A DNA stretch of 64,000 nt from Knoellia sp. Soil729. Lineage in GTDB: Bacteria; Actinomycetota; Actinomycetes; Actinomycetales; Dermatophilaceae. The stretch lies in the NCBI RefSeq assembly GCF_001427985.1, contig NZ_LMSA01000002.1, forward strand, positions 977,175-1,041,174, given 5' to 3'. Each line of letters starts with the position of its first letter. Position 1 is the stretch's first letter. A program made the position numbers and the translations under genes. Positions 1 to 64,000 of the stretch are shown piece after piece. The notes under the pieces are model-generated. The model saw only the letters and a program-made list of their open reading frames with translations. It searched no databases and was not told the origin of the DNA.

Positions 1-643
1 GAGGACGTGGCGGCGCTTCTCCTCCGCTGTGAGGGCGACGTGGGCTCCGATGACGTCCTTGACCGGGCCCAGGATCGACAACCACGCCATCCCATCCGCA
101 GCCGGCCGCACACTCATCCGCCGACTTGCCACCGCCCGCCGGTTGCGCTCCGCCAGGCTCTCCGCATCCAGTGCAGCACCCGCACGCCGTGCCGCGCCCG
201 CCAACGCCTTGTCACCCATCATCGCCAGCTTCGACGCCAACCGCTGGTCGACCTCACCGCGGTGCTCGCGGCTCAGGCACGCGGTCTCGCGCACCAGGAT
301 CATCGCCCGACGCTCACTGATCTCCCCACGCGTGAGCGCGCCCATCGTCTGCGGCATCTCCGACACCAGCGTCTTCGCCACCCCCACGTGCTGGTCGGCC
401 ACCGTCGGGGGCGCGCACGCTGCGCGAGTCCTCCCCCAAAGCCTTACGGTCCACCACCGCAGCCGCCGTCAACCGGGCCTGCGCAGCCGCAGCAGCACCC
501 TTGAGTGCTTCCAACGCCGAGACCGCCTCCAAGCGCTGCCGCTCGTCCACGCCCTCGGGTTCCACCGACGCCAACCACGACACCAAGGAGGCCACCTGCG
601 CTGCAGGTACCCCGTCCCGGATCGCGATCTCGTCCATACCCAT
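1..643 (-). pseudogene. DUF222 / 13E12-family HNH endonuclease, 5' part, frameshifted, runs off window
   Basis: Read on the minus strand from position 643, the frame begins MGMDEIAIRDGVPAAQ and continues with the N-terminal helices typical of DUF222 proteins (ERQRLEAVSALEALKGAAA). Between about 430 and 400 the frame is lost. It resumes in another frame as HVGVAKTLVSEMPQTM, then RAMILVRETACLS and SVRPAADGMAWLSILG, running to the window edge, as in DUF222 proteins. The stretch that normally links these halves (the ARRESP region) is missing, so a short deletion plus frameshift is likely. The C-terminal HNH domain would lie outside the window. These genes are multicopy in Intrasporangiaceae and their role is uncertain. 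I cannot exclude a sequencing error, but lost residues plus a neighbouring partial duplicate favour decay. Confidence 0.75.
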
Positions 644-675
644 CAACCTATCGGCGACCACTGACAACGAGCCGC
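588..675 (-). repeat. Direct repeat copy 1 (5' end of the DUF222 gene)
   Basis: This 88-bp stretch contains the start region of the decayed DUF222 gene. It matches 757-844 with about six mismatches and no gaps, at an offset of 169 bp. The match covers the start codon, the first codons and about 30 bp upstream. Confidence 0.85.
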
Positions 676-756
676 TGCAGCAAGCCGAACCAGTTGGGGC
701 ACAGGGCATGTAGCGGCGAAAGGGCGCTACGGGCGTGTGTGGAGCACGAGCCCGCC

Positions 757-844
757 GAGGCCGCCTGCGCTGCAGGTACCCCATCCCGGATCGGCATCTC
801 GTCCATACCCATCAACCTATCGGCGACCACTGACAACGAACCGC
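757..844 (-). repeat. Direct repeat copy 2: orphan 5' fragment of a second DUF222 gene
   Basis: The minus strand from 812 reads MGMDEMPIRDGVPAAQAAS, nearly the same as the start of the decayed gene at 643. It then diverges and leads into the upstream flank of the first copy. It is a remnant: either a tandem duplication that was mostly deleted, or recombination between two DUF222 paralogues. Confidence 0.75.
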
Positions 845-1230
845 GCTGGCGCACCAAACCGGTTGTGAGACAGCCGAACCACCGCGGCGCAGGCGGTGGA
901 CCAGCAGCGGAGGCGACGGGCGGGTACAGCACCTGCTCTGCAGATTTCCCAGCCGGAGCCACCACCGCGTCCACAGCCTCAGGCCTCTGGCCGCCCCGGG
1001 CACGGCACATTCACGCGCCCCCGGGCGCGGGCCGGCGGTCCGGTGGCTTGGGCGGTGCGGTGCGCTACATTCCTTCTCCACGCCACTCGCGAGCGACTTG
1101 CCGGTCTCACCCTCGGAGGTACGTCGGGGGCCGCGTGCAATTCGATGCATTCCCCGCCCGGAACAGGTTGGTTACCGCCGTTAGGCTCGGAACGAACCCA
1201 CTCCCGCACCCCGGACAGAGGAGTCCAGCC
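845..1230. other. Intergenic region without a recognisable gene
   Basis: I see no convincing coding frame here. Open frames on both strands lack family similarity and read as G+C-rich noise. The region probably holds the promoter of the following secreted hydrolase. A GAGGAG ribosome binding site lies at 1219-1224. Confidence 0.6.
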
Positions 1231-2331
1231 ATGAGGCGTTCCGGCCACGTCCTTCGACTCGTCACAACCCTGGCGCTCGGATCGCTGCTCTCCGGGATCG
1301 TCCCGCAGGCTGCCGTGGCCACCCCCTCCACACTCTCCGGAAGGGGCGCGCCCGAGGTGGTCCAGCTCGGCGACTCCTACTCCGCCGGCAACGGCACGGG
1401 CTCCTACATCGAGAAGAGCTGCTGGCGCTCGACCGTGAACTATGGGCAACAGGTCGCGACAGCCCTCGGGGCGAGCTATGCCAACGCCGCCTGCAGCGGC
1501 GGAGTCGTGGCCGACATCCTCAACGCGCGCGCCCTGGGCGACCCCTCACCCCGCGCCAAGACCTACGTCATCGACCCGGCCGCGTACCCCGACCCCTGGG
1601 CTGAGTGGGAGCGGCGCGCCACGGCCGACCACCTCTGCGGAGTGCCGAACCAGCCCGACATGTACTACGCACTCACCGTGACCGGCAAGGTTGCGGTGGG
1701 CACGGCATACACCGCGACAGCGCAGTGCCAGCTCATGACCGAGCCGCAGGTCGACTCGGTCAGTCCGTCCACGGACTACGTCTTCCTCACCATCGGCGGG
1801 AACGACCTCGGCTTCTCCAGCATCGTCGTGCAGTGCATGGTGCTCAGGGATCCGGCCGGGTGCAGGTCCGTCCTCGACGCGGCCACGGCCAAGCTCCCGG
1901 AGATGCGCGCCCGGGCAGCGGAGGCGCTCGTGGCGATCCACGACCGGTCGCGAGGTCACGCACAGGTCTACCTGCTGACCTATCCGTTCCTGCTCAACAC
2001 CGACAGCTACGGGATCCCCGAGGCCGCGCCGACGTTCGACGCAGCCCGTGGCCTGCGAGACCTGCAGGTGGCCGGCGATGCCACGCAGGCCGCCATCGTC
2101 GCCGACGCCAACGCCAGGACGCCGGGCAGCGACTTCCACCTCGTCGACACCGTCAAGGCGGCATGGGGCGGCCACGCGCACGGCCTCGACCCCCACACCG
2201 TCCCGGACAACAGCCAGGCGTGGCTCGTGCCCGTCGCAGCGCCGGGGCGCGAGCAGCCCGAGTGGGTCCACCCCACCCCGTCGGGCTGGAACGCGACAGC
2301 GGGAGCCCTCCGGGCAGCCGTGGCGAACTGA
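1231..2331 (+). CDS. Secreted SGNH-family esterase/lipase
   Basis: This encodes a 366-residue exported serine esterase. The first 30 residues are a signal peptide (basic start, hydrophobic run, cleavage near AVATP). SGNH block I is VQLGDSYSAGNG with nucleophile Ser49. Block III, with the oxyanion Asn, is GGNDLGF near residue 190. Block V, with the catalytic Asp/His region, is EWVHPTPSGWN near residue 347. Several cysteines in the mature part suggest disulfides, as in the Streptomyces scabies esterase type of actinobacterial SGNH hydrolases. The ATG at 1231 follows a good ribosome binding site; in-frame starts further upstream have no signal peptide and are rejected. The natural substrate is unknown; acyl esters or lipids outside the cell are likely. 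Confidence 0.88.
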   Translation: MRRSGHVLRLVTTLALGSLLSGIVPQAAVATPSTLSGRGAPEVVQLGDSYSAGNGTGSYIEKSCWRSTVNYGQQVATALGASYANAACSGGVVADILNARALGDPSPRAKTYVIDPAAYPDPWAEWERRATADHLCGVPNQPDMYYALTVTGKVAVGTAYTATAQCQLMTEPQVDSVSPSTDYVFLTIGGNDLGFSSIVVQCMVLRDPAGCRSVLDAATAKLPEMRARAAEALVAIHDRSRGHAQVYLLTYPFLLNTDSYGIPEAAPTFDAARGLRDLQVAGDATQAAIVADANARTPGSDFHLVDTVKAAWGGHAHGLDPHTVPDNSQAWLVPVAAPGREQPEWVHPTPSGWNATAGALRAAVAN

Positions 2332-2394
2332 CACACGCGCCCCGCCCGTCAACGTGCGAGCGAGGCTCGTCGCCCGGACGAGTCCAGGGTGATG

Positions 2395-2446
2395 ATTAGT
2401 TGACGGAACAACCTTTGGCATGAGATGGTTACTTGTATCAACAACC
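2395..2446 (+). promoter_or_regulatory. Possible operator/promoter of the detoxification operon
   Basis: This A+T-rich patch sits just upstream of the next gene. It contains GTTGACGGAACAAC (2399-2412) and an imperfect dyad GGTTACTTGTATCAACAACC (2427-2446). A MarR- or HxlR-type repressor of an electrophile-response operon would fit. The assignment rests on local composition and dyads only. Confidence 0.3.
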
Positions 2447-2471
2447 ACCCGTTCAACCACAGGAGCTCCTC

Positions 2472-3047
2472 ATGACCAGCATCTCCATCATCGGCACCGG
2501 CAACATGGGCCAGGCCATCGCAGCGGTCGCCGCCCGCGGCGGTCACGACGTCCAGACGATCGGCCACACCGACGGTGACGTCGCCGTGACCGGCGACATC
2601 GTCGCCCTCGCGGTTCCCCACACCGCGGTCGAGGAGATCCTCGCCCAGCGCGCAGAGTCCTTCGCCGGCAAGATCATCGTCGACCTCACCAACCCGGTCG
2701 ACTTCTCGACCATGGACTCGCTCGTCGTCGCCCCCGACAGCTCCAAGGCTGCCGAGATCGCCGAGGCGCTCCCCAACTCCTCCGTCCTCAAGGCCTTCAA
2801 CACCAACTTCGCCAGCACCTTGGCGCAGGGCACCGTCGGCCCGCTGCCGACGACCGTCCTCATCGCCGGTGACGACGAGCAGGCCAAGGCCACCCTCGCC
2901 GAGGTGCTCACCTCCGGTGGACTCAAGGTCATCGACGCCGGTGCCCTCAAGCGGGCCCGTGAGCTCGAGGCGCTCGGCTTCCTCCAGATCAGCCTCGCCG
3001 CGCGCGAGAAGCTCGCCTGGACCGACGGCTTCGGCGTCATCGCCTGA
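2472..3047 (+). CDS. NADP oxidoreductase, coenzyme F420-dependent-type (Rossmann domain)
   Basis: This is a 191-residue protein that is essentially one Rossmann fold, starting ISIIGTGNMGQAIAA, a GxGxMG dinucleotide site. It matches the NADP/F420 oxidoreductase family (the fold of F420:NADPH reductase and the N-terminus of pyrroline-carboxylate reductase). The ATG at 2472 sits after AGGAGCTCC; an in-frame start at 2433 lacks a ribosome binding site. The VOC dioxygenase and esterase follow on the same strand. Homologues often lie beside such genes in quinone/electrophile operons, so it probably reduces a quinone or flavin-type acceptor with NADPH. The true substrate is not visible from sequence. 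Confidence 0.75.
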   Translation: MTSISIIGTGNMGQAIAAVAARGGHDVQTIGHTDGDVAVTGDIVALAVPHTAVEEILAQRAESFAGKIIVDLTNPVDFSTMDSLVVAPDSSKAAEIAEALPNSSVLKAFNTNFASTLAQGTVGPLPTTVLIAGDDEQAKATLAEVLTSGGLKVIDAGALKRARELEALGFLQISLAAREKLAWTDGFGVIA

Positions 3048-3133
3048 CCCTGTCGCCTCCACGCACCTCCCGCACCGACACCCAGACACCACAGACAACA
3101 ACACAGACACCACAGACCTCCAGAAGGATCCCC

Positions 3134-3640
3134 ATGACCATCGCGGCCGTTCGCCTCAACCACGCTGTCCTCTTCGTCGCTGACCTCGAGCGCAGCATCA
3201 CGTTCTACGAGAAGGCTTTCGGGGTCGAGATCGTCGCCCGTGAGCCGCGCGCCAACGCCGCGTTCCTGCGGATGCCGCGCTCGGGCAACCACCACGACCT
3301 CGGCCTGTTCGGCGTCGGCGCCCAGCCGCCGCGCCCCCGCGGGGCGATCGGGCTCTACCACCTCGCGTGGCAGGTCGACACGATCGAGGACCTCGCGCAG
3401 GCCCGCGCAACCCTCATGGAGCTCGGTGCCTACGGCGGCGAGTCCAGCCACGGCGCCACCAAGAGCATCTATGCGCAGGACCCGGACGGCAACGAGTTCG
3501 AGGTCATGTGGATGCTGCCCAAGGAGAGCTGGGGCGAGTACGAGAACTCCGCCCCCATCGAGCGCCTCGACCTGTCGGCCGAGCTGAGCACGTGGGGTGG
3601 CACCCGCACCGCGTCCGAGCTCGTCCCCCTCGACGCCTGA
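3134..3640 (+). CDS. VOC-family ring-cleavage dioxygenase-like protein
   Basis: This 168-residue protein has the paired beta-alpha-beta-beta-beta modules of the glyoxalase/bleomycin-resistance/extradiol-dioxygenase superfamily. The facial metal triad is visible: His10 (LNHAVLF), His76 (LYHLAWQ) and Glu123 (EFEVMW), the pattern of Fe(II) or Mn(II) catechol-type dioxygenases. The segment DPDGNEFEVMW is a strong family signature. It overlaps the next gene as TGATG, so the two are translationally coupled. By analogy with the Bacillus MhqO/MhqD pair, a role in opening quinone-derived rings is inferred; the substrate is unknown. Confidence 0.82.
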   Translation: MTIAAVRLNHAVLFVADLERSITFYEKAFGVEIVAREPRANAAFLRMPRSGNHHDLGLFGVGAQPPRPRGAIGLYHLAWQVDTIEDLAQARATLMELGAYGGESSHGATKSIYAQDPDGNEFEVMWMLPKESWGEYENSAPIERLDLSAELSTWGGTRTASELVPLDA

Positions 3641-4824
3641 TGGACACCACCTTCGACGCCCCCGTCGTCGCGTTCCATGGTCCCGACGTCGTGGAGCAGC
3701 CGCTGGTCGTGCTGCTCCACGGCCGCGGGTCGGACGAGCGCGAGATCCTCTCACTCGCACCGCACCTCCCCCAGGGCGCGACGTACGCGGCCGTCCGTGC
3801 CCCGATCGCCGAGGGCGGTGGCTACGCGTGGTTCGCCAACCGCGGCATCGGCCGCCCGGTCGCCGAGTCGCTCGCCGCCACCATGGCGTGGTTCCGCACC
3901 TGGCTCGACGACGTCGCCCCTGCGGGTCGCCCCGTCGTCCTCATCGGCTTCAGCGGCGGGGCCGCCTTCGCCGGCGGTCTCGTCCTCTCGGACCCTGCTC
4001 GGTATGCCGGTGCCGCGATTCTCTACGGCACGCTCCCCTTTGATGCCGGTGTCCCGACCACGCCCTCGCGCTTGGCGCTCGTCCCGATGTTCGTCGCCCA
4101 AGGTGACAGTGACAGGGTCATCCCGGCCGAGCTGCTCCAGGGCACCTGGACCTACCTCCACCACGTCTCGGGCGCACCGACTCAAGGACACCGTGACCCG
4201 GGCGGGCACGGCATCACGCAGGCCGCGCTCCAGCAGCTCGTCGGCTGGCTGCACGCGCGCCTCACCTACGTCCTCACCCACGAGGCAGTGACGCCGCCCG
4301 ACACCAGCACCAGCACCGGAACCGGCGTCGACTGGCCCACCCTTCCCGGCGGCCACCTCGAGGACCGCACCGGCGAACGCCCGCAGGTGTCATGGCGCAT
4401 CCCGCAGCAGCAGGAGTCCGACAACTCGCCCGCCGACATCCAGGAGCAGCTCTTCGCGCGCATCTCGACCCTGCCCAACGTCTCCAGCGGGGACTCGCAG
4501 ATCTCGGTCCCCGGTGCCCGCGGCCTGGTCCTCGGGAAGTCGGCCGGCCCGGACGAGGCGTTCCTCGTCCCGCAGGTGCGCGAGTTCGCCCACCTCCACC
4601 CCGCCTACGACGGCTCCCTGCACCTTGCCCTGCCAGCAGCCCACGCGGCCGACGTCGTCGCGCACGGCTGGGGCACGCCCCACCCGTGGGCCGGCAGCCG
4701 CCTCAGCCTCGGCTTCACGATGGTCTTCGGGCCTCGCGATGCCGCTGAGCTCGAGGTCGTCGCGGGGGTCGTGGCTGCGAGCCACGCCTACGCGTCAGGA
4801 GCGGGCGTCAGCGCGGCGCTGTGA
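3640..4824 (+). CDS. Fusion: carboxylesterase/phospholipase domain plus luciferase-like DUF5519 domain
   Basis: This is a 394-residue two-domain protein. Residues 1-215 form an alpha/beta hydrolase of the phospholipase/carboxylesterase (MhqD) type, with LLHGRGSDE near the N-terminus. The nucleophile is Ser105 in GFSGG (usually GFSQGG), the acid is Asp158 in GDSDRVIP, and His190 lies in GGHGIT. After a Pro/Thr-rich linker (about 216-235), residues 240-394 match the DUF5519 'luciferase' domain (VSWRIPQQQ, ARGLVLG, EFAHLHPAYDGSLH). Its ATG overlaps the stop of the VOC gene. The 3' end overlaps the convergent antiporter gene by 30 bp. The hydrolase probably cleaves an ester product of the upstream dioxygenase; the role of the second domain is unknown. 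Confidence 0.82.
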   Translation: MDTTFDAPVVAFHGPDVVEQPLVVLLHGRGSDEREILSLAPHLPQGATYAAVRAPIAEGGGYAWFANRGIGRPVAESLAATMAWFRTWLDDVAPAGRPVVLIGFSGGAAFAGGLVLSDPARYAGAAILYGTLPFDAGVPTTPSRLALVPMFVAQGDSDRVIPAELLQGTWTYLHHVSGAPTQGHRDPGGHGITQAALQQLVGWLHARLTYVLTHEAVTPPDTSTSTGTGVDWPTLPGGHLEDRTGERPQVSWRIPQQQESDNSPADIQEQLFARISTLPNVSSGDSQISVPGARGLVLGKSAGPDEAFLVPQVREFAHLHPAYDGSLHLALPAAHAADVVAHGWGTPHPWAGSRLSLGFTMVFGPRDAAELEVVAGVVAASHAYASGAGVSAAL

Positions 4825-6138
4825 CTGCTCGCCGCGCTCCTGCCAAGCCATGGCAAAGGGCGCGGTGAAGCCATGGAGGTAGACCGACACGACCACGGTG
4901 AAGGCGATGATCGACCACAGCCACCGCAGCTCCGGCAGGTCGGCGTGCGTGCCGGCATACGCCAGGTAGAACAGTGAGCCGACTCCTCGCACGCCGTAGA
5001 ACGCCGCGACGACGCGCTCCCGCTTGTCGAAACCGTGGACGCCTCGCTGGCGACGGTGCCCGAGGAAGGACACCATCCCCGCGAGGGGACGGATGACGAG
5101 CAGGAGCGCGAGCGACAGCGCGACCCCCTGCCAGTCGAGGTTGGCGAGGAGACCGTTGGTCAGTGCCATCCCGAGCAGGAGGAGGACGACGAGGGTCAGC
5201 AACCGCTCGAGCCGCTCGATCACCTCGTGCATGTCGTGGTGGTAGGACTGCGTGCGCTCGAAGCTGCGCACCGTCATGGCGCAGGTGAACACCGACAGGA
5301 AGCCGTAGCCGCCCACCACCTCGGCCACGCCGTAGGCCGCGAGCAGGGCGGCGATCGCGACGAGGGGTTCACCGGTCGTCGCGAACCGCACCTGCTCCGA
5401 ACGGACGCTGAACGCCAGCTTGGCGACGGCCCAGCCCACGGCGATGCCGACCGCGACCCCGAGGACGACCTTGCCGACGACGTCCCACGCGGCCCACTGC
5501 ACGCCCCACTGCGAGAACCCACCCACGGTCGCGAGCAGGATCGCGGCGTGGACGAAGGGGAAGGCCAAGCCGTCGTTGAGGCCCGCCTCGCTCGTGAGGG
5601 CGAACCGGACCTCGTCGGTCTCGTCGATCGAGACCTCCTCCTCGCCCTCGTCGGCCAGGTCGTCCTCGTCGAGGGCGTCGTTGGGGCCGCCGACCTGCAC
5701 GTCGGAGGCGAGCACCGGATCCGTGGGCGCGAGCGCCGCTCCCAGCAGCAACGCCGCTGGCGCCGCCACCCCGAAGGCTCCCCACGCGAGCAGCCCGACC
5801 CCGGCGATGCACAGCGGCATCGCGACGCCGAGCAGCCGCCACGTCGGCGACCAGCTGCGCCACGAACCCCGGTCGCGCAGGCTCAACGGACGGTCGAGCG
5901 CGAGCCCGACACCCATGAGCGAGACGAGGACGGTGAACTCGGTGATGTGCAGGACGGCCTCACCGTGCCCGACGGGGTCCAGGTCGAGGTCACGGAAGCC
6001 CGGCATCAGCCCGAGGAGCAGGCCGAGCGTGACGAGGATGATGGGGGCGTTGATGCGGCACCGGTCGAGCACCGGTGGGAGGACGACGGCGAGGAAGAGC
6101 GCCAGCCCGAGGGCGACATAGATCCAGGCAGCCGTCAC
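4795..6138 (-). CDS. Na+(K+)/H+ antiporter, CPA1 (NhaP-type) family
   Basis: This 447-residue integral membrane protein has about 12 hydrophobic segments. Family marks are ALAPTDPVLASDVQVG and the ion-site motif EAGLNDGLAFPF, carrying the Asn-Asp pair of CPA1 antiporters. Between them is a strongly acidic loop (LDEDDLADEGEEEVSIDE), which may bind cations. It exchanges monovalent cations for protons across the cytoplasmic membrane. The GTG start at 6138 shares GTGA with the stop of the upstream DinB gene, so it is co-translated. A start further upstream would run through that gene and is rejected. The C-terminus is short and lacks a TrkA-type regulatory domain. Confidence 0.88.
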   Translation of the reverse strand: MTAAWIYVALGLALFLAVVLPPVLDRCRINAPIILVTLGLLLGLMPGFRDLDLDPVGHGEAVLHITEFTVLVSLMGVGLALDRPLSLRDRGSWRSWSPTWRLLGVAMPLCIAGVGLLAWGAFGVAAPAALLLGAALAPTDPVLASDVQVGGPNDALDEDDLADEGEEEVSIDETDEVRFALTSEAGLNDGLAFPFVHAAILLATVGGFSQWGVQWAAWDVVGKVVLGVAVGIAVGWAVAKLAFSVRSEQVRFATTGEPLVAIAALLAAYGVAEVVGGYGFLSVFTCAMTVRSFERTQSYHHDMHEVIERLERLLTLVVLLLLGMALTNGLLANLDWQGVALSLALLLVIRPLAGMVSFLGHRRQRGVHGFDKRERVVAAFYGVRGVGSLFYLAYAGTHADLPELRWLWSIIAFTVVVSVYLHGFTAPFAMAWQERGEQSQRRADARS

Positions 6139-6656
6139 GCGCGGACGTCCCACAGGTGGTGCGCGAGGTCGTGCAGGCCGTAGCGGCCCAGGGTGAGCAC
6201 GGTGAACTCGGCACCGTTGGACCGCAGGCCGCGACGCTCCCAGTCGGAGCCGGACACACCGGCATACGCCGCACTGAGACGGGCCGCAGCGACCGGGATC
6301 TCGGAGGCGACGACGGACGGTGACTGCGCGGCATACCGGCTCTCGACGGCCGTGGCGTCCTGGTCCCAGTTCGCGAAGCGCGCACCGTCCTCGTCGAGCA
6401 TGAGCTGCAGACGGTCGGCAAAGAGGTCGCACACGTCACGGACGTGGCAGGCGTACTCGAGCGGGGACCAGGTCGCCGGGTCGGGTCGCGTCGCCGTCTC
6501 CGGTCGGGCGAGCACGTCCGTCCACGGCGTGGTGTATGCCGTGACAAGACTCGCGATGTCGGCTCCCTCGACCGCTCGGGCGTCGAACCCGCAGTCGGGA
6601 CAGGTCCGCTCGAGGGTCCAGGTCCAGTCCTTGTCATCGGGGACGATCTCGCTCAT
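6135..6656 (-). CDS. DinB-family protein (four-helix putative metal-dependent protein)
   Basis: This 173-residue protein fits the DinB/YfiT-like four-helix superfamily. It has WSPLEYACHVRDVC with the first metal His, and GRYGLHDLAHHLWDV near the C-terminus with the following His residues. An N-terminal CPDCGFDARAV segment resembles a small zinc knuckle, seen in actinobacterial members. Members act as thiol (mycothiol/bacillithiol)-dependent transferases or have unknown roles. The ATG at 6656 is preferred over a GTG at 6662; neither has a strong ribosome binding site. It overlaps the antiporter gene by 4 bp. Confidence 0.75.
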   Translation of the reverse strand: MSEIVPDDKDWTWTLERTCPDCGFDARAVEGADIASLVTAYTTPWTDVLARPETATRPDPATWSPLEYACHVRDVCDLFADRLQLMLDEDGARFANWDQDATAVESRYAAQSPSVVASEIPVAAARLSAAYAGVSGSDWERRGLRSNGAEFTVLTLGRYGLHDLAHHLWDVRA

Positions 6657-6721
6657 GGCCACACACTAGGCCGATGCGCGAAGCGACGGATACGCCTTCG
6701 TGCGTGGGGTACCGTCCCTGC

Positions 6722-7912
6722 GTGACCGATTCTTGGCCCGCGATCGTCGCGATCGTCGCACTCCTGCTGCTCATCCTCGTCGGTGTGACACTCGCGGTGG
6801 GGCTCAGCCGGTCCAAGGGTCGCCACGCCTCGTCCAAGCGCCCGAGCCGCTCCTCGTTCCGGCCGGAGCCCGGCGAGGACACGCCCCCGCCACCCAAGAA
6901 GCGGGTCGCGGTGATCCTCAACCCGACGAAGTTCGTCGACGTCGCCGAGGCGCACGAGCTCGTGACCCGCAGCGTCCTCGCCCACGAGGGCTGGGACGCG
7001 CCGCTCATCCGGGAGACGACCATCGAGGACCCGGGCTTCGGCCAGACCCGCGAGGTCCTCGAGGAGGGCGTCGACCTCGTCTGCGCCATCGGTGGCGACG
7101 GGACGGTGCGCGCCGTCGCCCACGTTCTCACCGGGACCTCGACGCCGATGGGCCTCATCCCTGCGGGGACCGGCAACCTCCTCGGGCGCAACCTCGGGCT
7201 GCCGATCGACATCACCACGGGGCTGGACGTGGCGCTCACCGGACGCAACCGCCACATCGACGTCGGCTGGGTGACCCTCGATCCCGACCTCCAGCAGGCC
7301 TCGACCACGGAGCTGGACCCCCGGCACGACGGCCCGACCGAGCCCGACGTCGGCGCGGACGACTCGCACGGCTCCGACCCCGCGGCCAACCAGCACGCCT
7401 TCCTCGTCATGGCCGGGCTCGGCCTCGACGCGAGCATCATGCACGCCACCTCCGAGGAGGCCAAGGCCCGCATGGGGTGGGGCGCCTACGTCGCGAGTGG
7501 GGCCAAGAACCTGCTCGGCGCGCGGTTCGCCACGCGGCTGCGGATCGACGGCGGCCAGCCCATTGCGCACACCGCACGCACCATCGTCGTCGGCAACTGC
7601 GGGCGGCTCACCGGGGGCATCACGCTCATGCCGGACGCCGAGGTCGACGACGGCATCCTCGACGTCGTCGCGATCACCCCCAAGGGCATCGTCGGCTGGG
7701 CCGGCGTCGCGGTCCACGTCCTCGCCAAGCGGGGGCAGAACCACCCCAAGCTCGACCGCTACCGCTGCCAGTCGATCCTCGTCTCGCTCGACGCCGACCA
7801 GATGGTCGAGGTCGACGGTGACGTCATCGGTCACGCCCGCGACGTGCGCTTCGAGGTTCGTCCCAAGGCCCTCATCGTGCGCACCTCGACCTCCGCGACC
7901 GCGCTGACCTGA
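6722..7912 (+). CDS. Diacylglycerol kinase-family lipid kinase with N-terminal membrane anchor
   Basis: This 396-residue protein starts with one hydrophobic helix (IVAIVALLLLILVGVTLAVG). A basic/proline-rich linker follows, then a DAGK catalytic domain: VILNPTKFVD, the glycine-rich IGGDGTVRAVAH and PAGTGNLLGRNLG, all typical of diacylglycerol/sphingosine/YegS-type kinases. It should phosphorylate a membrane lipid alcohol on the cytoplasmic face with ATP. An acidic insertion lies near residues 195-225 (ELDPRHDGPTEPDVGADDS). The GTG at 6722 is chosen because it precedes the membrane helix directly. It is divergent from the DinB gene with only a short gap. Confidence 0.85.
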   Translation: MTDSWPAIVAIVALLLLILVGVTLAVGLSRSKGRHASSKRPSRSSFRPEPGEDTPPPPKKRVAVILNPTKFVDVAEAHELVTRSVLAHEGWDAPLIRETTIEDPGFGQTREVLEEGVDLVCAIGGDGTVRAVAHVLTGTSTPMGLIPAGTGNLLGRNLGLPIDITTGLDVALTGRNRHIDVGWVTLDPDLQQASTTELDPRHDGPTEPDVGADDSHGSDPAANQHAFLVMAGLGLDASIMHATSEEAKARMGWGAYVASGAKNLLGARFATRLRIDGGQPIAHTARTIVVGNCGRLTGGITLMPDAEVDDGILDVVAITPKGIVGWAGVAVHVLAKRGQNHPKLDRYRCQSILVSLDADQMVEVDGDVIGHARDVRFEVRPKALIVRTSTSATALT

Positions 7913-7940
7913 CGCGGGGACGCGCCTGCTGGTTCTCGGG

Positions 7941-8323
7941 CTACGGTTCGCCGATCCGGCGCACCCGGCCGATGTCCTTGACGAGGGCCACCACGACGAG
8001 GAGTGGAGCGATGGCGAACGCCGTCCAGGGCAGGGACGCGTTGAGGACCCCGGCCACCGTGAGGAGGAGCCCGAGGAGGGCCAGGCCCACCCAGCACCCG
8101 TGAGCAGCTGACGACCGGCGGCGCTCTTGCCGTGGCGCAGGCCGCTGGAGATGACGGCCGCAAGCGCGAGGACGACCAGCCCGGCGGCCAGGGCGAGGAA
8201 GACGCCGACCGAGTTCTGCGCCTCCTCGTCGACCGTGGTGAGGAGGAAGATGCTCAACGCCACGAGGACAGCGCCGCCAACAGCGGCTCCCACCGCGACG
8301 GTGGTGGCCTTCTGACGGCTCAT
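7941..8323 (-). CDS. Small membrane protein, interrupted by an apparent frameshift
   Basis: The start at 8323 (MSRQKATTV) follows AGGAG and opens a frame with two membrane helices (VGAAVGGAVLVALSIFLL and GVFLALAAGLVVLALAAVI). The frame then turns to nonsense after LLTGAG. A second frame ending at 7941 supplies a matching continuation, VGLALLGLLLTVAGVL then FAIAPLLVVVALVKDIG. The two join if one G is restored in the run at about 8090-8092. The intact product would be about 127 residues with four membrane segments and no recognised family. The break may be a real mutation, a sequencing error at a homopolymer, or less likely programmed slippage. Confidence 0.6.
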
Positions 8324-8358
8324 GGGCTCCTGCTCGGCCATGCGCGACAAGGGCTGGG

Positions 8359-9840
8359 TCAGCCGCGAGCGCCGCCCTCGGCGGGTGACTGCGGTCCGGG
8401 GTCCGGGTGCTTCTCGCGCCACTTGCGCTCGAACGGCAGGCGCCACGTGTGCGGTGCCACGAGCTGGTGGATCTGGTTGGGGCCCCACGTGCCCGGCTCG
8501 TAGGGCCGCACGACCGGCGGGTTGTCGAGCAGCGGCTGGCTGACCTCCCACAGGCGCTCGATGCCGCGCGCCGACGTGAAGAGCGTGTGGTCGCCACGCA
8601 CGGCGTCATAGATGAGGCGCTCGTACGCCTCGAGCACCGCGCCCGCCCACGTCGTCTCCTGCATCGCGAACTGCATCGACAGCTTGTCGAGCTTCATCCC
8701 CGGCCCGGGTCGCTTGCCGTAGAACGACAACGACATCCGCGCACGGTCGGCGAGGTCGAACGTCAGGTGGTCGGGACCGTGGTCACCGACCCCGGAGCCG
8801 GGCGGGAACATCGACTGTGGCGGCTCGTTGAACGCAATCGAGATGATGCGCGCCCCTTCGGCCATGCGCTTGCCGGTCCGCAGGAAGAACGGCACCCCCG
8901 CCCAGCGCCAGTTGTCGATGAAGCACTTGAGCGCGATGTAGGTCTCGGTGTCGGAGTTGTGCGCGACACCGGGCTCCTCGAGGTAGCCGTTGTACTGACC
9001 GCGCACCACGTCCCTGGGCTGGATCGGCTGCATCGACTCGAAGACCTTGTTCTTCTCCCGGCTGATCGCGTTGGGCTCCAGCGAGGTCGGCGGCTCCATC
9101 GCCGTGAACGCGAGGATCTGGAAGAGGTGCGTGACGACCATGTCGCGGTAGGCACCGGTGCTCTCGTAGAAGTCGCCGCGGGTCGACAGGCCCAACGTCT
9201 CGGGCACGTCGATCTGCACGTGGGCGATGTTGTTGCGGTGCCAGATCGGCTCGAACAGCCCGTTGGCGAACCGGAACGCGAGGATGTTCTGGGCCGGCTC
9301 CTTGCCCAGGAAGTGGTCGATGCGGAAGATCTGGTCCTCCGCGAACACCTCGTGCAGGCGCCGGTTGAGCTCGACCGCCGAGGCGTAGTCCGTGCCGAAC
9401 GGCTTCTCCATGACGACGCGGCTGCGTTCGACGAGTCCGGCCTCGGCGATGGTCTGGACGGCGGCCAGCGCCGCCTTGGGCGGCACCGACAGGTAGTGGA
9501 GCCGCAGCTCGGTGTCACCGGGCAGGAGCTCCTCGGAGGCCTTCACCGCCCCGGCCAGGGCCTGCGGACCGGCCGAGCTCGGCACGTACTCGAGCCGCTG
9601 AGCGAACTCGTCCCACTCCTGCCCGTCGAGCTCGCGGGTCGAGAACTCCTTGATGGCCTCGTGGGCCAGGTCGCGGAACCCGTCCCGCGAGAGGTCGTCG
9701 AGCGACGTGCCGACGACCCGCAGGTCGTCGAGGAGCCCGGACTGGAACAGGTGCAGCAGACCCGGGATCAGCTTGCGTTTGGCGAGGTCGCCCGTGGCGC
9801 CGAACAGGATGACGGTCGTCGGCGCAGTGGTCTCGCTCAT
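8359..9840 (-). CDS. zwf: Glucose-6-phosphate 1-dehydrogenase
   Basis: This 493-residue enzyme oxidises glucose 6-phosphate to 6-phosphogluconolactone and yields NADPH for the oxidative pentose phosphate pathway. The N-terminal Rossmann motif is FGATGDLAKRKL. The active-site signature RIDHFLGKE, with the substrate-binding Lys and catalytic His, lies near residue 175. EPPTSLEP and NRWAGVPFFLRTGKRM-like segments (NWRWAGVPFFLRTGKRM here) follow in the C-terminal domain. Length is normal. It is not beside opcA or transaldolase, so it may be a second zwf copy of the genome. The ATGA overlap at 9837-9840 couples it to the upstream hydrolase gene. Confidence 0.95.
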   Translation of the reverse strand: MSETTAPTTVILFGATGDLAKRKLIPGLLHLFQSGLLDDLRVVGTSLDDLSRDGFRDLAHEAIKEFSTRELDGQEWDEFAQRLEYVPSSAGPQALAGAVKASEELLPGDTELRLHYLSVPPKAALAAVQTIAEAGLVERSRVVMEKPFGTDYASAVELNRRLHEVFAEDQIFRIDHFLGKEPAQNILAFRFANGLFEPIWHRNNIAHVQIDVPETLGLSTRGDFYESTGAYRDMVVTHLFQILAFTAMEPPTSLEPNAISREKNKVFESMQPIQPRDVVRGQYNGYLEEPGVAHNSDTETYIALKCFIDNWRWAGVPFFLRTGKRMAEGARIISIAFNEPPQSMFPPGSGVGDHGPDHLTFDLADRARMSLSFYGKRPGPGMKLDKLSMQFAMQETTWAGAVLEAYERLIYDAVRGDHTLFTSARGIERLWEVSQPLLDNPPVVRPYEPGTWGPNQIHQLVAPHTWRLPFERKWREKHPDPGPQSPAEGGARG

Positions 9841-10871
9841 GGGTCCACTGTGGCACCAAGACGGTCTCGCACGGCGGCATACACCGTCTCGTCGTGGATC
9901 AGCGCGAGGTGACTGACTCCGGGAAGGACGACGACGTCCTCGCGCGCGAACCGCCGGCTCTCGGGTGAGTGACGCCCCGATCCGCGGGCACTTGCTGCGG
10001 TCACCATGCCGTCACCGAAGAGCTGGGCCACCTTGCCGTCGATCTTCTTGCCGAGCAGACCGACGACGGCGAGATGGCGTATGCCGGGGTGCAGGGGGAT
10101 GTCGAGACGGTGAGTCCGGTGGTCCGTCGGGTCCGCGTCACCCCACTCCTCCTCGACGAGGTTGCCGTGCCGCAGGTCCTGGATCCCGACGCTGCGGATG
10201 CCGAGCGCTCGGGCCACGGGCCGGATGCGGTGCAGGGCGCCGGCGGCCCGGGCGACGTGGTTGACGCCACGTTCCAGGGGAGCGCCGAGGTGGGGCGAGC
10301 CGAGGGTGACGGTGTCGCTCACCAGACCCACCCAGCTGGCGTCGACCTCGGCCTGGGCCAGCGCGCTGTGGATGACGAGCCCGCCCATGGAATGGCCGAT
10401 GAGCACGAGGCGCCGGAGGGGCACCGGCCAGTGCGCGACGAGGTCGATGAGGACGTGGTTGAGGTCATGCCCGTTGTGGGAGATCCGCAGGCCGGTGTTG
10501 TAGCGCACGGTGACGGGGGTGAGGCCCAGGTCGTCGCGAAGGCCCTTGCCGAAGCCACCTGGCTGCCAGGCGGTCTCGGTGAACAGCAGACCGTGCACGA
10601 ACACGGCCACGTCGCTGGTGGCGTCCGGGAACGCGTCCGCCAGCCCGCTCTCGGTGAGTGGAACGGTCCGGCCGCGCCGGCGCACGCCCATGGTGTGCGA
10701 CAGGGCTGAGCCCGACGCATCGAGCCGATCACCGACGAAGGCGTTGACGAAGGCGCGCACCGCGTTGGGGGCCGGGTGGTGGATGAGCTCATCACTGACC
10801 CCGGCGACTCGGTGCACGCCGCGCATGAGCACCTGCTCGACGGCGGTCGGCTCCTGCGGCTCCTCGCTCAT
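9837..10871 (-). CDS. Alpha/beta hydrolase, lipase/PGAP1-like
   Basis: This is a 344-residue alpha/beta hydrolase without a signal peptide. It has the oxyanion region VAVFVHGLLFTETAW and the nucleophile elbow VLIGHSMGGLVIHSAL (GHSMG). DTVTLGSPHLGAPLERG is typical of PGAP1-like and triacylglycerol lipases. A C-terminal LPGVSHLALIHDETVY carries the catalytic His. It probably hydrolyses a lipid ester in the cytoplasm. It overlaps efeB upstream and zwf downstream by 4 bp each, so it sits in one long minus-strand transcription unit with the efe genes. Its link to iron uptake is not evident. Confidence 0.8.
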   Translation of the reverse strand: MSEEPQEPTAVEQVLMRGVHRVAGVSDELIHHPAPNAVRAFVNAFVGDRLDASGSALSHTMGVRRRGRTVPLTESGLADAFPDATSDVAVFVHGLLFTETAWQPGGFGKGLRDDLGLTPVTVRYNTGLRISHNGHDLNHVLIDLVAHWPVPLRRLVLIGHSMGGLVIHSALAQAEVDASWVGLVSDTVTLGSPHLGAPLERGVNHVARAAGALHRIRPVARALGIRSVGIQDLRHGNLVEEEWGDADPTDHRTHRLDIPLHPGIRHLAVVGLLGKKIDGKVAQLFGDGMVTAASARGSGRHSPESRRFAREDVVVLPGVSHLALIHDETVYAAVRDRLGATVDP

Positions 10872-12172
10872 GCCCCGAAGAGTTGCACACCCCAGTCCTG
10901 CCCGTCGCCCAGTCCGGGCGGGCAGGCGAAAAGGGCCGAGCCGTTGTGCTCGATGTACTCGTTGAGCTTGTCGGACTTCGCGAGCGCCTGCTGCATCGGC
11001 ACGAACTGCTTGTGGGCGTCGCGCACGAACGCGAGAAAGAACAGCCCGGCATCCAGGTGCCCACTGCCGTCCGTGCCGTCGGTGAAGTTGTAGCCGCGTC
11101 GCAGGATCCGTATGCCGCCCAGCTGGCTCTCGTGGGCGAGGCGGACGTGGCTCGTGAGCGGGATCCGGGGCGAGCCGTCCGCGCCCTTCGCGTGGAAGTC
11201 CAGGGGGGCGAACTCGTCGCGTTGGTCGACCGGCTGGGAGAGCGGCGCCCCGACGGCCTTGTCGCGCCCGAAGATGTCCTCCTGCTCCTGCAGCGACGTC
11301 CGGTCCCAGACCTCGATGTGCATCCGGATGCGCCGAGCCACGAGGTAGGAGCCGCCGGCCATCCAGGAGGCGCCACCCGGCACGTCGGAGGGGTCGACCC
11401 AGACGTGGGAGTCGAGGGCCTGGCCGTCCTCGGCCTTGATGTTGGCCGTGCCGTCCTTGAAGCCGAAGAGGTTGCGCGCGGTCACCTGGCTCGTCGACGT
11501 CGAGGAGGTGCGGCCGAAGCCGAGCTGGCTCCAGCGCACCGAGATGACGCCGAAGCCGATGCGGATGAGGTTGCGGATGGCGTGCACGGCCACCTGGGGG
11601 TCGTCCGCGCAGGCCTGGATGCAGAGGTCGCCACCCGTACGGGCAGGGTCCAGGTCGTCGCCCCGGAACCCGGGCAGGTCGTGCAGCGCCTCCGGCTTGC
11701 GCCCGGCCAGGCCGAAGCGGCCGTCGAAGAGCGAAGGGCCGTAGCCGATGGTGATCGTGAGGTTGGACGGAGCGAGGTCGAGGGCCTCGCCGGTGTCCTC
11801 CGGCGGCCGGTAGGGCCCGCCACCGACGACGCCGCCCGGCGACGCCTCGGCGCCGAAGGTCATGCGCTCAGCCGCCCGGGTCCACTCCTGGAGGAGGAGC
11901 TTGAGGTCGGCCGCATCCTTGCTGATGACGTCGAGGGCGACGAAGTGCATGCGGTCCTGCGCAGGCGTGACGATGCCGGCCTGGTGCTCGCCGCGGAAGG
12001 GCACCGGCTTCTGCGAGGACGGCGGTGCAGCCGGCCCTGTCGGCTGGGAAGCCGCAGCGCGAGGGGTGCCGCCGGCATACGTCAGGCCCGCGGCAGCGCC
12101 GGCCATGGCGACACCGGCTCCGGTGGCAAGGACGCTGCGCCGGGTGGCTGCCGGCTCGTTCGGGGCGCTCAT
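10868..12172 (-). CDS. efeB: Iron uptake deferrochelatase/Dyp-type peroxidase EfeB
   Basis: This is a 434-residue Dyp-type haem peroxidase with a twin-arginine signal (Arg11-Arg12 in TRRSVLATGAG, then a hydrophobic alanine-rich stretch), so it is exported folded. The GxxDG motif appears as FGFKDGTANIK near residue 236, where the Asp acts in peroxide activation. The C-terminal part (LGGIRILRRGYNFTDG, GLFFLAFVRDAHKQF) matches EfeB. In EfeUOB systems it oxidises or releases iron outside the membrane. It overlaps efeO by ATGA. GGIR is encoded with the rare ATA codon to make the octamer CGGCATAC. Confidence 0.92.
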   Translation of the reverse strand: MSAPNEPAATRRSVLATGAGVAMAGAAAGLTYAGGTPRAAASQPTGPAAPPSSQKPVPFRGEHQAGIVTPAQDRMHFVALDVISKDAADLKLLLQEWTRAAERMTFGAEASPGGVVGGGPYRPPEDTGEALDLAPSNLTITIGYGPSLFDGRFGLAGRKPEALHDLPGFRGDDLDPARTGGDLCIQACADDPQVAVHAIRNLIRIGFGVISVRWSQLGFGRTSSTSTSQVTARNLFGFKDGTANIKAEDGQALDSHVWVDPSDVPGGASWMAGGSYLVARRIRMHIEVWDRTSLQEQEDIFGRDKAVGAPLSQPVDQRDEFAPLDFHAKGADGSPRIPLTSHVRLAHESQLGGIRILRRGYNFTDGTDGSGHLDAGLFFLAFVRDAHKQFVPMQQALAKSDKLNEYIEHNGSALFACPPGLGDGQDWGVQLFGA

Positions 12173-13308
12173 GCGGCGGCGACGACCCCGGCGACCTTGG
12201 ACACGTCCTCGGCCACGGCGTCGAGGGCGTCGCTCAGGGCGCGGACCTCGACGGGCGTGAGCTCGGTGTAGAGCTGGTAGCCGTCACCCTTCTGGTGCTT
12301 GGTGACGAGCGCGTCGAGGGCTGCCGCGCGCTTGTCGTAGGAGGCGACGAGCTCGGGGTTGCGCTCCTGCAGGACCGGGCGGAGCGCGGCGATGGCGCCC
12401 TTGGAGCCTTCCCAGTTGGCCGCGAAGTCCCAGAGGTCGGTGTGGCTGTAGCGCTCCTCCTCGCCGGTGATCTTGCCGGTGGCCATCTCGTCGAGCAGCG
12501 CCTTGGAGCCGTTGGCGAGCTGGAGGCCGTTGAACTCGACCTTCTTGGCCTCGGCGACGATCGTCGTCACGTCGGCGAGGAGCTGGTCGGCGATGGCGCT
12601 GCTGTCGGCCTGCAGGCCGTTGACCCAGAGGTCCTGCTCGAGGCGGTGGTAGCCGGTGAACTTCATGCCCTCGTCGACGACGTCCGCGCGGCCGTCGATC
12701 TTGGGGTCGAGCTCACCGAAGGACTCGGCGACGGGCTCGATGCGCTCCCAGTAGGAACGGGCCACCGGGTAGAGCGCCTTGGCCTCGTCGACCTTGCCGG
12801 CCTTGACGAGCCCGACGAACTCGGTCGTGCGCGCGAGCAGGGCATCGGACTGGCTCCCGACGAAGCGGGCGTAGGACGCGGTCGCTGCCCGCAGCTTGGC
12901 GTCGTCGGTCTTCGGCGCCGCACTGGCACCGGTGACGGTGAAGTCGTGGCGGATCCCCTTGCCGACCATGCCCGGCTTGCACGCCGTCTCGTAGGTGCCT
13001 GGCTCGGCGACCTCGACGTGGAACGTGCGGCTCAGGCCGGGTGCGATGTTCTCGACCTCGCCGACGATGCGGTCACCGGCGGCGTAGACGTAGAACTCGT
13101 TGACCTTGGTGCCCTTGTTGGAGACGGTGAACTCGATCGTCCCGGCGGGCGCCTGAGTCCGGTCGAGCTCGCAGCTCGTGTCGTTGGCCGTCACCGTGAT
13201 CGGGCCCTTGCCGTCCGCGGTCTTGGCGTCCGACCCTCCCCCGCACGCAGTCAGCGTCAGGGCGATGGCGACGGAGGCGGGGACGAGCGCGAGGGCGCTG
13301 CGGGTCAT
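12169..13308 (-). CDS. efeO: Iron uptake system lipoprotein EfeO (cupredoxin plus M75 domain)
   Basis: This 379-residue exported protein starts with a signal and a lipobox-like LTAC at residues 19-22, so it is probably a lipoprotein. A cupredoxin domain (about 35-118) has SCELDRTQAPAG and YETACKPGMVG. An EfeM/EfeO M75 domain (about 125-379) carries the HxxE motif in GYHRLEQDLWVNG. EfeO is thought to bind iron, with a metal site in the cupredoxin, and pass it to the permease. The ATG at 13308 precedes the signal; it overlaps efeU by 4 bp. Confidence 0.92.
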   Translation of the reverse strand: MTRSALALVPASVAIALTLTACGGGSDAKTADGKGPITVTANDTSCELDRTQAPAGTIEFTVSNKGTKVNEFYVYAAGDRIVGEVENIAPGLSRTFHVEVAEPGTYETACKPGMVGKGIRHDFTVTGASAAPKTDDAKLRAATASYARFVGSQSDALLARTTEFVGLVKAGKVDEAKALYPVARSYWERIEPVAESFGELDPKIDGRADVVDEGMKFTGYHRLEQDLWVNGLQADSSAIADQLLADVTTIVAEAKKVEFNGLQLANGSKALLDEMATGKITGEEERYSHTDLWDFAANWEGSKGAIAALRPVLQERNPELVASYDKRAAALDALVTKHQKGDGYQLYTELTPVEVRALSDALDAVAEDVSKVAGVVAAA

Positions 13309-14171
13309 GCGGCTTCTCCTGAGTGGGACGGGGCGAGCGAGGTGGGCTGGGGGGCGGTCGGCCTGGAAGTCTTTGCCGGGCGAAGGAAGAGCGTGAGGAC
13401 GACGGCGACATAGGCCGTCCAGGCGACCGCCTGGAGCAAGGTCGTCACCGGGGTGAAGTTGAAGATGCCCTTGAGCAGGGCGGCATACCAGCTGTCCGGA
13501 CGGATGACGTTGGACACGTCGAAGGCGACGGTCTGCAGGCCGGGGAGGAAGCCCGCCTCCTGCAGGTCGTGGAGGCCGTAGGCGAGGATGCCGGCGGCCA
13601 CGAGGATGAGCGCGATCCCGGTCCACTTGAAGAACGAGCCGAGGTTGATCTTCACGGCGCCTCGGTAGATGAGCCAGCCGAGGGCGATCGCGCCGCCCAG
13701 GCCGAGAAGCCAGCCGAACAGCGGGGAGCTGTTGCCCTGGCCGGCCGCCTCGGTCGTGGCATAGAAGAAGATCGCGGTCTCGAGGCCCTCGCGCCCCACG
13801 CCGAGGAAGCCCACGAGGGCGACCGCGAGTGGGCCCAGGTCGAGGGCGTGGTCGAGGCGCCCCTTGAGCTCGCCGGAGATCGTGCGGGCGGCCGTCTTCA
13901 TCCAGAAGACCATCGCGGTGACGAAGGCCACGGCGAGGATGCTCGCGCTCCCGCCGATGAGCTCCTGGGTCTCGAACGAGAGCTGACGCGTGCCGAAGGT
14001 CAGCGCGGCCGCCAGTCCGGCGCTCAGCACGACGGCGGTGATGACGCCGACCCAGACGTGGCGCAGGGCCCACCGTCGATCCGTCTTCACGAGGAATGCG
14101 ACGAGGATGACGACCACGAGGGCGGCTTCGAGACCTTCGCGAAGGCCGATGAGGGCGTTGCTGACGAGCAT
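13305..14171 (-). CDS. efeU: High-affinity iron permease EfeU (FTR1 family)
   Basis: This 288-residue membrane protein has about seven helices and the two REGLE iron-translocation motifs of FTR1/EfeU permeases: LREGLEAALVV at residues 10-20 and GREGLETAIFFY near residue 127. It is the first gene of efeU-efeO-efeB, all linked by ATGA overlaps. A DtxR/IdeR-type box lies 28 bp upstream, so the operon should be repressed when iron is plentiful. Length is close to the bacterial family norm. Confidence 0.93.
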   Translation of the reverse strand: MLVSNALIGLREGLEAALVVVILVAFLVKTDRRWALRHVWVGVITAVVLSAGLAAALTFGTRQLSFETQELIGGSASILAVAFVTAMVFWMKTAARTISGELKGRLDHALDLGPLAVALVGFLGVGREGLETAIFFYATTEAAGQGNSSPLFGWLLGLGGAIALGWLIYRGAVKINLGSFFKWTGIALILVAAGILAYGLHDLQEAGFLPGLQTVAFDVSNVIRPDSWYAALLKGIFNFTPVTTLLQAVAWTAYVAVVLTLFLRPAKTSRPTAPQPTSLAPSHSGEAA

Positions 14172-14198
14172 GATGCCTGCGATTCGGGGAGGGCGGAC

Positions 14199-14217
14199 TT
14201 AGGTGAGGGTTACCTCA
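14199..14217 (-). promoter_or_regulatory. Iron box (DtxR/IdeR-type operator) of efeUOB
   Basis: The 19-mer TTAGGTGAGGGTTACCTCA matches the DtxR/IdeR consensus TTAGGTTAGSCTAACCTAA at 15 of 19 positions. It lies 28 bp upstream of the efeU start. The homology of the downstream genes to iron uptake supports the assignment. Confidence 0.85.
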
Positions 14218-14318
14218 GTCGAAGGTACGCCCCACCCCCCGGTCCTCGTCAATCTGGCCAGCTCTCGAATGCGTCACAGCGTCGCCCGGGGCCGCCCGGA
14301 GCGCGCCGAGGGCACGGC

Positions 14319-17300
14319 TCAGCGGTCGAGGAGACCCCGCAGGTCGTCGGCGGTCAGTGCGCTGGAGAGCAGGTTGCCGTCGTCGACGACTCGGGCGAAG
14401 AGGTCGCGCTTCTTGTCCTGCAGGGCGACGACCTTCTCCTCGATCGTGTCCGTCGAGACGAGGCGGTAGACGTTGACCGACTTCGTCTGCCCGATGCGGT
14501 GGGCCCGGTCGATAGCCTGGTTCTCGGCGGCGGGGTTCCACCACGGATCGAGCACGAAGACGTAGTCCGCCTCGGTGAGGGTCAGCCCGAAGCCGCCGGC
14601 CTTGAGCGAGATGAGGAAGACCGGGGCATCGCCCTCTCGGAAGTCCCGAACGACATCGGCGCGGTTGCGGGTGGAGCCGTCGAGGTAGGCGTGGGCGATG
14701 CCCTCCTCCTCGAGCCGCGCACGCACGATCGCGAGGAAGCCGGTGAACTGGCTGAAGACGAGGGCTCGGTGCCCCTCGGCCGCGAGCTCGGCGACCTGCT
14801 CGACGAGCGCCTCGACCTTGGCGCTCGGCGCCGCCCCGCCGTAGGCCTCGGCATCCACGAGCGAGGGGTCGAGGGCCATCTGGCGCAGCACCGTGAGGGC
14901 GCGCAGGATGGCGATCCGGTTGCCGTCGAGGTCGTCGATGAGCCCGAGGAGACGTTGGCGCTCACGCGCGAGGTGGCGGTCATAGATGGCGCGGTGCCTG
15001 GGGTGCAGCGCGACGTGGAGGACCTGCTCCTGCTTGGGCGGCAGATCGGAGGCGACGGCCTCCTTGGTGCGCCTCAGCATGAGCGGGCGGATGCGGCGGC
15101 GCAGCGTGGCGAGCAGCTCGGGTGAGGAGCCGTTCTCGATGGGCTTGGCCCACGTCTCCTTGAACAGCTGGGGGCGTGGGTGCAGGCCCGGCGCGACGAG
15201 GGAGAGCAGCGACCACAGGTCCATGAGGGAGTTCTCGAGCGGGGTGCCCGTGAGGGCGAACGTCACGCGGGCCGGGAGCCGGCGCATCGCGGCATAGGTC
15301 TTGGCCTGGTGGTTCTTGACGAACTGGGCCTCGTCGAGCACGGCCGCCGACCACCGCACGGACCGGAACGCCTCGGCGTCGATGCGCCCCACCGCATAGG
15401 TCGTGACGACGAGGTCAGCCCCGTCGATCGCCTCGTCCATGGCGACCTTGGCCTTGCCCCGGGTCCGGTCGAGGACGGCGACGGTGAGGTCGGGGGCAAA
15501 CTTCGCGACCTCGTCGACCCATGTGCCGAGCACCGAGGTCGGGGCCACGATGAGCATCGGGTCGACGAGCTCCCCGCGCTCCTTGGCGCGCAGGGCCATC
15601 GCGACGACCTGCAGCGTCTTGCCCAGTCCCATGTCGTCGGCCAGCACCCCACCCAGCCCGAGGTCCCACAGCAGCGAGAGCCAGCGGAACCCCTCCTCCT
15701 GGTAGGGCCGCAGCGTCGCCTTGAGCGCACTCGGCACCTCGGCCGGTGGTGGTGTGTGCTCGGAGTCGATGCCCAGCAGTGCGTCGACCGAGCGCTTCCA
15801 CAGGGCGGACTGCTCCTCGACGACGCCGATCTCGACGAGCTCGTCCCACAGCCCGGCGTGGAGCACCGACAGGCGCAGGGGGTCGGACTTCTTGTCCTGC
15901 AGGGCCCTGGCCTCCTCGACGAGGTCGCGCAGCCTGTGCAGCTCGGGGGAGCTGAGCGTGAACCAGGCGCCGTCGGGCAGGAGCAGGCGCTCCTCGCCCC
16001 GCGCGAGCGCGGTCACGAGGTCGGACAGCGGCACCTCGTGGCCACCGACGCTGACGGAGATGGAGAGGTCGAACCAGTCGTTGCCCTCGCTCGACTCCGA
16101 GGTGCCGACCGCGATCTGTGGGGGCGCGGTCACCTCGGCGTATGCCGTCCGCTCGCCGACGACGTCGACCTCCACGTCGTCATGGGCCTCGATGCTCGGC
16201 AGGAGCTCGGCGAAGGCCACGGTGTCGAAGCCGCTGAGCTCCACCAACTCTCGTGGCATCCACCCGGAGCGGGTGAGGTCCCACAGGGCGGGGAGCTCGC
16301 CACGGGTCGGGACCACGGTGAGCAGCTCTGCCTCGACCGCGGCGACTCGGAAGGCGTCGGGGTCGCGGTAGGCCGGCTGCTCGCGGCGCAGTGGAACGGT
16401 CACCGGTGCGTCCCTCGGGCCATAGCGGAAGGCCCAGGCGAGGTGGGCGGTGTGGTCCTTGTCGAACCTCACCGCGAGGTGGAGCCGCGGTGGCACGACC
16501 TCGGGCAGGCTCAGCCCGTCGTGGGTGCGCACCTTGGCACGGCGCTGCAGGACGGGGAGCTTGTCGACCGCGAAGCTCGACCAGTCCTCGCCCGGGATCG
16601 TGAAGGGTCCGCGAGAGACCACGCGTGCCGCGGCCTGGTCGACGTCGGGCCCGAACCCGCCGACGCTCAGGTCACGCTCCTCCTGCCGGAACCAGCCGGT
16701 CGGGGGGTCGCCCACGACGACCACCTCGCCCGTCCCCTCCGGCAGGTCCAGGCTCGGGACCGCACGCACGGCGCCGTCGTCCGTCGGCGAGAGGTCGAGC
16801 GTGAAGTGACCCTCGTCCGGCACGAGGTGCACCTCACCGCTGTTGGTCGGGTGGGTGAGCAGCACGACGCCGGCGTCACGGGCCCGGATGAGCAGGTCGA
16901 TCCAGCCCCGGCCCATGAGGTCGAGCGGGATCGACGCTGGCGCGCGGCCGTAGCCGGACATGCGGCTGCCGCGACGGTGGGCGTCGGCGATCGCGGTGAG
17001 GGCGTCGAGCGGTGGCCCGTCGAGCCGGAACGCGTAGGACGAGTAGTAGCCGCCCGAGACCGCCTCCCACGAGATGCCGGTCTTGATCCATCGGCCCGGC
17101 ACCGCGCCCGGGATCATCGGCCGGAGCTGGATGCGTCGGGTGGACGTCTGCGGCTCCCACGAGGTCGGGCGGCGCAGGGGTTCCTCGATGTCGAGGAGGA
17201 GGCCGACGACACCGGTCATGGGCTCGGGCTCCGGCACGTCGAGCAGGTCACTCAGGGCGTCGCGCCACGACGTGGCCCGCTGCGTGCCCGAGGGCTGGTC

Positions 17301-17624
17301 GGTGCGCCAGGGGCGTTGGGTGCGCAGGGCGATCACGAGAGCGGCGGCATGCTTGCACGCGAAGCCCACCGGGCAGGTGCAGTCACTCTCGAGGAACGGC
17401 TCCCCGTGCGGGTCGGGCGTGAGGGTGACCTCGGTGCGATAGAGGCCCGGGCCCGTGCCGATGACCCGAGCAGCGGCCCTCGTGCCCTCGTCGCCCACGA
17501 TGATGCTCGTGACCCGGCCGGCCCGGGCGTAGTCGGCGCCCCTCGCGAGGGTGACCCGGTCGAACGCCCGGCTCAGCTCGCGGTCGGAGAACTCGTCGAG
17601 CGTGCCGATCCCGTGCTCGCTCAC
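14319..17624 (-). CDS. SNF2-family DEAD/DEAH helicase with SWIM zinc finger
   Basis: This is a 1101-residue protein. A SWIM zinc finger (SDCTCPVGFACKHAAAL, CxCx(n)CxH) lies near residues 82-98. After a long family-specific middle part comes the SNF2 ATPase: Walker A LADDMGLGKTLQV near 664, DEAQF as motif II, and FALTGTPLENSLMDLWS. The second lobe has SLKAGGFGLTLTEADYV and the arginine-finger motif QAIDRAHRIGQTKSVNVY. It should translocate on double-stranded DNA or remodel protein-DNA complexes, possibly like HepA/RapA-type or repair helicases. It is a single transcription unit with no obvious partner. Length matches actinobacterial SWIM-SNF2 proteins. Confidence 0.92.
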   Translation of the reverse strand: MSEHGIGTLDEFSDRELSRAFDRVTLARGADYARAGRVTSIIVGDEGTRAAARVIGTGPGLYRTEVTLTPDPHGEPFLESDCTCPVGFACKHAAALVIALRTQRPWRTDQPSGTQRATSWRDALSDLLDVPEPEPMTGVVGLLLDIEEPLRRPTSWEPQTSTRRIQLRPMIPGAVPGRWIKTGISWEAVSGGYYSSYAFRLDGPPLDALTAIADAHRRGSRMSGYGRAPASIPLDLMGRGWIDLLIRARDAGVVLLTHPTNSGEVHLVPDEGHFTLDLSPTDDGAVRAVPSLDLPEGTGEVVVVGDPPTGWFRQEERDLSVGGFGPDVDQAAARVVSRGPFTIPGEDWSSFAVDKLPVLQRRAKVRTHDGLSLPEVVPPRLHLAVRFDKDHTAHLAWAFRYGPRDAPVTVPLRREQPAYRDPDAFRVAAVEAELLTVVPTRGELPALWDLTRSGWMPRELVELSGFDTVAFAELLPSIEAHDDVEVDVVGERTAYAEVTAPPQIAVGTSESSEGNDWFDLSISVSVGGHEVPLSDLVTALARGEERLLLPDGAWFTLSSPELHRLRDLVEEARALQDKKSDPLRLSVLHAGLWDELVEIGVVEEQSALWKRSVDALLGIDSEHTPPPAEVPSALKATLRPYQEEGFRWLSLLWDLGLGGVLADDMGLGKTLQVVAMALRAKERGELVDPMLIVAPTSVLGTWVDEVAKFAPDLTVAVLDRTRGKAKVAMDEAIDGADLVVTTYAVGRIDAEAFRSVRWSAAVLDEAQFVKNHQAKTYAAMRRLPARVTFALTGTPLENSLMDLWSLLSLVAPGLHPRPQLFKETWAKPIENGSSPELLATLRRRIRPLMLRRTKEAVASDLPPKQEQVLHVALHPRHRAIYDRHLARERQRLLGLIDDLDGNRIAILRALTVLRQMALDPSLVDAEAYGGAAPSAKVEALVEQVAELAAEGHRALVFSQFTGFLAIVRARLEEEGIAHAYLDGSTRNRADVVRDFREGDAPVFLISLKAGGFGLTLTEADYVFVLDPWWNPAAENQAIDRAHRIGQTKSVNVYRLVSTDTIEEKVVALQDKKRDLFARVVDDGNLLSSALTADDLRGLLDR

Positions 17625-17711
17625 CCTGCCACCTCCGTCCCTTCGCGCAGGACGACAACGGTATGCCGTGGGGCCGACATTCCTTGCCGCTCATCCACAG
17701 GCCAGCGTGCG

Positions 17712-19106
17712 TCAACCTTCGTCGGGGAGCCGCCCGTTCGGGTAGGTCGCGCGCAGCTCGTCAGCGGTGGGAGCGTGCCGCTCCCGCGCCTCCGCCGGGA
17801 GGAGCTCGCTGATCGCCGACATGATGCGCTTCGTGTCGGCGGCGGGTGAGCGGTACTTCAGCTCGACCGGCTCCCCCACCCGGATCGTCACGGTCGGCGG
17901 GTTGGTGAGGTTGAGCAGGTGGGGCATGGACGAGGACCGCGGCCAGACCTTGTCGGTGCCCCACATGCCGACGGGGATGACCGGCGCCCGGCTGACGGCT
18001 GCGAGGCGGGCTGCACCGGTCTTGCCCTTGAGCACGGGGTCGAAGAACGCCGCGCCGCGCGGGATGGTCCCCTGCGGGAGCAGCCCGACCATCTCGCCTC
18101 CCTCGAGGGCGAGGGCCGCCATGTCATAGGACTCCGTCGCTCCCTCCCCCCGGTCGACCCTGATGCCACCCGCGGCCGAGATGAACGAGCCGAGCACGGG
18201 GACCTCGAACAGCTCCTTCTTGCCGAGCACGCGAGCGGTGCGCCCGGACTTGCGGACCACGTTGGCCATGGCGATGGCGTCGAAGTAGCTGCGGTGGTTG
18301 CCCACGAGGATGGCCGGACCGTGACGGGGGATGTTCTCGACACCCTGGATGTCGAAGCGGGCGCAGGGGAACCACGTCGAGCGCAGCGCCTCGAGGACGA
18401 ACCTCTGCAGCTCGATCCCCACGACGGGGATCTTGAGCACGCCCGGCGACACGTCGAAGTGCACGATCGGCCAACGGCGAGCCACGGCATACATCGTCAG
18501 TCTGGGATCGGGGTTGACGGCGGCGGGCTGCCCGACGGCCTCGAGGAGTGGTGCGTCGAAGATCGAGTCCGAGTAGGCGTAGCTCTCGGCGAGGTCGATG
18601 TCGTGCTGGGCGGCGAAGTACCGCACGGCCGTGAGCTTGCCGGTCGACCAGACGAACGGGCCGCGGATCGAGCCGTCGAAGCGACCGTCCTCCTTGGTGC
18701 CGTAGCGCGTCGCGAGGACGTCGTCGAAGCCCAGCCGGTCGGCGAGCGGCTTGATGAGGTGTTCCGGCGTCGTCGTGGCCATGACCACCCGACGCCCCTC
18801 GGCCTTGTGCTGCTCGATGAGGGCGAGGGCGAAGGGGTGGACGAGCTCGGCGATGACCTCGGCGGCCCGGGCAGCCGCGTCGTCGAAGCTGTGCTGGTCC
18901 TTGCCGCGCGCGACGAGCGTCGCCTGGCGGGCGAGGAGGATCGAGGGCAGGTTCTCGCCGACGAGGTCGAAGGCCTTGAAGAGCAGCCCCTGGCCGGGCA
19001 GGGAGCGAGGCACGAGGCCGAGGTCGACCATCGCCCGGGTGAGGTGCGGTCCGGTGCCGCCCTGGAGCAGGGTGCGGTCGAGGTCGAAGAACGCGGCGCC
19101 GGGCAT
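17712..19106 (-). CDS. Fusion: HAD-IB phosphatase plus 1-acylglycerol-3-phosphate acyltransferase
   Basis: This is a 464-residue bifunctional protein. The N-terminal half (1-210) is a HAD-IB hydrolase: nucleophile motif FFDLDRTLLQGG, VMATTTPEH, and AYSDSIFDAPLLEAVG with the acidic metal motif. The C-terminal half (240-440) is a PlsC-like acyltransferase: HX4D box NHRSYFDAIA near 269, GGIRVDRG, and LLPQGTIPRG, where the usual EGT is QGT. Such fusions occur in actinobacteria and may couple phosphatidate synthesis and dephosphorylation. The ATG at 19106 is preferred to a GTG at 19112. It diverges from the patatin gene. Confidence 0.87.
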   Translation of the reverse strand: MPGAAFFDLDRTLLQGGTGPHLTRAMVDLGLVPRSLPGQGLLFKAFDLVGENLPSILLARQATLVARGKDQHSFDDAAARAAEVIAELVHPFALALIEQHKAEGRRVVMATTTPEHLIKPLADRLGFDDVLATRYGTKEDGRFDGSIRGPFVWSTGKLTAVRYFAAQHDIDLAESYAYSDSIFDAPLLEAVGQPAAVNPDPRLTMYAVARRWPIVHFDVSPGVLKIPVVGIELQRFVLEALRSTWFPCARFDIQGVENIPRHGPAILVGNHRSYFDAIAMANVVRKSGRTARVLGKKELFEVPVLGSFISAAGGIRVDRGEGATESYDMAALALEGGEMVGLLPQGTIPRGAAFFDPVLKGKTGAARLAAVSRAPVIPVGMWGTDKVWPRSSSMPHLLNLTNPPTVTIRVGEPVELKYRSPAADTKRIMSAISELLPAEARERHAPTADELRATYPNGRLPDEG

Positions 19107-19149
19107 GGCCACACCCTAGGACCCTTTCCCTGCCGCCTAGTCTGGCCAG

Positions 19150-19965
19150 ATGACGACGACCGCGTTCGTGCTCGGCGGCGGCGGGGTCCTCGGCACGACC
19201 CAGGTCGGGATGCTGCGGGCCCTGGCGGAGCAGGGGGTGCGCCCCGACCTCGTCCTCGGCACGAGCATCGGCGCCCTCAACGGCGCCTTCGTCGCCGCGG
19301 ACCCCTCCGTCGAGGGCATTCGGACCCTCGCCGACATGTGGCAGGACGTCGGGTCCAGCGGCATCTTCCTCGACAACCCCATGAAGTCGGCCGCCCGCAT
19401 CGCGCGCTTCCGCACTCACGTGCTGTCGAGCGCACCGCTGCGCACGATTCTCGACGAGCACCTGCCGGTCGACCGGTTCGAGGAGCTCGCGGTCGACTTC
19501 CAGTGCGTGGCCGCGTGCATCGAGACGGCCGACTCGCAGTGGTTCTCGACCGGCGCGCTCGTCGACCCGGTCGTCGCGTCGTGCTCCGTGCCGGGGCTCT
19601 TCCCGGCGGTCCAGATCGAGGGTCGGCACTACCTCGACGGTGGGCTGGTGCACTCGATTCCCGTCGGTCGCGCCCTGCAGCTCGGGGCCACGCGGATCTT
19701 CGTCCTCCAGGTCGGTCGCATCGAGCAGCCCCTCGTACCCCCGCGCCGGCCGTGGGAGGTCGGGGTCGTCGCCTTCGAGATCGCCCGGCGGCACCGCTTT
19801 GTCCACGAGATGGCCGACATCCCCGACGACGTCGAGGTCCACGTGCTGCCCAGCGGCGCGCCCGAGACCCCGTCGGTGTCCCTGGGCTACGGACGGACCT
19901 CGCGGCTGCGCGAGAGGGCCGACCAGGCGTATGCCGCGACGACGGCCTACCTCTCCCCACCCTGA
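19150..19965 (+). CDS. Patatin-like phospholipase
   Basis: This is a 271-residue patatin-fold lipid acyl hydrolase. The oxyanion glycine-rich loop is LGGGGVLGTTQVG (8-20), the nucleophile is Ser39 in GTSIG, and the catalytic Asp is in YLDGGLVHS near 163, giving the Ser-Asp dyad. There is no signal peptide, so it acts in the cytoplasm or at the inner membrane face. It lies between two PlsC-like genes and is divergent from the HAD-acyltransferase fusion. Phospholipid turnover or remodelling is the likely role. Confidence 0.88.
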   Translation: MTTTAFVLGGGGVLGTTQVGMLRALAEQGVRPDLVLGTSIGALNGAFVAADPSVEGIRTLADMWQDVGSSGIFLDNPMKSAARIARFRTHVLSSAPLRTILDEHLPVDRFEELAVDFQCVAACIETADSQWFSTGALVDPVVASCSVPGLFPAVQIEGRHYLDGGLVHSIPVGRALQLGATRIFVLQVGRIEQPLVPPRRPWEVGVVAFEIARRHRFVHEMADIPDDVEVHVLPSGAPETPSVSLGYGRTSRLRERADQAYAATTAYLSPP

Positions 19966-19968
19966 CCC

Positions 19969-20052
19969 CACCTTCCCCGCCTGAAGTGGGTTTCTCTCAC
20001 TTCGCCTGACCGCCGCCGTCAAGCGAAGTGAGAGGTTCCGCAGCGAAGTCGG
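19969..20052 (-). repeat. 84-nt hairpin repeat, copy A
   Basis: This is the first of three gap-free copies of an 84-nt element (others at 40631-40714 and 41114-41197), here on the minus strand. Its core is an inverted repeat CTCTCACTTCGC/GCGAAGTGAGAG around a GGCGGCGG-type loop, with a conserved tail ACCCACTTCAGGCGGGGAAG. It begins just after the patatin stop. It could act as a transcription terminator and looks like a REP-like interspersed element. Confidence 0.85.
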
Positions 20053-20077
20053 TGCGCGGACGGCATACGCTCACGCC

Positions 20078-21091
20078 ATGGGAATGGCCGGAATCCCCAC
20101 GCCGCCGCCGCTCGCGCGCCGCATCCTCCCCTTCGTGTGGCCCGTCGGCGCCGCTGCCCTCACCGGGCTGGCGACGCCGGTCATCGTGGCGGGCGCGTTC
20201 CACTCGTTCGTCGACAGGCGGGCGCGGCTGTTCCGCGTGAGTGTGCTCGGCGTCGGGCTCATCTGGGTCGACGTGCGGATGCTCATGGAGTGCTGGCGGC
20301 TCTCCCTCAAGGACCCGCACGGTCAGGGGCCCACCTGGGAGGACGACCACGAGGCGGTGTTCCTCGCCGGCCTCAACCGGGCGATGATCCTGGCCAAGAA
20401 GTGGGCCGGGTTCGAGGTGGTCCTCGACGGGCGCATGCACTTCGGCTCGGACTCGTCGCCGCTGGTGGCCTTTGCCCGGCATGCCGGCCCCGGCGACTCC
20501 GTGGCGCTTGCCTGGCTGCTCGGCCACACGGCCGGGCGGATGCCGAAGATCGTTCTCGCAGAGGCACTCCGCTGGGACCCGACCGTCGATGCGTTGCTCA
20601 CCCGGATGCGGTCCTACTTCGTCCCGTCACGCACCGGCGCCGGTGACGACCGCGTGGCCGGCGTGCGCGAGCTGGCGCGCGGCCTCAAGTACGACGACGT
20701 CCTGCTGCTCTTCCCGGAGGGCCAGAACTTCTCCCCCGACCGGCGGCGCCGGCTCATCGACCGGATGCGCGACGCGGGTCAGGAGCTGCGCGTCCGGCGG
20801 GCCATCTCGTTGTGGAACACGTTGCCGCCCCGGACCCGTGGCGTCATCGCGGTCCTCGACGAACGCCCCGATGCCGACGTGATGATCGTCGGGCATGCCG
20901 GCTTCGGGCAGCTCACGTCACCCAAGGAGATCTGGGACGCGATCCCGTTCACCGGGCGCCCGTTCCTCGTGCGAACCCACACGTATGCCGCGTCGCAGGT
21001 TCCCGACGACGCTGCGGCCATCGAGGCGTGGATCGACGACGAGTGGTCGGCCATCGACGCCTGGGTCACGTCCGTCGAGGGTCAGGGCTGA
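20078..21091 (+). CDS. PlsC-like phospholipid/glycerol acyltransferase
   Basis: This 337-residue protein has two N-terminal hydrophobic segments (VGAAALTGLATPVIVAG and FRVSVLGVGLIWV). A divergent PlsC domain follows, with the HX4D motif as ARHAGPGDS near residue 134 and the second substrate motif LLFPEGQNFSPDR near 212. It probably transfers acyl groups to lysophospholipid at the membrane. It follows patatin with the 84-nt repeat between them. The octamer CGGCATAC lies about 10 bp upstream of its ATG. Confidence 0.75.
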   Translation: MGMAGIPTPPPLARRILPFVWPVGAAALTGLATPVIVAGAFHSFVDRRARLFRVSVLGVGLIWVDVRMLMECWRLSLKDPHGQGPTWEDDHEAVFLAGLNRAMILAKKWAGFEVVLDGRMHFGSDSSPLVAFARHAGPGDSVALAWLLGHTAGRMPKIVLAEALRWDPTVDALLTRMRSYFVPSRTGAGDDRVAGVRELARGLKYDDVLLLFPEGQNFSPDRRRRLIDRMRDAGQELRVRRAISLWNTLPPRTRGVIAVLDERPDADVMIVGHAGFGQLTSPKEIWDAIPFTGRPFLVRTHTYAASQVPDDAAAIEAWIDDEWSAIDAWVTSVEGQG

Positions 21092-21109
21092 TCCAGAGGG
21101 GTCATGATC

Positions 21110-21134
21110 TGCGCCGGTCGCGCGCCCGGCGCAG
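21110..21134. repeat. GCGCCGG palindrome, copy 1
   Basis: The near-palindrome built on GCGCCGGTCGCGCGCCCGGC lies between two convergent genes. It is repeated, slightly altered, at 21181-21204, and in perfect form at 23354-23377. It probably forms a bidirectional terminator hairpin. Confidence 0.6.
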
Positions 21135-21180
21135 AGGCTGACCAAGGGCGGTCCCATGCGGACGCCGGTCACCAACATGA

Positions 21181-21204
21181 GCGCCGGTCGCGCGCCCGGA
21201 GCAG
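21181..21204. repeat. GCGCCGG palindrome, copy 2 (degenerate)
   Basis: This is the second copy in the same convergent gap (GCGCCGGTCGCGCGCCCGGA). One arm has changed C to A, which weakens the stem. The 70-bp spacing between copies suggests a tandem REP-like pair. Confidence 0.55.
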
Positions 21205-21280
21205 AATCCGAGCACCTGGACACCCGGCATACCGGCGTGTCGTGCGCATTGCGGGGGAATTGGTGAGAAAGGTACGCGGG

Positions 21281-22213
21281 TCAGGGGCGGCGCAGGGAGT
21301 GCAGCCACGTCCGCGCGGCGCTGAAGTCGGCGTCGCCGGTGAGCGGCGCGACCTGGACCTGGGCGCCGTCCTCGCGGGGGTAGGACCCGAGGAAGCGCAC
21401 CTCGGCGCACACCCGCTTCAGCCCCATGAGTGCCTCGCCGACGCGCTCGTCCAGCACGTGCCCCTCGAAGTCGATCGAGAAGCAGTACGACCCGAGCGTC
21501 GACTTCGTCGGGCGCGACTCGAGCCGCGTCATGTTGATGCCGCGCACCGCGAACTGCTCGAGCAGCTCGAGCAACCCACCCGCCCGGTCGTCGCGCTGGA
21601 ACAGCATCACGGTGGTCTTGTCGGCGCCGGTTCGCTCCGGCAAGGAGCCGGGGCGCGCCACGAGGACGAAGCGCGTCACCGCCCCAGCCTGGTCACCGAT
21701 GTCCTCGGCAAGCACCTCGAGGCCATGGTTCGCGGCCGCGATCGGAGCGCACACGGCTGCGTCATAACCCTGCTCGACCTCCCCGACCAGACCCGCAGCC
21801 GCGGCCGCTGTCGACAACGTCGGGATGTAGACCGCTGACGGAAGGTTCGCGTCCATCCAGCCGCGCACCTGCGCCCAGGCGTGCGAGTGGGTGCCGACGG
21901 AGCGGATGTCCGCGAGCGGCATACCGGCACGAGCGGCCAGCACGAACGTGATCGGCACGTTGACCTCGCCGATCACGACGAGCGGGTCACCCGAAGCCAA
22001 AGCGTCCAGCGTGGCTGATACCCCGCCCTCCACCGAGTTCTCGATCGGCACCATCGCGGCGTCGATCTCGCTGCGCCGCAACGCCTCCAGTGCCGAGTCC
22101 ACCGAGCCGAACGGCACCTGCTCACCTTCGTGCGACGCCGCCCACGACAGGAGCGCCATCTGGGTGAACGTCCCCTCGGGTCCCAGGTAGCCGTAGCGGG
22201 TGGTCGGGCTCAT
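21281..22213 (-). CDS. pheA: Prephenate dehydratase
   Basis: This 310-residue enzyme converts prephenate to phenylpyruvate for phenylalanine synthesis. It starts YGYLGPEGTFTQMALLSW and has PIENSVEGGVSATLD, then the catalytic TRF motif in AVTRFVLVARP. A C-terminal ACT domain (about 205-290) carries ESRPTKSTLGSYCFSIDFEG, the phenylalanine-sensing site, so feedback inhibition is expected. It is a stand-alone PDT-ACT without chorismate mutase, as in other actinobacteria. It overlaps the upstream DUF4446 gene by 4 bp. Confidence 0.95.
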   Translation of the reverse strand: MSPTTRYGYLGPEGTFTQMALLSWAASHEGEQVPFGSVDSALEALRRSEIDAAMVPIENSVEGGVSATLDALASGDPLVVIGEVNVPITFVLAARAGMPLADIRSVGTHSHAWAQVRGWMDANLPSAVYIPTLSTAAAAAGLVGEVEQGYDAAVCAPIAAANHGLEVLAEDIGDQAGAVTRFVLVARPGSLPERTGADKTTVMLFQRDDRAGGLLELLEQFAVRGINMTRLESRPTKSTLGSYCFSIDFEGHVLDERVGEALMGLKRVCAEVRFLGSYPREDGAQVQVAPLTGDADFSAARTWLHSLRRP

Positions 22214-22626
22214 GATTGCCTGCCTGTCCGCGCTGCACTGAGCGCCTGCTGCTCCTCGGGGGTGAGGGTCGCGTCCGAGCCGCCCTCGGTGATGCCCTTG
22301 GCATAGGTCCGGGACTCGCCGCGTGCGTGGATCGAGGAGAGCACCACGCCATCACCCCGGTCGTCGACGATGGCCGCGCTGAAGCTCAGCCTCCCACCCA
22401 TGTCACCGAACGCGTCGTAGCGCACGACCGCCACGTGCCGCAGCGCCTGGCCGATGTCCGCGCGCAGCGCCTCGAGGTCACCAGCGCCGACGGGCCGCTG
22501 CCGCTCGAGGGAGTCGACGCGGGCACGCAACCGGACGATCGCGAGCACCAGCGCGACGATGACGGCCACCGGGAGCAGCACGACGACGAGGAAGACCAGC
22601 ACCTCGGCGGGGTGGGGGGCGAACAT
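22210..22626 (-). CDS. DUF4446-family membrane-anchored protein
   Basis: This 138-residue protein has one N-terminal membrane helix (VLVFLVVVLLPVAVIVALVLAIV) and a short coiled stretch (RLRARVDSLERQ). The conserved DUF4446 core is VVRYDAFGDMGGRLSFSAA, DGVVLSSIHARGESRTY and LTPEEQQAL. The function of DUF4446 is unknown. It overlaps pheA by ATGA. The octamer GTATGCCG sits about 11 bp upstream of its ATG. Confidence 0.82.
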   Translation of the reverse strand: MFAPHPAEVLVFLVVVLLPVAVIVALVLAIVRLRARVDSLERQRPVGAGDLEALRADIGQALRHVAVVRYDAFGDMGGRLSFSAAIVDDRGDGVVLSSIHARGESRTYAKGITEGGSDATLTPEEQQALSAARTGRQS

Positions 22627-22708
22627 GACGGCCAGCGTATGCCGTGTGCTCCCGACCCGCGGACCCGTCCACCTGGCGTCCCACCGGGCTCGTAGGCTCG
22701 GCCTCACC

Positions 22709-23326
22709 ATGGGCTTCGACTTCACCACCATCGCCATCGTGTTCGCGACGATCTTCGTCGTCGAGCTGCCGGACAAGACCTTCATCGCGACGCTCGTCAT
22801 GGCGACGCGCTTCCGCCCGCTGCTCGTCTGGATCGGCGTCGTCGCCGCGTTCTTCGTGCAGACGCTGGTGGCGGTCGCCATCGGTGGCGTGCTCTCGCAG
22901 CTGCCCAAGAGGCCGATCGAGATCTTCGCCGCGCTGATGTTCCTCATCGGCGGCGTGCTCCTGCTGCGCGGGGCAGGCAAGGCCGACGAGGAGGAGGCCG
23001 AGACCGAGGAGGAGTTCGGCGAGAAGGCCGGCGCCGGTCAGCGGGCCGGCTGGAAGGTCGTGACGTTCTGCTTCACGGTCCTGTTCCTCGCCGAGTGGGG
23101 GGACCTGTCGCAGATCCTCACCGCCTCGATGGTGCTGCGCTTCGACGAACCCGTGTCGGTGTTCCTTGGTGCGTTCCTTGCGCTCGCGGCCGTCTCGGGC
23201 CTTGCGGCGGTGCTCGGGCGCACGCTGCTCAAGCGCATCAGGCTCTCGACGATCCGTCGTGTCGGTGGCGGCGTCTGTCTCATCCTTGCCGCGGTGAGCG
23301 TCCTGCAGATCGCGGGCGCCTTCTGA
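22709..23326 (+). CDS. TMEM165/GDT1 (UPF0016) family cation transporter
   Basis: This 205-residue membrane protein has six helices in two repeats. The family's two acidic signature motifs appear as VVELPDKTFIATLV and AEWGDLSQILTA; the canonical form is ExGD(K/R). Here the first lost Gly and the second lost Lys, as I recall for other actinobacterial members. An acidic loop (DEEEAETEEEFGEK) joins the halves. Family members move Mn2+ or Ca2+ and protons. The ATG at 22709 directly precedes the first helix. The gene ends at a perfect palindrome in a convergent gap. Confidence 0.85.
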   Translation: MGFDFTTIAIVFATIFVVELPDKTFIATLVMATRFRPLLVWIGVVAAFFVQTLVAVAIGGVLSQLPKRPIEIFAALMFLIGGVLLLRGAGKADEEEAETEEEFGEKAGAGQRAGWKVVTFCFTVLFLAEWGDLSQILTASMVLRFDEPVSVFLGAFLALAAVSGLAAVLGRTLLKRIRLSTIRRVGGGVCLILAAVSVLQIAGAF

Positions 23327-23353
23327 GCCCGAGCCCGACGGGCCGCCCACCTT

Positions 23354-23377
23354 TGCGCCGGTCGCGCGACCGGCGCA
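23354..23377. terminator. Perfect 24-bp palindrome, likely bidirectional terminator
   Basis: The arms TGCGCCGGTCGC and GCGACCGGCGCA form an uninterrupted 12-bp stem. They are bracketed by outer arms CCACCT and AGGTGG. The palindrome fills the 55-bp gap between two convergent genes. The same family occurs twice at 21.1 kb. Confidence 0.7.
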
Positions 23378-23381
23378 GAAG

Positions 23382-24668
23382 TCAGGTGGTGGCGGCCGGC
23401 TCAGCCACACGTTCGACCGGGACCTGAGCGGCAACGCCGGGGTCGCGGTTGACCCACCAGAGGAGCCCGAGCGCGACCAGCCCGCCCGCGACGTCGGCGT
23501 TCTGCAGGATGCGGCCGGGCAGCTCGGGCCAGTCCGGGTGGTTGAGCCACGAGATCCCCCACCACGGCATCCGCATGAGGAACCACGCACCGACGACCAG
23601 TCCGGCGACGAGACGACGCGAGCGCCACCAGGCGTCCGCGTCCGCCCGTGAGCGCTTCCACGGCTGCGCCCCGAGGAGGGCGAGGATCACGACCACGACC
23701 CAGTGGAAGTGGTGGATCCACGCCACCGGTGACAGCAGGCAGGCCAGGAGCCCGACGACCGCGACCTCACCGATGGAGTCGTCGCGCTGCCACAGCTCGC
23801 GGGCCAGCCGGAACCCTAACACCCCGACGATGGCCACCAGCACCAGCCAGATCACCGTCCCGAGCACCCCCTCGGGCCCGACGCGCAGCAGGAAGCCACG
23901 CATCGACTGGTTCGACGTGCCGAAGTTGGGGCCGAGCCGGGCGGGGTCCTGCAGCGCCCCTCCCCAGAACGCGAACGACGCCTCGGGCAGCAGCACCCAC
24001 GCCCCCAGCGTCACACCCACCGCGGTCCCGACCGCCGTCATGGCCTCACGCCAGCGCCGGCACACCAGGTAGTGGATGACGAAGACACCGGGCGTGAGCT
24101 TGATGGACATCGCGATGCCGACGAGCACCCCGGCGGGCACCCGCCGCAGCAGTCCCGGTCGTGGCCGCCGCAGGTCCATGAGGCAGGCCAGCACCATGAA
24201 GGCGTTGACCTGCCCGAAGCGGATCCCGTCCGAGACGGGGTGCAGCCACAGCATCGGCGCGGTCAGCGCCGCCAACGCCAGCGGCACCCACGGTCCGGCA
24301 CGAGAGATGAGCCGCCACCCGGCATACCAGACGATCGCGGTCGTGGCCGCGACCTGGGCGGCCGTCCAGAGCCAGCCGACCACGCCGAAGGGCAGCCACG
24401 CCAACGGCATCGCGAGGATCGCCGCGAACGGCGGGTAGGTGAACGGCAGCAGCTGCGGCGCCTCGGTCATCGCCGCATAGATCGGGCGCCCCGTGAGGAT
24501 CGAGACGCCGGCATCGCGATAGACCTCGACGTCGACCTGCCACTGGTCCATCGGCCAGAACACGAGGTAGCGCAGCACGGCCGGCACAGCGGCGAGAGCG
24601 ATGACCGCGACAGCGAGCGGCCACTGCCAGCGCACGGAGCGCCGGGGCGCCGGTTTCGTCGTGGTCAC
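23382..24668 (-). CDS. GT87 (DUF2029)-type polyprenyl-phosphate mannosyltransferase-like membrane protein
   Basis: This is a 428-residue multispanning GT-C glycosyltransferase with about 10 helices. Family marks are DVEVYRDAGVSILTGRPIY (with the catalytic Asp in the first loop), LLPFTYPPFAAILAMPL, FGQVNAFMVLACLMD and SNQSMRGFLLR. Members transfer mannose or arabinose from polyprenyl phosphate to cell-envelope glycans on the outer face. The GTG at 24668 is chosen because upstream residues are unlike protein and overlap the divergent gene. The octamer lies about 16 bp upstream of the start. Confidence 0.85.
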   Translation of the reverse strand: MTTTKPAPRRSVRWQWPLAVAVIALAAVPAVLRYLVFWPMDQWQVDVEVYRDAGVSILTGRPIYAAMTEAPQLLPFTYPPFAAILAMPLAWLPFGVVGWLWTAAQVAATTAIVWYAGWRLISRAGPWVPLALAALTAPMLWLHPVSDGIRFGQVNAFMVLACLMDLRRPRPGLLRRVPAGVLVGIAMSIKLTPGVFVIHYLVCRRWREAMTAVGTAVGVTLGAWVLLPEASFAFWGGALQDPARLGPNFGTSNQSMRGFLLRVGPEGVLGTVIWLVLVAIVGVLGFRLARELWQRDDSIGEVAVVGLLACLLSPVAWIHHFHWVVVVILALLGAQPWKRSRADADAWWRSRRLVAGLVVGAWFLMRMPWWGISWLNHPDWPELPGRILQNADVAGGLVALGLLWWVNRDPGVAAQVPVERVAEPAATT

Positions 24669-24766
24669 GCGCCCATTGTGTCGGTATGCCGTCCGCCCCC
24701 CATCTCCAGATCCCCTCCAGATGCTGGGCAGGGAGCCTCCACAGGCGCCCCCGTAGGATCCCTGAG

Positions 24767-26935
24767 GTGTCCCGACGATCACTCGCCGCCCTCTTTGCCA
24801 CCCTCGCGACGATGATCGGTCTCAGCGTGACGGCGTTTCCCCCGTCGGCACAGGCGGCCTCGACGGACCCGTTCGGCGCGACGGTGCTCATCGGCACCGG
24901 CGGCATCACGTGGACCGACGTCTCCAAGGAGGCGACCCCCAACCTCTGGATGCTCCTGCGTGACGGCTCCAGCGCCGCGATGTCGATCCGCTCCGTCGAC
25001 ACCAACACCTGCCCGGCCGACGGCTGGCTCGGGCTCTCGGCCACGAGCCGGGCGGCCGCCCCTCGCCCCGGCACGGGCGCGGTTCAGCAGCGTCCGTGCG
25101 CCCCGCTCGAGGAGCCGACCGGTGGCATGGTCCCGCGCTGGGGCGAGTACCTCCGGGCGACGGCGGACCGCAAGTTCGACAGCGAGCTCGGGCTCCTGGG
25201 CAAGGCGGCCGCCGCCTCCGACGTCTGCATCAAGCCGGTCGGACCGGGCGCCGCCATCGCCGCCGCCATGCCGGACGGCACGGTCGACCGCTACTCCTCC
25301 TACGACGAGGCCAACCTTCTCGTCGACATGAACACCTGCCCGCTCACCATCGTCGACGTCGGCAGCGTGCGTGACCCGGACGACGTCGCCGAGGGCGAGG
25401 AAGCGCCCGACGCCAGTCGCGCCGAGCAGGTCAAGGCCGTCGACGAGCGCATCGGCGAGGTCATCACCGCGGCGCCCGGCGGTGCCGACTTCATCGTGGC
25501 GAGCCTGTCCGACGCCGGCATGACCGAGCGGCTGCGCCTCGCCGTCGCCCGCGGGCCGCACTACGGCCCCGGCGTGCTCAACTCGCAGTCGACCCGCCAA
25601 CCCGGCCTCGTCCAGGCCCAGGACCTTCCCGTCACGCTCATGTCGATCACCGGGGTCAAGGCCCCCAGCGGCCTGGGCGGTACGACGCTGACCAGCGACC
25701 CGGCGCCCGACAACTCCGAGAAGCGCGCCAGCGACCGCCTCCAGAACCTCGTCGACTACGACCTCGCCAGTCACGAGGTGCACAGCCTCGTCCCGCCGTT
25801 CTTCAACACCTTCGCGTACGGGCAGCTGGTCATCTATCTCTTCGTGCTCCTCGTCTGGAAGGGCAAGATCGGTGGCCCGGACACGCGCCGTCGCGTCCTG
25901 CGCATCGTGCGCATCATCGCGGTCGCCGCCGCCTCCGTCCCGGCCTCAACCTTCCTTGCGAACCTGCTGCCGTGGTGGCGCTTCTCGGTCCCGATGGTCT
26001 CGATCGTCGCTGCCGTCGGGCTCTTCGTCGCGCTCATCGCGTATGCCGCCCTGCGGGGTCCGTGGGGACGCACCGCCCTCGGGCCGCTCGCCTTCGTCTC
26101 GGCGGTGACGGTGGCCGTCCTCGCCGGGGACATCCTCACCGGCTCACGCCTGCAGCAGTCCTCGCTCATGGGGCTGCAGCCGGTGGTCGCCGGTCGTTTC
26201 TACGGGATGGGCAACGTGACGTTCGCGCTCTTCGCGACGTCGTCCCTCCTGCTCGCCACCGCGATCTCCAGCCATCTCGTCAAGCAGGGCCGCCCGCGCG
26301 TGGCGGCGATGTTCGTCGTGGCCATCGGCGTGGCCACGGTCGTCATCGACGGCGCTCCCTTCTGGGGTGCCGACGGTGGTGGGCCGCCCGCCTACATCCC
26401 CGGTGTCGCCTACCTCATCCTGTCGATCCTCGGGCTGCGCATGACGTGGCAGCGGGTCGCCCTCATCGGCCTCGGCTCGGTGGCCCTGTTCTTCGCCGTC
26501 GCGTTCCTCGACTGGCTGCGCGCTCCTGACGACCGCAGCCACCTCGGCCGCTTCATCCAGGCGATTCTCGACGGCAACGCCCTCGACATCGTCGTGCGCA
26601 AGGGCGAGCAGAACCTCAACATCCTCCTCGGCAACGCCCCCCTGACGCTGCTCGTGCCGGCCGCGCTGCTCTTCGTCATCTATGTCCTGGCCCGGCCCAC
26701 CTCGTGGGGCTCACGCGGCCTGGGCAAGGCGGCCGAGAAGGCTCCCACCCTGCGTGCCGGGCTCATCGCCGTCGTCATCACCCTGACCATCGGCTTCCTC
26801 ATCAACGACTCGGGCACGGCCATCCCCGCCGTCGGTGCCACGGTGGCCGTGCCGCTCATCGTCAGCGTCGTGGTGAGGAACCTCGAGGACGACCTGCGCT
26901 CGGGGGCCGGGACCCGCCGCGCCCGGCGCTCCTGA
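24767..26935 (+). CDS. Exported domain plus multispanning membrane protein of unknown function
   Basis: This is a 722-residue protein with a signal peptide (SLAALFATLATMIGLSVTAF, cleavage near AQAAST). A large outside domain (about 30-340) follows, then roughly nine to ten helices to the C-terminus. The outside domain begins ATVLIGTGGITWTDVSKEAT and TPNLWMLLRDGSSAAMSIR, which recalls the metal-binding start of alkaline-phosphatase-superfamily domains; this is a weak resemblance. I do not recognise a named family with certainty. Glycosyltransferase genes flank it on both sides, so a role in envelope glycan or lipid modification is inferred. The GTG at 24767 is chosen from the signal peptide. 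The 3' end overlaps the convergent gene by 74 bp. Confidence 0.7.
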   Translation: MSRRSLAALFATLATMIGLSVTAFPPSAQAASTDPFGATVLIGTGGITWTDVSKEATPNLWMLLRDGSSAAMSIRSVDTNTCPADGWLGLSATSRAAAPRPGTGAVQQRPCAPLEEPTGGMVPRWGEYLRATADRKFDSELGLLGKAAAASDVCIKPVGPGAAIAAAMPDGTVDRYSSYDEANLLVDMNTCPLTIVDVGSVRDPDDVAEGEEAPDASRAEQVKAVDERIGEVITAAPGGADFIVASLSDAGMTERLRLAVARGPHYGPGVLNSQSTRQPGLVQAQDLPVTLMSITGVKAPSGLGGTTLTSDPAPDNSEKRASDRLQNLVDYDLASHEVHSLVPPFFNTFAYGQLVIYLFVLLVWKGKIGGPDTRRRVLRIVRIIAVAAASVPASTFLANLLPWWRFSVPMVSIVAAVGLFVALIAYAALRGPWGRTALGPLAFVSAVTVAVLAGDILTGSRLQQSSLMGLQPVVAGRFYGMGNVTFALFATSSLLLATAISSHLVKQGRPRVAAMFVVAIGVATVVIDGAPFWGADGGGPPAYIPGVAYLILSILGLRMTWQRVALIGLGSVALFFAVAFLDWLRAPDDRSHLGRFIQAILDGNALDIVVRKGEQNLNILLGNAPLTLLVPAALLFVIYVLARPTSWGSRGLGKAAEKAPTLRAGLIAVVITLTIGFLINDSGTAIPAVGATVAVPLIVSVVVRNLEDDLRSGAGTRRARRS

Positions 26936-28415
26936 CGCTCCTGGCGCACAGCCAGACCCACACCGCGAGCAGCAGCCCGGGTGCGACCTTGGTCCGCACC
27001 GCCATCGTGACGTCCTGCACGCCCTCGGTCATGCCGAGCACCCGACCGGGGGTGTAGGCCATGGCCATGACCCACAGCCGGGCGAGCAGGACGAGGTCGA
27101 CCGCTGCGGTGCTCACGGCGGGCAGCCCAGCCCAGACGACGACGTCGTACCAGGGCAGCGAGTAGGGCGCAGCCAGCGAGTAGCCACCCGCGAGCACGAC
27201 GACCCAGGTGAGCGCCCGACCCCCCAGCCCCGTCGTTGCGTCTGCGGATGTGGCGGTTCTGGCGACCACATCCGCAGACGCAAGGAAGCCAGAGGTGCGG
27301 ACGAGGCGCCACAGGCACCACGCGAAGGCGATGGCGGCTCCCGCCGCGAGCACCGAGATGAGGTCGCGCACGCCCGGGCCACCGCCGGTGACCTCGAGGA
27401 ACCACCGCCACGGGGAGGCGAGCGACACCGCCCGCGCCGACCGCCCGATCTGGTCGTAGACGTGGTCCCCCGCCCACAGCTGCAGGCCTGCCACCACGAC
27501 GACGACCGCCCCCAGGAGCGCGCCGCTGCGGGCGACCCGGCGACCCCGGAAGGCGAGCAGCAGGGCGAGGACCACGACGGCATACGTGAACTTCGACGAG
27601 ATGGCCAGGGCCGCACAGGTGCCGGCAAGCGCTGCACCGCCGAGCCCGGCATACCGGTGGGCCGCCCAGATCGCACCCACCACGAGGGCGGTCGAGAGGA
27701 GGTCGACGTGGGCACCGAGGACGCCGACCGAGAAGACGACGGGGTTGGCCGTCCACACGACGTCGATGCGGGCCTCACGGCCCGGCAGCATGCGGCGCAG
27801 GCACCAGCGGACGGCGAGCCAGGACACGACGACGACGAGCTGCCACAGCCAGACGGTCTGGCGCAGGTTGTCGCCGCCGCCGTGCGAGGTGAGCCCCTGC
27901 ACGATCGTGGCGAACGGGCCGTAGACGCTGGGCTCCTCGGTCCACGGCGCCTCGACGCGCGACACGACCGGGTCCAGGCCGCCATGGAACGTGTTCGGGG
28001 ACTGGGTCCACGGGTTGGCGCCCAGGGCGAGGATGCGCCCGTAGGCCGCGTAGCTCACGTGGTCGCCGGACCCGAACGGTGCCGTGAGGGCGGCCGCGAC
28101 GGCGAGGACGGCCACCAGCGGCGGCGGGAGCTCGCGGGCACCGCGGCCGACGATCCCGAGCACCACTGCGGCTGCGCCGAGCGTGTATGCCGTCCACAGG
28201 GCTGCCGTGACGGCCGCCGGTCCCAGCGGAAAGGGCAGGACGGTGCCCGGCGCCCAGCCACGGGGGCCGAGGTCGGGCGCCGCCGCGTTGGGAAGCGTCA
28301 GCCCGACGAGCAGGAGCAGCGTGAAGGAGGCGAGGAGCAGGCCGGGGCGGGCCCACTGGCGGGCGCCCCCGACGGGCACCGCGGCCTCAGGAGCGTTCTG
28401 CGACACCGGGTGCAC
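26862..28415 (-). CDS. GT-C polyprenol-phosphomannose-dependent mannosyltransferase-like (MptA/MptB type)
   Basis: This is a 517-residue membrane protein with about 12 helices. The first large loop carries SYAAYGRILALGANPW and SVYGPFATIVQGLT, as in actinobacterial alpha-1,6-mannosyltransferases MptA/MptB. It should extend a cell-envelope mannan or lipomannan with polyprenyl-phosphate mannose. Residues encoded at 27236-27283 (LASADVVARTATSADAT) come from a perfect inverted repeat inserted in frame between helices. The GTG start lies inside the preceding GT2 gene (29-bp overlap). The tail is basic and low complexity and overlaps the convergent gene. Confidence 0.78.
   Translation of the reverse strand: MHPVSQNAPEAAVPVGGARQWARPGLLLASFTLLLLVGLTLPNAAAPDLGPRGWAPGTVLPFPLGPAAVTAALWTAYTLGAAAVVLGIVGRGARELPPPLVAVLAVAAALTAPFGSGDHVSYAAYGRILALGANPWTQSPNTFHGGLDPVVSRVEAPWTEEPSVYGPFATIVQGLTSHGGGDNLRQTVWLWQLVVVVSWLAVRWCLRRMLPGREARIDVVWTANPVVFSVGVLGAHVDLLSTALVVGAIWAAHRYAGLGGAALAGTCAALAISSKFTYAVVVLALLLAFRGRRVARSGALLGAVVVVVAGLQLWAGDHVYDQIGRSARAVSLASPWRWFLEVTGGGPGVRDLISVLAAGAAIAFAWCLWRLVRTSGFLASADVVARTATSADATTGLGGRALTWVVVLAGGYSLAAPYSLPWYDVVVWAGLPAVSTAAVDLVLLARLWVMAMAYTPGRVLGMTEGVQDVTMAVRTKVAPGLLLAVWVWLCARSVRSAGRGGSRPPSAGRPRGSSPRR
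27236..27283. repeat. Perfect 18-bp inverted repeat inside a coding region
   Basis: The arms TTGCGTCTGCGGATGTGG (27236-27253) and CCACATCCGCAGACGCAA (27266-27283) are exact reverse complements, separated by 12 nt. The stretch is less G+C-rich than its surroundings and uses codons rare here (TCT, AGA, ACA, TCC). It keeps the reading frame of the mannosyltransferase, as an inserted palindromic element would. Confidence 0.9.
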
Positions 28416-29160
28416 GATCGGAGATGGCCTTGCGCACCCGACGGTTGCTCAGGGCCCGGGCGACGTCGCGGTACTGCTTGGCACGGTGGACCTGTCCGCG
28501 CCAGTCCCTGCCCGAGACCCGGTGCTGCAGCTCGCACGGGACCTCCTCGACGCGCAGGCCGGCGGCGAGGACGTCGATGGTCAGCCCCACCTCGACGCCC
28601 CAGCCGGGGGCCAGGGGGCTGGCGGCGACGAACGCCTCGGGGGTGAGGCAGCGCATGCCGGACAGTGGCTGCTTCGCGGTCCAGCCGGTGAGCCGGGCGA
28701 TGCCGTTGCGCGCGAGCCGGACGACGAAGCCGTGGCCTCCGCCGGAGGTGGCCTGTGGCGGCAGGGTGGCGATCGTCATGTCGGCGCGGCCCTCGAGGAC
28801 GGGCGGCAGCAGGACGTGCAGGTTGCCGGCCGACTCCTCCAGGTCTCCGTCGACGAAGAGCAGGTGGCGGGGCGAGTGGTCGTCGATGGCGTTGACGCTC
28901 TCGAGCTCGCGCAGCCGGCGCACCCCGGTCTCCAGGGCCGCGGCCTTGCCGAAGTTGGAGGCGTGGACGATGACGGTGGCGCCGGCCGCGGCGGCGACGG
29001 CAGCGGTGTCGTCGGAGCTCCCGTCATCGACGACGACGACCCGGTCGACACCCTCGAGACCCAGGACCGCCCGCACGGTGGCGGCGATGCGGTCGGCCTC
29101 GTCCTTGCACGGGACGATCGCCGCGACCGTCCGCACGTGCGGGCTCGGGCCGGCCTCCAT
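28387..29160 (-). CDS. Glycosyltransferase family 2
   Basis: This 257-residue GT-A enzyme has VAAIVPCKDEADRIAATVRAVL, the nucleotide-sugar site VVVVDDGSSDDTAAVA, and a DxD-like LFVDGDLEES that binds the metal. GWGVEVGLTIDVLAAGLRVEEV follows. It resembles polyprenyl-phosphate or glycerate glycosyltransferases such as GpgS. No C-terminal membrane helices are present. It lies between a DUF5926 gene (1-bp TGATG overlap) and a GT-C gene that may use its polyprenyl-phosphate sugar; that link is inferred. Confidence 0.82.
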   Translation of the reverse strand: MEAGPSPHVRTVAAIVPCKDEADRIAATVRAVLGLEGVDRVVVVDDGSSDDTAAVAAAAGATVIVHASNFGKAAALETGVRRLRELESVNAIDDHSPRHLLFVDGDLEESAGNLHVLLPPVLEGRADMTIATLPPQATSGGGHGFVVRLARNGIARLTGWTAKQPLSGMRCLTPEAFVAASPLAPGWGVEVGLTIDVLAAGLRVEEVPCELQHRVSGRDWRGQVHRAKQYRDVARALSNRRVRKAISDRAPGVAERS

Positions 29161-30056
29161 CAGCGCAGGGTGACCTGGCGGCTGAGCAGACCCGAGCGGG
29201 CGCGACGCTCCTCGGGGCTGAGGGGCTCGGGAGCGGCGAGCGCGGCGGCATAGCGTTCGCCGAAGGCCTTGAGCCCGTCCTCGTGCTCGGACGCCTCGCT
29301 GTCGGCGGGCACCTCGAGCACCGGCACGAGCAGGCCGCACGCGCGGAAGGCACCGAGGAGGCGGGTGCCCTCGCCGATGCCGGACTCGCCGGCCGCGTGG
29401 AGGCGGGACAGGGCGTCGGTGGCAGTGTCCTCGTCGTCGGGCAGGACGACCCGGATGTAGGTGCGCTCGCCGATGCGCACCCAGTAGGCGGACTGGAGTG
29501 CGGCCATGCGCGTGGTGGGGACGACCGACTCGTTGGCCCGCTCGAGGGACTCACGGCCCTCGTCGTCGAGCTCGGCACCGTCGACCCAGAACTCGAAGCC
29601 CTCGTGGACCTGGACCTCGAACGGTGCGTCCAGGTCGAGCAGGTCCTGCAGCCGGGGGGTGTCGGCGGTCGCGGCGGGCACGTGCTGGACGGCACTGCCC
29701 ACCTCGGCGGCGGCGCCGGCAAGGATCTGGGCGGCGAGGTCGCGGCTGGGGTCACCCGTGGAGGAGCCGGCCTGGGTGCCGACGAGGACCGTGCCGTCGG
29801 CGCGGTGCAGGGCCGGCCACGCGAGCGGCAGGACCGTGGCGATGGTCGCCTGCTCGACGCCGTCGGGGGCCTGGCCGTCGGCGAAGCTCACGACGGCCGT
29901 GGCCGCGGGGAGGATCTCGCGGATCGCCACCCACTCGGTCTCCTGCGGCAGCCCCTCGAAGGGACGGTTCACGTAGGGGACGGCCGCGCTGCGTTGCCGC
30001 TTGGCGGGTGCGCCCGAGTCGTCGGTGGTCCTGCGTCGTCGTGAAGCCTTGCCCAT
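29160..30056 (-). CDS. DUF5926-family protein
   Basis: This is a 298-residue cytoplasmic protein starting MGKASRRRRTT with a basic tail, then PYVNRPFEGLPQETEWVAIR and EILPAATAVVSF, typical of DUF5926. That family is widespread in actinobacteria and has no known function. The C-terminal part resembles SecC-like preprotein-related annotations in some databases, but no metal motif is visible. It is linked by TGATG to the GT2 gene and lies 47 bp after the HATPase gene. Confidence 0.8.
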   Translation of the reverse strand: MGKASRRRRTTDDSGAPAKRQRSAAVPYVNRPFEGLPQETEWVAIREILPAATAVVSFADGQAPDGVEQATIATVLPLAWPALHRADGTVLVGTQAGSSTGDPSRDLAAQILAGAAAEVGSAVQHVPAATADTPRLQDLLDLDAPFEVQVHEGFEFWVDGAELDDEGRESLERANESVVPTTRMAALQSAYWVRIGERTYIRVVLPDDEDTATDALSRLHAAGESGIGEGTRLLGAFRACGLLVPVLEVPADSEASEHEDGLKAFGERYAAALAAPEPLSPEERRARSGLLSRQVTLR

Positions 30057-30103
30057 GGGCGTCAGCGTAGTGGTGCGCCGGCGCCTGTCCGTCGAGGGTT
30101 GGC

Positions 30104-30646
30104 TCAGGTGGCGCGGCGGCGGCTCGGGCCACCCATGGCGGCCCATACCGTCTGGCCACCCTTGTCCTCGCTGACGCCCCACTCGTGGGCGAGCGAGCGG
30201 ATGATGCGCAGGCCACGTCCACTGGAGACCCAGACCGCCGCCGGCGCGGGCACCGGCACGCTGTCGCCGCCACCGTCGGTGACCTCGACCTCGACGACCT
30301 CGCCGCGCACCTTCCAGCGCACGCGCAGGCAGCCGTCCGCGAGCGGGCGGGCGTGGCGGATGGCGTTCGTCATGAGCTCGGAGACGACGATCTCGGACTC
30401 GTCGATCGTCTGCTCGGCGAGCTCGCGGGCGCGCAGGTCCGCCACCACGGCCTTGCGCACTCGGCTGATGGTCGACGGGCCCCACGGGGCGCGGATCGTG
30501 CGGACCTGCCCCTGGCCGATGGGGCCACCGAACTCGTCGAGCTGCGCCTGGGCCTTGGCCTTTGCGCCGCTCTTGGGCGCGGCCTTGGACGCCCCTGCGA
30601 CAGCGGCTCCAGGCGTGGCTGCTGGGTCGGTCTGTGTTGAAGTCAC
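30104..30646 (-). CDS. RsbW/SpoIIAB-like ATP-binding regulatory protein (HATPase_c)
   Basis: This 180-residue protein has an unstructured Ala/Lys-rich head (1-55) and then a GHKL ATPase fold. The N-box is EIVVSELMTNAIRHARP, G1 is EVEVTDGGGDS and G2 is SSGRGLRIIRSLAHEWGV. Such actinobacterial proteins act as anti-sigma or anti-anti-sigma switch kinases. No partner STAS or sigma gene lies beside it. The GTG at 30646 gives it a start 10 bp after the GDPD gene; an ATG at 30694 inside that gene is possible. Confidence 0.82.
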   Translation of the reverse strand: MTSTQTDPAATPGAAVAGASKAAPKSGAKAKAQAQLDEFGGPIGQGQVRTIRAPWGPSTISRVRKAVVADLRARELAEQTIDESEIVVSELMTNAIRHARPLADGCLRVRWKVRGEVVEVEVTDGGGDSVPVPAPAAVWVSSGRGLRIIRSLAHEWGVSEDKGGQTVWAAMGGPSRRRAT

Positions 30647-30656
30647 GTCCCGGACT

Positions 30657-31490
30657 CTAATCCAGGAGCGCCAGGACGTCTCGAGGTCGATCACTGATGA
30701 TCACATCGACGCCGAGATCGACACAGCGTTCGACGTCCTGGGGCGAGTTGACGGTCCAGACGTAGACCTGGTGCCCGCGCCGCTGATGCGCCTGCACGAC
30801 TGCCGGCGAGCGACGCACGATCCGCATGTCGAGGCCGACCGTGCCGATGCCTGCAGGCAGGGACCCGTCCCAGCTCAGCCGGGGCGCGGACTCCGCGACG
30901 AGGTAGACGAGGGGGACCTGTGGGGCGAGCCCTCGCATGCGCTTGAGGGCCATGAGCGAGAAGGACATGACGCGCACGTGCGGCAGCTGCGCCAGGTCGC
31001 CCGTGGTGAGCCCGAACTCGCGCAGCACCGTCACGAGCTGGCGCTCGACCAGGCCCCCGTAGCGGGTGGGGTGCTTGGTCTCGATGAGCGTGATGAGCTC
31101 CTGGTGCTGGCTCGTGAGGGTGTCGAGCAGCCGCCGCAGGGTGAGGATGTGGCCACGCTCGGGGTCACTGTCGGCCTGCTCACCGTCCCCCGACCCGTCG
31201 TCGAGCTTCTTCCAGCTGGCCCAGTCGAGCTCCTCGAGCCGCGCCAGCTCCAGGGTGGAGATGACGCCCTTGCCGTTGCTCGTCCGGTCGGCCCGCCGGT
31301 CGTGGACGCAGACGAGGTGGTGGTCGGCCGTGAGGCGGACGTCGCACTCGATCCCGTCGACACCCACGTCGAACGCGGTCGTGTAGGCCGCCAGCGTGTG
31401 CTCAGCCTGCAGGGCGCTCGCCCCCCGGTGGGCCACGACGTACGGTCGCCCCTGGCTCTCGCGCTTCTCCCCGAGATATGGAACGGCCAC
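30657..31490 (-). CDS. Glycerophosphodiester phosphodiesterase
   Basis: This 277-residue protein has a TIM-barrel GDPD domain. The catalytic segment is YVVAHRGASALQAEHTLAAY, followed by the metal site GIECDVRLTADHHLVCVHD. It cleaves glycerophosphodiesters to glycerol 3-phosphate and an alcohol. There is no signal peptide, so it is cytoplasmic. It starts with GTG and is the first gene of a five-gene minus-strand unit (GDPD, HATPase, DUF5926, GT2, GT-C). Confidence 0.92.
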   Translation of the reverse strand: MAVPYLGEKRESQGRPYVVAHRGASALQAEHTLAAYTTAFDVGVDGIECDVRLTADHHLVCVHDRRADRTSNGKGVISTLELARLEELDWASWKKLDDGSGDGEQADSDPERGHILTLRRLLDTLTSQHQELITLIETKHPTRYGGLVERQLVTVLREFGLTTGDLAQLPHVRVMSFSLMALKRMRGLAPQVPLVYLVAESAPRLSWDGSLPAGIGTVGLDMRIVRRSPAVVQAHQRRGHQVYVWTVNSPQDVERCVDLGVDVIISDRPRDVLALLD

Positions 31491-31566
31491 ACCTCCATGG
31501 TGTCAGCGCGGTGCGCCGCGGAAGGCGAACGACTCACACAACCTCACGGCATACCGTTGAACCATC

Positions 31567-32046
31567 GTGAGCCTGCCGCCCTTCCAGACCCTCGTCGACG
31601 CACACTGGCGTGACGTCGCCCGGCTCGCCCATGCCCTGGCAGGACCGAACCTCGGCGACGACGTCGCGCAGCAGGCGTGGGCCCAGGCGCTCGCGGCCTA
31701 CCCGCGGGTGACGTCGGCGCGCAACCTGCGGGGCTGGCTGCTGACCATCACCCACCGGTGCGCCATGGATGCGCACAGAGCGGGCCGCCGGACGGTGGCA
31801 CACGAGGACCCGGCCGCGCTGGCGTCGGCGCCCGCCGTGCCGGGACCGGTCGCGCCCGATGACGGCCTGTGGTCCCGCGTCGACGCCCTGCCGTCACGCC
31901 AACGCGAGGCGGTGGTGCTCAAGTACGTCGCCGACCTCGACCACCGCGCCGTCGCCTGTGCGCTGGACACGACTCCCGCGATGAGCCGCCGGCTGGTCTC
32001 GGACGCCCTCGCCGCCCTGCGTGTGGATCTGGAGGATCTGCGATGA
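31567..32046 (+). CDS. ECF-type RNA polymerase sigma factor
   Basis: This 159-residue sigma factor has region 2 at about 8-75 (FQTLVDAHWRDVARLAHALA, VAQQAWAQALAAYP, NLRGWLLTITHRCAMDAHR). Region 4 is at about 105-155 (LPSRQREAVVLKYVADLDHRA, ALDTTPAMSRRLVSDALAAL). Region 2.2 is weakly conserved. No anti-sigma gene is adjacent. Its TGA overlaps the ATG of ogt, so sigma factor and DNA-alkyl repair protein are translationally coupled. It starts with GTG at 31567. Confidence 0.88.
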   Translation: MSLPPFQTLVDAHWRDVARLAHALAGPNLGDDVAQQAWAQALAAYPRVTSARNLRGWLLTITHRCAMDAHRAGRRTVAHEDPAALASAPAVPGPVAPDDGLWSRVDALPSRQREAVVLKYVADLDHRAVACALDTTPAMSRRLVSDALAALRVDLEDLR

Positions 32047-32648
32047 CCCTTTTCGACGACTTCGCGCCGGTCGTGCGACCCCCGGAGCTGCCACGGACCG
32101 ACATCTCGTATGCCGTGGAGGACACCGCGGTCGGTCGCCTCCTGCTCTCGGTGCGTCCCGATGGCCGGCTGGTCACGTGCGCCTACGTCCGCTCGGGGGA
32201 TGAGGAGGAAGCGTGGCTGCAGCGGATCTCGGACGTCGTCTCACCACGCGTGTTGCGCGCCCCGTCCCCGCTCGAGGGAGTGCGGCGCGAGCTCGACGAC
32301 TACCTCGGGGGCCGGTCGACGAGGTTCACCGTGCGGCCGGACCTGGTCCTCGCGAGCGCGTTCCAGCGCTCGGTGCTCGAGGGCCTGGTCGCGTCGGTGG
32401 GCTACGGCTCGTCCACGACCTACGGCGCGCTGGCAGCGGCAATCGAGCGACCCAAGGCGTCGCGAGCGGTGGGCACGGCCCTCGGCGCCAACCCCGTGTG
32501 CGTCGTCATCCCGTGTCACCGGGTGCTGCCGGCGGGCAGCTCGGCGGACGGCCAGGTCCGCAATGTCGGAGGGTATGCCGGTGGCCCGGCTGCCAAGGAG
32601 TACCTCCTCAGGCTCGAGTCCGGTTCCTCCGGGAGATCGTCGCGCTGA
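32043..32648 (+). CDS. ogt: Methylated-DNA-[protein]-cysteine S-methyltransferase
   Basis: This 201-residue protein removes O6-alkyl groups from guanine by suicidal transfer to its active cysteine. The hallmark PCHRV appears in VCVVIPCHRVLPAG. The helix-turn-helix and Arg finger region reads YGSSTTYGALAAAIERPKASRAVG. The N-terminal domain (1-100) is of the Ogt type and lacks Ada regulatory domains. It is co-translated with the ECF sigma factor. The 3' end overlaps the convergent tspO gene by 41 bp. Confidence 0.93.
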   Translation: MTLFDDFAPVVRPPELPRTDISYAVEDTAVGRLLLSVRPDGRLVTCAYVRSGDEEEAWLQRISDVVSPRVLRAPSPLEGVRRELDDYLGGRSTRFTVRPDLVLASAFQRSVLEGLVASVGYGSSTTYGALAAAIERPKASRAVGTALGANPVCVVIPCHRVLPAGSSADGQVRNVGGYAGGPAAKEYLLRLESGSSGRSSR

Positions 32649-33096
32649 GGACGGTGGCAAAACCGGTCCACACGGCATACGGGGCAAGGGCCCTGCCGGC
32701 TGCGGGACTGGAACGGGACACGCGGCGAGCGAGGTCCGCCGAGCTGGCGGTGAGCAGCGCGCTCTCGATGGCCGCCAGACCCGGACGGTGCGCCCGGAAG
32801 AAGAGCGCGCTCCAGCCGGCGTTGAGGGCGAGGTTGACCCCGAGCGCGGTCCACAGCCCCCGCCGCCCGCGGTCGTCACCCTCCTTCTCGAGCCGGTCGA
32901 GGGCGATGCCCGTCGTGGCGGCGATGTCGGCGTAGAGCAGCGTCCACACGATGGGGAACGCGGCCTTGGGTGGCTGCCACGAGGGCAGGTCGAGCGAGCG
33001 GTACCAGCTCGAGTCCGGCGAGGTGGCCACTGTCCCGGCGAGGGCGGTGGCCACCACGGCGGCGCCGGTCCGGGCGAGGGTGCGAGCCCGGCTCAT
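32608..33096 (-). CDS. TspO/MBR-family membrane protein
   Basis: This is a 162-residue protein with five helices. The family signature is SWYRSLDLPSWQPPKAAFP and IVWTLLYADIAATTG, then LNAGWSALFF. TspO proteins bind tetrapyrroles and cholesterol-like ligands and, in Rhodobacter, affect light- and oxygen-controlled genes. It is the last gene of a four-gene operon under a CarH-like operator and overlaps the CFA synthase gene by ATGA. The C-terminus overlaps ogt. Confidence 0.85.
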   Translation of the reverse strand: MSRARTLARTGAAVVATALAGTVATSPDSSWYRSLDLPSWQPPKAAFPIVWTLLYADIAATTGIALDRLEKEGDDRGRRGLWTALGVNLALNAGWSALFFRAHRPGLAAIESALLTASSADLARRVSRSSPAAGRALAPYAVWTGFATVLSATISRRNRTRA

Positions 33097-34349
33097 GACC
33101 GGCGCTCCAGCCGCACCTGCGCCACGTCGAGGTAGCCGGTGGTGAAGCCGGCCTCGCAGTAGGCGAGGTAGAACTCCCACTTGCGCCGGAAGGTCTCGTC
33201 AAAACCGAGGGTCGAGACCCGGGGCCACTGCTCGATGAACTCCTGACGCCAGCGACGCAGGGTCTCCGCGTAGTCGGTGCCGAAGGCGTGGACCTGGGTC
33301 ACCGCGAGATCGGTGTGGTCACGCACGGTCTCGTCGATCGCCTGCAGGCTCGGGATGAGGCCGCCGGGGAAGATGTGCTTCTGGATCCAGCCGAAGGAGC
33401 CACGGGTGGCGCGGTAGCGGTCGTGCGCCATGAGGATCGACTGGATGGCCACGCGGCCACCCGGTGCGAGGAGGCGGTCGAGCGAGGCGAAGTAGGTGGG
33501 CCAGAACTCCTCGCCCACCGCCTCGATCATCTCGACGGAGACGATGGCGTCGTAGTGTCCCGTCGCCTCCCGGTAGTCCTGCAGCCGGATGTCGACACGC
33601 TCGCCGAGTCCGGCTGCGTCGACCCGCTCCTGGGCGAGGTCGGCCTGCTCGCGCGAGAGCGTGAGCGTCGTGACGTGGGCGCCGCGGCGGGCGGCCTCGA
33701 TGGCGAGCGTTCCCCAGCCGGTGCCGACTTCCAGCAGGCGCGTGCCGTGCCCGACCCCGGCGTCATCGAGGATCGCCGAGATCTTGCGCAGCTGGGCCTC
33801 CTCGAGCGGCTGCGCGTCCAGCGGCCGGCCGTGGTCGAAGAGCGCGGACGAGTAGGTGAGGGTCTCGTCGAGGAAGGCCGCGAAGAGGTCGTTGGACAGG
33901 TCGTAGTGCGCCTCGATGTTGCGGCGCGACCCGGTGGGCGTGTTGCGCTGCACCGTCGGCACGGCGCGGTCCACGAGCCGGCGCAGGGCCAGCAGCGGCG
34001 CGGGCACGGCCGTCGTCATCCGCTCGGCGAAGGGGACCATGACGTCGGCGAGGTCGCTGCCCGGACCCGGCTCCCAGTCCCCCGCCATGTAGGACTCGCC
34101 GATGCCGATCTTGGGGTGGCGCCCGAGTCGGGCGAAGAAGGCGTCCGGGCGCACCAACCGGATCGACGGTGCGGTGCCGCCCTCGGGCAGGGTCCGGTCG
34201 CCCAGGCGGCTGCCGTCGGGCAGGTCCACCGTGACCGGGACCCGGTCGAGCACCTGTCCGATGATGGCTCGGGCGAGGGCGGTCCGCAGTGGCGGCGGGG
34301 TGAGCAGGGCGAGCGGTGAGAGCTCGGCCCGGTGCGTGGCGGTCGTCAT
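33093..34349 (-). CDS. Cyclopropane-fatty-acyl-phospholipid synthase family methyltransferase
   Basis: This is a 418-residue SAM-dependent enzyme acting on unsaturated phospholipid acyl chains. It has an N-terminal lipid-binding domain (1-140). Then come NIEAHYDLSNDLFAAFLDETLTYS (written here in two parts: NIEAHYDLSNDLF and AFLDETLTYSSA), SAM motif I LEVGTGWGTLAIEAARRGAH, and the C-terminal active-site region FYLAYCEAGFTTGYLDV with the conserved Cys. Product type (cyclopropane, mid-chain methyl or furan precursor) cannot be read from sequence. It is the third gene of the putative light-controlled operon, with 4-bp overlaps on both sides. Confidence 0.9.
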   Translation of the reverse strand: MTTATHRAELSPLALLTPPPLRTALARAIIGQVLDRVPVTVDLPDGSRLGDRTLPEGGTAPSIRLVRPDAFFARLGRHPKIGIGESYMAGDWEPGPGSDLADVMVPFAERMTTAVPAPLLALRRLVDRAVPTVQRNTPTGSRRNIEAHYDLSNDLFAAFLDETLTYSSALFDHGRPLDAQPLEEAQLRKISAILDDAGVGHGTRLLEVGTGWGTLAIEAARRGAHVTTLTLSREQADLAQERVDAAGLGERVDIRLQDYREATGHYDAIVSVEMIEAVGEEFWPTYFASLDRLLAPGGRVAIQSILMAHDRYRATRGSFGWIQKHIFPGGLIPSLQAIDETVRDHTDLAVTQVHAFGTDYAETLRRWRQEFIEQWPRVSTLGFDETFRRKWEFYLAYCEAGFTTGYLDVAQVRLERRS

Positions 34350-35110
34350 CGTGCGGACTCCTCGGGAAGGGCGGATCGGTGTGCTGGACGTGGCATGACG
34401 GGAAGGCGCCGCAGCCACAGGCCTACCCCGTGCCACCGGATCAACACGGGGACGCGGTAGGTCATGAGCGGGTGGCGCAGGGCGAGGGCCACGACGCTGC
34501 GGGCCGTCGCCGGTCGCGGGCTGCCGGTGGAGGCAGCCGTGAACACCGTCTCGCCGTCGCGGTCCAGGCGGATCGACACCGAGACGCGACGGTCGTCGAG
34601 ACGCAGGCGGACGGCATACGAGCCGGAGAGGTCGTTGAACGGGGAGACGTAGAAGTCCTTGTCCACGTCGGCGTTACCGTCGGCGTCGGGGGCGAGGACG
34701 TAGGCGTGGCGCTCGCCGTAGGTGTTGTGCACCTCGAGCACCGCTGTGCCGAGCCGGTTGTCGGCGTCGAGGCAGTAGAAGACGGTGAGCGGGTTGAAGG
34801 TGTAGCCGAGCGAGCGGGGGGAGGTGAGCATGAGGATTCTCGTGCCCTCCGGGACGGGTCTGCCGCTGTCGGCGAGGAACCGGCGGACGTCCCCCGAGAT
34901 GCCGGACCCGTGCTCGTCGACCGCCCCGGCCCCCGAGAGGTGGTCGCTCGAGTCGAAGCGAGCGAGCGCCCCGAGGGGCCACGGCAGGCGCGGCAGGTCG
35001 TCGACGTCGACGAGCCACTGGTAGTGCGTGTGGCGGAACCGGTCGGGAAGCGGCTGGCGCCTGGCGTGCGACACCTCGCCGACGACGAGGCTCGGCGCCG
35101 ACGGCCTCAC
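34346..35110 (-). CDS. DUF1365-family protein
   Basis: This 254-residue protein has the DUF1365 pattern: VGEVSHARRQPLPDRFRHTHY at the start, LMLTSPRSLGYTFNPLTVFY in the middle, and HNTYGERHAYVL with DKDFYVSPFNDLSGSY later. The function is not established. Homologues sit in a conserved trio with a flavin oxidoreductase and a CFA synthase, including in the Rhodobacter ChrR singlet-oxygen regulon, and are tied to unusual fatty acids. The GTG at 35110 shares GTGA with the upstream stop. Confidence 0.83.
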   Translation of the reverse strand: MRPSAPSLVVGEVSHARRQPLPDRFRHTHYQWLVDVDDLPRLPWPLGALARFDSSDHLSGAGAVDEHGSGISGDVRRFLADSGRPVPEGTRILMLTSPRSLGYTFNPLTVFYCLDADNRLGTAVLEVHNTYGERHAYVLAPDADGNADVDKDFYVSPFNDLSGSYAVRLRLDDRRVSVSIRLDRDGETVFTAASTGSPRPATARSVVALALRHPLMTYRVPVLIRWHGVGLWLRRLPVMPRPAHRSALPEESAR

Positions 35111-36399
35111 CACGAGGCACCGAGCCGGGCGGCGGCCTCGACCCCGGAACGGCACCCGTCCTCGTGAAAGCCCCAGCCGAGGTGGGCACCGGCGAACGCC
35201 AGTCTCGGGCCGCCGGCGGTCCGAAGGGTGTCGGCTGCCGCGACGGCGTCGGCCGTGAAGATCGGGTGGTCGTACTCCATGCGGGCGGTGACGAGGGCCG
35301 GGTCGACGCGTCCCTCAGGGTCGAGCGTGACGACGTGGTCGTCACCGTCCTGTATGCCGCTCAGCCGGTTCATCCAGTAGCTCACCATCACGCTCGGTGC
35401 CGGTGCGCTGCACGACGACATCCGGTAGTTCCACGAGGCGCGTGCTGCTGGGACCGTCGGCAGGACACTGGAGTCGCGGTGGAGCCAGACGGTGTTGCGG
35501 GAGTAGCGGATCGCGCCCAGGCTCTCCTTCTCGTCCGGGGCCGCATCGACGAGCAGCTCGAGGGCCTGGTCGGCGTGCGTCGCGACGACCGCCTTGTCGT
35601 AGGTCACGGTGGTCTGTCCCTGCGCCTGCACGTCCACGCCGTCGTCGTGTCGTGACACGGCGGTGACCCGGCTGGCCCGGCGGACGTCCTGGAGCTGGGC
35701 GGCGAGGGCGTCGACGTAGGTTGCCGACCCGCCGACGACGGTGCGCCACGTCGGTGAGCCACTCACGGTGAGCATCCCGTGGTGGTCCAGGAAGCGGAAG
35801 AGGTGTCGCGCGGGGTAGGTCTCGGCGTCGAGGTCGCCACACGACCAGACGCAGGCGACGAGAGGGATGGCGAAGTGGCGGACGAAGTACGTGCTGAAGC
35901 CCCCGTCCCGCAGGAACTCGCCCCACGTGGGTCCGGTGTCCCGCCCGTCGGCGCCGCTGGCGGTGTCGTCGGCCAGCACCTTGCGGGCCGCCCGGTGGAA
36001 GCGCGGCACCTCGGTGAGCATCCGCACGAACCGCGGGTCGGCCAACCGACGCGGCTGGGCGAGGATGCCGGCGGCACCGCGGCCGCCGGCATACGACAGC
36101 CGGCACTCCTCGCACGTGATGCTCATGCTCATCTCGGCGCTCTGCGTGCGGACCCCGAGCTCGCCGAAGAGTCGCGTGAGGTGTGGGTAGGTGCGGTCGT
36201 TGTGGACGATGAAGCCGCTGTCGATGCGCAGGTTCTCGCCACCCGCGCCCGTGACGTCGTGGGTGTGGGCGTGGCCGCCGAGGCGGGCGTCGGCCTCGTA
36301 GAGCGTCACGTCGTGGGTGCGGGCGAGGACGTGTGCCGCGGTCAGACCAGTGACTCCGGCCCCGATGACGGCGGCGGTCGGGCGGGTGTGCTCCGGCAC
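35107..36399 (-). CDS. FAD/NAD(P)-binding oxidoreductase of the CFA-synthase operon
   Basis: This is a 430-residue amine-oxidase-like flavoprotein. The N-terminal dinucleotide motif is AAVIGAGVTGLTAAHVLA, then LYEADARLGGHAHTHDV. The C-terminal FAD segment is LAFAGAHLGWGFHEDGCRSG. It is cytoplasmic with no signal. It leads the operon oxidoreductase-DUF1365-CFA synthase-TspO, and its start is about 65 bp downstream of a predicted start of transcription inside a CarH-like operator region. It probably oxidises or desaturates an acyl-chain intermediate; this is inferred from context. Confidence 0.86.
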   Translation of the reverse strand: MPEHTRPTAAVIGAGVTGLTAAHVLARTHDVTLYEADARLGGHAHTHDVTGAGGENLRIDSGFIVHNDRTYPHLTRLFGELGVRTQSAEMSMSITCEECRLSYAGGRGAAGILAQPRRLADPRFVRMLTEVPRFHRAARKVLADDTASGADGRDTGPTWGEFLRDGGFSTYFVRHFAIPLVACVWSCGDLDAETYPARHLFRFLDHHGMLTVSGSPTWRTVVGGSATYVDALAAQLQDVRRASRVTAVSRHDDGVDVQAQGQTTVTYDKAVVATHADQALELLVDAAPDEKESLGAIRYSRNTVWLHRDSSVLPTVPAARASWNYRMSSCSAPAPSVMVSYWMNRLSGIQDGDDHVVTLDPEGRVDPALVTARMEYDHPIFTADAVAAADTLRTAGGPRLAFAGAHLGWGFHEDGCRSGVEAAARLGASW

Positions 36400-36470
36400 G
36401 GCTGCTCCTTGGGTTGCGGGGATGGTCAGGGGTAGTTCGTCACCGATGGGTTCGCGGATCGGTCAGATGC

Positions 36471-36503
36471 AACGTAGAGTGCTTGTACAAGGTTTGTCAA
36501 AGG
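36471..36503 (-). promoter_or_regulatory. CarH/LitR-type operator 1 and minus-strand promoter
   Basis: Two 11-bp direct repeats, CTTGTACAAGG (36482-36492) and TTTGTCAAAGG (36493-36503), lie in the divergent gap, followed by a TTAGG half. On the minus strand the second repeat holds a perfect -35 TTGACA (36500-36495). With an 18-bp spacer a -10 TACGTT follows (36476-36471). An operator of 11-bp direct repeats over the -35 is the arrangement described for CarH tetramers. It should control both the lipid operon and SRPBCC-litR. Confidence 0.75.
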
Positions 36504-36517
36504 TTAGGAGCACGATC

Positions 36518-36964
36518 ATGCGCATCATCCGGACCGTCACGGCGGACGTCCCGCTCTCGGCGGCGTTCGCCTTCCTCAGCGACTTCACGACGACCATGCA
36601 GTGGGATCCCGGGACGGTCCGCACGGAGCGGGTCCTGGGTGACGGCGGCGTCGGCACGACCTACCTCAACGTGTCGAGCTTCATGGGGCGGCAGTCCGAG
36701 CTGACCTACGAGGTGGTCACCGTGGAGCCCGGCCGCAGGTTCGCACTGCGCGGTGAGAACACAACGCTCGTGGCCCATGACGTCATGACCTTCGGCGGTG
36801 ACGAGCACCGGACCGAGCTGACCTACGAGGCGACGTTCACCTTCAAGGGCCTGGCCCGGTTCGTCGCACCGCTCCTCACCCCGGCGTTCACAAAGCTGGG
36901 TGACGACGCGGAGCGTGGCCTGCAGACGGCACTCACGCGGCTCGGCACCTCGGGCTCGGCCTAG
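36518..36964 (+). CDS. SRPBCC-family (polyketide cyclase/START-like) protein
   Basis: This 148-residue protein has a helix-grip fold pattern: VTADVPLSAAFAFLSDFTTT, GTTYLNVSSFMGRQSELTYE, VTVEPGRRFALRGEN, and a long C-terminal helix LGDDAERGLQTALTRL. Such proteins bind hydrophobic ligands or act as cyclases or carriers. The ATG at 36518 follows AGGAG directly after operator 1. Only 12 bp separate it from the CarH-like regulator gene, so the two are co-transcribed. A lipid or tetrapyrrole ligand would suit the neighbours. Confidence 0.82.
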   Translation: MRIIRTVTADVPLSAAFAFLSDFTTTMQWDPGTVRTERVLGDGGVGTTYLNVSSFMGRQSELTYEVVTVEPGRRFALRGENTTLVAHDVMTFGGDEHRTELTYEATFTFKGLARFVAPLLTPAFTKLGDDAERGLQTALTRLGTSGSA

Positions 36965-36976
36965 GCTGCGCAGACC

Positions 36977-37927
36977 ATGTACACGATCAAACGGGTCGCC
37001 GAGCTGACCGGCATCGGCCTGTCGACCCTGCGGGCGTGGGAGCGGCGTTACGGCGTCGTCACCCCGCAACGGTCCGAGGGGCGCTACCGCCTCTACACCG
37101 ATGCCGACATCCGCACCATTGCCATCATGGCCTCACTCGTGAGCGACGGCTGGAGTGCCAGCGAGGCGGCGGCGGAGACCCTGCAACGGGTCAGCGGCGG
37201 CGTGGAGCGGTTCGCCGCGGACGGCGCCCCCTCCGGCGACGGCCCGACGGAGGGTCTGGCCGAGCTCATCAAGGCGGCAGACAACCTCGACGGCCCGCAG
37301 GTCGCTGCGATCCTGCGCAACGGGCTCGACCCGGCGAAGGGGAGCTTCGAGACCTTGGCGAGCAGCTGGCTCCTGCCGGCCCTCGTCGGCGTCGGTGAGG
37401 CCTGGGCCGACGGGCGGCTGAGCATCGCCGGAGAGCACCTCGTGAGCTACTCGGTCCAACGCCGGCTGGCGGCGGCCTACGAAGCGGCCTCCGGTCACGC
37501 CACCGGCCCCTCCGTGGTCATCGGCCTGCCACCGGGCTCACGTCACGAGCTGGGCCTGCTCGCCTTCGCTGTCGCTGCACGCCGGGCGGGAATGGCCACC
37601 GCCTATGTCGGCGCCGACCTCCCGAGCGAGGAGTGGGAGTCCGCGGTGCGCAAGCGTGGGGCCCAGGCCGTGGTGATGGCGACCCCCCGCCTGACGGACG
37701 TCGTCGTCGCCCAGGCGGTGGTCGACCGCCTGCGGGCAGCACACCCCGAGCTCGTCATCGGCATGGGCGGGCGCTACCAGGACCACGTCGAGCACGTCAC
37801 CGAGCTCGGGCACGACCTGGCCACCAGCGTCGCGCTGCTGGAGTCGGAGCTGGCGCGGGCCCGGCGAGCATCAGCTCGACGGGCCCGGCCAGGTGCTCAG
37901 GAGTCCAGCGATCAGCACCAGGGGTAG
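36977..37927 (+). CDS. MerR-family regulator with cobalamin-binding domain (LitR/CarH-like photoreceptor)
   Basis: This is a 316-residue regulator. The MerR winged helix is at 1-70 (YTIKRVAELTGIGLSTLRAW, ERRYGVVTPQRSEGRYRLY). A helical bundle at about 90-165 carries W-x9-EH (WADGRLSIAGEH), the CarH hallmark that caps adenosylcobalamin. A Rossmann-like B12 domain (about 170-300) has SRHELG, where His is the lower axial ligand; the usual first acidic residue of (E/D)xHxxG is Ser. It should bind DNA in the dark and release it in light. It is followed by a convergent small gene overlapping 16 bp. Confidence 0.88.
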   Translation: MYTIKRVAELTGIGLSTLRAWERRYGVVTPQRSEGRYRLYTDADIRTIAIMASLVSDGWSASEAAAETLQRVSGGVERFAADGAPSGDGPTEGLAELIKAADNLDGPQVAAILRNGLDPAKGSFETLASSWLLPALVGVGEAWADGRLSIAGEHLVSYSVQRRLAAAYEAASGHATGPSVVIGLPPGSRHELGLLAFAVAARRAGMATAYVGADLPSEEWESAVRKRGAQAVVMATPRLTDVVVAQAVVDRLRAAHPELVIGMGGRYQDHVEHVTELGHDLATSVALLESELARARRASARRARPGAQESSDQHQG

Positions 37928-38235
37928 ATGAACAGGCTCTGGTCGCCGGCGCGGTGGTCGGCGAGGACGACGCTCAGGGGCAGCGGGTCGGGCAGGCTCG
38001 CCACGTCGGTGCCGGCACGAGGCGTGACGCCGGCGCTGACGGCCAGGCTGATGGGAAGGCCGTCACGGGCGACGGTCGAGAACAGACCAAGGCCCTTGAG
38101 GACCGACATCCCCGCCTGCTGGCATGCAGTGTCCGGCTTGTGGGTCGGTGCGGCGGAGGCCGAGGGGGCCGACCCGAGCAGGGCGATGGCAGCGACCGTG
38201 GCGGCCGGGACGGCGGTGGCGAAGAGACGTCGCAT
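37912..38235 (-). CDS. Small secreted protein of unknown function
   Basis: This 107-residue protein has a signal peptide (MRRLFATAVPAATVAAIALL, cleavage ASA-AP near residue 29) and a mature part of about 78 residues. The mature part has only two cysteines: one near its start (TACQQAG) and the very last residue (IYPWC). These could pair. No family is recognised. The ATG at 38235 follows AAGGAGC. A second CarH-like operator lies 70-95 bp upstream, so it probably belongs to the same light/B12 regulon. Confidence 0.7.
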   Translation of the reverse strand: MRRLFATAVPAATVAAIALLGSAPSASAAPTHKPDTACQQAGMSVLKGLGLFSTVARDGLPISLAVSAGVTPRAGTDVASLPDPLPLSVVLADHRAGDQSLFIYPWC

Positions 38236-38290
38236 GGTGAGCTCCTTGGTGGGACGGGCCCCGCTCGTCGGGGCCGCTGTGCACACACCA

Positions 38291-38328
38291 CTGCACGTCG
38301 TGCAGCCTTGTCAAGGGTTTGTACAACG
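38291..38328 (-). promoter_or_regulatory. CarH/LitR-type operator 2 with adjoining palindrome
   Basis: The repeats CTTGTCAAGGG (38307-38317) and TTTGTACAACG (38318-38328) are again exactly 11 bp apart and followed by TTGG. They match operator 1 with the two half-types swapped. On the minus strand they give a -35 TTGACA (38314-38309). A perfect palindrome CTGCACGTCGTGCAG (38291-38305) lies in the spacer region and may bind a second regulator. Confidence 0.72.
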
Positions 38329-38335
38329 TTGGACG

Positions 38336-38704
38336 TCAGGCAGGCAGGTCCGGTCCGTCGATGTCGTAGCCGCCGAGCAGCTTGGCCATGGCCAGGTGCG
38401 GCTTGGCCTCCTCGTGACGGCTCTGCCGCTGCAGGGTCCGGCCGAGCATGAGCAGGGCGTAGTGGTCGTCGGGGTTGTCGACGAGCATGGCGCGCAGGAT
38501 CTCCTCGGCGCGGGCGAGCTGGGCCGAGTGGTAGTAGGACCGGGCGAGATAGAGCCTCAGCTCGGTCGTGCCGTGCAGTGGCGGCTCGAGCACGCTGCGG
38601 TCGACGAGGTCGGCGAACAGTGGCGCCGCGACCGCGAACTCCCCCGCAGCGAAGCGCTCGCGGGCCGCCTCGTACTCGTCGGCGAACGATGCGTCATCAC
38701 TCAT
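38336..38704 (-). CDS. Tetratricopeptide repeat protein
   Basis: This is a 122-residue all-helical protein with about three TPR units. The clearest is residues 50-85 (RLYLARSYYHSAQLARAEEI, LRAMLVDNPDDHYALLMLGR). The first 40 residues (EYEAARERFAAGEFAVAAPLFADL) form another helix pair. TPRs mediate protein contacts; the partner is unknown. It is divergent from the ABC-F gene. An inverted repeat with arms CCGCTAGC/GCTAGCGG lies in the gap at 38725-38766. Confidence 0.8.
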   Translation of the reverse strand: MSDDASFADEYEAARERFAAGEFAVAAPLFADLVDRSVLEPPLHGTTELRLYLARSYYHSAQLARAEEILRAMLVDNPDDHYALLMLGRTLQRQSRHEEAKPHLAMAKLLGGYDIDGPDLPA

Positions 38705-38914
38705 GTTCTCTCCTTCGATGTGGACCGCTAGCGTCGTCTATGTCTGACCCTAGAGATGGCTAGCGGGAGAAGTTGTCGGGTCACGGCGCGTGCGTTGCCA
38801 TGTCCGTCAACCTACCCGCGACCTCGACGTGCCGGCCTTCCCAAGCCGCCCCGCAGCCCTGCGCCGGTAAACGGAGGTGACGGGACGGCATACGGGCAGG
38901 GAGACTCAGCTCCC

Positions 38915-40627
38915 GTGGCACATCTCGAGGTCAACCAGGTCGGGTTCACGCTCCCCGACGGACGCCCCCTGCTGGACGGCGTCCAGTTCCGCGTGGGCGA
39001 CGGTCAGCGCGTCGCGCTCATCGGTCCCAACGGCACGGGCAAGACGACCCTGACCCGGATCATCTCGGGCGACCTCACCGCCCACGAAGGCGCTGTCACG
39101 ACGTCCGGGACACTCGCCGTGATGAACCAGTTCGTCGGCAAGGTCCGCGACGAGTCGACCGTGCGCGACCTGCTCATCTCCGTTGCGCCAGAACGCATCC
39201 GCACGGCCGCCCTGGCCGTCGACGCGGCCGAGCTGCGGATCATGGAGGTCGACGACGAGCCGGCACAGATGGCCTACGCGCAGGCGCTGGCCGACTGGGG
39301 AGACGCCGGTGGCTACGACTTCGAGACGCAGGTCTGGGACAAGGTCACGACACAGGCCTTGGGTATGCCGTTCGAGAAGGCTCAGTGGCGTGCCGTCACC
39401 TCCATGTCCGGAGGCGAGCAGAAGCGCGTGGTGCTGGAGGCCCTGCTGGACGGCCCGGCCGACCTCCTGCTCCTCGACGAGCCCGACAACTACCTCGACG
39501 TGCCGGCCAAGCGCTGGCTCGAGGACCGGCTCGTGACCTCGGGCAAGACCGTGCTCTTCATCAGCCACGACCGCGAGCTGCTGTCCCGCGTCGCCACGGC
39601 CGTCGTGACCCTGGAGCCGGGCGTCAACGGGGCGTCGTCGTGGACCCACCCGGGGTCGTTCGCGACGTGGCACGACGCGCGCGTGGAGCGCAACGACAAG
39701 CTGGAGGAGCTGCTGCGCCGCTGGGACGAGGAGCACGCCAAGCTCAAGGCGCTGGTCCTCATGTATCGCACCAAGGCGGCCTTCAACGACGGCCTCGCGT
39801 CGCGGTTGCACGCCGCCGAGACCCGACTGGCGAAGTTCGAGAAGGTTGGGCCGCCCGAGAAGGTCGCCATCGCGCAGAACGTCACGATGCGCCTCAAGGG
39901 TGGACGCACGGCCAAGCGGGCCGTCGTGTGCACGGGGGTCGAGCTCCTTGCGCCCGATCCGGACGCGGCCGGTGGGAACCTCATGAAGCCGTTCGACCTC
40001 GAGGTCTGGTTCGGCGAGCGCGTGGCCGTGCTCGGCTCCAACGGGTCGGGCAAGTCCCACTTCCTGCGGCTGCTGGCTGCCGGCGGGAGCGACCCGGACG
40101 TCCAGCACCAGCCCGTGAGCGACATCGACGTGCACGTGGTGCGGCACAACGGTGTTGCCCGCCTCGGGTCCAGGGTGCGGCCCGGCTGGTTCGCCCAGAC
40201 CCACGACGCGCCGCACCTGCGAGGGCGCACCCTGCTCGAGATCCTGCACCGTGGTGACGAGCACCGGTCGGGGCGCGGACGCGAGGAGGCGTCGCGGGTG
40301 CTGGACCGCTACGAGCTCGCCCACCAGGGGGAGCAGACCTTCGAGTCGCTTTCGGGCGGGCAGCAGGCGCGCTTCCAGATCCTCCTGCTCGAGCTGTCGG
40401 GGGCGACGCTGTTGTTGCTCGATGAGCCCACCGACAACCTCGACCTGCACTCGGCAGAGGCACTGGAGCACGCGCTCACCGCGTTCGAGGGGACGGTGCT
40501 CGCCGTGACCCATGACCGGTGGTTCGCCCGCGGCTTCGACCGGTTCCTCGTGTTCGGCAGCGACGGTCGTGTCGTGGAGACGCCCGAGCCGGTGTGGGAC
40601 GAGGCCCGGGTCGCCCGCGCCCGCTGA
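38915..40627 (+). CDS. ABC-F family ATPase (ribosome-associated type)
   Basis: This is a 570-residue protein of two ABC ATPase domains without membrane segments. Domain 1 has Walker A GPNGTGKTTL, signature MSGGEQKR and Walker B LLLLDEPDNYLDVPAK, with an unusual Asn-Tyr. Domain 2 has GSNGSGKSHF, LSGGQQARF and LLLLDEPTDNLDLHSAEAL. A linker of about 80 charged residues (DARVERNDKLEELLRRWDEEH onward, helices) is the P-site tRNA interaction motif that acts on the ribosome. Such proteins relieve stalled or antibiotic-bound ribosomes. The GTG at 38915 is chosen because the domain starts there; an in-frame ATG at 38756 adds unconserved residues. Confidence 0.87.
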   Translation: MAHLEVNQVGFTLPDGRPLLDGVQFRVGDGQRVALIGPNGTGKTTLTRIISGDLTAHEGAVTTSGTLAVMNQFVGKVRDESTVRDLLISVAPERIRTAALAVDAAELRIMEVDDEPAQMAYAQALADWGDAGGYDFETQVWDKVTTQALGMPFEKAQWRAVTSMSGGEQKRVVLEALLDGPADLLLLDEPDNYLDVPAKRWLEDRLVTSGKTVLFISHDRELLSRVATAVVTLEPGVNGASSWTHPGSFATWHDARVERNDKLEELLRRWDEEHAKLKALVLMYRTKAAFNDGLASRLHAAETRLAKFEKVGPPEKVAIAQNVTMRLKGGRTAKRAVVCTGVELLAPDPDAAGGNLMKPFDLEVWFGERVAVLGSNGSGKSHFLRLLAAGGSDPDVQHQPVSDIDVHVVRHNGVARLGSRVRPGWFAQTHDAPHLRGRTLLEILHRGDEHRSGRGREEASRVLDRYELAHQGEQTFESLSGGQQARFQILLLELSGATLLLLDEPTDNLDLHSAEALEHALTAFEGTVLAVTHDRWFARGFDRFLVFGSDGRVVETPEPVWDEARVARAR

Positions 40628-40630
40628 GGC

Positions 40631-40714
40631 CCGACTTCATTGCGGAACCTCTCACTTCGCTTGGTGGCGGCGGTCAGGCGAGGTGAGAGGAACCCACTTC
40701 AGGCGGGGAAGGTG
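40631..40714 (+). repeat. 84-nt hairpin repeat, copy B
   Basis: This plus-strand copy matches copies A and C with no gaps. It starts four bases after the ABC-F stop codon and ends just before the truncated GNAT coding region. The stem CTCTCACTTCGC/GCGAGGTGAGAG keeps pairing through one G-T. The element appears to replace the first third of the GNAT gene. Confidence 0.85.
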
Positions 40715-40720
40715 AGGCGG

Positions 40721-41110
40721 GTGAGGGCACGCTTGAGCAGACTGCGGGCCTGGATCGTCGCGGAACGGGACGGCGCCGTCATCGGCTACGCCTACGCGGG
40801 CCCGTTCAAGGCGCGTGAGGCCTATCGCTACTCGTGCGAGGTGAGCGTCTACGTCGACGCCACCGCACGAGGCGGCGGGGTCGGCCGCACCCTGTATGCC
40901 GCGTTGCTCGACCGGCTCGAGGGGCTCGGCATGCGCATGGCGTGCGGGGGCGTCACCCTGCCCAATGACGCGAGCGTGGCCCTGCACGAAGCCCTGGGGT
41001 TCGAGCCGGTCGGGACCTATCGCCGGATCGGCTGGAAGCACGGACAGTGGCGCGACGTCACCTGGTTCCAGAAGGCGATCGGCGGCGACGGCCCACCCGT
41101 CGTCGGCTGA
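40721..41110 (+). pseudogene. N-terminally truncated GNAT acetyltransferase (phosphinothricin-type)
   Basis: The translated part (WIVAERDGAVIGYAYAGPFK, CEVSVYVDATARGGGVGRTL with the acetyl-CoA loop, LHEALGFEPVGTYRRIGWKH) matches the last two thirds of phosphinothricin N-acetyltransferase-like proteins. These normally have about 45-60 more residues at the N-terminus. Here that part is missing and repeat copy B stands in its place. The first in-frame start is GTG 40721, giving 129 residues. The core may still fold, but loss of the first strand and helices makes it probably inactive. A second repeat copy begins four bases after its stop. Confidence 0.7.
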
Positions 41111-41113
41111 GGC

Positions 41114-41197
41114 AGGACTTCACCCCGGAACCTCTCACGTCGCCTGGTCGCGGCGGTCAGGCGAGGTGAGAGAAACCCACTTCAGGCGGGGAAGGTG
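41114..41197 (+). repeat. 84-nt hairpin repeat, copy C
   Basis: This third copy has the same orientation as copy B. The two bracket the truncated GNAT gene as direct repeats about 480 bp apart. It fills the gap between two convergent genes. The stem is slightly eroded (CTCTCACGTCGC). Confidence 0.85.
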
Positions 41198-41201
41198 GGA
41201 C

Positions 41202-41495
41202 TCAGTGGGGGGCGACGAGGTCCTGGTAGGCAGGGTGGCGCTCGATCCACTTCGCGATGAACGGGCACAACGGGCGCACCTTGCGCTCACCTGCGTCGCG
41301 CACCTCGTCGAGGGCGGTCCTCGCGAGCGCCGAACCGACGCCTCGGCCCTCGAACGCGTCCTGCACCTCGGTGTGGGTGAAGGTGATGAGCCCCTGTCCC
41401 AAGGTGTACTCGGCGAAGCCGGCGAGCTCGTCACCGATCCGCGCCCCGTAGCGGTGCTCGTCCTCGTTGTTGGTCACGACCACGTCATCAGCCAT
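41202..41495 (-). CDS. Short GNAT-like N-acetyltransferase (COG2388 type)
   Basis: This 97-residue protein is complete for the small COG2388/YjdJ-like family. It has EHRYGARIGDELAGFAEYTL, then HTEVQDAFEGRGVGSALART (acetyl-CoA loop) and PLCPFIAKWIERHPAY. The catalytic Cys candidate is in PLCPF. The substrate is unknown. Start MADD at 41495 is chosen; MTSMADD at 41504 is possible. It ends against repeat copy C. Confidence 0.83.
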   Translation of the reverse strand: MADDVVVTNNEDEHRYGARIGDELAGFAEYTLGQGLITFTHTEVQDAFEGRGVGSALARTALDEVRDAGERKVRPLCPFIAKWIERHPAYQDLVAPH

Positions 41496-41535
41496 GCTGG
41501 TCATCAGACCACACCTCGCGAAGCGGAGGAACACC

Positions 41536-42456
41536 ATGCCCGATGTCCAGGTGCTGCGACCACGCGAGGTGCCGCTCGGTGGTCCTCGCTCGATGACGGT
41601 GCGTCGCACCCTCCCCCACCGTGACCGCTCCTTTATCGGGGCGTGGTGCTTCGTCGACCACTACGGTCCCGACGAGGTCGCCTCCACCGGAGGGATGGAC
41701 GTGCCGCCGCACCCGCACACGGGTCTGCAGACGGTGAGCTGGCTCTTCGAGGGCGAGGTCGAGCATCGTGACAGCGCCGGGGTGCACGCCATGGTCCGCC
41801 CGGGCGAGGTCAACCTCATGACCAGCGGACACGGCATCGCCCACTCGGAGGTGTCGACGCCGGAGACCGACGAGCTGCACGGCGTCCAGCTCTGGGTGGT
41901 CCTGCCCGAGGCCGACCGGGAGCTCCAGCGTGAGTTCCAGCACCATGCGGCGCCGCTCGTGCCCCTGGCGGGAGGCGTCGACGGCCGCGTCTTCCTCGGC
42001 TCCATCGCCGGGCACACCTCACCGATCCGGACGCAGACGCCGCTTCTCGGGGTGGAGGTGACCCTCGACGAAGGTGCGACGTGGACGGTCGACGCCGACC
42101 CGGCATACGAGCACGGTCTGTTGGTCGACCAGGGGAAGGTGACGTTCGACGGAACGGTCCTCGAGCGCGGCGACCTCGGCATCGTCGATGCCGGTGCGAG
42201 CCAGCTCACCGTCACTGCGCTGGACCCGACGCGTGCGGTGCTGCTCGGGGGCACGCCCTATGAGGAGTCAATCGTCATGTGGTGGAACTTCATCGGGCGC
42301 GACCACGACGAGATCGTCGCCTTCCGTGAGCAGTGGCAGTCGCGCTCGGAGCGCTTCGGCGAGGTCGACGGGTATGCCGGCCGGCTCAGCTGGCTGCCCG
42401 CCCCCGAGCTCCCGGGTGGTCGACTGCGCAGCCGCACCCGCCACGGCCGTCACTGA
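41536..42456 (+). CDS. Pirin-family protein
   Basis: This 306-residue double-cupin protein starts after GGAGGA. The N-terminal cupin carries the metal ligands in VPPHPHTGLQTVSWLFEG and the later SGHGIAHSE, as in pirins. It also has MTVRRTLPHRDRSFIGAWCF. Bacterial pirins bind Fe or other metals; some have quercetinase activity or regulate pyruvate metabolism. No partner is adjacent. It precedes the copper module with a 52-bp gap. Confidence 0.88.
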   Translation: MPDVQVLRPREVPLGGPRSMTVRRTLPHRDRSFIGAWCFVDHYGPDEVASTGGMDVPPHPHTGLQTVSWLFEGEVEHRDSAGVHAMVRPGEVNLMTSGHGIAHSEVSTPETDELHGVQLWVVLPEADRELQREFQHHAAPLVPLAGGVDGRVFLGSIAGHTSPIRTQTPLLGVEVTLDEGATWTVDADPAYEHGLLVDQGKVTFDGTVLERGDLGIVDAGASQLTVTALDPTRAVLLGGTPYEESIVMWWNFIGRDHDEIVAFREQWQSRSERFGEVDGYAGRLSWLPAPELPGGRLRSRTRHGRH

Positions 42457-42479
42457 CGAGAGCGCCACCGACCTCGACA

Positions 42480-42498
42480 TATACCTTGGGGGGGTATA
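42480..42498 (+). promoter_or_regulatory. CsoR operator
   Basis: The inverted repeat TATACC-(7 nt, G-rich)-GGTATA lies 11 bp upstream of the csoR start. It matches the known Cu(I)-CsoR operator form, a G/C tract flanked by TATA-containing arms. The region is strikingly A+T-rich for this genome. It should allow CsoR to repress itself and the copper genes. Confidence 0.8.
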
Positions 42499-42508
42499 GT
42501 ATCGAGGC

Positions 42509-42817
42509 ATGAACGAGCACGAGGGCCACCAGCACGCCTACATCGAGAGCGGCCACAAGGACGACTACCTCAAGCGCCTGCGCCGCATCGAGGGCCAGGC
42601 CCGCGGCCTCCAGCGGATGGTCGAGGAGGAGAAGTACTGCATCGACATCCTCACGCAGGTCTCCGCGATGACGAAGGCGCTGCAGTCGGTGGCACTCGGG
42701 CTGCTCGACGAGCACATGAGCCACTGCGTCGCCGACGCTGCCCGCAAGGGTGGCCCCGAGGCCGACGCCAAGCTCAAGGAGGCGAGCGAGGCCATCGCGC
42801 GCCTCGTCAAGTCCTGA
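42509..42817 (+). CDS. csoR: Copper-sensing transcriptional repressor CsoR
   Basis: This 102-residue all-helical repressor has the Cu(I) ligand set Cys-His-Cys: Cys44 in EEKYCIDIL, then His and Cys in LLDEHMSHCV. The N-terminal helix reads DDYLKRLRRIEGQARGLQRM. An N-terminal His-rich run (HEGHQHAYIESGH) may also bind metal. Copper binding releases the operator at 42480-42498 and derepresses csoR-copZ-(His-rich protein)-copA. Confidence 0.92.
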   Translation: MNEHEGHQHAYIESGHKDDYLKRLRRIEGQARGLQRMVEEEKYCIDILTQVSAMTKALQSVALGLLDEHMSHCVADAARKGGPEADAKLKEASEAIARLVKS

Positions 42818-42854
42818 CCCACCACCCATCCACTCGCACCCCAAGGAGCACCCC

Positions 42855-43058
42855 ATGAGCACCCAGACCTGGACCGTCACCGGCATGACCTGCGGCCACT
42901 GCGTCGCCTCCGTCACCGAGGAGGTCAGCGAGATCGCCGGCGTCGAGAACGTCGACGTCGACCTCGCCACCGGGGCCGTCACCGTCACGAGCACCACGCC
43001 GCTCGAGGACGACGCCGTGCGCGCCGCCGTCGAGGAAGCCGGCTACGCGCTGGCATGA
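42855..43058 (+). CDS. copZ: Copper chaperone CopZ (HMA domain)
   Basis: This 67-residue ferredoxin-fold protein has the metal motif GMTCGHCVASV (MxCxxC) near residue 10. It carries Cu(I) in the cytoplasm to CopA or CsoR. The ATG at 42855 follows AAGGAGC. Its stop overlaps the start of the next gene by ATGA. Confidence 0.93.
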   Translation: MSTQTWTVTGMTCGHCVASVTEEVSEIAGVENVDVDLATGAVTVTSTTPLEDDAVRAAVEEAGYALA

Positions 43059-43999
43059 GCTCCCTCAGCACGCCCGTCAGGGTGGTCGGCTTCATCGCGG
43101 CCCTCGCCGCGGTCTTCGGCCTCACCCTGGGGGTTGGGCGCCTGTTCGGACCGGTCGACACCGCGTCGGCCAGCGCCGGGCACAACACCCACTCGTCGAC
43201 GAAGCCGGCCCCGGAGGGCGACGGCGCCGCCACCGAGCACGCCGCCCAGCTCCCCGGTGGGCTCCAGGTGTCGCAGGACGGCTACACGCTGCGCCTGCAC
43301 CAGAACGAGCTCGCAGCCGGCACCGCCAGCCCGCTCCTCTTCGTGATCGAGGGCCCTGATGGCGCCCCGGTGACGGACTACGTCAAGCAGCACGACAAGG
43401 ACCTGCACCTCATCGCCGTGCGCCGTGACTTCTCCGGCTTCCAGCACCTCCACCCCATCCGGTCGGTCGAGGGCACGTGGAGCACCACCGTCGCCCTGAC
43501 GCCGGGGTCGTGGCGCCTGTTCGCCGACTTCGCGGCCCGCGGCGCGGAGCCGATGACGCTCGGTGCGGACGTCAACGTCGCGGGTGCGTTCACGCCGGCG
43601 GCCACGCCCACGGCGGACCTCAACACCGCCACGGTCGACGGCTACACCGTCTCTCTCGCGGGCGAGCTCACCCCCGGCAAGGACTCCGAGCTCACCCTCT
43701 CCGTGAGCCTGTCCGGCGAGCCGGTGACCGACCTGGACCCCTACCTCGGCGCCTACGGGCACCTCGTGGCGTTGCGCTCCGGCGACCTCGCCTACCTGCA
43801 CGTCCACCCCGAGGGCACCCCCGGCGACGGCGTGACACAACCCGGCCCGGCGATCAGCTTCGGCGCCTCCGTGCCAAGTCAGGGCACCTACCACCTCTAC
43901 CTCGACTTCCAGCACCACGGCGTCGTCCACACCGCAGCGTTCACGCTGACGGCTGGCTCCGGCTCCGCAACGGGAGGATCCGATGACCACCAGCATTGA
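43055..43999 (+). CDS. Membrane-anchored/exported His-rich protein of the copper operon
   Basis: This 314-residue protein has one N-terminal hydrophobic segment (VVGFIAALAAVFGLTLGVG), then GHNTHSSTKP. Two beta-rich modules follow, each with His-containing motifs: DLHLIAVRRDFSGFQHLHP near residue 115-135, and YGHLVALRSGDLAYLHVHPEG near 225-250. It ends in SDDHQH. The His clusters suggest metal binding on the outer face. It resembles periplasmic proteins found beside actinobacterial copZ/copA, but I know no confirmed function. It overlaps both copZ (4 bp) and copA (17 bp). Confidence 0.78.
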   Translation: MSSLSTPVRVVGFIAALAAVFGLTLGVGRLFGPVDTASASAGHNTHSSTKPAPEGDGAATEHAAQLPGGLQVSQDGYTLRLHQNELAAGTASPLLFVIEGPDGAPVTDYVKQHDKDLHLIAVRRDFSGFQHLHPIRSVEGTWSTTVALTPGSWRLFADFAARGAEPMTLGADVNVAGAFTPAATPTADLNTATVDGYTVSLAGELTPGKDSELTLSVSLSGEPVTDLDPYLGAYGHLVALRSGDLAYLHVHPEGTPGDGVTQPGPAISFGASVPSQGTYHLYLDFQHHGVVHTAAFTLTAGSGSATGGSDDHQH

Positions 44000-46229
44000 C
44001 CTCGACATCACCGGGATGACCTGCGCCTCGTGCGCCAACCGGATCGAGCGCAAGCTCAACAAGCTCGAGGGCGTCACGGCCACGGTGAACTACTCGACCG
44101 AGAAGGCGCGGGTCGACTTCCCCGAGACCGTCTCCCCCGAGCAGCTGCTCGAGACCGTCTCCCAGGCCGGGTATGCCGCGAGCCTGCCTCCCGCTCCCGA
44201 CGCACCGGTCGAGGACGGTCCGGTCCTCGACCCCACCCGTGCCCTGCGCGACCGGCTGCTCATCTCCACGGTGCTCACGGTCCCCGTGATCGCGATGGCC
44301 ATGGCGTCGGCGCTGCAGTTCACCTACTGGCAGTGGCTGTCGCTGGCCCTCGCCGCACCGGTCGTCGTGTGGGGGGCGTGGCCCTTCCACCGCGCTGCCT
44401 GGGTCAACCTGCGGCACGGCGCGACCACGATGGACACGCTCATCTCCGTGGGCACCCTCGCAGCCTTCGGGTGGTCGCTCCATGCACTCTTCTTCGGCAC
44501 TGCCGGCACGCCGGGCATGACCCACCCGTTCGAGTTCACCATCGAGCGCACCGACGGCGCGGGCAACATCTACCTCGAGGCCGCCGCCGGCGTGACGACC
44601 TTCCTGCTCGCCGGGCGCTACGCGCAGGCCCGGGCCAAGCGCCAGTCGGGTGCGGCCCTGCGCGCCCTGCTCGAGATGGGCGCCAAGGACGTGGCCGTGC
44701 TGCGTCGCGGCACCGGCGGACAGCCGGACCTCGAGGAGCGCATTCCCGTCGACCAGCTCGCCGTGGGCGACGAGTTCGTCGTCCGCCCGGGCGAGAAGGT
44801 CGCCGCCGACGGCGTCGTCGTCGAGGGCTCCTCGGCCATCGACGCCTCGATGCTCACCGGCGAGTCGGTGCCCGTCGAGGTCTCCGTCGACAGCGCCGTC
44901 GTGGGCGCGACGGCGAACTCGGGCGGGCGGCTCCTGGTGCGTGCCACACGCGTCGGCAGCGACACCCAGCTCGCCCAGATGGCCCGGCTGGTGGAGGACG
45001 CCCAGAACGGCAAGGCCGAGGTCCAGCGCCTCGCCGACCGCATCTCCGGGATCTTCGTCCCCATCGTCATCGCGCTGTCCGTGGGCACACTGGGCTTCTG
45101 GCTCGGCACCGGATCGGGCTGGACACCGGCGCTCACCGCGGCGATCTCCGTCCTCATCATCGCCTGCCCCTGTGCCCTCGGACTGGCCACTCCGACCGCC
45201 CTCATGGTCGGCACCGGTCGCGGTGCCCAGCTCGGCATCCTCATCAAGGGGCCCGAGGTCCTCGAGTCCACGCGCCGAGTCGACACCGTCGTCCTCGACA
45301 AGACCGGCACCGTGACCGCCGGCCAGATGACCCTGCACGACGTCGTCGCCGCCCCCGGCGAGGACCGCGACGAGGTCCTGCGGGTGGCCGCCGCCCTCGA
45401 GCACGGCTCCGAGCACCCCATTGCCCGCGCCGTCGTCGACGGAGCCACGGGCGCGGGCCTGCCGCTCGCCGCCGTCGAAGGCTTCACCAATGTCGAGGGC
45501 CTGGGCGTCCAGGGTGTCGTCGACGGACGTGCCGTTGTCGTCGGTCGCCCACGGCTCCTGGCCAACTGGTCCCTCCCCCTCGGCCCCGACCTCGAGGCCG
45601 CACTCACCCGGGCTCGCAGCACCGGCGCGACGCCCGTGGTGGTCGGCTGGGACGGCAAGGCACGCGGCATACTCACCGTCTCCGACACCGTCAAGGCGAC
45701 GTCGGCAGAGGCGATCTCACGCCTTCGCGACCTGGGACTCACTCCGTACCTGCTCACCGGCGACAACGCCGAGGCGGCGCGCACTGTGGCGGCAGCGGTC
45801 GGCATCGACCCGGACAACGTCATCGCCGACGTCATGCCCGCCGACAAGGTCGCGGTGGTCCAGCGGCTGCAGGGCGAGGGCAGGGTCGTGGCCATGATCG
45901 GTGACGGCGTCAACGACGCGGCCGCCCTGGCCACCGCGGACCTGGGCATGGCCATGGGCACGGGCACCGACGTCGCCATCGAGGCCAGCGACCTCACCCT
46001 CGTGCGCGGCGACCTGCGGGTGGCTCCGGACGCGATCCGGCTCGCACGTAGGACCTTGTCGACCATCAAGGGCAACCTCTTCTGGGCGTTCGGCTACAAC
46101 GTCGCGGCCATCCCGCTGGCGGCGGCCGGCCTGCTCAACCCCATGCTCGCGGGCGCCGCGATGGCCCTCTCGTCGGTCTTCGTTGTGACGAACAGCCTGA
46201 GGCTGAGGAGCTTCCGGGCGACCACCTGA
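43983..46229 (+). CDS. copA: Cu(I)-translocating P1B-type ATPase
   Basis: This 748-residue pump has a single N-terminal HMA domain (ITGMTCASCANRIERKL). Membrane metal site CPCALGLATP is near residue 395, phosphorylation motif DKTGTVTAG near 439, the nucleotide-site His-Pro in HGSEHPIARAV, and GDGVNDAAALATADLG near 640. It exports Cu(I) from the cytoplasm. Its start lies within the end of the preceding gene. One residue pair (RGIL) uses the rare ATA codon to form CGGCATAC. Confidence 0.95.
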   Translation: MTTSIDLDITGMTCASCANRIERKLNKLEGVTATVNYSTEKARVDFPETVSPEQLLETVSQAGYAASLPPAPDAPVEDGPVLDPTRALRDRLLISTVLTVPVIAMAMASALQFTYWQWLSLALAAPVVVWGAWPFHRAAWVNLRHGATTMDTLISVGTLAAFGWSLHALFFGTAGTPGMTHPFEFTIERTDGAGNIYLEAAAGVTTFLLAGRYAQARAKRQSGAALRALLEMGAKDVAVLRRGTGGQPDLEERIPVDQLAVGDEFVVRPGEKVAADGVVVEGSSAIDASMLTGESVPVEVSVDSAVVGATANSGGRLLVRATRVGSDTQLAQMARLVEDAQNGKAEVQRLADRISGIFVPIVIALSVGTLGFWLGTGSGWTPALTAAISVLIIACPCALGLATPTALMVGTGRGAQLGILIKGPEVLESTRRVDTVVLDKTGTVTAGQMTLHDVVAAPGEDRDEVLRVAAALEHGSEHPIARAVVDGATGAGLPLAAVEGFTNVEGLGVQGVVDGRAVVVGRPRLLANWSLPLGPDLEAALTRARSTGATPVVVGWDGKARGILTVSDTVKATSAEAISRLRDLGLTPYLLTGDNAEAARTVAAAVGIDPDNVIADVMPADKVAVVQRLQGEGRVVAMIGDGVNDAAALATADLGMAMGTGTDVAIEASDLTLVRGDLRVAPDAIRLARRTLSTIKGNLFWAFGYNVAAIPLAAAGLLNPMLAGAAMALSSVFVVTNSLRLRSFRATT

Positions 46230-46281
46230 GCGCTCCCCACGACCCATTGTCGAGAGCGCTCGACGAGAGGAGCATGGGCAG

Positions 46282-46944
46282 ATGTTCCTCAGCGAGACGG
46301 ACCCGGCCACGGCCACCGGAGCCACGGCCGACTACTTCGCAGGGCAGCGGGCCGCCTGGGGCTTCCTGCCGAACTACGCGCACTGCTTCGGCCTCCGTCC
46401 CGAGGTCGGCATCGCCTGGGGCGGGCTCAACGCGGCCATCCGCGACGGCATGGACCGGCGCAGGTTCGAGATCGCGACCATCGCCGCCGCGCGGGAGCTG
46501 CGCTCCACCTACTGCACGTCCGCCCACTCGAAGTTCCTGCGCGACGTGTGCGGTGACGACGAGGCGGTCCGAGCCATCGCCGAGGACCCCACCGGTGGAG
46601 GCCTCGGCGAGGTGGACCGGGCGGTCTTCCGCTTCGCCACCAAGGTGGCCCGCGACGCGTCGAGCATCGACGCGGCTGACATCGAGGAGCTGAAGGACGT
46701 CGGCCTCGGTGAGGTCGACATCGCCGACGTCGTCTACGCGGTGGCCGCCCGCTCGTTCTTCACCAAGGTGCTCGACGGGCTCGGCGCCCAGCTGGACTCC
46801 GAGACCGCAGCCACCTTCGAGCCCGCCCTGGGCGACGCGATGGTCGTGGGCCGACTCCCCGCGGACCCGGTCCGCGGCGACACAGTGGCACGATCGGGAC
46901 ATGACGGCGATCCTCTGGCTACGGCGGGACCTGCGACGCGCTGA
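46282..46944 (+). CDS. Carboxymuconolactone decarboxylase/AhpD-like protein
   Basis: This 220-residue helical protein has FEIATIAAARELRSTYCTSAHSKFL, the CMD/AhpD core, with a single Cys in the CxxxAH form rather than the CxxC redox pair. Peroxidase-related proteins of this group occur beside redox and photoreactivation genes. The 5' flank has a small TCGAG/CTCGA hairpin. The end overlaps the photolyase start by 44 bp, so the two may be coupled. Activity is uncertain because the classical pair is missing. Confidence 0.78.
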   Translation: MFLSETDPATATGATADYFAGQRAAWGFLPNYAHCFGLRPEVGIAWGGLNAAIRDGMDRRRFEIATIAAARELRSTYCTSAHSKFLRDVCGDDEAVRAIAEDPTGGGLGEVDRAVFRFATKVARDASSIDAADIEELKDVGLGEVDIADVVYAVAARSFFTKVLDGLGAQLDSETAATFEPALGDAMVVGRLPADPVRGDTVARSGHDGDPLATAGPATR

Positions 46945-48268
46945 CCACCCGGCGCTCCTCGCGGCTCGGGACGCCGCCGACGGTGACCTCGTCGTCGCGT
47001 TCGTGCTCGACCCTGCCCTGTGGGCCGGCGCTGGGCCGGTCCGGCGGGCCTGGCTCGCCGCGACCCTCGAGGCGACGAACGCGGAGTACGACGACGCCCT
47101 GACACTCCTGTGGGGCGACCCTCGCACGGAGATCCCAGCCCTCGCCGAGCGCGTCGGCGCGACCTCGGTCCACGTCACCCGTGAGACCACGCCCTTCGGA
47201 CGCCGTCGTGACGCCGCCGTGGCTCACACCCTTGCCTCGTCCGGTGTCGACTGGGTCGAGACCGGAACCCCGTATGCCGTGGGGCCGGGTCTCGTGCGCA
47301 ACGGGAGCGGCACGGCATACAAGGTCTTCACCCCGTTCGCGAAGGCGTGGCGGGCGCACGGCTGGCCCGACCCTGCCCCCCGCCCGTCGAGCCTCCCGCT
47401 GCGCGAGGCACGCGGCGACGCGGAGGCGACCGCGGCGGTGCGCGAGGCGCTTGCTGCGCCCGACCTGCCCGAGATGCCGGGAGCGGGTGAGCAGGCCGCG
47501 GCCGTGCGGTGGCAGGGCTTCCTCGACGATGCCCTCACGGCCTACACGGGCGACCGTGACCTTCCGGGCATCGACGGGACGTCGCGGATGTCGCCCTATC
47601 TCAAGCTCGGGGTCGTCCACCCGCGCACCCTGCTCGCCGACCTCACCAGCCGGCGCGGAGAGGGCAAGGAGACCTACGCGACCGAGCTCGCATGGCGCGA
47701 GTTCTATGCAGATGTGTTGTGGCACAACCCCTCCAGTGCGTGGCACGACCTGCGCGACGCCCTCAACGGGATGGCCTACGACGAGCCGGCGGACGCGATC
47801 GAGGCCTGGCAGACCGGGACGACGGGCTACCCGGTCGTCGACGCGGGGATGCGCCAGCTGCTCGGGCAGGGGTGGATGCACAACCGGGTGCGGATGATCA
47901 CCGCGAGCTTCCTCACCAAGGACCTGCACGTGTGGTGGCCCGTCGGTGCCCGTCACTTCCTCGACCACCTCATCGACGGTGACGTCGCCTCCAACAACCA
48001 CGGGTGGCAGTGGGTCGCGGGGACGGGCACCGACGCCTCGCCCTACTTCCGCGTCTTCAACCCCGTGACCCAGGGTGAGAAGTTCGACCCCGACGGCGAC
48101 TACGTGCGGCAGTGGGTGCCCGAGCTCGCCCACCTCCCCGGCAAAGCGGTGCACCAGCCGTGGGAGCACCCTGACGGGTACGCGCACGGCTACCCCAAGC
48201 GGATCGTCGACCACGCCGAGGAGCGGCGCGAGGCCCTGCGCCGGCTGGACGGGGTCAAGGGTTCCTGA
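46901..48268 (+). CDS. phr: Deoxyribodipyrimidine photo-lyase (cryptochrome/photolyase family)
   Basis: This 455-residue enzyme repairs UV-made pyrimidine dimers with light. The N-terminal antenna domain starts TAILWLRRDLRRADHPALLAA. The FAD domain has TSRMSPYLKLGVVHPRTLL, ELAWREFYADVLWH, GMRQLLGQGWMHNRVRMITAS, FLTKDLHVWW, and DGDVASNNHGWQWVAGTG. These are class I CPD photolyase signatures, with Trp residues for electron transfer. Length is usual. The start at 46901 lies inside the AhpD-like gene. No CarH-like operator is seen near it. Confidence 0.93.
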   Translation: MTAILWLRRDLRRADHPALLAARDAADGDLVVAFVLDPALWAGAGPVRRAWLAATLEATNAEYDDALTLLWGDPRTEIPALAERVGATSVHVTRETTPFGRRRDAAVAHTLASSGVDWVETGTPYAVGPGLVRNGSGTAYKVFTPFAKAWRAHGWPDPAPRPSSLPLREARGDAEATAAVREALAAPDLPEMPGAGEQAAAVRWQGFLDDALTAYTGDRDLPGIDGTSRMSPYLKLGVVHPRTLLADLTSRRGEGKETYATELAWREFYADVLWHNPSSAWHDLRDALNGMAYDEPADAIEAWQTGTTGYPVVDAGMRQLLGQGWMHNRVRMITASFLTKDLHVWWPVGARHFLDHLIDGDVASNNHGWQWVAGTGTDASPYFRVFNPVTQGEKFDPDGDYVRQWVPELAHLPGKAVHQPWEHPDGYAHGYPKRIVDHAEERREALRRLDGVKGS

Positions 48269-48293
48269 GCACTTGTGCTGCTGAGAGCCAGTG

Positions 48294-49400
48294 TCAACGT
48301 ATGTCGATCCCGGCGCTCTGGAGGGCAGGCCTGAGCCAAGCAGCATCATCAAGCTGACGCTCAGCGCCGGACGTGTCCATGGCGGGGTCGTGGGTCCACC
48401 TGAACCGGCCGTGCAGCTTTCCGTCGTCCCGACGGGCGAAGTGCACGATCAGCAGGTTCTGGCTGCGCCCGTTCACCGGCCGTGGGCGGGCGCCCAGGAC
48501 ACGGATGAACCTGTCGGAGTTGGCCAGCTTCCACGGCGGTGCGTCCACCCAGAGCCTGTCGGCCAACACCTTCGATCGGCTCGCTCGCGCCGCTGCCCGC
48601 GTGTTGTCCGGCCCGACGAGCCACAGGCGGGAGAGGACCGACTGGGTACCGTTCTCGCCCTCTTTGGGCACACAGCCGGTGATGAACAGGGCGTCCTCCC
48701 ACCAGGAGCGCCGTTTCAGGTGCAGGCCGACCTGCTCGGCAAAGGCCGTCAGCGCGTCGCGCTCGCGTTCAGACCACGGCGCCGTGGCGGGTGCTGAATG
48801 GACCTCGGGTGACCTTGAGAGCGGAGCGGCAACCGGTGGGGTGGCGCCCCAGCCGAAGAACCGGATACTTGCCCTGGTCACAGCCGGTGAGTTCTCGAGG
48901 GCGTTCACCTGGTGGAGGAGGCCAGTGTCGTCGATCGTCCACAACCGATCCTCCACATCATCGGGATGGTCCTGTTCAGGGTCGGGGTGGTCCTCACCGC
49001 AGAACCGTGCCAACGCCGCCAACGACGTCGGTACTCGATACGTGGTCAAGGGACCTGAGCGGTCCACCGCGCGTACCTCACCTTCTCCGAGGGACAGGAT
49101 CAGGGCCAGTGGGTCACCAGTCGGCCACGGCTGGATCGCGGGCCGGTCATTCCAGAAAGCGTCGTTGTTTCGGTCCCGGTCGTACTCAGTCCCGTTGACA
49201 CACATGACTTCCACGGTCGGGCTGTCCTTGTTCAGGCCGCTCACGTGCACGTTGGTTCCCTCGTCGGTGATGGTGAACCGAACGTTGACCTCCCACACAT
49301 CCTCGAACGACGCTTGACCGGTCGCCGCCGCTCGGGCCGCACGCGCCATGAGATCGACCACGTCGGAGGTCGCGACAACCTCGCCCACGTCCGACTTCAC
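48294..49400 (-). CDS. Hypothetical protein, unrecognised
   Basis: This is a 368-residue soluble protein without signal, membrane segment or family motif that I recognise. It begins MKSDVGEVVATSDVVDLMAR, with a beta-rich part VWEVNVRFTITDEGTNVHVSG. A middle section with acidic runs (DPEQDHPDDVEDRLW) follows, then a C-terminal Arg-rich part (VLGARPRPVNGRSQ). Its G+C looks lower and its codon use freer than in neighbours, so recent gain is possible. It stands alone between photolyase and an SRPBCC gene. The GTG at 49400 has no clear ribosome binding site. Confidence 0.6.
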   Translation of the reverse strand: MKSDVGEVVATSDVVDLMARAARAAATGQASFEDVWEVNVRFTITDEGTNVHVSGLNKDSPTVEVMCVNGTEYDRDRNNDAFWNDRPAIQPWPTGDPLALILSLGEGEVRAVDRSGPLTTYRVPTSLAALARFCGEDHPDPEQDHPDDVEDRLWTIDDTGLLHQVNALENSPAVTRASIRFFGWGATPPVAAPLSRSPEVHSAPATAPWSERERDALTAFAEQVGLHLKRRSWWEDALFITGCVPKEGENGTQSVLSRLWLVGPDNTRAAARASRSKVLADRLWVDAPPWKLANSDRFIRVLGARPRPVNGRSQNLLIVHFARRDDGKLHGRFRWTHDPAMDTSGAERQLDDAAWLRPALQSAGIDIR

Positions 49401-49442
49401 CGTGCCACCCCCACCGGAAACTGCGAGATCGCCCAGTTCACC

Positions 49443-49895
49443 TCAGCTGAGCGACTCCGCGAGGGTCGCGAGGCGGTCGAGCGACGCACGGAGCTGAGGT
49501 TCCTGCGTGGCTCGGGCACGCGGCATACGCGCTTCGTCGGTGAGGTCGGTCCAGTCATAGGTGTGCGTCACCCGCGAACTGCCGTCCTCGAGCGGCTCGA
49601 CGTCCCACCGCCACTCGTGGCCCGCCGGCGCCTTGCCCTCGCTGCCGGGGCGCCAGGCGATACGCCGTCCTTCCTCGAAGTCGACGACGAGGTTGTCGCG
49701 GTGGTTGCCCTTCGTGGTGCGCATCGCGAAGACCTCACCCACGCCGTGGATGCGGTCGCCCCTGATCACCTCGACCAGGTTGTCGTTGCCATCCCACTCG
49801 GGCTGGCGACGCGGGTTCGCGATCAGCTCGAAGATGGTCTCGGCGGGAGCAGCGATGTCGCGAGTCGAGCTGACGACACGGGTCTCGTTGTCCAT
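49443..49895 (-). CDS. SRPBCC-family protein
   Basis: This 150-residue helix-grip protein has ISS-type features: VSSTRDIAAPAETIFELIAN, RQPEWDGNDNLVEV, EEGRRIAWRPGSEG and WDVEPLEDGSSRVTHTYDW. It is cytoplasmic and probably binds a hydrophobic ligand; many related actinobacterial proteins are of unknown role. ARMPR here includes one octamer copy read as Met-Pro. It is a single-gene unit. Confidence 0.82.
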   Translation of the reverse strand: MDNETRVVSSTRDIAAPAETIFELIANPRRQPEWDGNDNLVEVIRGDRIHGVGEVFAMRTTKGNHRDNLVVDFEEGRRIAWRPGSEGKAPAGHEWRWDVEPLEDGSSRVTHTYDWTDLTDEARMPRARATQEPQLRASLDRLATLAESLS

Positions 49896-49978
49896 GACCC
49901 CATCGAATCACGCGCGAGGCCGCTGGTCGCGTCACTCACGTCAGCCATTCGTGGGCGCTGGCATCTCCAGAGGGCAGG

Positions 49979-51667
49979 TCAGCGTGGCTCAGGGATGAGC
50001 GCCGGGGTTGTCGGCGGCGGGCGACGCAGGGAGCCCGAGCCGCCCGCTTCGAACGCAGAGGCAAAGCGCAGCAGCTCAAGGTCTGCGTAGGCGGCGGCCG
50101 CGAAGGTGAGGCCGACCGGCATGCCGATGTCGGACATGATCCCCATCGGCACCGTGACGGTGGGGATGCCGAGGTGGCGCAGGGCAACGTTGCCGTGGGA
50201 GAAGTGGACGCCGTTGGACCACGCGCGGTCCGCCGCGTCGCGGTCGACGTCGGCGTTGGCGGCACCCACGTCGGCGTTCGCGGGGAACACGATGCCGTCC
50301 AGGTCGCGCTCGACGAGCCAGTCCTCGAAGAGGGTCCTGCGCAAGGACTGCAGTGCGGTGAGCCCGGCTGCAAAGTCCTCCCGTCCACGGGGGTCAGGGA
50401 TGCCTGCGCGAGCGAAGGCCACGGCGTCGGTGAAGCGGTCGGCCTCGTCGTCGAACCGGTCCGGCAGCGTGCCTGGAGGGCGGGGTGCGATGAGCGCCGG
50501 GTCGGCCGACGCGAGGGTCCTGCAGCCGGGGTCGCCGTTGACGCGCAGGAAGTCATCCCAGCCGAAGGGCAGGAAGTGCTCCTGCTCGGCCGAGCGCCAC
50601 GTGTCCGGGAGCTGGTCGAGCACGTGCGGCACCCCGGTGTGCCTGGGCCGTTCGTACTGCTCGATGAGCGGGAAGTCGGTGACGAGGACCTCGGCGCCGA
50701 GGGACTCGAGGCGCTGACGGGCCGCCTCCCAGAGGTCGATCACGGACGAACGGGTGGCGATCGGCGTGCGTGCATCCTGGTTCACGAACATCGCGGGTAC
50801 ACCGAGCCGCTTGCCCTCCAGGGCTCGCGGGTCGAGCAGCTCGGGGTAGGAGCGTGGCCGGTGCTCGCTGGGCCGCGGAAGGTCCACCACGTGCTGGTGG
50901 CGCCAGAAGTCACCTCGGGTCTGCGGGTCGTCCTGCACGAGCACGTCGAGGACTCGGAGCATGTCCGCCATCGAGCGGGTGTGGGGCACCACGACGTCCC
51001 GGGCAGGGTGCAACGGCCAGTTGCCACGGATGGAGATGAGGCCCCACGAGGGGGTGTAGGCACACAGGCCGTTGTTGGATGCCGGGCTGCGACCCGACGA
51101 CACGGTCTCCTCCGCCATGCCGAACATGGCGAGGTTCGCCGCGGTGGCGACGCCGGAGCCGCTGGATGATCCGGACGCGTAGGCGGCAGGCAGGAAGTCC
51201 CTGTTGTACGGGCTCTCGGGCCGTCCGTACAGGCCGCGCTGCATCCCGCCGTCCGCCATCGGCGGCATGGTGGTCTTCCCGATGAGCACGGCGCCGGCCT
51301 CACGCAGCTTCTCGACGCAGAACGCATCCTGTCGGGCGAGCAGGTGCTCGAACGCGGGTGAGCCAGCCGCGACCGTCAGCCCCTCGACGCAGTAGGAGTC
51401 CTTCACCGTGTAGGGCACTCCTTCGAGGGCCCGCGGGACGCCGGCCCGCCAGCGCCGGTCGGACTCAGCTGCCTGGACCATGACGTCCGGGTTGAGCACC
51501 GGGAGAGAGTTCAGCCCGCCGACGCCACGGTCGAAGGCCTCGACGCGGTCCAGGTAGCACTGAGCGAGCTCGACACTCGTGATGACGCCGCTGCGCAGGG
51601 CAGCCAGGACCTCTTGGACGCTGGCGTCGACCAGCTGGAACGCATGCCCGGAGTCGGCCATCCCCAT
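49979..51667 (-). CDS. Amidase (amidase-signature family)
   Basis: This is a 562-residue amide hydrolase. The catalytic Lys is Lys89 in PYTVKDSYCV. The Gly/Ser-rich loop with the cis-Ser is ASGSSSGSGVATAANLA, and the nucleophile region is ETVSSGRSPASNNGLCAYTP, giving a Ser-cisSer-Lys triad. The C-terminal part PTVTVPMGIMSDIGMPVGLTF is typical. There is no GatC or GatB neighbour, so it is a stand-alone amidase and not the GatA subunit. Substrate unknown. Confidence 0.88.
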   Translation of the reverse strand: MGMADSGHAFQLVDASVQEVLAALRSGVITSVELAQCYLDRVEAFDRGVGGLNSLPVLNPDVMVQAAESDRRWRAGVPRALEGVPYTVKDSYCVEGLTVAAGSPAFEHLLARQDAFCVEKLREAGAVLIGKTTMPPMADGGMQRGLYGRPESPYNRDFLPAAYASGSSSGSGVATAANLAMFGMAEETVSSGRSPASNNGLCAYTPSWGLISIRGNWPLHPARDVVVPHTRSMADMLRVLDVLVQDDPQTRGDFWRHQHVVDLPRPSEHRPRSYPELLDPRALEGKRLGVPAMFVNQDARTPIATRSSVIDLWEAARQRLESLGAEVLVTDFPLIEQYERPRHTGVPHVLDQLPDTWRSAEQEHFLPFGWDDFLRVNGDPGCRTLASADPALIAPRPPGTLPDRFDDEADRFTDAVAFARAGIPDPRGREDFAAGLTALQSLRRTLFEDWLVERDLDGIVFPANADVGAANADVDRDAADRAWSNGVHFSHGNVALRHLGIPTVTVPMGIMSDIGMPVGLTFAAAAYADLELLRFASAFEAGGSGSLRRPPPTTPALIPEPR

Positions 51668-51738
51668 CCCGTCGTCGTCACTCAGTCCTGACGAGCCCCA
51701 GCATCGCAGGTCACCTGGCCGCCGATGCTCGCCGTGGG

Positions 51739-53652
51739 TCAGGCCACGGCGCGCAGGAACGCTTCGAGCAGCGGGCCCGCAGTGGCCGCTCCGCCCGTGC
51801 CCTCGTCCACGAAGACCGCGACGGCGAGGTCGCCCTGGATGGCGATCATCCAGGCATGCTCCTTTAGAGCATCGGCGTCGCCGAACTCGGCGGTGCCCGT
51901 CTTGGCCACGACCGGTGCACCGGGCACGTCAAGGAGGAACGTCGCACTGCCCTGCTCGACGACACCACGCATGAGGGTCCGGATCTGCGCAGCCTCAGCA
52001 GCGGTGACGGGCTTCTCGGGAGCCTGGGGTCCGGGTGTCTTGGTGTCGACGACGAGGGTCGGCGCCACGGGCTTACCCGCAGCGATCGACGCGGCGACGG
52101 TGGCCATGCCCAGCGGTGAGGCAAGGACCTTGGCCTGGCCGATCATCGACGCAGCCTCCTCGGTGCCCGGCTTCGGCTCGGGGACCGACCCGAGGAAGGC
52201 AGGCACGCCCAGAGCGGCCTGGGCGGTGAGCCCCAGAGCCGCTGCGGCAGCCGGCAACGCGGCCGGGGCGAGCTCCTCGCCTGCCCGGATGAAGGCGGTG
52301 TTGCACGACTGCGCGAAGGCCGAGCTGAACGGCACCGACCCCAGCGCCGAGGCCGGGAAGCCGTCGACGTTCTTGAACGAGCGCCCGTCGACGGTCACGG
52401 TGGGCGAGCACTCGACCGTGGAGGTCGGCGTCAGACCGGATCGCAGCAGGGCGAGGCCCGACACGGTCTTGAAGGTCGAACCCGGCGCATAGCGGCTCTG
52501 CGTCGCGGTTGAGGTGCCCTTGCCGCCCGGGCCGCTGGCCGCGGCGAGGATGTGCCCCGTCGACGGCTGGACGGCGACGATGGCCGAGGCCGGGTCCACG
52601 TCGGCCAGGACGGTTTCGGCCTTCTCCTGCGTCGCGATGTCGAGAGTGAGGGTGACGGGGGTGCCCGGCATGGCCTCGGTGGTGAAGAGGGTGCGCTCCT
52701 GGGCTCCGCCCTTCGCGACCACGGCATACCCGGGCTCGCCCGCGAGCTGGTCGTTGAACGCGGACTGCACGCCCCCGATGCCGACCGTGTCACCGGCGAG
52801 CACCTTGCCGTCGGACTTCTCCACGATCTCGGCCGTCGCGTCACCGACGACGCCGAGTATCGGGCGGGCGAAGCTCGGCGTGGGAGCGAGCATGCGCTTC
52901 TCCGGCACGAGGAAGACCCCTGGCTCGTCGACGGCGAACGCGGCATCGGCCTGGTCGCTGTCCACCCGGACCGTGATCGCCTCGACGAAGGCGCGCGGAC
53001 CAGCCTTCTGCACCGCGCTGACGAAGGTGTCGATGTCGATGTCCATCGCCGTGGCCAGCGCGCGGGCGGATGACACGGCGACCGCTCCGCTCGCCTTGGT
53101 CTTGTCGATCCCCACCCGATAGACGTCGCGCGGCTCGACGATCGCCTTGCCGCCGGCGCCGAGGATCGGAGCCCGGTCCGGCTGCTGGCGCTTGATGCTC
53201 ATGACCTCGTCGACGACCAGGTCGGGAGCGACGACCGCTGGGTCCCACTCACCCCGCCACCGGTCATCGCCCCGACGGACCTCGAGGGACGTCTCGTAGG
53301 TCCACGGAGTCGGCGACCCCGGCAGGGACCACGAGTGCCTCAGCGTCGCCACGGCGAGGCCGTCCTTGGGCTCCGTCATGGACGCGACGGTGACGTCGTG
53401 CCTGGCCTTGCCCATCCCCTTGACAACGGGCGCCAGGTCGGGGGTCGTGCCGGAGTCGTCGTCCACGATGGAGCCGGGCGCGTACTGGCCCTTCGTGAGC
53501 CCCGTGGCCACGAGCTGGGCGGCGCTGTGTGCGGCCGTGGCCTGACGGTCGGGCCACCACGTCAACCCGGCCCAGACACCGACCGCCAGAAGTGCCGCCA
53601 CGACCACGGCGATCCCGGCCTTGAGTCCCCGCCTCCGCGAACGCACCTGCAC
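51739..53652 (-). CDS. Penicillin-binding protein (class B transpeptidase with NTF2-like MecA-N domain)
   Basis: This is a 637-residue protein with one N-terminal membrane anchor (AGIAVVVAALLAVGVWAGL). An NTF2-like domain (about 40-150) follows, then a dimerisation domain and the penicilloyl serine transpeptidase. Active motifs are SxxK in PGSTFKTVSG near 392, SxN in QSCNTAF near 447, and KTG in VAKTGTAEFG near 582. It crosslinks peptidoglycan outside the membrane. The MecA-N domain is found in resistance-type and actinobacterial class B proteins. The GTG at 53652 directly precedes the anchor. Confidence 0.9.
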   Translation of the reverse strand: MQVRSRRRGLKAGIAVVVAALLAVGVWAGLTWWPDRQATAAHSAAQLVATGLTKGQYAPGSIVDDDSGTTPDLAPVVKGMGKARHDVTVASMTEPKDGLAVATLRHSWSLPGSPTPWTYETSLEVRRGDDRWRGEWDPAVVAPDLVVDEVMSIKRQQPDRAPILGAGGKAIVEPRDVYRVGIDKTKASGAVAVSSARALATAMDIDIDTFVSAVQKAGPRAFVEAITVRVDSDQADAAFAVDEPGVFLVPEKRMLAPTPSFARPILGVVGDATAEIVEKSDGKVLAGDTVGIGGVQSAFNDQLAGEPGYAVVAKGGAQERTLFTTEAMPGTPVTLTLDIATQEKAETVLADVDPASAIVAVQPSTGHILAAASGPGGKGTSTATQSRYAPGSTFKTVSGLALLRSGLTPTSTVECSPTVTVDGRSFKNVDGFPASALGSVPFSSAFAQSCNTAFIRAGEELAPAALPAAAAALGLTAQAALGVPAFLGSVPEPKPGTEEAASMIGQAKVLASPLGMATVAASIAAGKPVAPTLVVDTKTPGPQAPEKPVTAAEAAQIRTLMRGVVEQGSATFLLDVPGAPVVAKTGTAEFGDADALKEHAWMIAIQGDLAVAVFVDEGTGGAATAGPLLEAFLRAVA

Positions 53653-53694
53653 ACACCCCTCATCGAAAGACCTCGAGCACCAGCGCCCACTCTG

Positions 53695-54129
53695 TCATCC
53701 TCGTCGCCGAGCCACCTGGCCGACGAAGAGGCAGAAGGGGTGGCCGGCGGGGTCGGCGAGCACATAGAGCGGTTCCTCTGGGTCGTCGGTGCGGTCGAGC
53801 CGGAGCTCGGCACCGAGCCGCAGGGCCGTGTCCTTGTGCCGTTCGAGGGCATCGAGGTCCTCGACCACGTAGTCGATGTGGGCCTGCTGAGGAACCTCGT
53901 CCTGCGGCCACGTCGTGCGCGCCAGCCGCGGGACCTGCTGGAACGCGAGCTGCCGCGTGCCGTCCGGCCGGGTGAGGACCAGCCAGTCGACCGTGTCCGG
54001 GCTGCCGTCCGTCGAGGGCTCGTCACCGGGCCGGTAGACCAGCCCCAGGAGCCGCCGGTAGAACTCGGCCAGCTCGCGGGGTCGCTCGCAGTCCAGAACC
54101 GTCTGCACGTATGCCGGGTGCTCGCCCAT
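53695..54129 (-). CDS. VOC-family protein
   Basis: This 144-residue protein starts YVQTVLDCERPRELAEFYRR, then IDYVVEDLDALERHKDTAL and VLADPAGHPFCLFVG, typical of actinobacterial glyoxalase-like domains. The first His of the metal triad is replaced (QTVLD), so it may bind ligands rather than catalyse. It is upstream of the penicillin-binding protein gene in the same orientation with a 42-bp gap. Confidence 0.82.
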   Translation of the reverse strand: MGEHPAYVQTVLDCERPRELAEFYRRLLGLVYRPGDEPSTDGSPDTVDWLVLTRPDGTRQLAFQQVPRLARTTWPQDEVPQQAHIDYVVEDLDALERHKDTALRLGAELRLDRTDDPEEPLYVLADPAGHPFCLFVGQVARRRG

Positions 54130-54235
54130 CGCTGTCCCCTCGCCGTCTCGTCCGGTCTCGGTGAATGACCGCGGGCCTCAACCTAGCCCGGCAAAGATCA
54201 GTGAGCCCACGGACGACGCACGGACGGCGCCGGTG

Positions 54236-57211
54236 TCACCGTGGGGCGTGCTCATCCAGATCACGCTCGACCACTCCAGCCCTCCGGCCGGCACCGTAGC
54301 CGTCCTGGGAGGCGTCGGTGCCACGCCGTTCCAGGGGTGGCTGGACCTCATGGGTGCGCTCGTCGAGTTCGTGGGCGCGCCGAGCGACAAAGAGGACGAG
54401 CTCGGTGCGGGAGCGCAGCCCCAGCTTGGCGAGGATGTGTGACACATGGCTCTCGATGGTCCGCCGGGAGACGAACAGGATCTCGGCCACCTCGGGGTTC
54501 GACAGTCCCGTCGCCACCTGCCGGGCAACCGTCTCCTCGGTCCGGGTGAGGGCCCCCCACCCGGTGGCCGGCCGGGCGCTGACCCGGTGGCCCTTGACCT
54601 GCACGCCCGCGGAGGCGAGGCGGGACCGGGCCCGGGCCACGTCGTGGTTCGCACCGACCTCGCCGTAGGACCGGAGCGCGTCCTCGGCCATGGCGATGGC
54701 CTCCTCGATGAGTCCGTCGCGCGCGAGGGCGGCCGCGGCGAGCTCCGCGGCGCGGGCGTGCGCCATCCGACGAGGGGTCGCGGCGAAGAGGTCAGCCCCC
54801 TTGCGTACCCGCCGGCTGTCGTGCGCGACGAGCCCGCTGACGACCTGGGCCGTGGCCGCGAGGTGCACGACGTCCGGGTTCCCCTCGGCGACCCCCGAGA
54901 CGACCCGTTCGACCTGCGAGGCCCGCTCGTCCTCGCCGAGCTCCAGCGCGAGCGCGGTGAGCTGGACCGACATCTGGACACAGTCCATGAGGACCTCGCG
55001 CGCGATGCAGCGCTCCCAGCCGCGCCAGAGGACCGCGAAGGCACCGTGACGGTCGCCGATGGCCTGGGCGTGGCCGCTCGCGGGCCCGTGCACCCACGCG
55101 ACTCCTCGCACGATGCCGGTGACGGCGTCGACGTCACCCAGCCGCCGCACCCACGGTTCGGCGGCGTCCGGACCGTCGCGGTGGAGCGCGACCCATGCCC
55201 GGGTCCCGAGCGTCGTGGCCTCCATCTGCAGGTCGAGCCGGCCGCGCAGGGACTCCCGGGCCTCGAGGTCGGCCTCGACGTCGCTGAGGTGACCGGTCAG
55301 CGCCCTCGAGCGGGAGCCGAGGTAGAAGGCCGAGAAGACTCCGGGCAGGTAGCCCAGTCGCTCCGCGAGACGGCGGCCGCGCTCGAACAGCGCCAGGCTC
55401 TCGTCCACCCGGTCGAGGTCGGCGAGGAGGGTGGCGGCGATCTGGTGCGGGAAGGCCTCGATCGCCGCGACCGTCTGCTCGGAGTCCGCCAGCTCGACCG
55501 CCCCGAGCAGCAGCGCCAGCGCCTCGTCGAGATCCCCGCGTGCGCCCGCGACGTGACCGCGCAGGACCAGGGCGAAGATGCGGGCCGAGGTGTTGCCCGA
55601 CGCCTCGGCGGCGGCCTGCGCCTCGTGCGCCCGCGACAGCGCCTCGCGCGGCTCGCCGAGAAGGAGCCGGGGCCAGCCCGCGAAGGCCAGGTGGTCGGCC
55701 CGCTCGAACGGCGTGAGCCGGGTGCCGCCGGCTGCTCGGTCGGCCTCGGCCTGGGCCCCGAGGTAGTCGCCGCCGAAGAGGAGCGCGTGCGACAGGGTGG
55801 CCCGCAGCCCGCTCTCGAGCTCGGCCGGCGTGCCCCCACCCAGGACGGTTCGGGCGAGCTCGGCCGCCTCGGCGGTGCGACCGCCGACCATGATGGTGCG
55901 CGCGATCCCGGCCACGGCCCGGATGTGGGCGTCCTGGGTGGGCGCGGACGCCTCCACGACCCGGCGCCACAGCTCGACGGCGGTATCGGGGGAGGTCGTG
56001 CGCACCCGCTCGGCCAACCGCAGCGTCCAGGGCACGAGTTCGGCAGACCCCGGTGCCCGCAGCAGGTGCTCGGCCACGGACAGCGGTGGCGCACCGACCG
56101 CCTCGAGCCGGGTGGCCATCTCGTGGTGCAGCTCTCCACGGATGGTGGCCGGCACGTCGGCGACGAGCACCTCCTGGATGAGCGCGTGCCGGAAGGTCAG
56201 GGTGGACTCCCCGTCCTCCCCGAGGACCCCTGCCGCCATGACCTCGCTCAGCGCCGGCCGCAGCTCGGTCACGGGCTGTCCGGCGATGAGGCGGAGGTCC
56301 GAGATCGGGAACCGCGCCCCCAGCACGGAGGCGAGGACGAGCAGGTCACGTGCCGCCGGCGACAGGGAGCCGAGGTGGTTCATGATCATCAGGGCGAGCG
56401 ACGGTGTTCTCGTGGGTGCGGACGCCAGGCTCGCCGTCCCGTCCGCGGCCACGCGGAGCGAGCCGTCACGCTGCATCACTCCGAGCAGCTCGATGAGGAA
56501 GAGCGGGTTGCCGCCTGCCACCTCCATCTGTCGCAGCAGCGAACCATCCGCGCGGGCGCGGGTCAGGGCCTCCGTGAGGGCGGTGCAGCTCTCGGGTGTG
56601 AGGGGACCCAGCTCGATGAGGGTGAGGACGTGGCGCGCCTCCGCCTCCGAGAGGAGGTGGGTGAGCTCGGGGCGGACGGGCAGTGGCCGGGCCGAGACCA
56701 CGACGACGAGTGGCTGCTGGCGCATCGTGGCGCACAGGCGCGTGAGCACGGCGAGCGAACCGGGGTCGGCCCACTGGAGGTCCTCGAGCACGAGGGTGAC
56801 GGGTCCGCGGGCGGCCAGGATCTCGATGAGGTCGAGGACCTGCTCACCGGCGGTGACGTCGGCCCGCGCGAAGTCGACCGCGGCCACCTCGCGCAACCGG
56901 TCGGTGATGCCGGCGACCCGCTCGCGGACATCGGCATCACCCGAGGCAAGCGCATCGAGAACCAGCCCATAGGGGCGGCGACGGTCCATGGCTCCTGCCG
57001 TGGCGCGCAGCACCGCTCCGGTCGCTGGGTCCATCCGAGCCAGCGCCGATGCCAGCAGCGTGGTCTTGCCGATCCCTGGTTCGCCGCGCACCACGACGAG
57101 CGACCCGTGCGAGTGAGCGTCGACCGCCAGGGCGCGAGTGAGGACCTCGACCTCGGGCTCGCGACCGACGAAAGGCCGCTCGGGAGCGGCATCCTGCACC
57201 GCAAGAGCCAT
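54236..57211 (-). CDS. LuxR-family large ATP-binding regulator (LAL type)
   Basis: This is a 991-residue transcription regulator. An AAA/STAND ATPase lies at about 15-280, with FVGREPEVEVL and the P-loop GEPGIGKTTLL (43-53); VTLVLEDLQWADPGSLAVL is the Walker B region. A long helical TPR-like middle follows. The LuxR helix-turn-helix is at about 895-950 (LTRTEETVARQVATGLSNPE, ILFVSRRTIESHVSHILAKL). A tail of about 40 residues follows the DNA-binding domain. It is divergent, 59 bp apart, from a cyclase with a similar ATPase-TPR body, which may be co-regulated. The inducer is unknown. Confidence 0.9.
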   Translation of the reverse strand: MALAVQDAAPERPFVGREPEVEVLTRALAVDAHSHGSLVVVRGEPGIGKTTLLASALARMDPATGAVLRATAGAMDRRRPYGLVLDALASGDADVRERVAGITDRLREVAAVDFARADVTAGEQVLDLIEILAARGPVTLVLEDLQWADPGSLAVLTRLCATMRQQPLVVVVSARPLPVRPELTHLLSEAEARHVLTLIELGPLTPESCTALTEALTRARADGSLLRQMEVAGGNPLFLIELLGVMQRDGSLRVAADGTASLASAPTRTPSLALMIMNHLGSLSPAARDLLVLASVLGARFPISDLRLIAGQPVTELRPALSEVMAAGVLGEDGESTLTFRHALIQEVLVADVPATIRGELHHEMATRLEAVGAPPLSVAEHLLRAPGSAELVPWTLRLAERVRTTSPDTAVELWRRVVEASAPTQDAHIRAVAGIARTIMVGGRTAEAAELARTVLGGGTPAELESGLRATLSHALLFGGDYLGAQAEADRAAGGTRLTPFERADHLAFAGWPRLLLGEPREALSRAHEAQAAAEASGNTSARIFALVLRGHVAGARGDLDEALALLLGAVELADSEQTVAAIEAFPHQIAATLLADLDRVDESLALFERGRRLAERLGYLPGVFSAFYLGSRSRALTGHLSDVEADLEARESLRGRLDLQMEATTLGTRAWVALHRDGPDAAEPWVRRLGDVDAVTGIVRGVAWVHGPASGHAQAIGDRHGAFAVLWRGWERCIAREVLMDCVQMSVQLTALALELGEDERASQVERVVSGVAEGNPDVVHLAATAQVVSGLVAHDSRRVRKGADLFAATPRRMAHARAAELAAAALARDGLIEEAIAMAEDALRSYGEVGANHDVARARSRLASAGVQVKGHRVSARPATGWGALTRTEETVARQVATGLSNPEVAEILFVSRRTIESHVSHILAKLGLRSRTELVLFVARRAHELDERTHEVQPPLERRGTDASQDGYGAGRRAGVVERDLDEHAPR

Positions 57212-57270
57212 CGCTACCCTTCACCCGGTCCGGCGAGCCCCGGCGCCGGCCCCAGCTGCAGGAACAGCTG

Positions 57271-60200
57271 ATGCCAGGACCCATGCCCTCGAGCTCCCAA
57301 AGTACCGCCGGGGACACACCCGCCGAGGCCGATTGGGAAGGTCCCGCCGCCTCCCTGCTGCCCTATGCCCCCCGCCTCGCCGGCGAGTGGCTGAGAACGT
57401 CACCGGACGAGCGGCACCGGGCGATCGAGGCCACCGCGATGTTCGCCGACATCTCCGGCTTCACGGCGCTCACCGAGCGGCTCGCCCGGCTCGGTGCCGT
57501 CGGGGCGGAGCAGATGAGCGACACCCTCGACGCCACCTTCGGGAGGCTGCTGACCGTGGCGAGCGCGGACGGTGCGGACCTGCTCAAGTGGGGCGGGGAC
57601 GCCGTGGTCCTCCTCTTCCGCGGTGACGAGCACGCCGCCCGCGCGGCGCGGGCGGCCCATCGCATGCGCGCGAGCCTGCGCGACCTCGTGCGGCGCCACG
57701 CCCTGCCGGTGCGGGTGAACCTGCGGATGTCGATCGGGGTCCACACCGGGGTGTTCGACCTCTTCCTCGTCGGGGATCCCGCCAGCCACCGCGAGCTCCT
57801 GCTCGCCGGGCCGGCGGCCACCGTGCTCGTCGAGATGGAGAAGCTGTCGCAGGCCGGGCAGATCGGTCTCAGCGCGACGACCGTCGCCCTGCTCCCCCGG
57901 TCCAGCCGGGGTGCCGAGCTCGTGGGCGCCTCCACCGCCGGTGCTCGGCTGCTGTCGGGCAGTCCCGTCATCCGCCGGTGGCGGGACAGTGAGTCGCAGT
58001 CCCTCGCGGAAGACGTGACCCCCTGCATCCCCCCGATGATCCGACGGCACCTCGTGCAGGCCCAGGGAGAGTCGGAGCACCGCTCCGTCGCCGTGGCCTT
58101 CGTCGAGTTCTCCGGCACCGACGTGCTGCTGGGCGAGGAAGGGCAGGCCGATGCCGTGGCCGACGCCCTCGACGACGTGGTCCGCAACGTGCAGCAGGCC
58201 TGCCTGGACCACGGCGTGACCTTCTTCGAGTCCGACCTCTCCCACGACGGCGGCAAGATCATGCTGACCGCCGGCGCCCCCACCAGCAGTGGGGAGGACA
58301 GTGAGCGCCTCCTGCGCACCGCGCGCGACATCGTCGACCGGGCCGGGGTGCTGTCGGTGCGCGTCGGGGTGAACCGCGGGTCGGTCTTCGCCGGCGATTT
58401 CGGCCCGAGCTTCCGCCGGACCTACTCGGTCAAGGGCGACGCGGTGAACCTCGCGGCGCGGATCATGGCGCGTGCCGCACCGGGCGAGGTGCTGGCCAGC
58501 GACGAGGTCGTGTCGCGCTCGTACACCCATGTGCGCACGGAGCGACTCGAGCCGTTTCTCGTCAAGGGCAAGTCGCGGCCCGTGCAGGCTCAACGCGTCC
58601 TCGGGCTGGTGGAGGGGCGCTCCGCGGCTCGCGCCGTCACGCCGTTCTTCGGTCGCGAGCTCGAGCTGCTGCTCCTGCGTGCACCGGTCCTGCGCACCCT
58701 GCAACGCACCGGCTCGGTCGTCGACATCTCGGGGGAGCCCGGGATCGGCAAGTCCCGCCTCGTCGCCGAGCTGGCGCCGCTCCCGCCCGAGATCGCGGTC
58801 CTCGTCACCGCGTGCAGCAACTACGACGCCAGCGCCTCGTACTTCGCCTTCCGCACCGTGCTGCGCGACCTGCTCGGGATCAGTGCCACGGACGACGGTG
58901 CCGGCGTGATGCGTCGCCTCACGAGGCGGTTGCAGGACAATGCCGCTCACCTCCTGCCATGGCTGCCACTGCTCGCACCCCTGCTAGGGGTCGAGCTGCC
59001 ACCCTCCCGCGAGACGCAGGACCTCGACGAGCGGTTCCGACGCACCCGACTCGAGGAGGTGGCCCTGGAGCTGCTGGACGTCACGCTGCCCACCGCGACC
59101 CTCCTCGTCTTCGAGGACGCCCACCTCATCGACGAGGCGTCGGCCTCACTGCTGCAACGGCTCCTCGCGCGGGCCCACACCCGGCCGTGGTGCGTCGTCA
59201 TCACCCGCCGCGAATCCGAGCCGGGCGCCACCGCCACCTTCGTGCCCGACCCGGGCCTGCCCCGCGTCATCGAGATCCCGCTCGGCCCCCTGTCCGACGA
59301 GGCCGCCACCGACCTCATCGAGGCGGCCGCCGGCGACGCCCGCCTGGGAGTGCGCGACATCGAGGCCATGGCCGGTCGCGCCGCCGGCAACCCCCTGTTC
59401 CTCAGCTCCCTGGCCAGCGTTGCCCTGCTCGAGGGTGACTCCGGCAACCTGCCCGCGTCCGTCGAGGCGGTGTACGTGCGTGAGCTCGACCGGCTTCCCC
59501 CACGGGCACGCACGCTGCTGCGGTATGCCGCCGTGATCGGGATGCGCTTCGACCCGCACCTCCTCGCGTCGCTCGTCCCCGACGCCGACGGCGCTGTGCA
59601 CACCGACCTCGGCGAGGTGGCCGACTTCGTCGAGACCCTCGAGGACGGCACCGTGCAGTTCCGGCACTCACTGCTGCGCGACGTCGCCTACGACGGGCTG
59701 CCCTTCCGGCTCCGTCGCTCGATGCATGCCCGCGTCGCCCACCTGCTCGAAGGTGGAGACGAGGGCTCGGCCAACCCGGCGTCGCTGAGCCACCACTTCC
59801 ACGCGGCCGGACTCCATGCGCAGACCTGGACACACTCGCTCGTCGCGGGTGAGCAGGCCGCCGCTGCCTACGCCTACAGCGAGGCGGCGGCCTACTTCGG
59901 CCGGGCCCTGGACGCCGCAGGGCACCTGCCGGACGTGTCCCGGGAAGCCCGCACCGCGGCATACGTGCGTCTGGGTGAGGCACGGGACATGGCCGGGCAG
60001 TCCACGGCAGCCATCGCCGCGTTCCGCGACGCGCGCCACCTCCTTCCCGACGACCCCGTCGGCCGGGCCCGGCTCCTGTACCGCGAGGCCCGCATCGGGC
60101 TCCGACTCGGCAGATATCCACAGTCGCTGAGGGTGCTCACCCGCGCGCTGCGCATGCTCGACGGCTCGAAGGGACCGGAGGCGGAGGCGGTGCGCGCGGA

Positions 60201-61203
60201 GCTGGCCACGCGCTACGGCTTCTGCCGCCATCTCCAGGGCCGGACCGAGGAGGCCATCATGTGGACGACCATGGGCGCGCGGTGGGCCGAGTCCAGCAGC
60301 GACACCACGGTGCTCGCCCATGCCTACAACGCGCTGCACCTCGCCTACGGCGCCTCCAGCAAGGAGGAGGACCAGCCGTACGGTCGGCTGGCGCTCGCGG
60401 CCTACGAGGGGCTCGAGGACCTCCACGGCCAGGCGCTGTGCACCAACAACCTGGCCATCGACGACTACCGGGCCGGGCGCTGGACCCAGGCCTCGGAGAT
60501 GTTCGAGCGGGCCGGGTCGATGTTCCGCCGGCTCGGCGACGAGGCCAACGAGGGCAACGTGACCTACAACCTCGGCGACGTGCTCGTCTCCCGCGGACGC
60601 TTCGAGGAGGCGCTGCCGCCGCTGCGGCGAGCCCTGCGCCTGGCCCGTGGGGCCGACGACGAGGAGCTCGTCGCCCTGGCACTGCGTGAGGGTGCCCGGG
60701 CCCACGCCGCGCTCGGTCACCACGAGCAGGCGTGGGAGCTGTTCGCCGACGCCCGGGCCCGGTTCACCGACCTGCACCTGCGCGTCGAGCTCGCCCTGCT
60801 CGACGCCGCCCGGGCGGAGGCGCTGCTCGGCGTAGGGCGCGTCGAGGAGGGCCTGCGGCTGGTGGCACGTGCGCAGGACGATGCCCTGGCCCAGAAGCTG
60901 CCCGACGTCCTGCCGCGGCTGCACCGGATCCGCGCCTTCGCCCTCCTGGCCTCCGGCCGTCCGGCGGAGGCCGCGCAGCAGGCCAGCCGGGGGCTCGAGC
61001 AGGTCACGCCGGGCGGGGACGGCTATGAGGAGGCGCTGCTCGTCCTCGCGCGGGCCGAGGCGATGGACCCCGATGACCCCGAGGCCATATTCCTGCGGGT
61101 CCAGGGCCGTGCAGCCCTCGATCGCCTCGGGGTCGTGCACCTCGCTGGCGTCGCTGCTCAGATGCTCCCCCTCACGTCGTCGAGGAACCACACCACCAGG
61201 TGA
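57271..61203 (+). CDS. Tandem class III adenylate/guanylate cyclase fused to AAA ATPase and TPR domains
   Basis: This is a 1310-residue protein. Cyclase domain 1 (about 45-215) has both metal Asp sites: AMFADISGFTALTERLA and LLKWGGDAVVLLF, but its later Asn/Arg site is lost. Cyclase domain 2 (about 268-440) lacks the metal Asp residues (VEFSGTDVLL, HDGGKIML) yet keeps the transition-state Asn and Arg in YSVKGDAVNLAARIM. Together they look like a C1/C2 pair making one active site, as in mammalian soluble adenylyl cyclase. Then come FFGRELELL, the P-loop GEPGIGKSRLV near 488, and TPR helices to the C-terminus. It probably makes cAMP in response to a ligand sensed by the ATPase-TPR part. Confidence 0.88.
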   Translation: MPGPMPSSSQSTAGDTPAEADWEGPAASLLPYAPRLAGEWLRTSPDERHRAIEATAMFADISGFTALTERLARLGAVGAEQMSDTLDATFGRLLTVASADGADLLKWGGDAVVLLFRGDEHAARAARAAHRMRASLRDLVRRHALPVRVNLRMSIGVHTGVFDLFLVGDPASHRELLLAGPAATVLVEMEKLSQAGQIGLSATTVALLPRSSRGAELVGASTAGARLLSGSPVIRRWRDSESQSLAEDVTPCIPPMIRRHLVQAQGESEHRSVAVAFVEFSGTDVLLGEEGQADAVADALDDVVRNVQQACLDHGVTFFESDLSHDGGKIMLTAGAPTSSGEDSERLLRTARDIVDRAGVLSVRVGVNRGSVFAGDFGPSFRRTYSVKGDAVNLAARIMARAAPGEVLASDEVVSRSYTHVRTERLEPFLVKGKSRPVQAQRVLGLVEGRSAARAVTPFFGRELELLLLRAPVLRTLQRTGSVVDISGEPGIGKSRLVAELAPLPPEIAVLVTACSNYDASASYFAFRTVLRDLLGISATDDGAGVMRRLTRRLQDNAAHLLPWLPLLAPLLGVELPPSRETQDLDERFRRTRLEEVALELLDVTLPTATLLVFEDAHLIDEASASLLQRLLARAHTRPWCVVITRRESEPGATATFVPDPGLPRVIEIPLGPLSDEAATDLIEAAAGDARLGVRDIEAMAGRAAGNPLFLSSLASVALLEGDSGNLPASVEAVYVRELDRLPPRARTLLRYAAVIGMRFDPHLLASLVPDADGAVHTDLGEVADFVETLEDGTVQFRHSLLRDVAYDGLPFRLRRSMHARVAHLLEGGDEGSANPASLSHHFHAAGLHAQTWTHSLVAGEQAAAAYAYSEAAAYFGRALDAAGHLPDVSREARTAAYVRLGEARDMAGQSTAAIAAFRDARHLLPDDPVGRARLLYREARIGLRLGRYPQSLRVLTRALRMLDGSKGPEAEAVRAELATRYGFCRHLQGRTEEAIMWTTMGARWAESSSDTTVLAHAYNALHLAYGASSKEEDQPYGRLALAAYEGLEDLHGQALCTNNLAIDDYRAGRWTQASEMFERAGSMFRRLGDEANEGNVTYNLGDVLVSRGRFEEALPPLRRALRLARGADDEELVALALREGARAHAALGHHEQAWELFADARARFTDLHLRVELALLDAARAEALLGVGRVEEGLRLVARAQDDALAQKLPDVLPRLHRIRAFALLASGRPAEAAQQASRGLEQVTPGGDGYEEALLVLARAEAMDPDDPEAIFLRVQGRAALDRLGVVHLAGVAAQMLPLTSSRNHTTR

Positions 61204-62138
61204 ACGTCGCCCGCGCCGTCGCGCTGGCTGGCGCGGTAGTCGGTGCAGTACTCGAGGGTGCTGTCGATGACGCCCTTGCTGGCGCAGGGCGGCACCGCCA
61301 CCAGGGCGCCGACCGCACTGCGGGACCACAACGCGGTGAAGGAGGGGACGCCTGCCTTGCCGCACAGGCTCTTGTCACAGATGATCTCCATGCGGGCGGG
61401 GTTGCTGCGGTCATAGATGCGGGTGCCGGTGGCGTCGGTGAGGTTGGCGATCATCTGCGTGACGAGGGCGCCCTTGACGCAGCTCTCACCCGCCGGGCAG
61501 AGGCCCAGACTCAGGGCGACGTCGCTGGAGGCGCCCTTCGGCAGGACGACGATGCCGCACATCGGGTGGTCGCGGTCGACGACCGCGCAGCCGGCTCCGT
61601 CGGCACCTGCCGTGCCGTCGCGCAGCTTCTCGGACGCACCGGGCACGAAGCTCAGGACGCGGTTGACGTCGAAGGCGTTGCTGGTGCCGCTGACGGCCTT
61701 GTTGCCCTTGCCCGCTGACGCCTGGACCTTCACGCCCGTGGCTTCGGCGGAGTAGGAGACCGTGAACACCGTCGTCGTCGCGCCACCCGGGATCGTCCGC
61801 GTGGCCGAGGGGAGCGCGCCGGGGCCGCTCGCCGTCAGGGTCACGTCCTGGTCGTTCGGGAACGCCGCGTCCAGGGTCCCCGCCCTGAGGGTGACCGACA
61901 CGAGGAACGCGTCACCCTTGCCGGCGAGGACGGTCGGAATCGCGTCAGCCGGGGCACCGGCCAGGCTGGCGCCGATGACGGCCGGGTCGCTGTAGGCCTT
62001 GACCACCATGCTCGTGGGCGCCGGTAGCGAGGACGCGGATGCGGGACCGACCACCCCTTGGGCCAGGGCCACCACGAGGCCGAAGGTTGCGGCAAGCACG
62101 AGAGCCAGCCGTGAGCGGCGTGGGCGCGATGTGGACAC
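61158..62138 (-). CDS. Secreted protein of unknown function
   Basis: This is a 326-residue protein with a signal peptide (RRSRLALVLAATFGLVVALA, cleavage near ASA-SS at residue 38). It is cysteine-containing and beta-rich. The first part (residues 40-170) reads like an Ig-like domain (FLVSVTLRAGTLDAAFPNDQ, TTTVFTVSYSAEATGVKV). The second half has pairs of Cys (GCAVVDRDHPMCGIVVL, LCPAGESCVKGALV, CDKSLCGKAG). I know no family. The GTG at 62138 follows CCAGGAG. The 3' end overlaps the cyclase gene by 46 bp. Confidence 0.7.
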   Translation of the reverse strand: MSTSRPRRSRLALVLAATFGLVVALAQGVVGPASASSLPAPTSMVVKAYSDPAVIGASLAGAPADAIPTVLAGKGDAFLVSVTLRAGTLDAAFPNDQDVTLTASGPGALPSATRTIPGGATTTVFTVSYSAEATGVKVQASAGKGNKAVSGTSNAFDVNRVLSFVPGASEKLRDGTAGADGAGCAVVDRDHPMCGIVVLPKGASSDVALSLGLCPAGESCVKGALVTQMIANLTDATGTRIYDRSNPARMEIICDKSLCGKAGVPSFTALWSRSAVGALVAVPPCASKGVIDSTLEYCTDYRASQRDGAGDVHLVVWFLDDVRGSI

Positions 62139-62316
62139 GGGGTACTCCTGGGACGGTGGGCGGTGCGGCGACCCTCCACTGTCGCGCCGTCCCTGCGTGC
62201 GGGCATCCGTGTCCTCACTGAACTTCACCGTATGCCGGGTGCTCACCTGCCTGCCCTGCGCAAGATCCGTGAGATCACCGATGCCCTCGAGCAGGGCTGG
62301 CCCACAGGATCGGGAC

Positions 62317-64000
62317 ATGACCTCGACCCTCGACACCGGCGGGGGCCTGCGCGCTGCCACGCCTGCACCCGCCACCCCGCGCCGAGGGCGCGTTGCGCCA
62401 CGCACCGTCCTGCTCGTCGCGTCGTTCGGGGCCCTGCTCGCCTTCCTCGACGCGACGATCGTCAACGTCGCCTTCCCCAGCATCCGGGAGTCGTTCCCCG
62501 GCACGTCGATCGGGACCATCTCGTGGGTCCTCAACGCCTACAACATCGTGCTGGCCGCGTTCCTGATCGTGTGCGGTCGCCTCTGCGACCTGCTGGGCCG
62601 GCGCCGGCTCTACATCGCCGGGATCGCCCTCTTCACGCTGGCTTCGCTGTGGTGCGCGGCGGCGACGTCGATCGACGTCCTCGTCATCGCCCGCGTCTTC
62701 CAGGCGCTCGGGGCGGCGATGCTCATCCCGGCCTCGCTCGCGCTGGTCATCGAGGCCTTCCCCGGCGAGCACCGCGCCCACGCCGTCGGCTTGTGGGGCG
62801 CCGCCGCGGCCGTCGCGGCAGGGCTCGGACCGCCCATCGGCGGCGCGCTGGTCGAGGGCGGCGGGTGGAGGTGGGCCTTCCTCATCAACCTTCCCCTCGG
62901 CGCGGTGGCCCTCGTCCTCTCGCGCAAGGTCCTCGTCGAGAGCCGGGCCCCGGGTCGCCGCACCATGCCCGACCTCGTCGGCGCCCTGCTCCTCGCAGGA
63001 TCCCTCGGGCTCGGCACGACCGCCCTCATCAAGGCCAACGAGTGGGGCACGGACAGCCTCACCCTGTGGGCCGTGCTGGTCGGCTGCGTCGTCCTCGGCA
63101 CCGGGTTCGTCATGAGCTCACGCCGGCACCCGTCGCCGCTCATCGACGTCGAGCTGCTGCACAGCCGACCCTTCCTCGTCGCCAACATCGTCACCTTCAT
63201 CGCCGGCGCGGGCTTCTTCGCCTACCTGCTCACCAACATCCTGTGGCTGCAGTACGTCTGGCAGTACTCCGTGTTCATGGCCGGTGTGGCCACCGTGCCG
63301 GGGGCGCTCACCGCGGCTGTGGTGGCGGGAGCGCTCGGGCCGATCGCCGCGCGCCGGGGATATCGCGAGGTCGTCGTCGGGGGCGCGCTCGTGTGGGTCG
63401 GGGCGTTCGTCTGGTACGACCAGATGGTCGGGGTCGAGCCGAACTTCCTCACCCAGTGGCTCCCCGGACAGGTGCTCAGCGGCCTGGGGGTCGGGGCGAC
63501 CCTCCCGCTGCTCGGCAGCCTTGCCCTCGAGGCCGTGCCGGGTGGCCGCTCGGCCACTGCCTCGGCGATCATCTCCAGCGTCCGGCAGGTCGGTGGCGTC
63601 CTCGGCATCGCGATCCTCGTCATCATCCTGGGCACCCCGACGCCGCTCACCGTCGTGCGCGACATGCGCAACGGGTGGTTGTTCTGCATCATCTGCTTTG
63701 CGCTGTGTGCCGTGGCCGCACTGTTCCTCGGTCGAATCCGGGCCGCCGAGGGACCGACGCCCGCCGAGGTGGTGACCTCCCCCTCGCCGACGACAGCGGG
63801 CAGCGGGGACGCGGAGGGGGGCGGACGGCATACGGACGATGGCCTGGACGCGGGGCGGGCCAAGCCCGTGCGCGAGTCCCTCTTCTCGCAGCTGCCTGCC
63901 GAGACACAGGCGCGCATCGAGAGCTCGGCGCACCCCGCGACGGTGCGCGCGGGCTCATGGATCGTGCGTGAGGGCGAGGTCGCGACGACGCTGTTCGTGC
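62317..64000 (+). CDS. MFS transporter fused to a cyclic nucleotide-binding domain (partial)
   Basis: The visible part, 561 residues to the window edge, is a DHA2-like (EmrB/QacA) major facilitator with 12-14 helices. It has VASFGALLAFLDATIVNVAF, RLCDLLGRRRLYIAGIALF and AAAVAAGLGPPIGGALVEGG. After an acidic linker (about 490-520), the segment LFSQLPAETQARIESS and AGSWIVREGEVATTLFV starts a cNMP-binding domain. This order matches the Mycobacterium MFS-cNMP-patatin proteins (Rv3239c/Rv3728 type). The rest lies outside the window. The ATG at 62317 is the first good start. It may be gated by cAMP from the nearby cyclase. Confidence 0.85.
   Translation, partial: MTSTLDTGGGLRAATPAPATPRRGRVAPRTVLLVASFGALLAFLDATIVNVAFPSIRESFPGTSIGTISWVLNAYNIVLAAFLIVCGRLCDLLGRRRLYIAGIALFTLASLWCAAATSIDVLVIARVFQALGAAMLIPASLALVIEAFPGEHRAHAVGLWGAAAAVAAGLGPPIGGALVEGGGWRWAFLINLPLGAVALVLSRKVLVESRAPGRRTMPDLVGALLLAGSLGLGTTALIKANEWGTDSLTLWAVLVGCVVLGTGFVMSSRRHPSPLIDVELLHSRPFLVANIVTFIAGAGFFAYLLTNILWLQYVWQYSVFMAGVATVPGALTAAVVAGALGPIAARRGYREVVVGGALVWVGAFVWYDQMVGVEPNFLTQWLPGQVLSGLGVGATLPLLGSLALEAVPGGRSATASAIISSVRQVGGVLGIAILVIILGTPTPLTVVRDMRNGWLFCIICFALCAVAALFLGRIRAAEGPTPAEVVTSPSPTTAGSGDAEGGGRHTDDGLDAGRAKPVRESLFSQLPAETQARIESSAHPATVRAGSWIVREGEVATTLFV

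Follow-up and report, generated by a model that had tools for sequence, protein, structure and literature searches.

An over-represented octamer with lineage dialects in one actinobacterial family, a candidate DNA uptake sequence

The window, a 64,000-nucleotide stretch of the Knoellia sp. Soil729 genome, raised the question of why a single octamer, CGGCATAC, recurs in it so often and what the word might do. The first-pass annotation had counted about 49 copies by eye and put the excess at about twenty-fold over some two expected. Exact matching returned 49 copies, 26 on the + strand and 23 on the - strand (Table 1), and each position listed in the annotation was that of a real copy, the largest error being 10 bases (6339 for 6329). 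With 2.1 copies expected from an order-3 Markov model of both strands, the excess in the window was about 24-fold, and the earlier figure was an understatement.

Table 1. Exact matches to CGGCATAC in the window
Position	Strand	Context	Kept in aligned congeners
1703..1710	+		
4002..4009	-		
4953..4960	+		
6260..6267	+		
6329..6336	+		
6534..6541	-		
9875..9882	+		3/7
10079..10086	-		5/7
11110..11117	-		3/4
12073..12080	+	outside predicted genes	4/4
13481..13488	+		2/4
16140..16147	-		
17661..17668	-	outside predicted genes	
18485..18492	+		
19929..19936	-		
20061..20068	+	outside predicted genes	
20983..20990	-		
21225..21232	+	outside predicted genes	
21917..21924	+		
22637..22644	-		
24320..24327	+		
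24684..24691	-	outside predicted genes	
26041..26048	-		
27578..27585	+		
27647..27654	+		
28185..28192	-		
31547..31554	+	outside predicted genes	
32108..32115	-		
32573..32580	-		
32673..32680	+		
34612..34619	+		
35352..35359	-		
36087..36094	+		
38886..38893	+	outside predicted genes	
39363..39370	-		
40894..40901	-		
42101..42108	+		
42372..42379	-		
44171..44178	-		
45665..45672	+		
47272..47279	-		
47313..47320	+		
49521..49528	+		
52722..52729	+		
54109..54116	-		
59523..59530	-		
59957..59964	+		
62230..62237	-	outside predicted genes	
63826..63833	+		

Abundance and strand distribution of the word

A 464-kb sample of this genome contained 265 copies, whereas a Markov model built after masking the words predicted 3.4, making the excess over the masked background 77-fold. 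The whole genome (G000, 3.6 Mb) held 2138 copies (593/Mb, about one per 1.7 kb), 1083 on one strand and 1055 on the other, and 89 copies of the reversed word that served as control. The annotation had named a Markov-corrected count close to expectation as a refutation, and the corrected count came out far above it. The full 8 bp were needed, as shorter parts of the word were at most about two-fold enriched in the sample, and outside CGGCATAC GGCATAC occurred 10 times versus 8.1 expected and GCATAC 19 times versus 25. All 49 GGCATAC in the window had a C directly before them, as had been noticed at first reading, and so did 265 of the 275 in the sample. Spacing of the copies in the sample was more even than Poisson (variance/mean 0.75).

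A mutation or mismatch-repair bias that turned near-words into a functionless word would, as a DNA-level process, hit both strands and every frame, as was observed. However, such conversion should deplete certain one-off neighbours, and the 24 one-offs totalled 324 versus 225 expected, with the eight transition one-offs at about 97 versus 84; we give this explanation very little credence.

Replication polarity was examined in another word-bearing genome (G003), using 20 stretches sampled over the chromosome. No polarity along the replichore was found in them, the word being distributed +47/-58 over the ten positive-skew stretches and +69/-77 over the ten negative-skew ones, with both strands bearing it in all 20, and the lack of polarity claimed from the 26:23 split in the window was upheld here and by the genome-wide strand counts. 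Chi is recognised in a single orientation and favours one strand with respect to replication, and the absence of polarity therefore ruled out Chi or KOPS, leaving a Chi-like recombination hotspot without orientation preference to be weighed. Recombination enzymes can select short words and Chi sequences vary between lineages, both of which would suit such a hotspot, but the strand ratio was even in both skew classes and the 77-fold excess lies far above the enrichment of Chi, and we consider a hotspot of this kind quite improbable.

Coding context and conservation

In the sampled genes CGGCATAC was seen 196 times versus 12.7 predicted by a synonymous-codon shuffle that preserved protein sequence and codon usage (60 shuffles, maximum 21 copies), which ruled out codon usage or amino-acid preference as the cause of the excess. 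The words of the other dialects described below were put through the same shuffle. As delimited by a crude gene finder, the 196 genic words were read as TAT-GCC (86), GCA-TAC (58), GGC-ATA-C (19) or in three further settings (33), and 19 of the 36 ATA codons and 86 of the 331 TAT codons of the sample lay inside the word. The three readings named in the annotation, and its view that the word draws in otherwise rare codons, were thus borne out. By the same crude gene finder, 69 of the 265 words fell outside or partly outside predicted genes versus 40 expected by area.

When window copies were aligned to congeners, the word was kept in 17 of 26 comparisons, the baseline being 31% for other 8-mers and 37% for 8-mers with three A/T. 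This conservation and the count in genes support selection or drive at the level of the DNA word, not of the protein, as the annotation had thought probable.

Dialects of the word within one family

The word excess was limited to one family, apparently the GTDB Dermatophilaceae, and was absent from the 386 genomes examined from the remaining families of the class; an equal count in unrelated actinobacteria, which the annotation had named as a refutation, was not seen in these genomes. Five dialects were distinguished in the family, CGGCATAC, CGGCATCC, CGGCATTC, CCGCATAC, and CGGCGTAC, with C1, G3, C4, T6, and C8 common to all. Using cut-offs chosen post hoc, after the counts had been seen, 80 of 119 family genomes carried a dialect word (75 of them only one) and 39 were below every cut-off, G113, G131, and G132 being scored as none at intermediate counts. 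The top density was about 1360/Mb (G122). Dialects followed genera, 24 of the 31 multi-genome genera being uniform, 9 of those 24 uniformly without a word. CGGCGTAC was initially taken for codon bias because it also appears in a Kribbella locus, until ten family genomes stood out above 300/Mb. The Kribbella locus carries it along with CGA, CGT, and CGC variants.

Two mixed genomes looked transitional, G073 with 2195 CGGCATCC and 1217 CGGCATAC, and G020 with 3135 CGGCATTC and 1025 CGGCATAC. The dialect switched within genus g25, where G123 and G032 carried 3681 and 1062 CGGCATAC whereas G097 had only 19, but 1463 CGGCGTAC. Moreover, G130, an CGGCATCC genome (4480 copies versus 361 CGGCATAC), contained an 18.5-kb block of cobalamin genes in the CGGCATAC dialect. 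Its first 20 kb, mostly the cobalamin cluster, held 13 CGGCATAC and 2 CGGCATCC, whereas six other stretches held 17-37 CGGCATCC and 0-7 CGGCATAC.

A further word, CCCCCTTCG, was frequent in genus g59; it is unrelated to the five dialects and has no core in common with them. This word bears on the main rival explanation, a methylation mark, in which a dialect word would be the target of an orphan or defence-linked DNA methyltransferase, methylation would favour it, and dialects would track changes in the target domain of the enzyme. Methyltransferases have been brought up in connection with the frequency of cyanobacterial HIP1, and in some cyanobacteria other frequent words are paired with predicted enzymes that match them (PMC4390886), an alternative-word pattern that CCCCCTTCG resembles. 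All five dialects also have an A opposite T6. Against a methylation mark, CGGCATAC is non-palindromic and is needed at full length, judging from the GGCATAC and GCATAC counts above. Most of the non-palindromic sites known for methyltransferases are also shorter. We regard the methylation mark as unlikely.

A chromosome-organising site, bound genome-wide by a nucleoid or segregation protein, would suit the slightly even spacing and the presence of the word on both strands throughout the G003 stretches. However, polarity was lacking there, change or loss of dialect within genera and 39 of 119 genomes below the cut-offs sit badly with an essential structural site, and the foreign-dialect block persists in G130, which makes such a site improbable. 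Long word-free gaps of ordinary genes are neutral in this respect. We examined 13 of the 16 longest gaps (seven of the 8 longest in G000 and six of the 8 longest in G003): two had integrase or recombinase genes, one had rRNA, and in the other ten none of the scanned proteins came from a mobile gene, the content being mostly transport, catabolic or surface-polysaccharide genes. One rRNA operon was without any word. These gaps thus gave at most a weak sign of word depletion in acquired DNA, which counts slightly against the uptake reading below, and the idea of word-poor regions as mobile islands was dropped since most gaps examined hold ordinary genes.

Competence genes and a possible uptake route

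The annotation had listed uptake, recombination, methylation, and nucleoid-protein binding as candidate functions. Of these, uptake is favoured by the dialects, the absence of polarity, the density of about one copy per 1.7 kb, and the dialect-swapped block. The excess outside predicted genes, the word-free rRNA operon, and the even spacing also suit it. We lean towards the view that CGGCATAC marks DNA as self for natural transformation, acting as the recognition word in a DNA uptake sequence system. The known dialects of the neisserial uptake sequence (DUS) have a common core, whereas CCCCCTTCG is unrelated, a point against this view.

G000 encodes ComEC, adjoined by ComEA with HHH_3 and SLBB, and a Tad locus with Tad ATPase, TadB/C-type, and TadE-type genes. 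ComEC and TadE were each found in 57 of 58 genomes searched, equally in word-negative ones, and therefore explain neither word presence nor dialect. The type IVa pilin domain PF07963 had no match in G000, which thus gave no sign of a ComP-type receptor and led us to discard a type IVa pilus route there; it was present in 12 of the 58 genomes and in 2 of 36 from the family (G013 and G032), both word-bearing. Since G000 was without this match, the uptake route would probably consist of Tad pili and ComEA/ComEC. In comEC neighbourhoods of 13 named loci (clusters common to at least 4 of 13 loci; word status from 11-22 kb each), no receptor gene and no cluster private to word-positives were found. 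The 22-kb comEC locus of Humibacillus xanthopallidus, a word-bearing species, contained 13 copies of the word.

If these bacteria are competent, uptake would begin with a DNA-binding protein at the surface or in the membrane, perhaps ComEA or a TadE-type pseudopilin from the Tad/Flp pilus, which would attach to the word in DNA from the surroundings. The pilus would then draw this DNA inward, ComEC would let a single strand through into the cell, and homologous recombination would copy that strand into the chromosome. Word-carrying fragments would be taken up more often, so that the word would spread and be maintained by this drive, and a shift in receptor specificity would slowly rewrite the genome to a new dialect.

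Uptake sequences have so far been reported only from Neisseriaceae and Pasteurellaceae (PMC12616744). Among the matches listed, our literature searches gave none on uptake sequences in actinobacteria or Gram-positives by title or abstract start, and none relevant to the exact word by title, and a search on methyltransferases brought up nothing related; no transformation data for these genera came to light in these searches. The words may tentatively be seen as the first uptake-sequence system in a Gram-positive phylum, based on Tad-pilus self-recognition, with a receptor specificity that, because there are at least five dialects plus the unrelated CCCCCTTCG, would have shifted repeatedly within one family. 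Such a third group, actinobacteria with a different pilus, would mean that neither an outer membrane nor type IVa pilins are required for self tags to arise. Its natural dialect switches, several in number and some of them within a genus, could then be used to track down the receptor and to ask whether tags originate by selection or by uptake-driven drive. Such a system would also hint at ways of transforming environmental actinobacteria and at which relatives trade genes with one another. Should the word instead be linked to methylation or the nucleoid, its genome-wide excess and its switching between lineages would still be very strong and call for explanation.

Among known systems, Neisseriaceae DUS share with the words described here an exact short word, a comparable density (roughly one per 400-1100 bp, PMC7371117), occurrence on both strands, lineage dialects, mixed-dialect genomes, and foreign-dialect blocks (PMC3630211, PMC7371117), and their dialects behave alike (PMC3630211). 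They differ in an unrelated sequence of 10-12 bp versus 8 bp, in host, which is actinobacterial here, and in the type IVa pilin domain, rare in this family and without a match in G000. The annotation's comparison with HIP1 stood as to abundance, HIP1 being a frequent octamer (around 500-2500 per Mb) that some relatives replace by a variant or by another word (PMC4390886). It failed as to form: HIP1 is palindromic, contains methyltransferase sites, and is associated with methyltransferases whose sites are palindromes (PMC4390886), whereas CGGCATAC (complement GTATGCCG) is asymmetric, which ruled out a HIP1-type palindrome. Micrococcus luteus, also an actinobacterium, is transformed via Flp/Tad pili and has comEA/comEC (PMC6370729), similar genes being present in G000; the portion of that source drawn on here mentions no self word. 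Pasteurellaceae USS are likewise enriched genome-wide, with two subtypes around a common core and an excess outside genes (PMC12616744, PMC2346458). They belong to another phylum and have another word, with fixed AT tracts, whereas the flanks of CGGCATAC in the 464-kb sample showed a mild A/T rise only.

Abundance of the word and its signal at the DNA level

The first-pass annotation had claimed about 49 copies of the word in the window, split 26:23 between strands, where about two would be expected. We found exactly 49 copies of CGGCATAC, 26 on the plus and 23 on the minus strand, with about 2.1 expected. The genome carrying the window (G000, 3.6 Mb) contained 1083 + 1055 copies versus 89 for the reversed-word control. 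The excess held up against a Markov-corrected expectation: in a 464-kb sample made up of the window and 20 further stretches of this genome, 265 copies were observed and 3.4 were expected (Markov-3, words masked first). Copies in the sample were spaced somewhat more regularly than random (2-kb bins, variance/mean 0.75). In another genome, G003 (stretches L249-L268), word density was unequal by chromosome half: stretches L250-L259, ten in all, had 92 copies and the remaining ten had 159.

Synonymous codons were shuffled in genes predicted by a simple codon-position method, preserving amino acids and codon usage. The shuffles gave a mean of 12.7 copies and a maximum of 21 in 60 runs, compared with 196 observed; CGGCATAC is a feature at the DNA level. 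The proposal that the word pulls in rare codons was borne out, as 19 of 36 ATA and 86 of 331 TAT codons in predicted genes lay inside it. The main readings had also been named correctly (TAT-GCC, GCA-TAC, and GGC-ATA, with 86, 58, and 19 copies respectively); all six frame/strand settings occurred, the other three holding 33. Of the 265 copies in the 464-kb sample, 69 were wholly or partly outside predicted genes, where 40 were expected by area.

All 8 bp make up the recognition unit. Apart from copies of CGGCATAC itself, the G000 sample contained GGCATAC 10 times (8.1 expected) and GCATAC 19 times (25 expected), with a mild rise of CGGCATA (21 versus 12), GGCATA (57 versus 28), and CGGCAT (549 versus 340). 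One-off variants in this sample summed to 324 versus 225 expected, the biggest being CGGCCTAC (57/23), CGGCATCC (85/47), and CGGCATAG (19/5.6). T was scarce (2-3%) at the bases directly flanking CGGCATAC in G000. In the zwf/efeB region, a single region with five word places and orthologous DNA mostly 81-86% identical (one piece 76%), the word was kept in 17 of 26 comparisons with same-genus genomes, against 31% of other 8-mers and 37% of 8-mers with exactly three A/T. Turnover of copies between same-genus genomes was also seen.

Distribution and dialects within the family

All eight other genomes of the genus carried 1971-3277 copies. The family of the word-bearing genomes, including relatives such as Intrasporangium flavum and Dermacoccus abyssi, is what we take to be GTDB Dermatophilaceae, and the distribution of CGGCATAC across it was patchy. 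Copies numbered 2-167 in 22 genomes from other families. A count in unrelated actinobacteria had been proposed as a check; among 394 genomes sampled across the class, none of the 386 outside the family exceeded about 51 per Mb. One genome of family f45 (G434) held 170 copies versus 27 for the control, the family's other listed genomes having at most about 60, and is possibly a weak case of excess outside the family.

Words were counted de novo in 32 family genomes (15-62 kb apiece). Among the 16 rich in CGGCATAC alone, it was the top word in 11; in the remaining five, the top word overlapped it in two, and it ranked third in G013 and fourth in G034. In G025 (16 kb sampled) it was absent from the five de novo words listed. 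Elsewhere the top word was CGGCATTC (G020), CGGCATCC (G024 and G033), or CCGCATAC (G027), and CGGCGTAC was picked up as a further word, including in de novo counts. Positions C1, G3, C4, T6, and C8 were constant across these dialects. All five words were then counted in the same 119 whole family genomes from 53 genera, using per-Mb cut-offs set after the counts were known (CGGCATCC 500, CGGCATAC 200, CGGCATTC 200, CCGCATAC 150, CGGCGTAC 300). Single-word genomes comprised 56 with CGGCATAC, 10 with CGGCGTAC, 5 with CGGCATCC, and 4 with CCGCATAC; five genomes had two words and 39 had none of the five. At least one genome with a word was present in 38 of the 53 genera, and 24 of 31 multi-genome genera were uniform in word state, nine of them uniformly without a word. 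Synonymous shuffling gave in-gene excesses for CGGCATCC (111 versus 19.9 expected in G130, 34 versus 7.3 in G033), CGGCATTC (23 versus 1.5, G020), CCGCATAC (8 versus 0.8, G027), and CGGCGTAC (29 versus 8.5, G077). However, CGGCGTAC was also in excess beyond the family, at 16 versus 2.7 in Kribbella locus L108, from another order. At this locus CGGCGTAC, CGACGTAC, and CGTCGTAC were several-fold up, perhaps as another frequent word; a pooled Nocardioidaceae/Propionibacteriaceae set that included L108 showed the same CGGCGTAC-type rise.

Repeated switching and loss of the word within the family fits these data best. Genus g65 contained both full and mixed word states, and in genus g25 two genomes carried CGGCATAC and a third (G097) was on CGGCGTAC with just 19 CGGCATAC. 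On a tree of 28 ComEC proteins the CGGCATAC label had to change 6 times, with well-supported branches forcing no fewer than 5 of these, and its clustering was weak (49 of 500 shuffles equally low). A chance encounter, with no systematic scan behind it, was a block in G130, which totals 4480 CGGCATCC and 361 CGGCATAC. Its first 20 kb were reversed in make-up (13 CGGCATAC, 2 CGGCATCC) relative to six other stretches (CGGCATCC 17-37, CGGCATAC 0-7). Ten proteins of the block were scanned, and their families were those of cobalamin synthesis and of cobalt transport, with others associated with these. The block's plainest reading would be DNA acquired from a CGGCATAC-dialect relative, as foreign-dialect islands are interpreted in Neisseria (PMC7371117); alternatively, a remnant of an older dialect may have been kept in place.

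A proposed uptake tag and its rival, a possible methylation mark

No replication polarity of the word was found in the sampled G003 stretches, which argues against Chi or KOPS, and CGGCATAC is asymmetric, unlike HIP1. In density, strand balance, dialects, mixed genomes, and extragenic excess it resembles Neisseriaceae and Pasteurellaceae uptake sequences (PMC3630211, PMC2346458, PMC12616744). G000 has ComEC and a ComEA whose domains include HHH and SLBB; its Tad locus encodes T2SSE, two T2SSF, and three TadE/Tad-like proteins. No type IVa pilin match was found in this genome. Transformation of Micrococcus luteus runs through Tad-type pili (PMC6370729). Taken together, the likeness, the gene set, and this precedent make an uptake tag, read by a candidate receptor linked to the Tad pilus or ComEA, the best explanation, and a moderately probable one. 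We found no published description of an uptake sequence or of CGGCATAC in actinobacteria in open-access PubMed Central, judged from search listings.

Several observations count against uptake. ComEC and TadE were equally common in word-less genomes, and comparison of comEC neighbourhoods at 13 named loci revealed no receptor gene for the word. Another is an unrelated 9-mer, CCCCCTTCG, whose frequency in genus g59 was similar to that of the main word; its bearers belong to two genera without the five words, and its first 8 bases occurred at 0.2-0.35 per 20 kb in G003 and G000. The step to CCCCCTTCG is larger than any within known dialect sets. It favours the main rival, a methylation mark behind the excess, by resembling the alternative frequent words of cyanobacteria, which have matching predicted methyltransferases (PMC4390886).

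Also against uptake, word-free gaps do not clearly point to foreign DNA. The G000 and G003 samples each supplied their 8 longest gaps, and 13 of these were inspected. Two G003 gaps (L256, L259) held integrase or serine recombinase genes, L256 with IS110 and rve transposases nearby, and one G000 gap was an rRNA operon. The other ten had no mobile gene among scanned proteins (only one gene was predicted in L223) and contained transport, catabolic, repair, or surface-polysaccharide genes.

Table. Locations of the dialect block, the 9-mer, and other repeats
Feature	Genome and locus	Position or strand	Details
CGGCATAC-dialect block	G130, L241 (contig start)	1-18800	switch to CGGCATCC near 18.5-18.8 kb
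CCCCCTTCG	G067 (L231, L319), genus g59	both strands	28 in 30 kb
CCCCCTTCG	G103 (L316), genus g59		6 in 10 kb
CCCCCTTCG	G128 (L317), genus g59		3 in 10 kb
CCCCCTTCG	G066 (L230), genus g58		raised, 7 in 20 kb
Tandem repeat	G030, L191	5013-5637	CAGTTCGA x27, spacing exactly 24 bases
Repeats	G070, L233	5910-6798	mostly ~48-51-base intervals
Short direct and inverted repeats	G013, L205 and L206	9092-9235 (L205); 12337-12401 (L206)	around AAACCTAGGGA
Palindrome TCTGCTAGCAGA	G015, L207	8369-10434	two pairs, 60 bases between pair members

Other repeats

The repeats in G070 possibly lie inside a coding region, and the palindromes in G015 are possible operator sites. CCTGCTCG stood at 4-6 times its Markov expectation in G016 (L175, L176), G074 (L234, L235), and L095; carriers and non-carriers of the main word both showed the rise, and the excess could be codon-driven.
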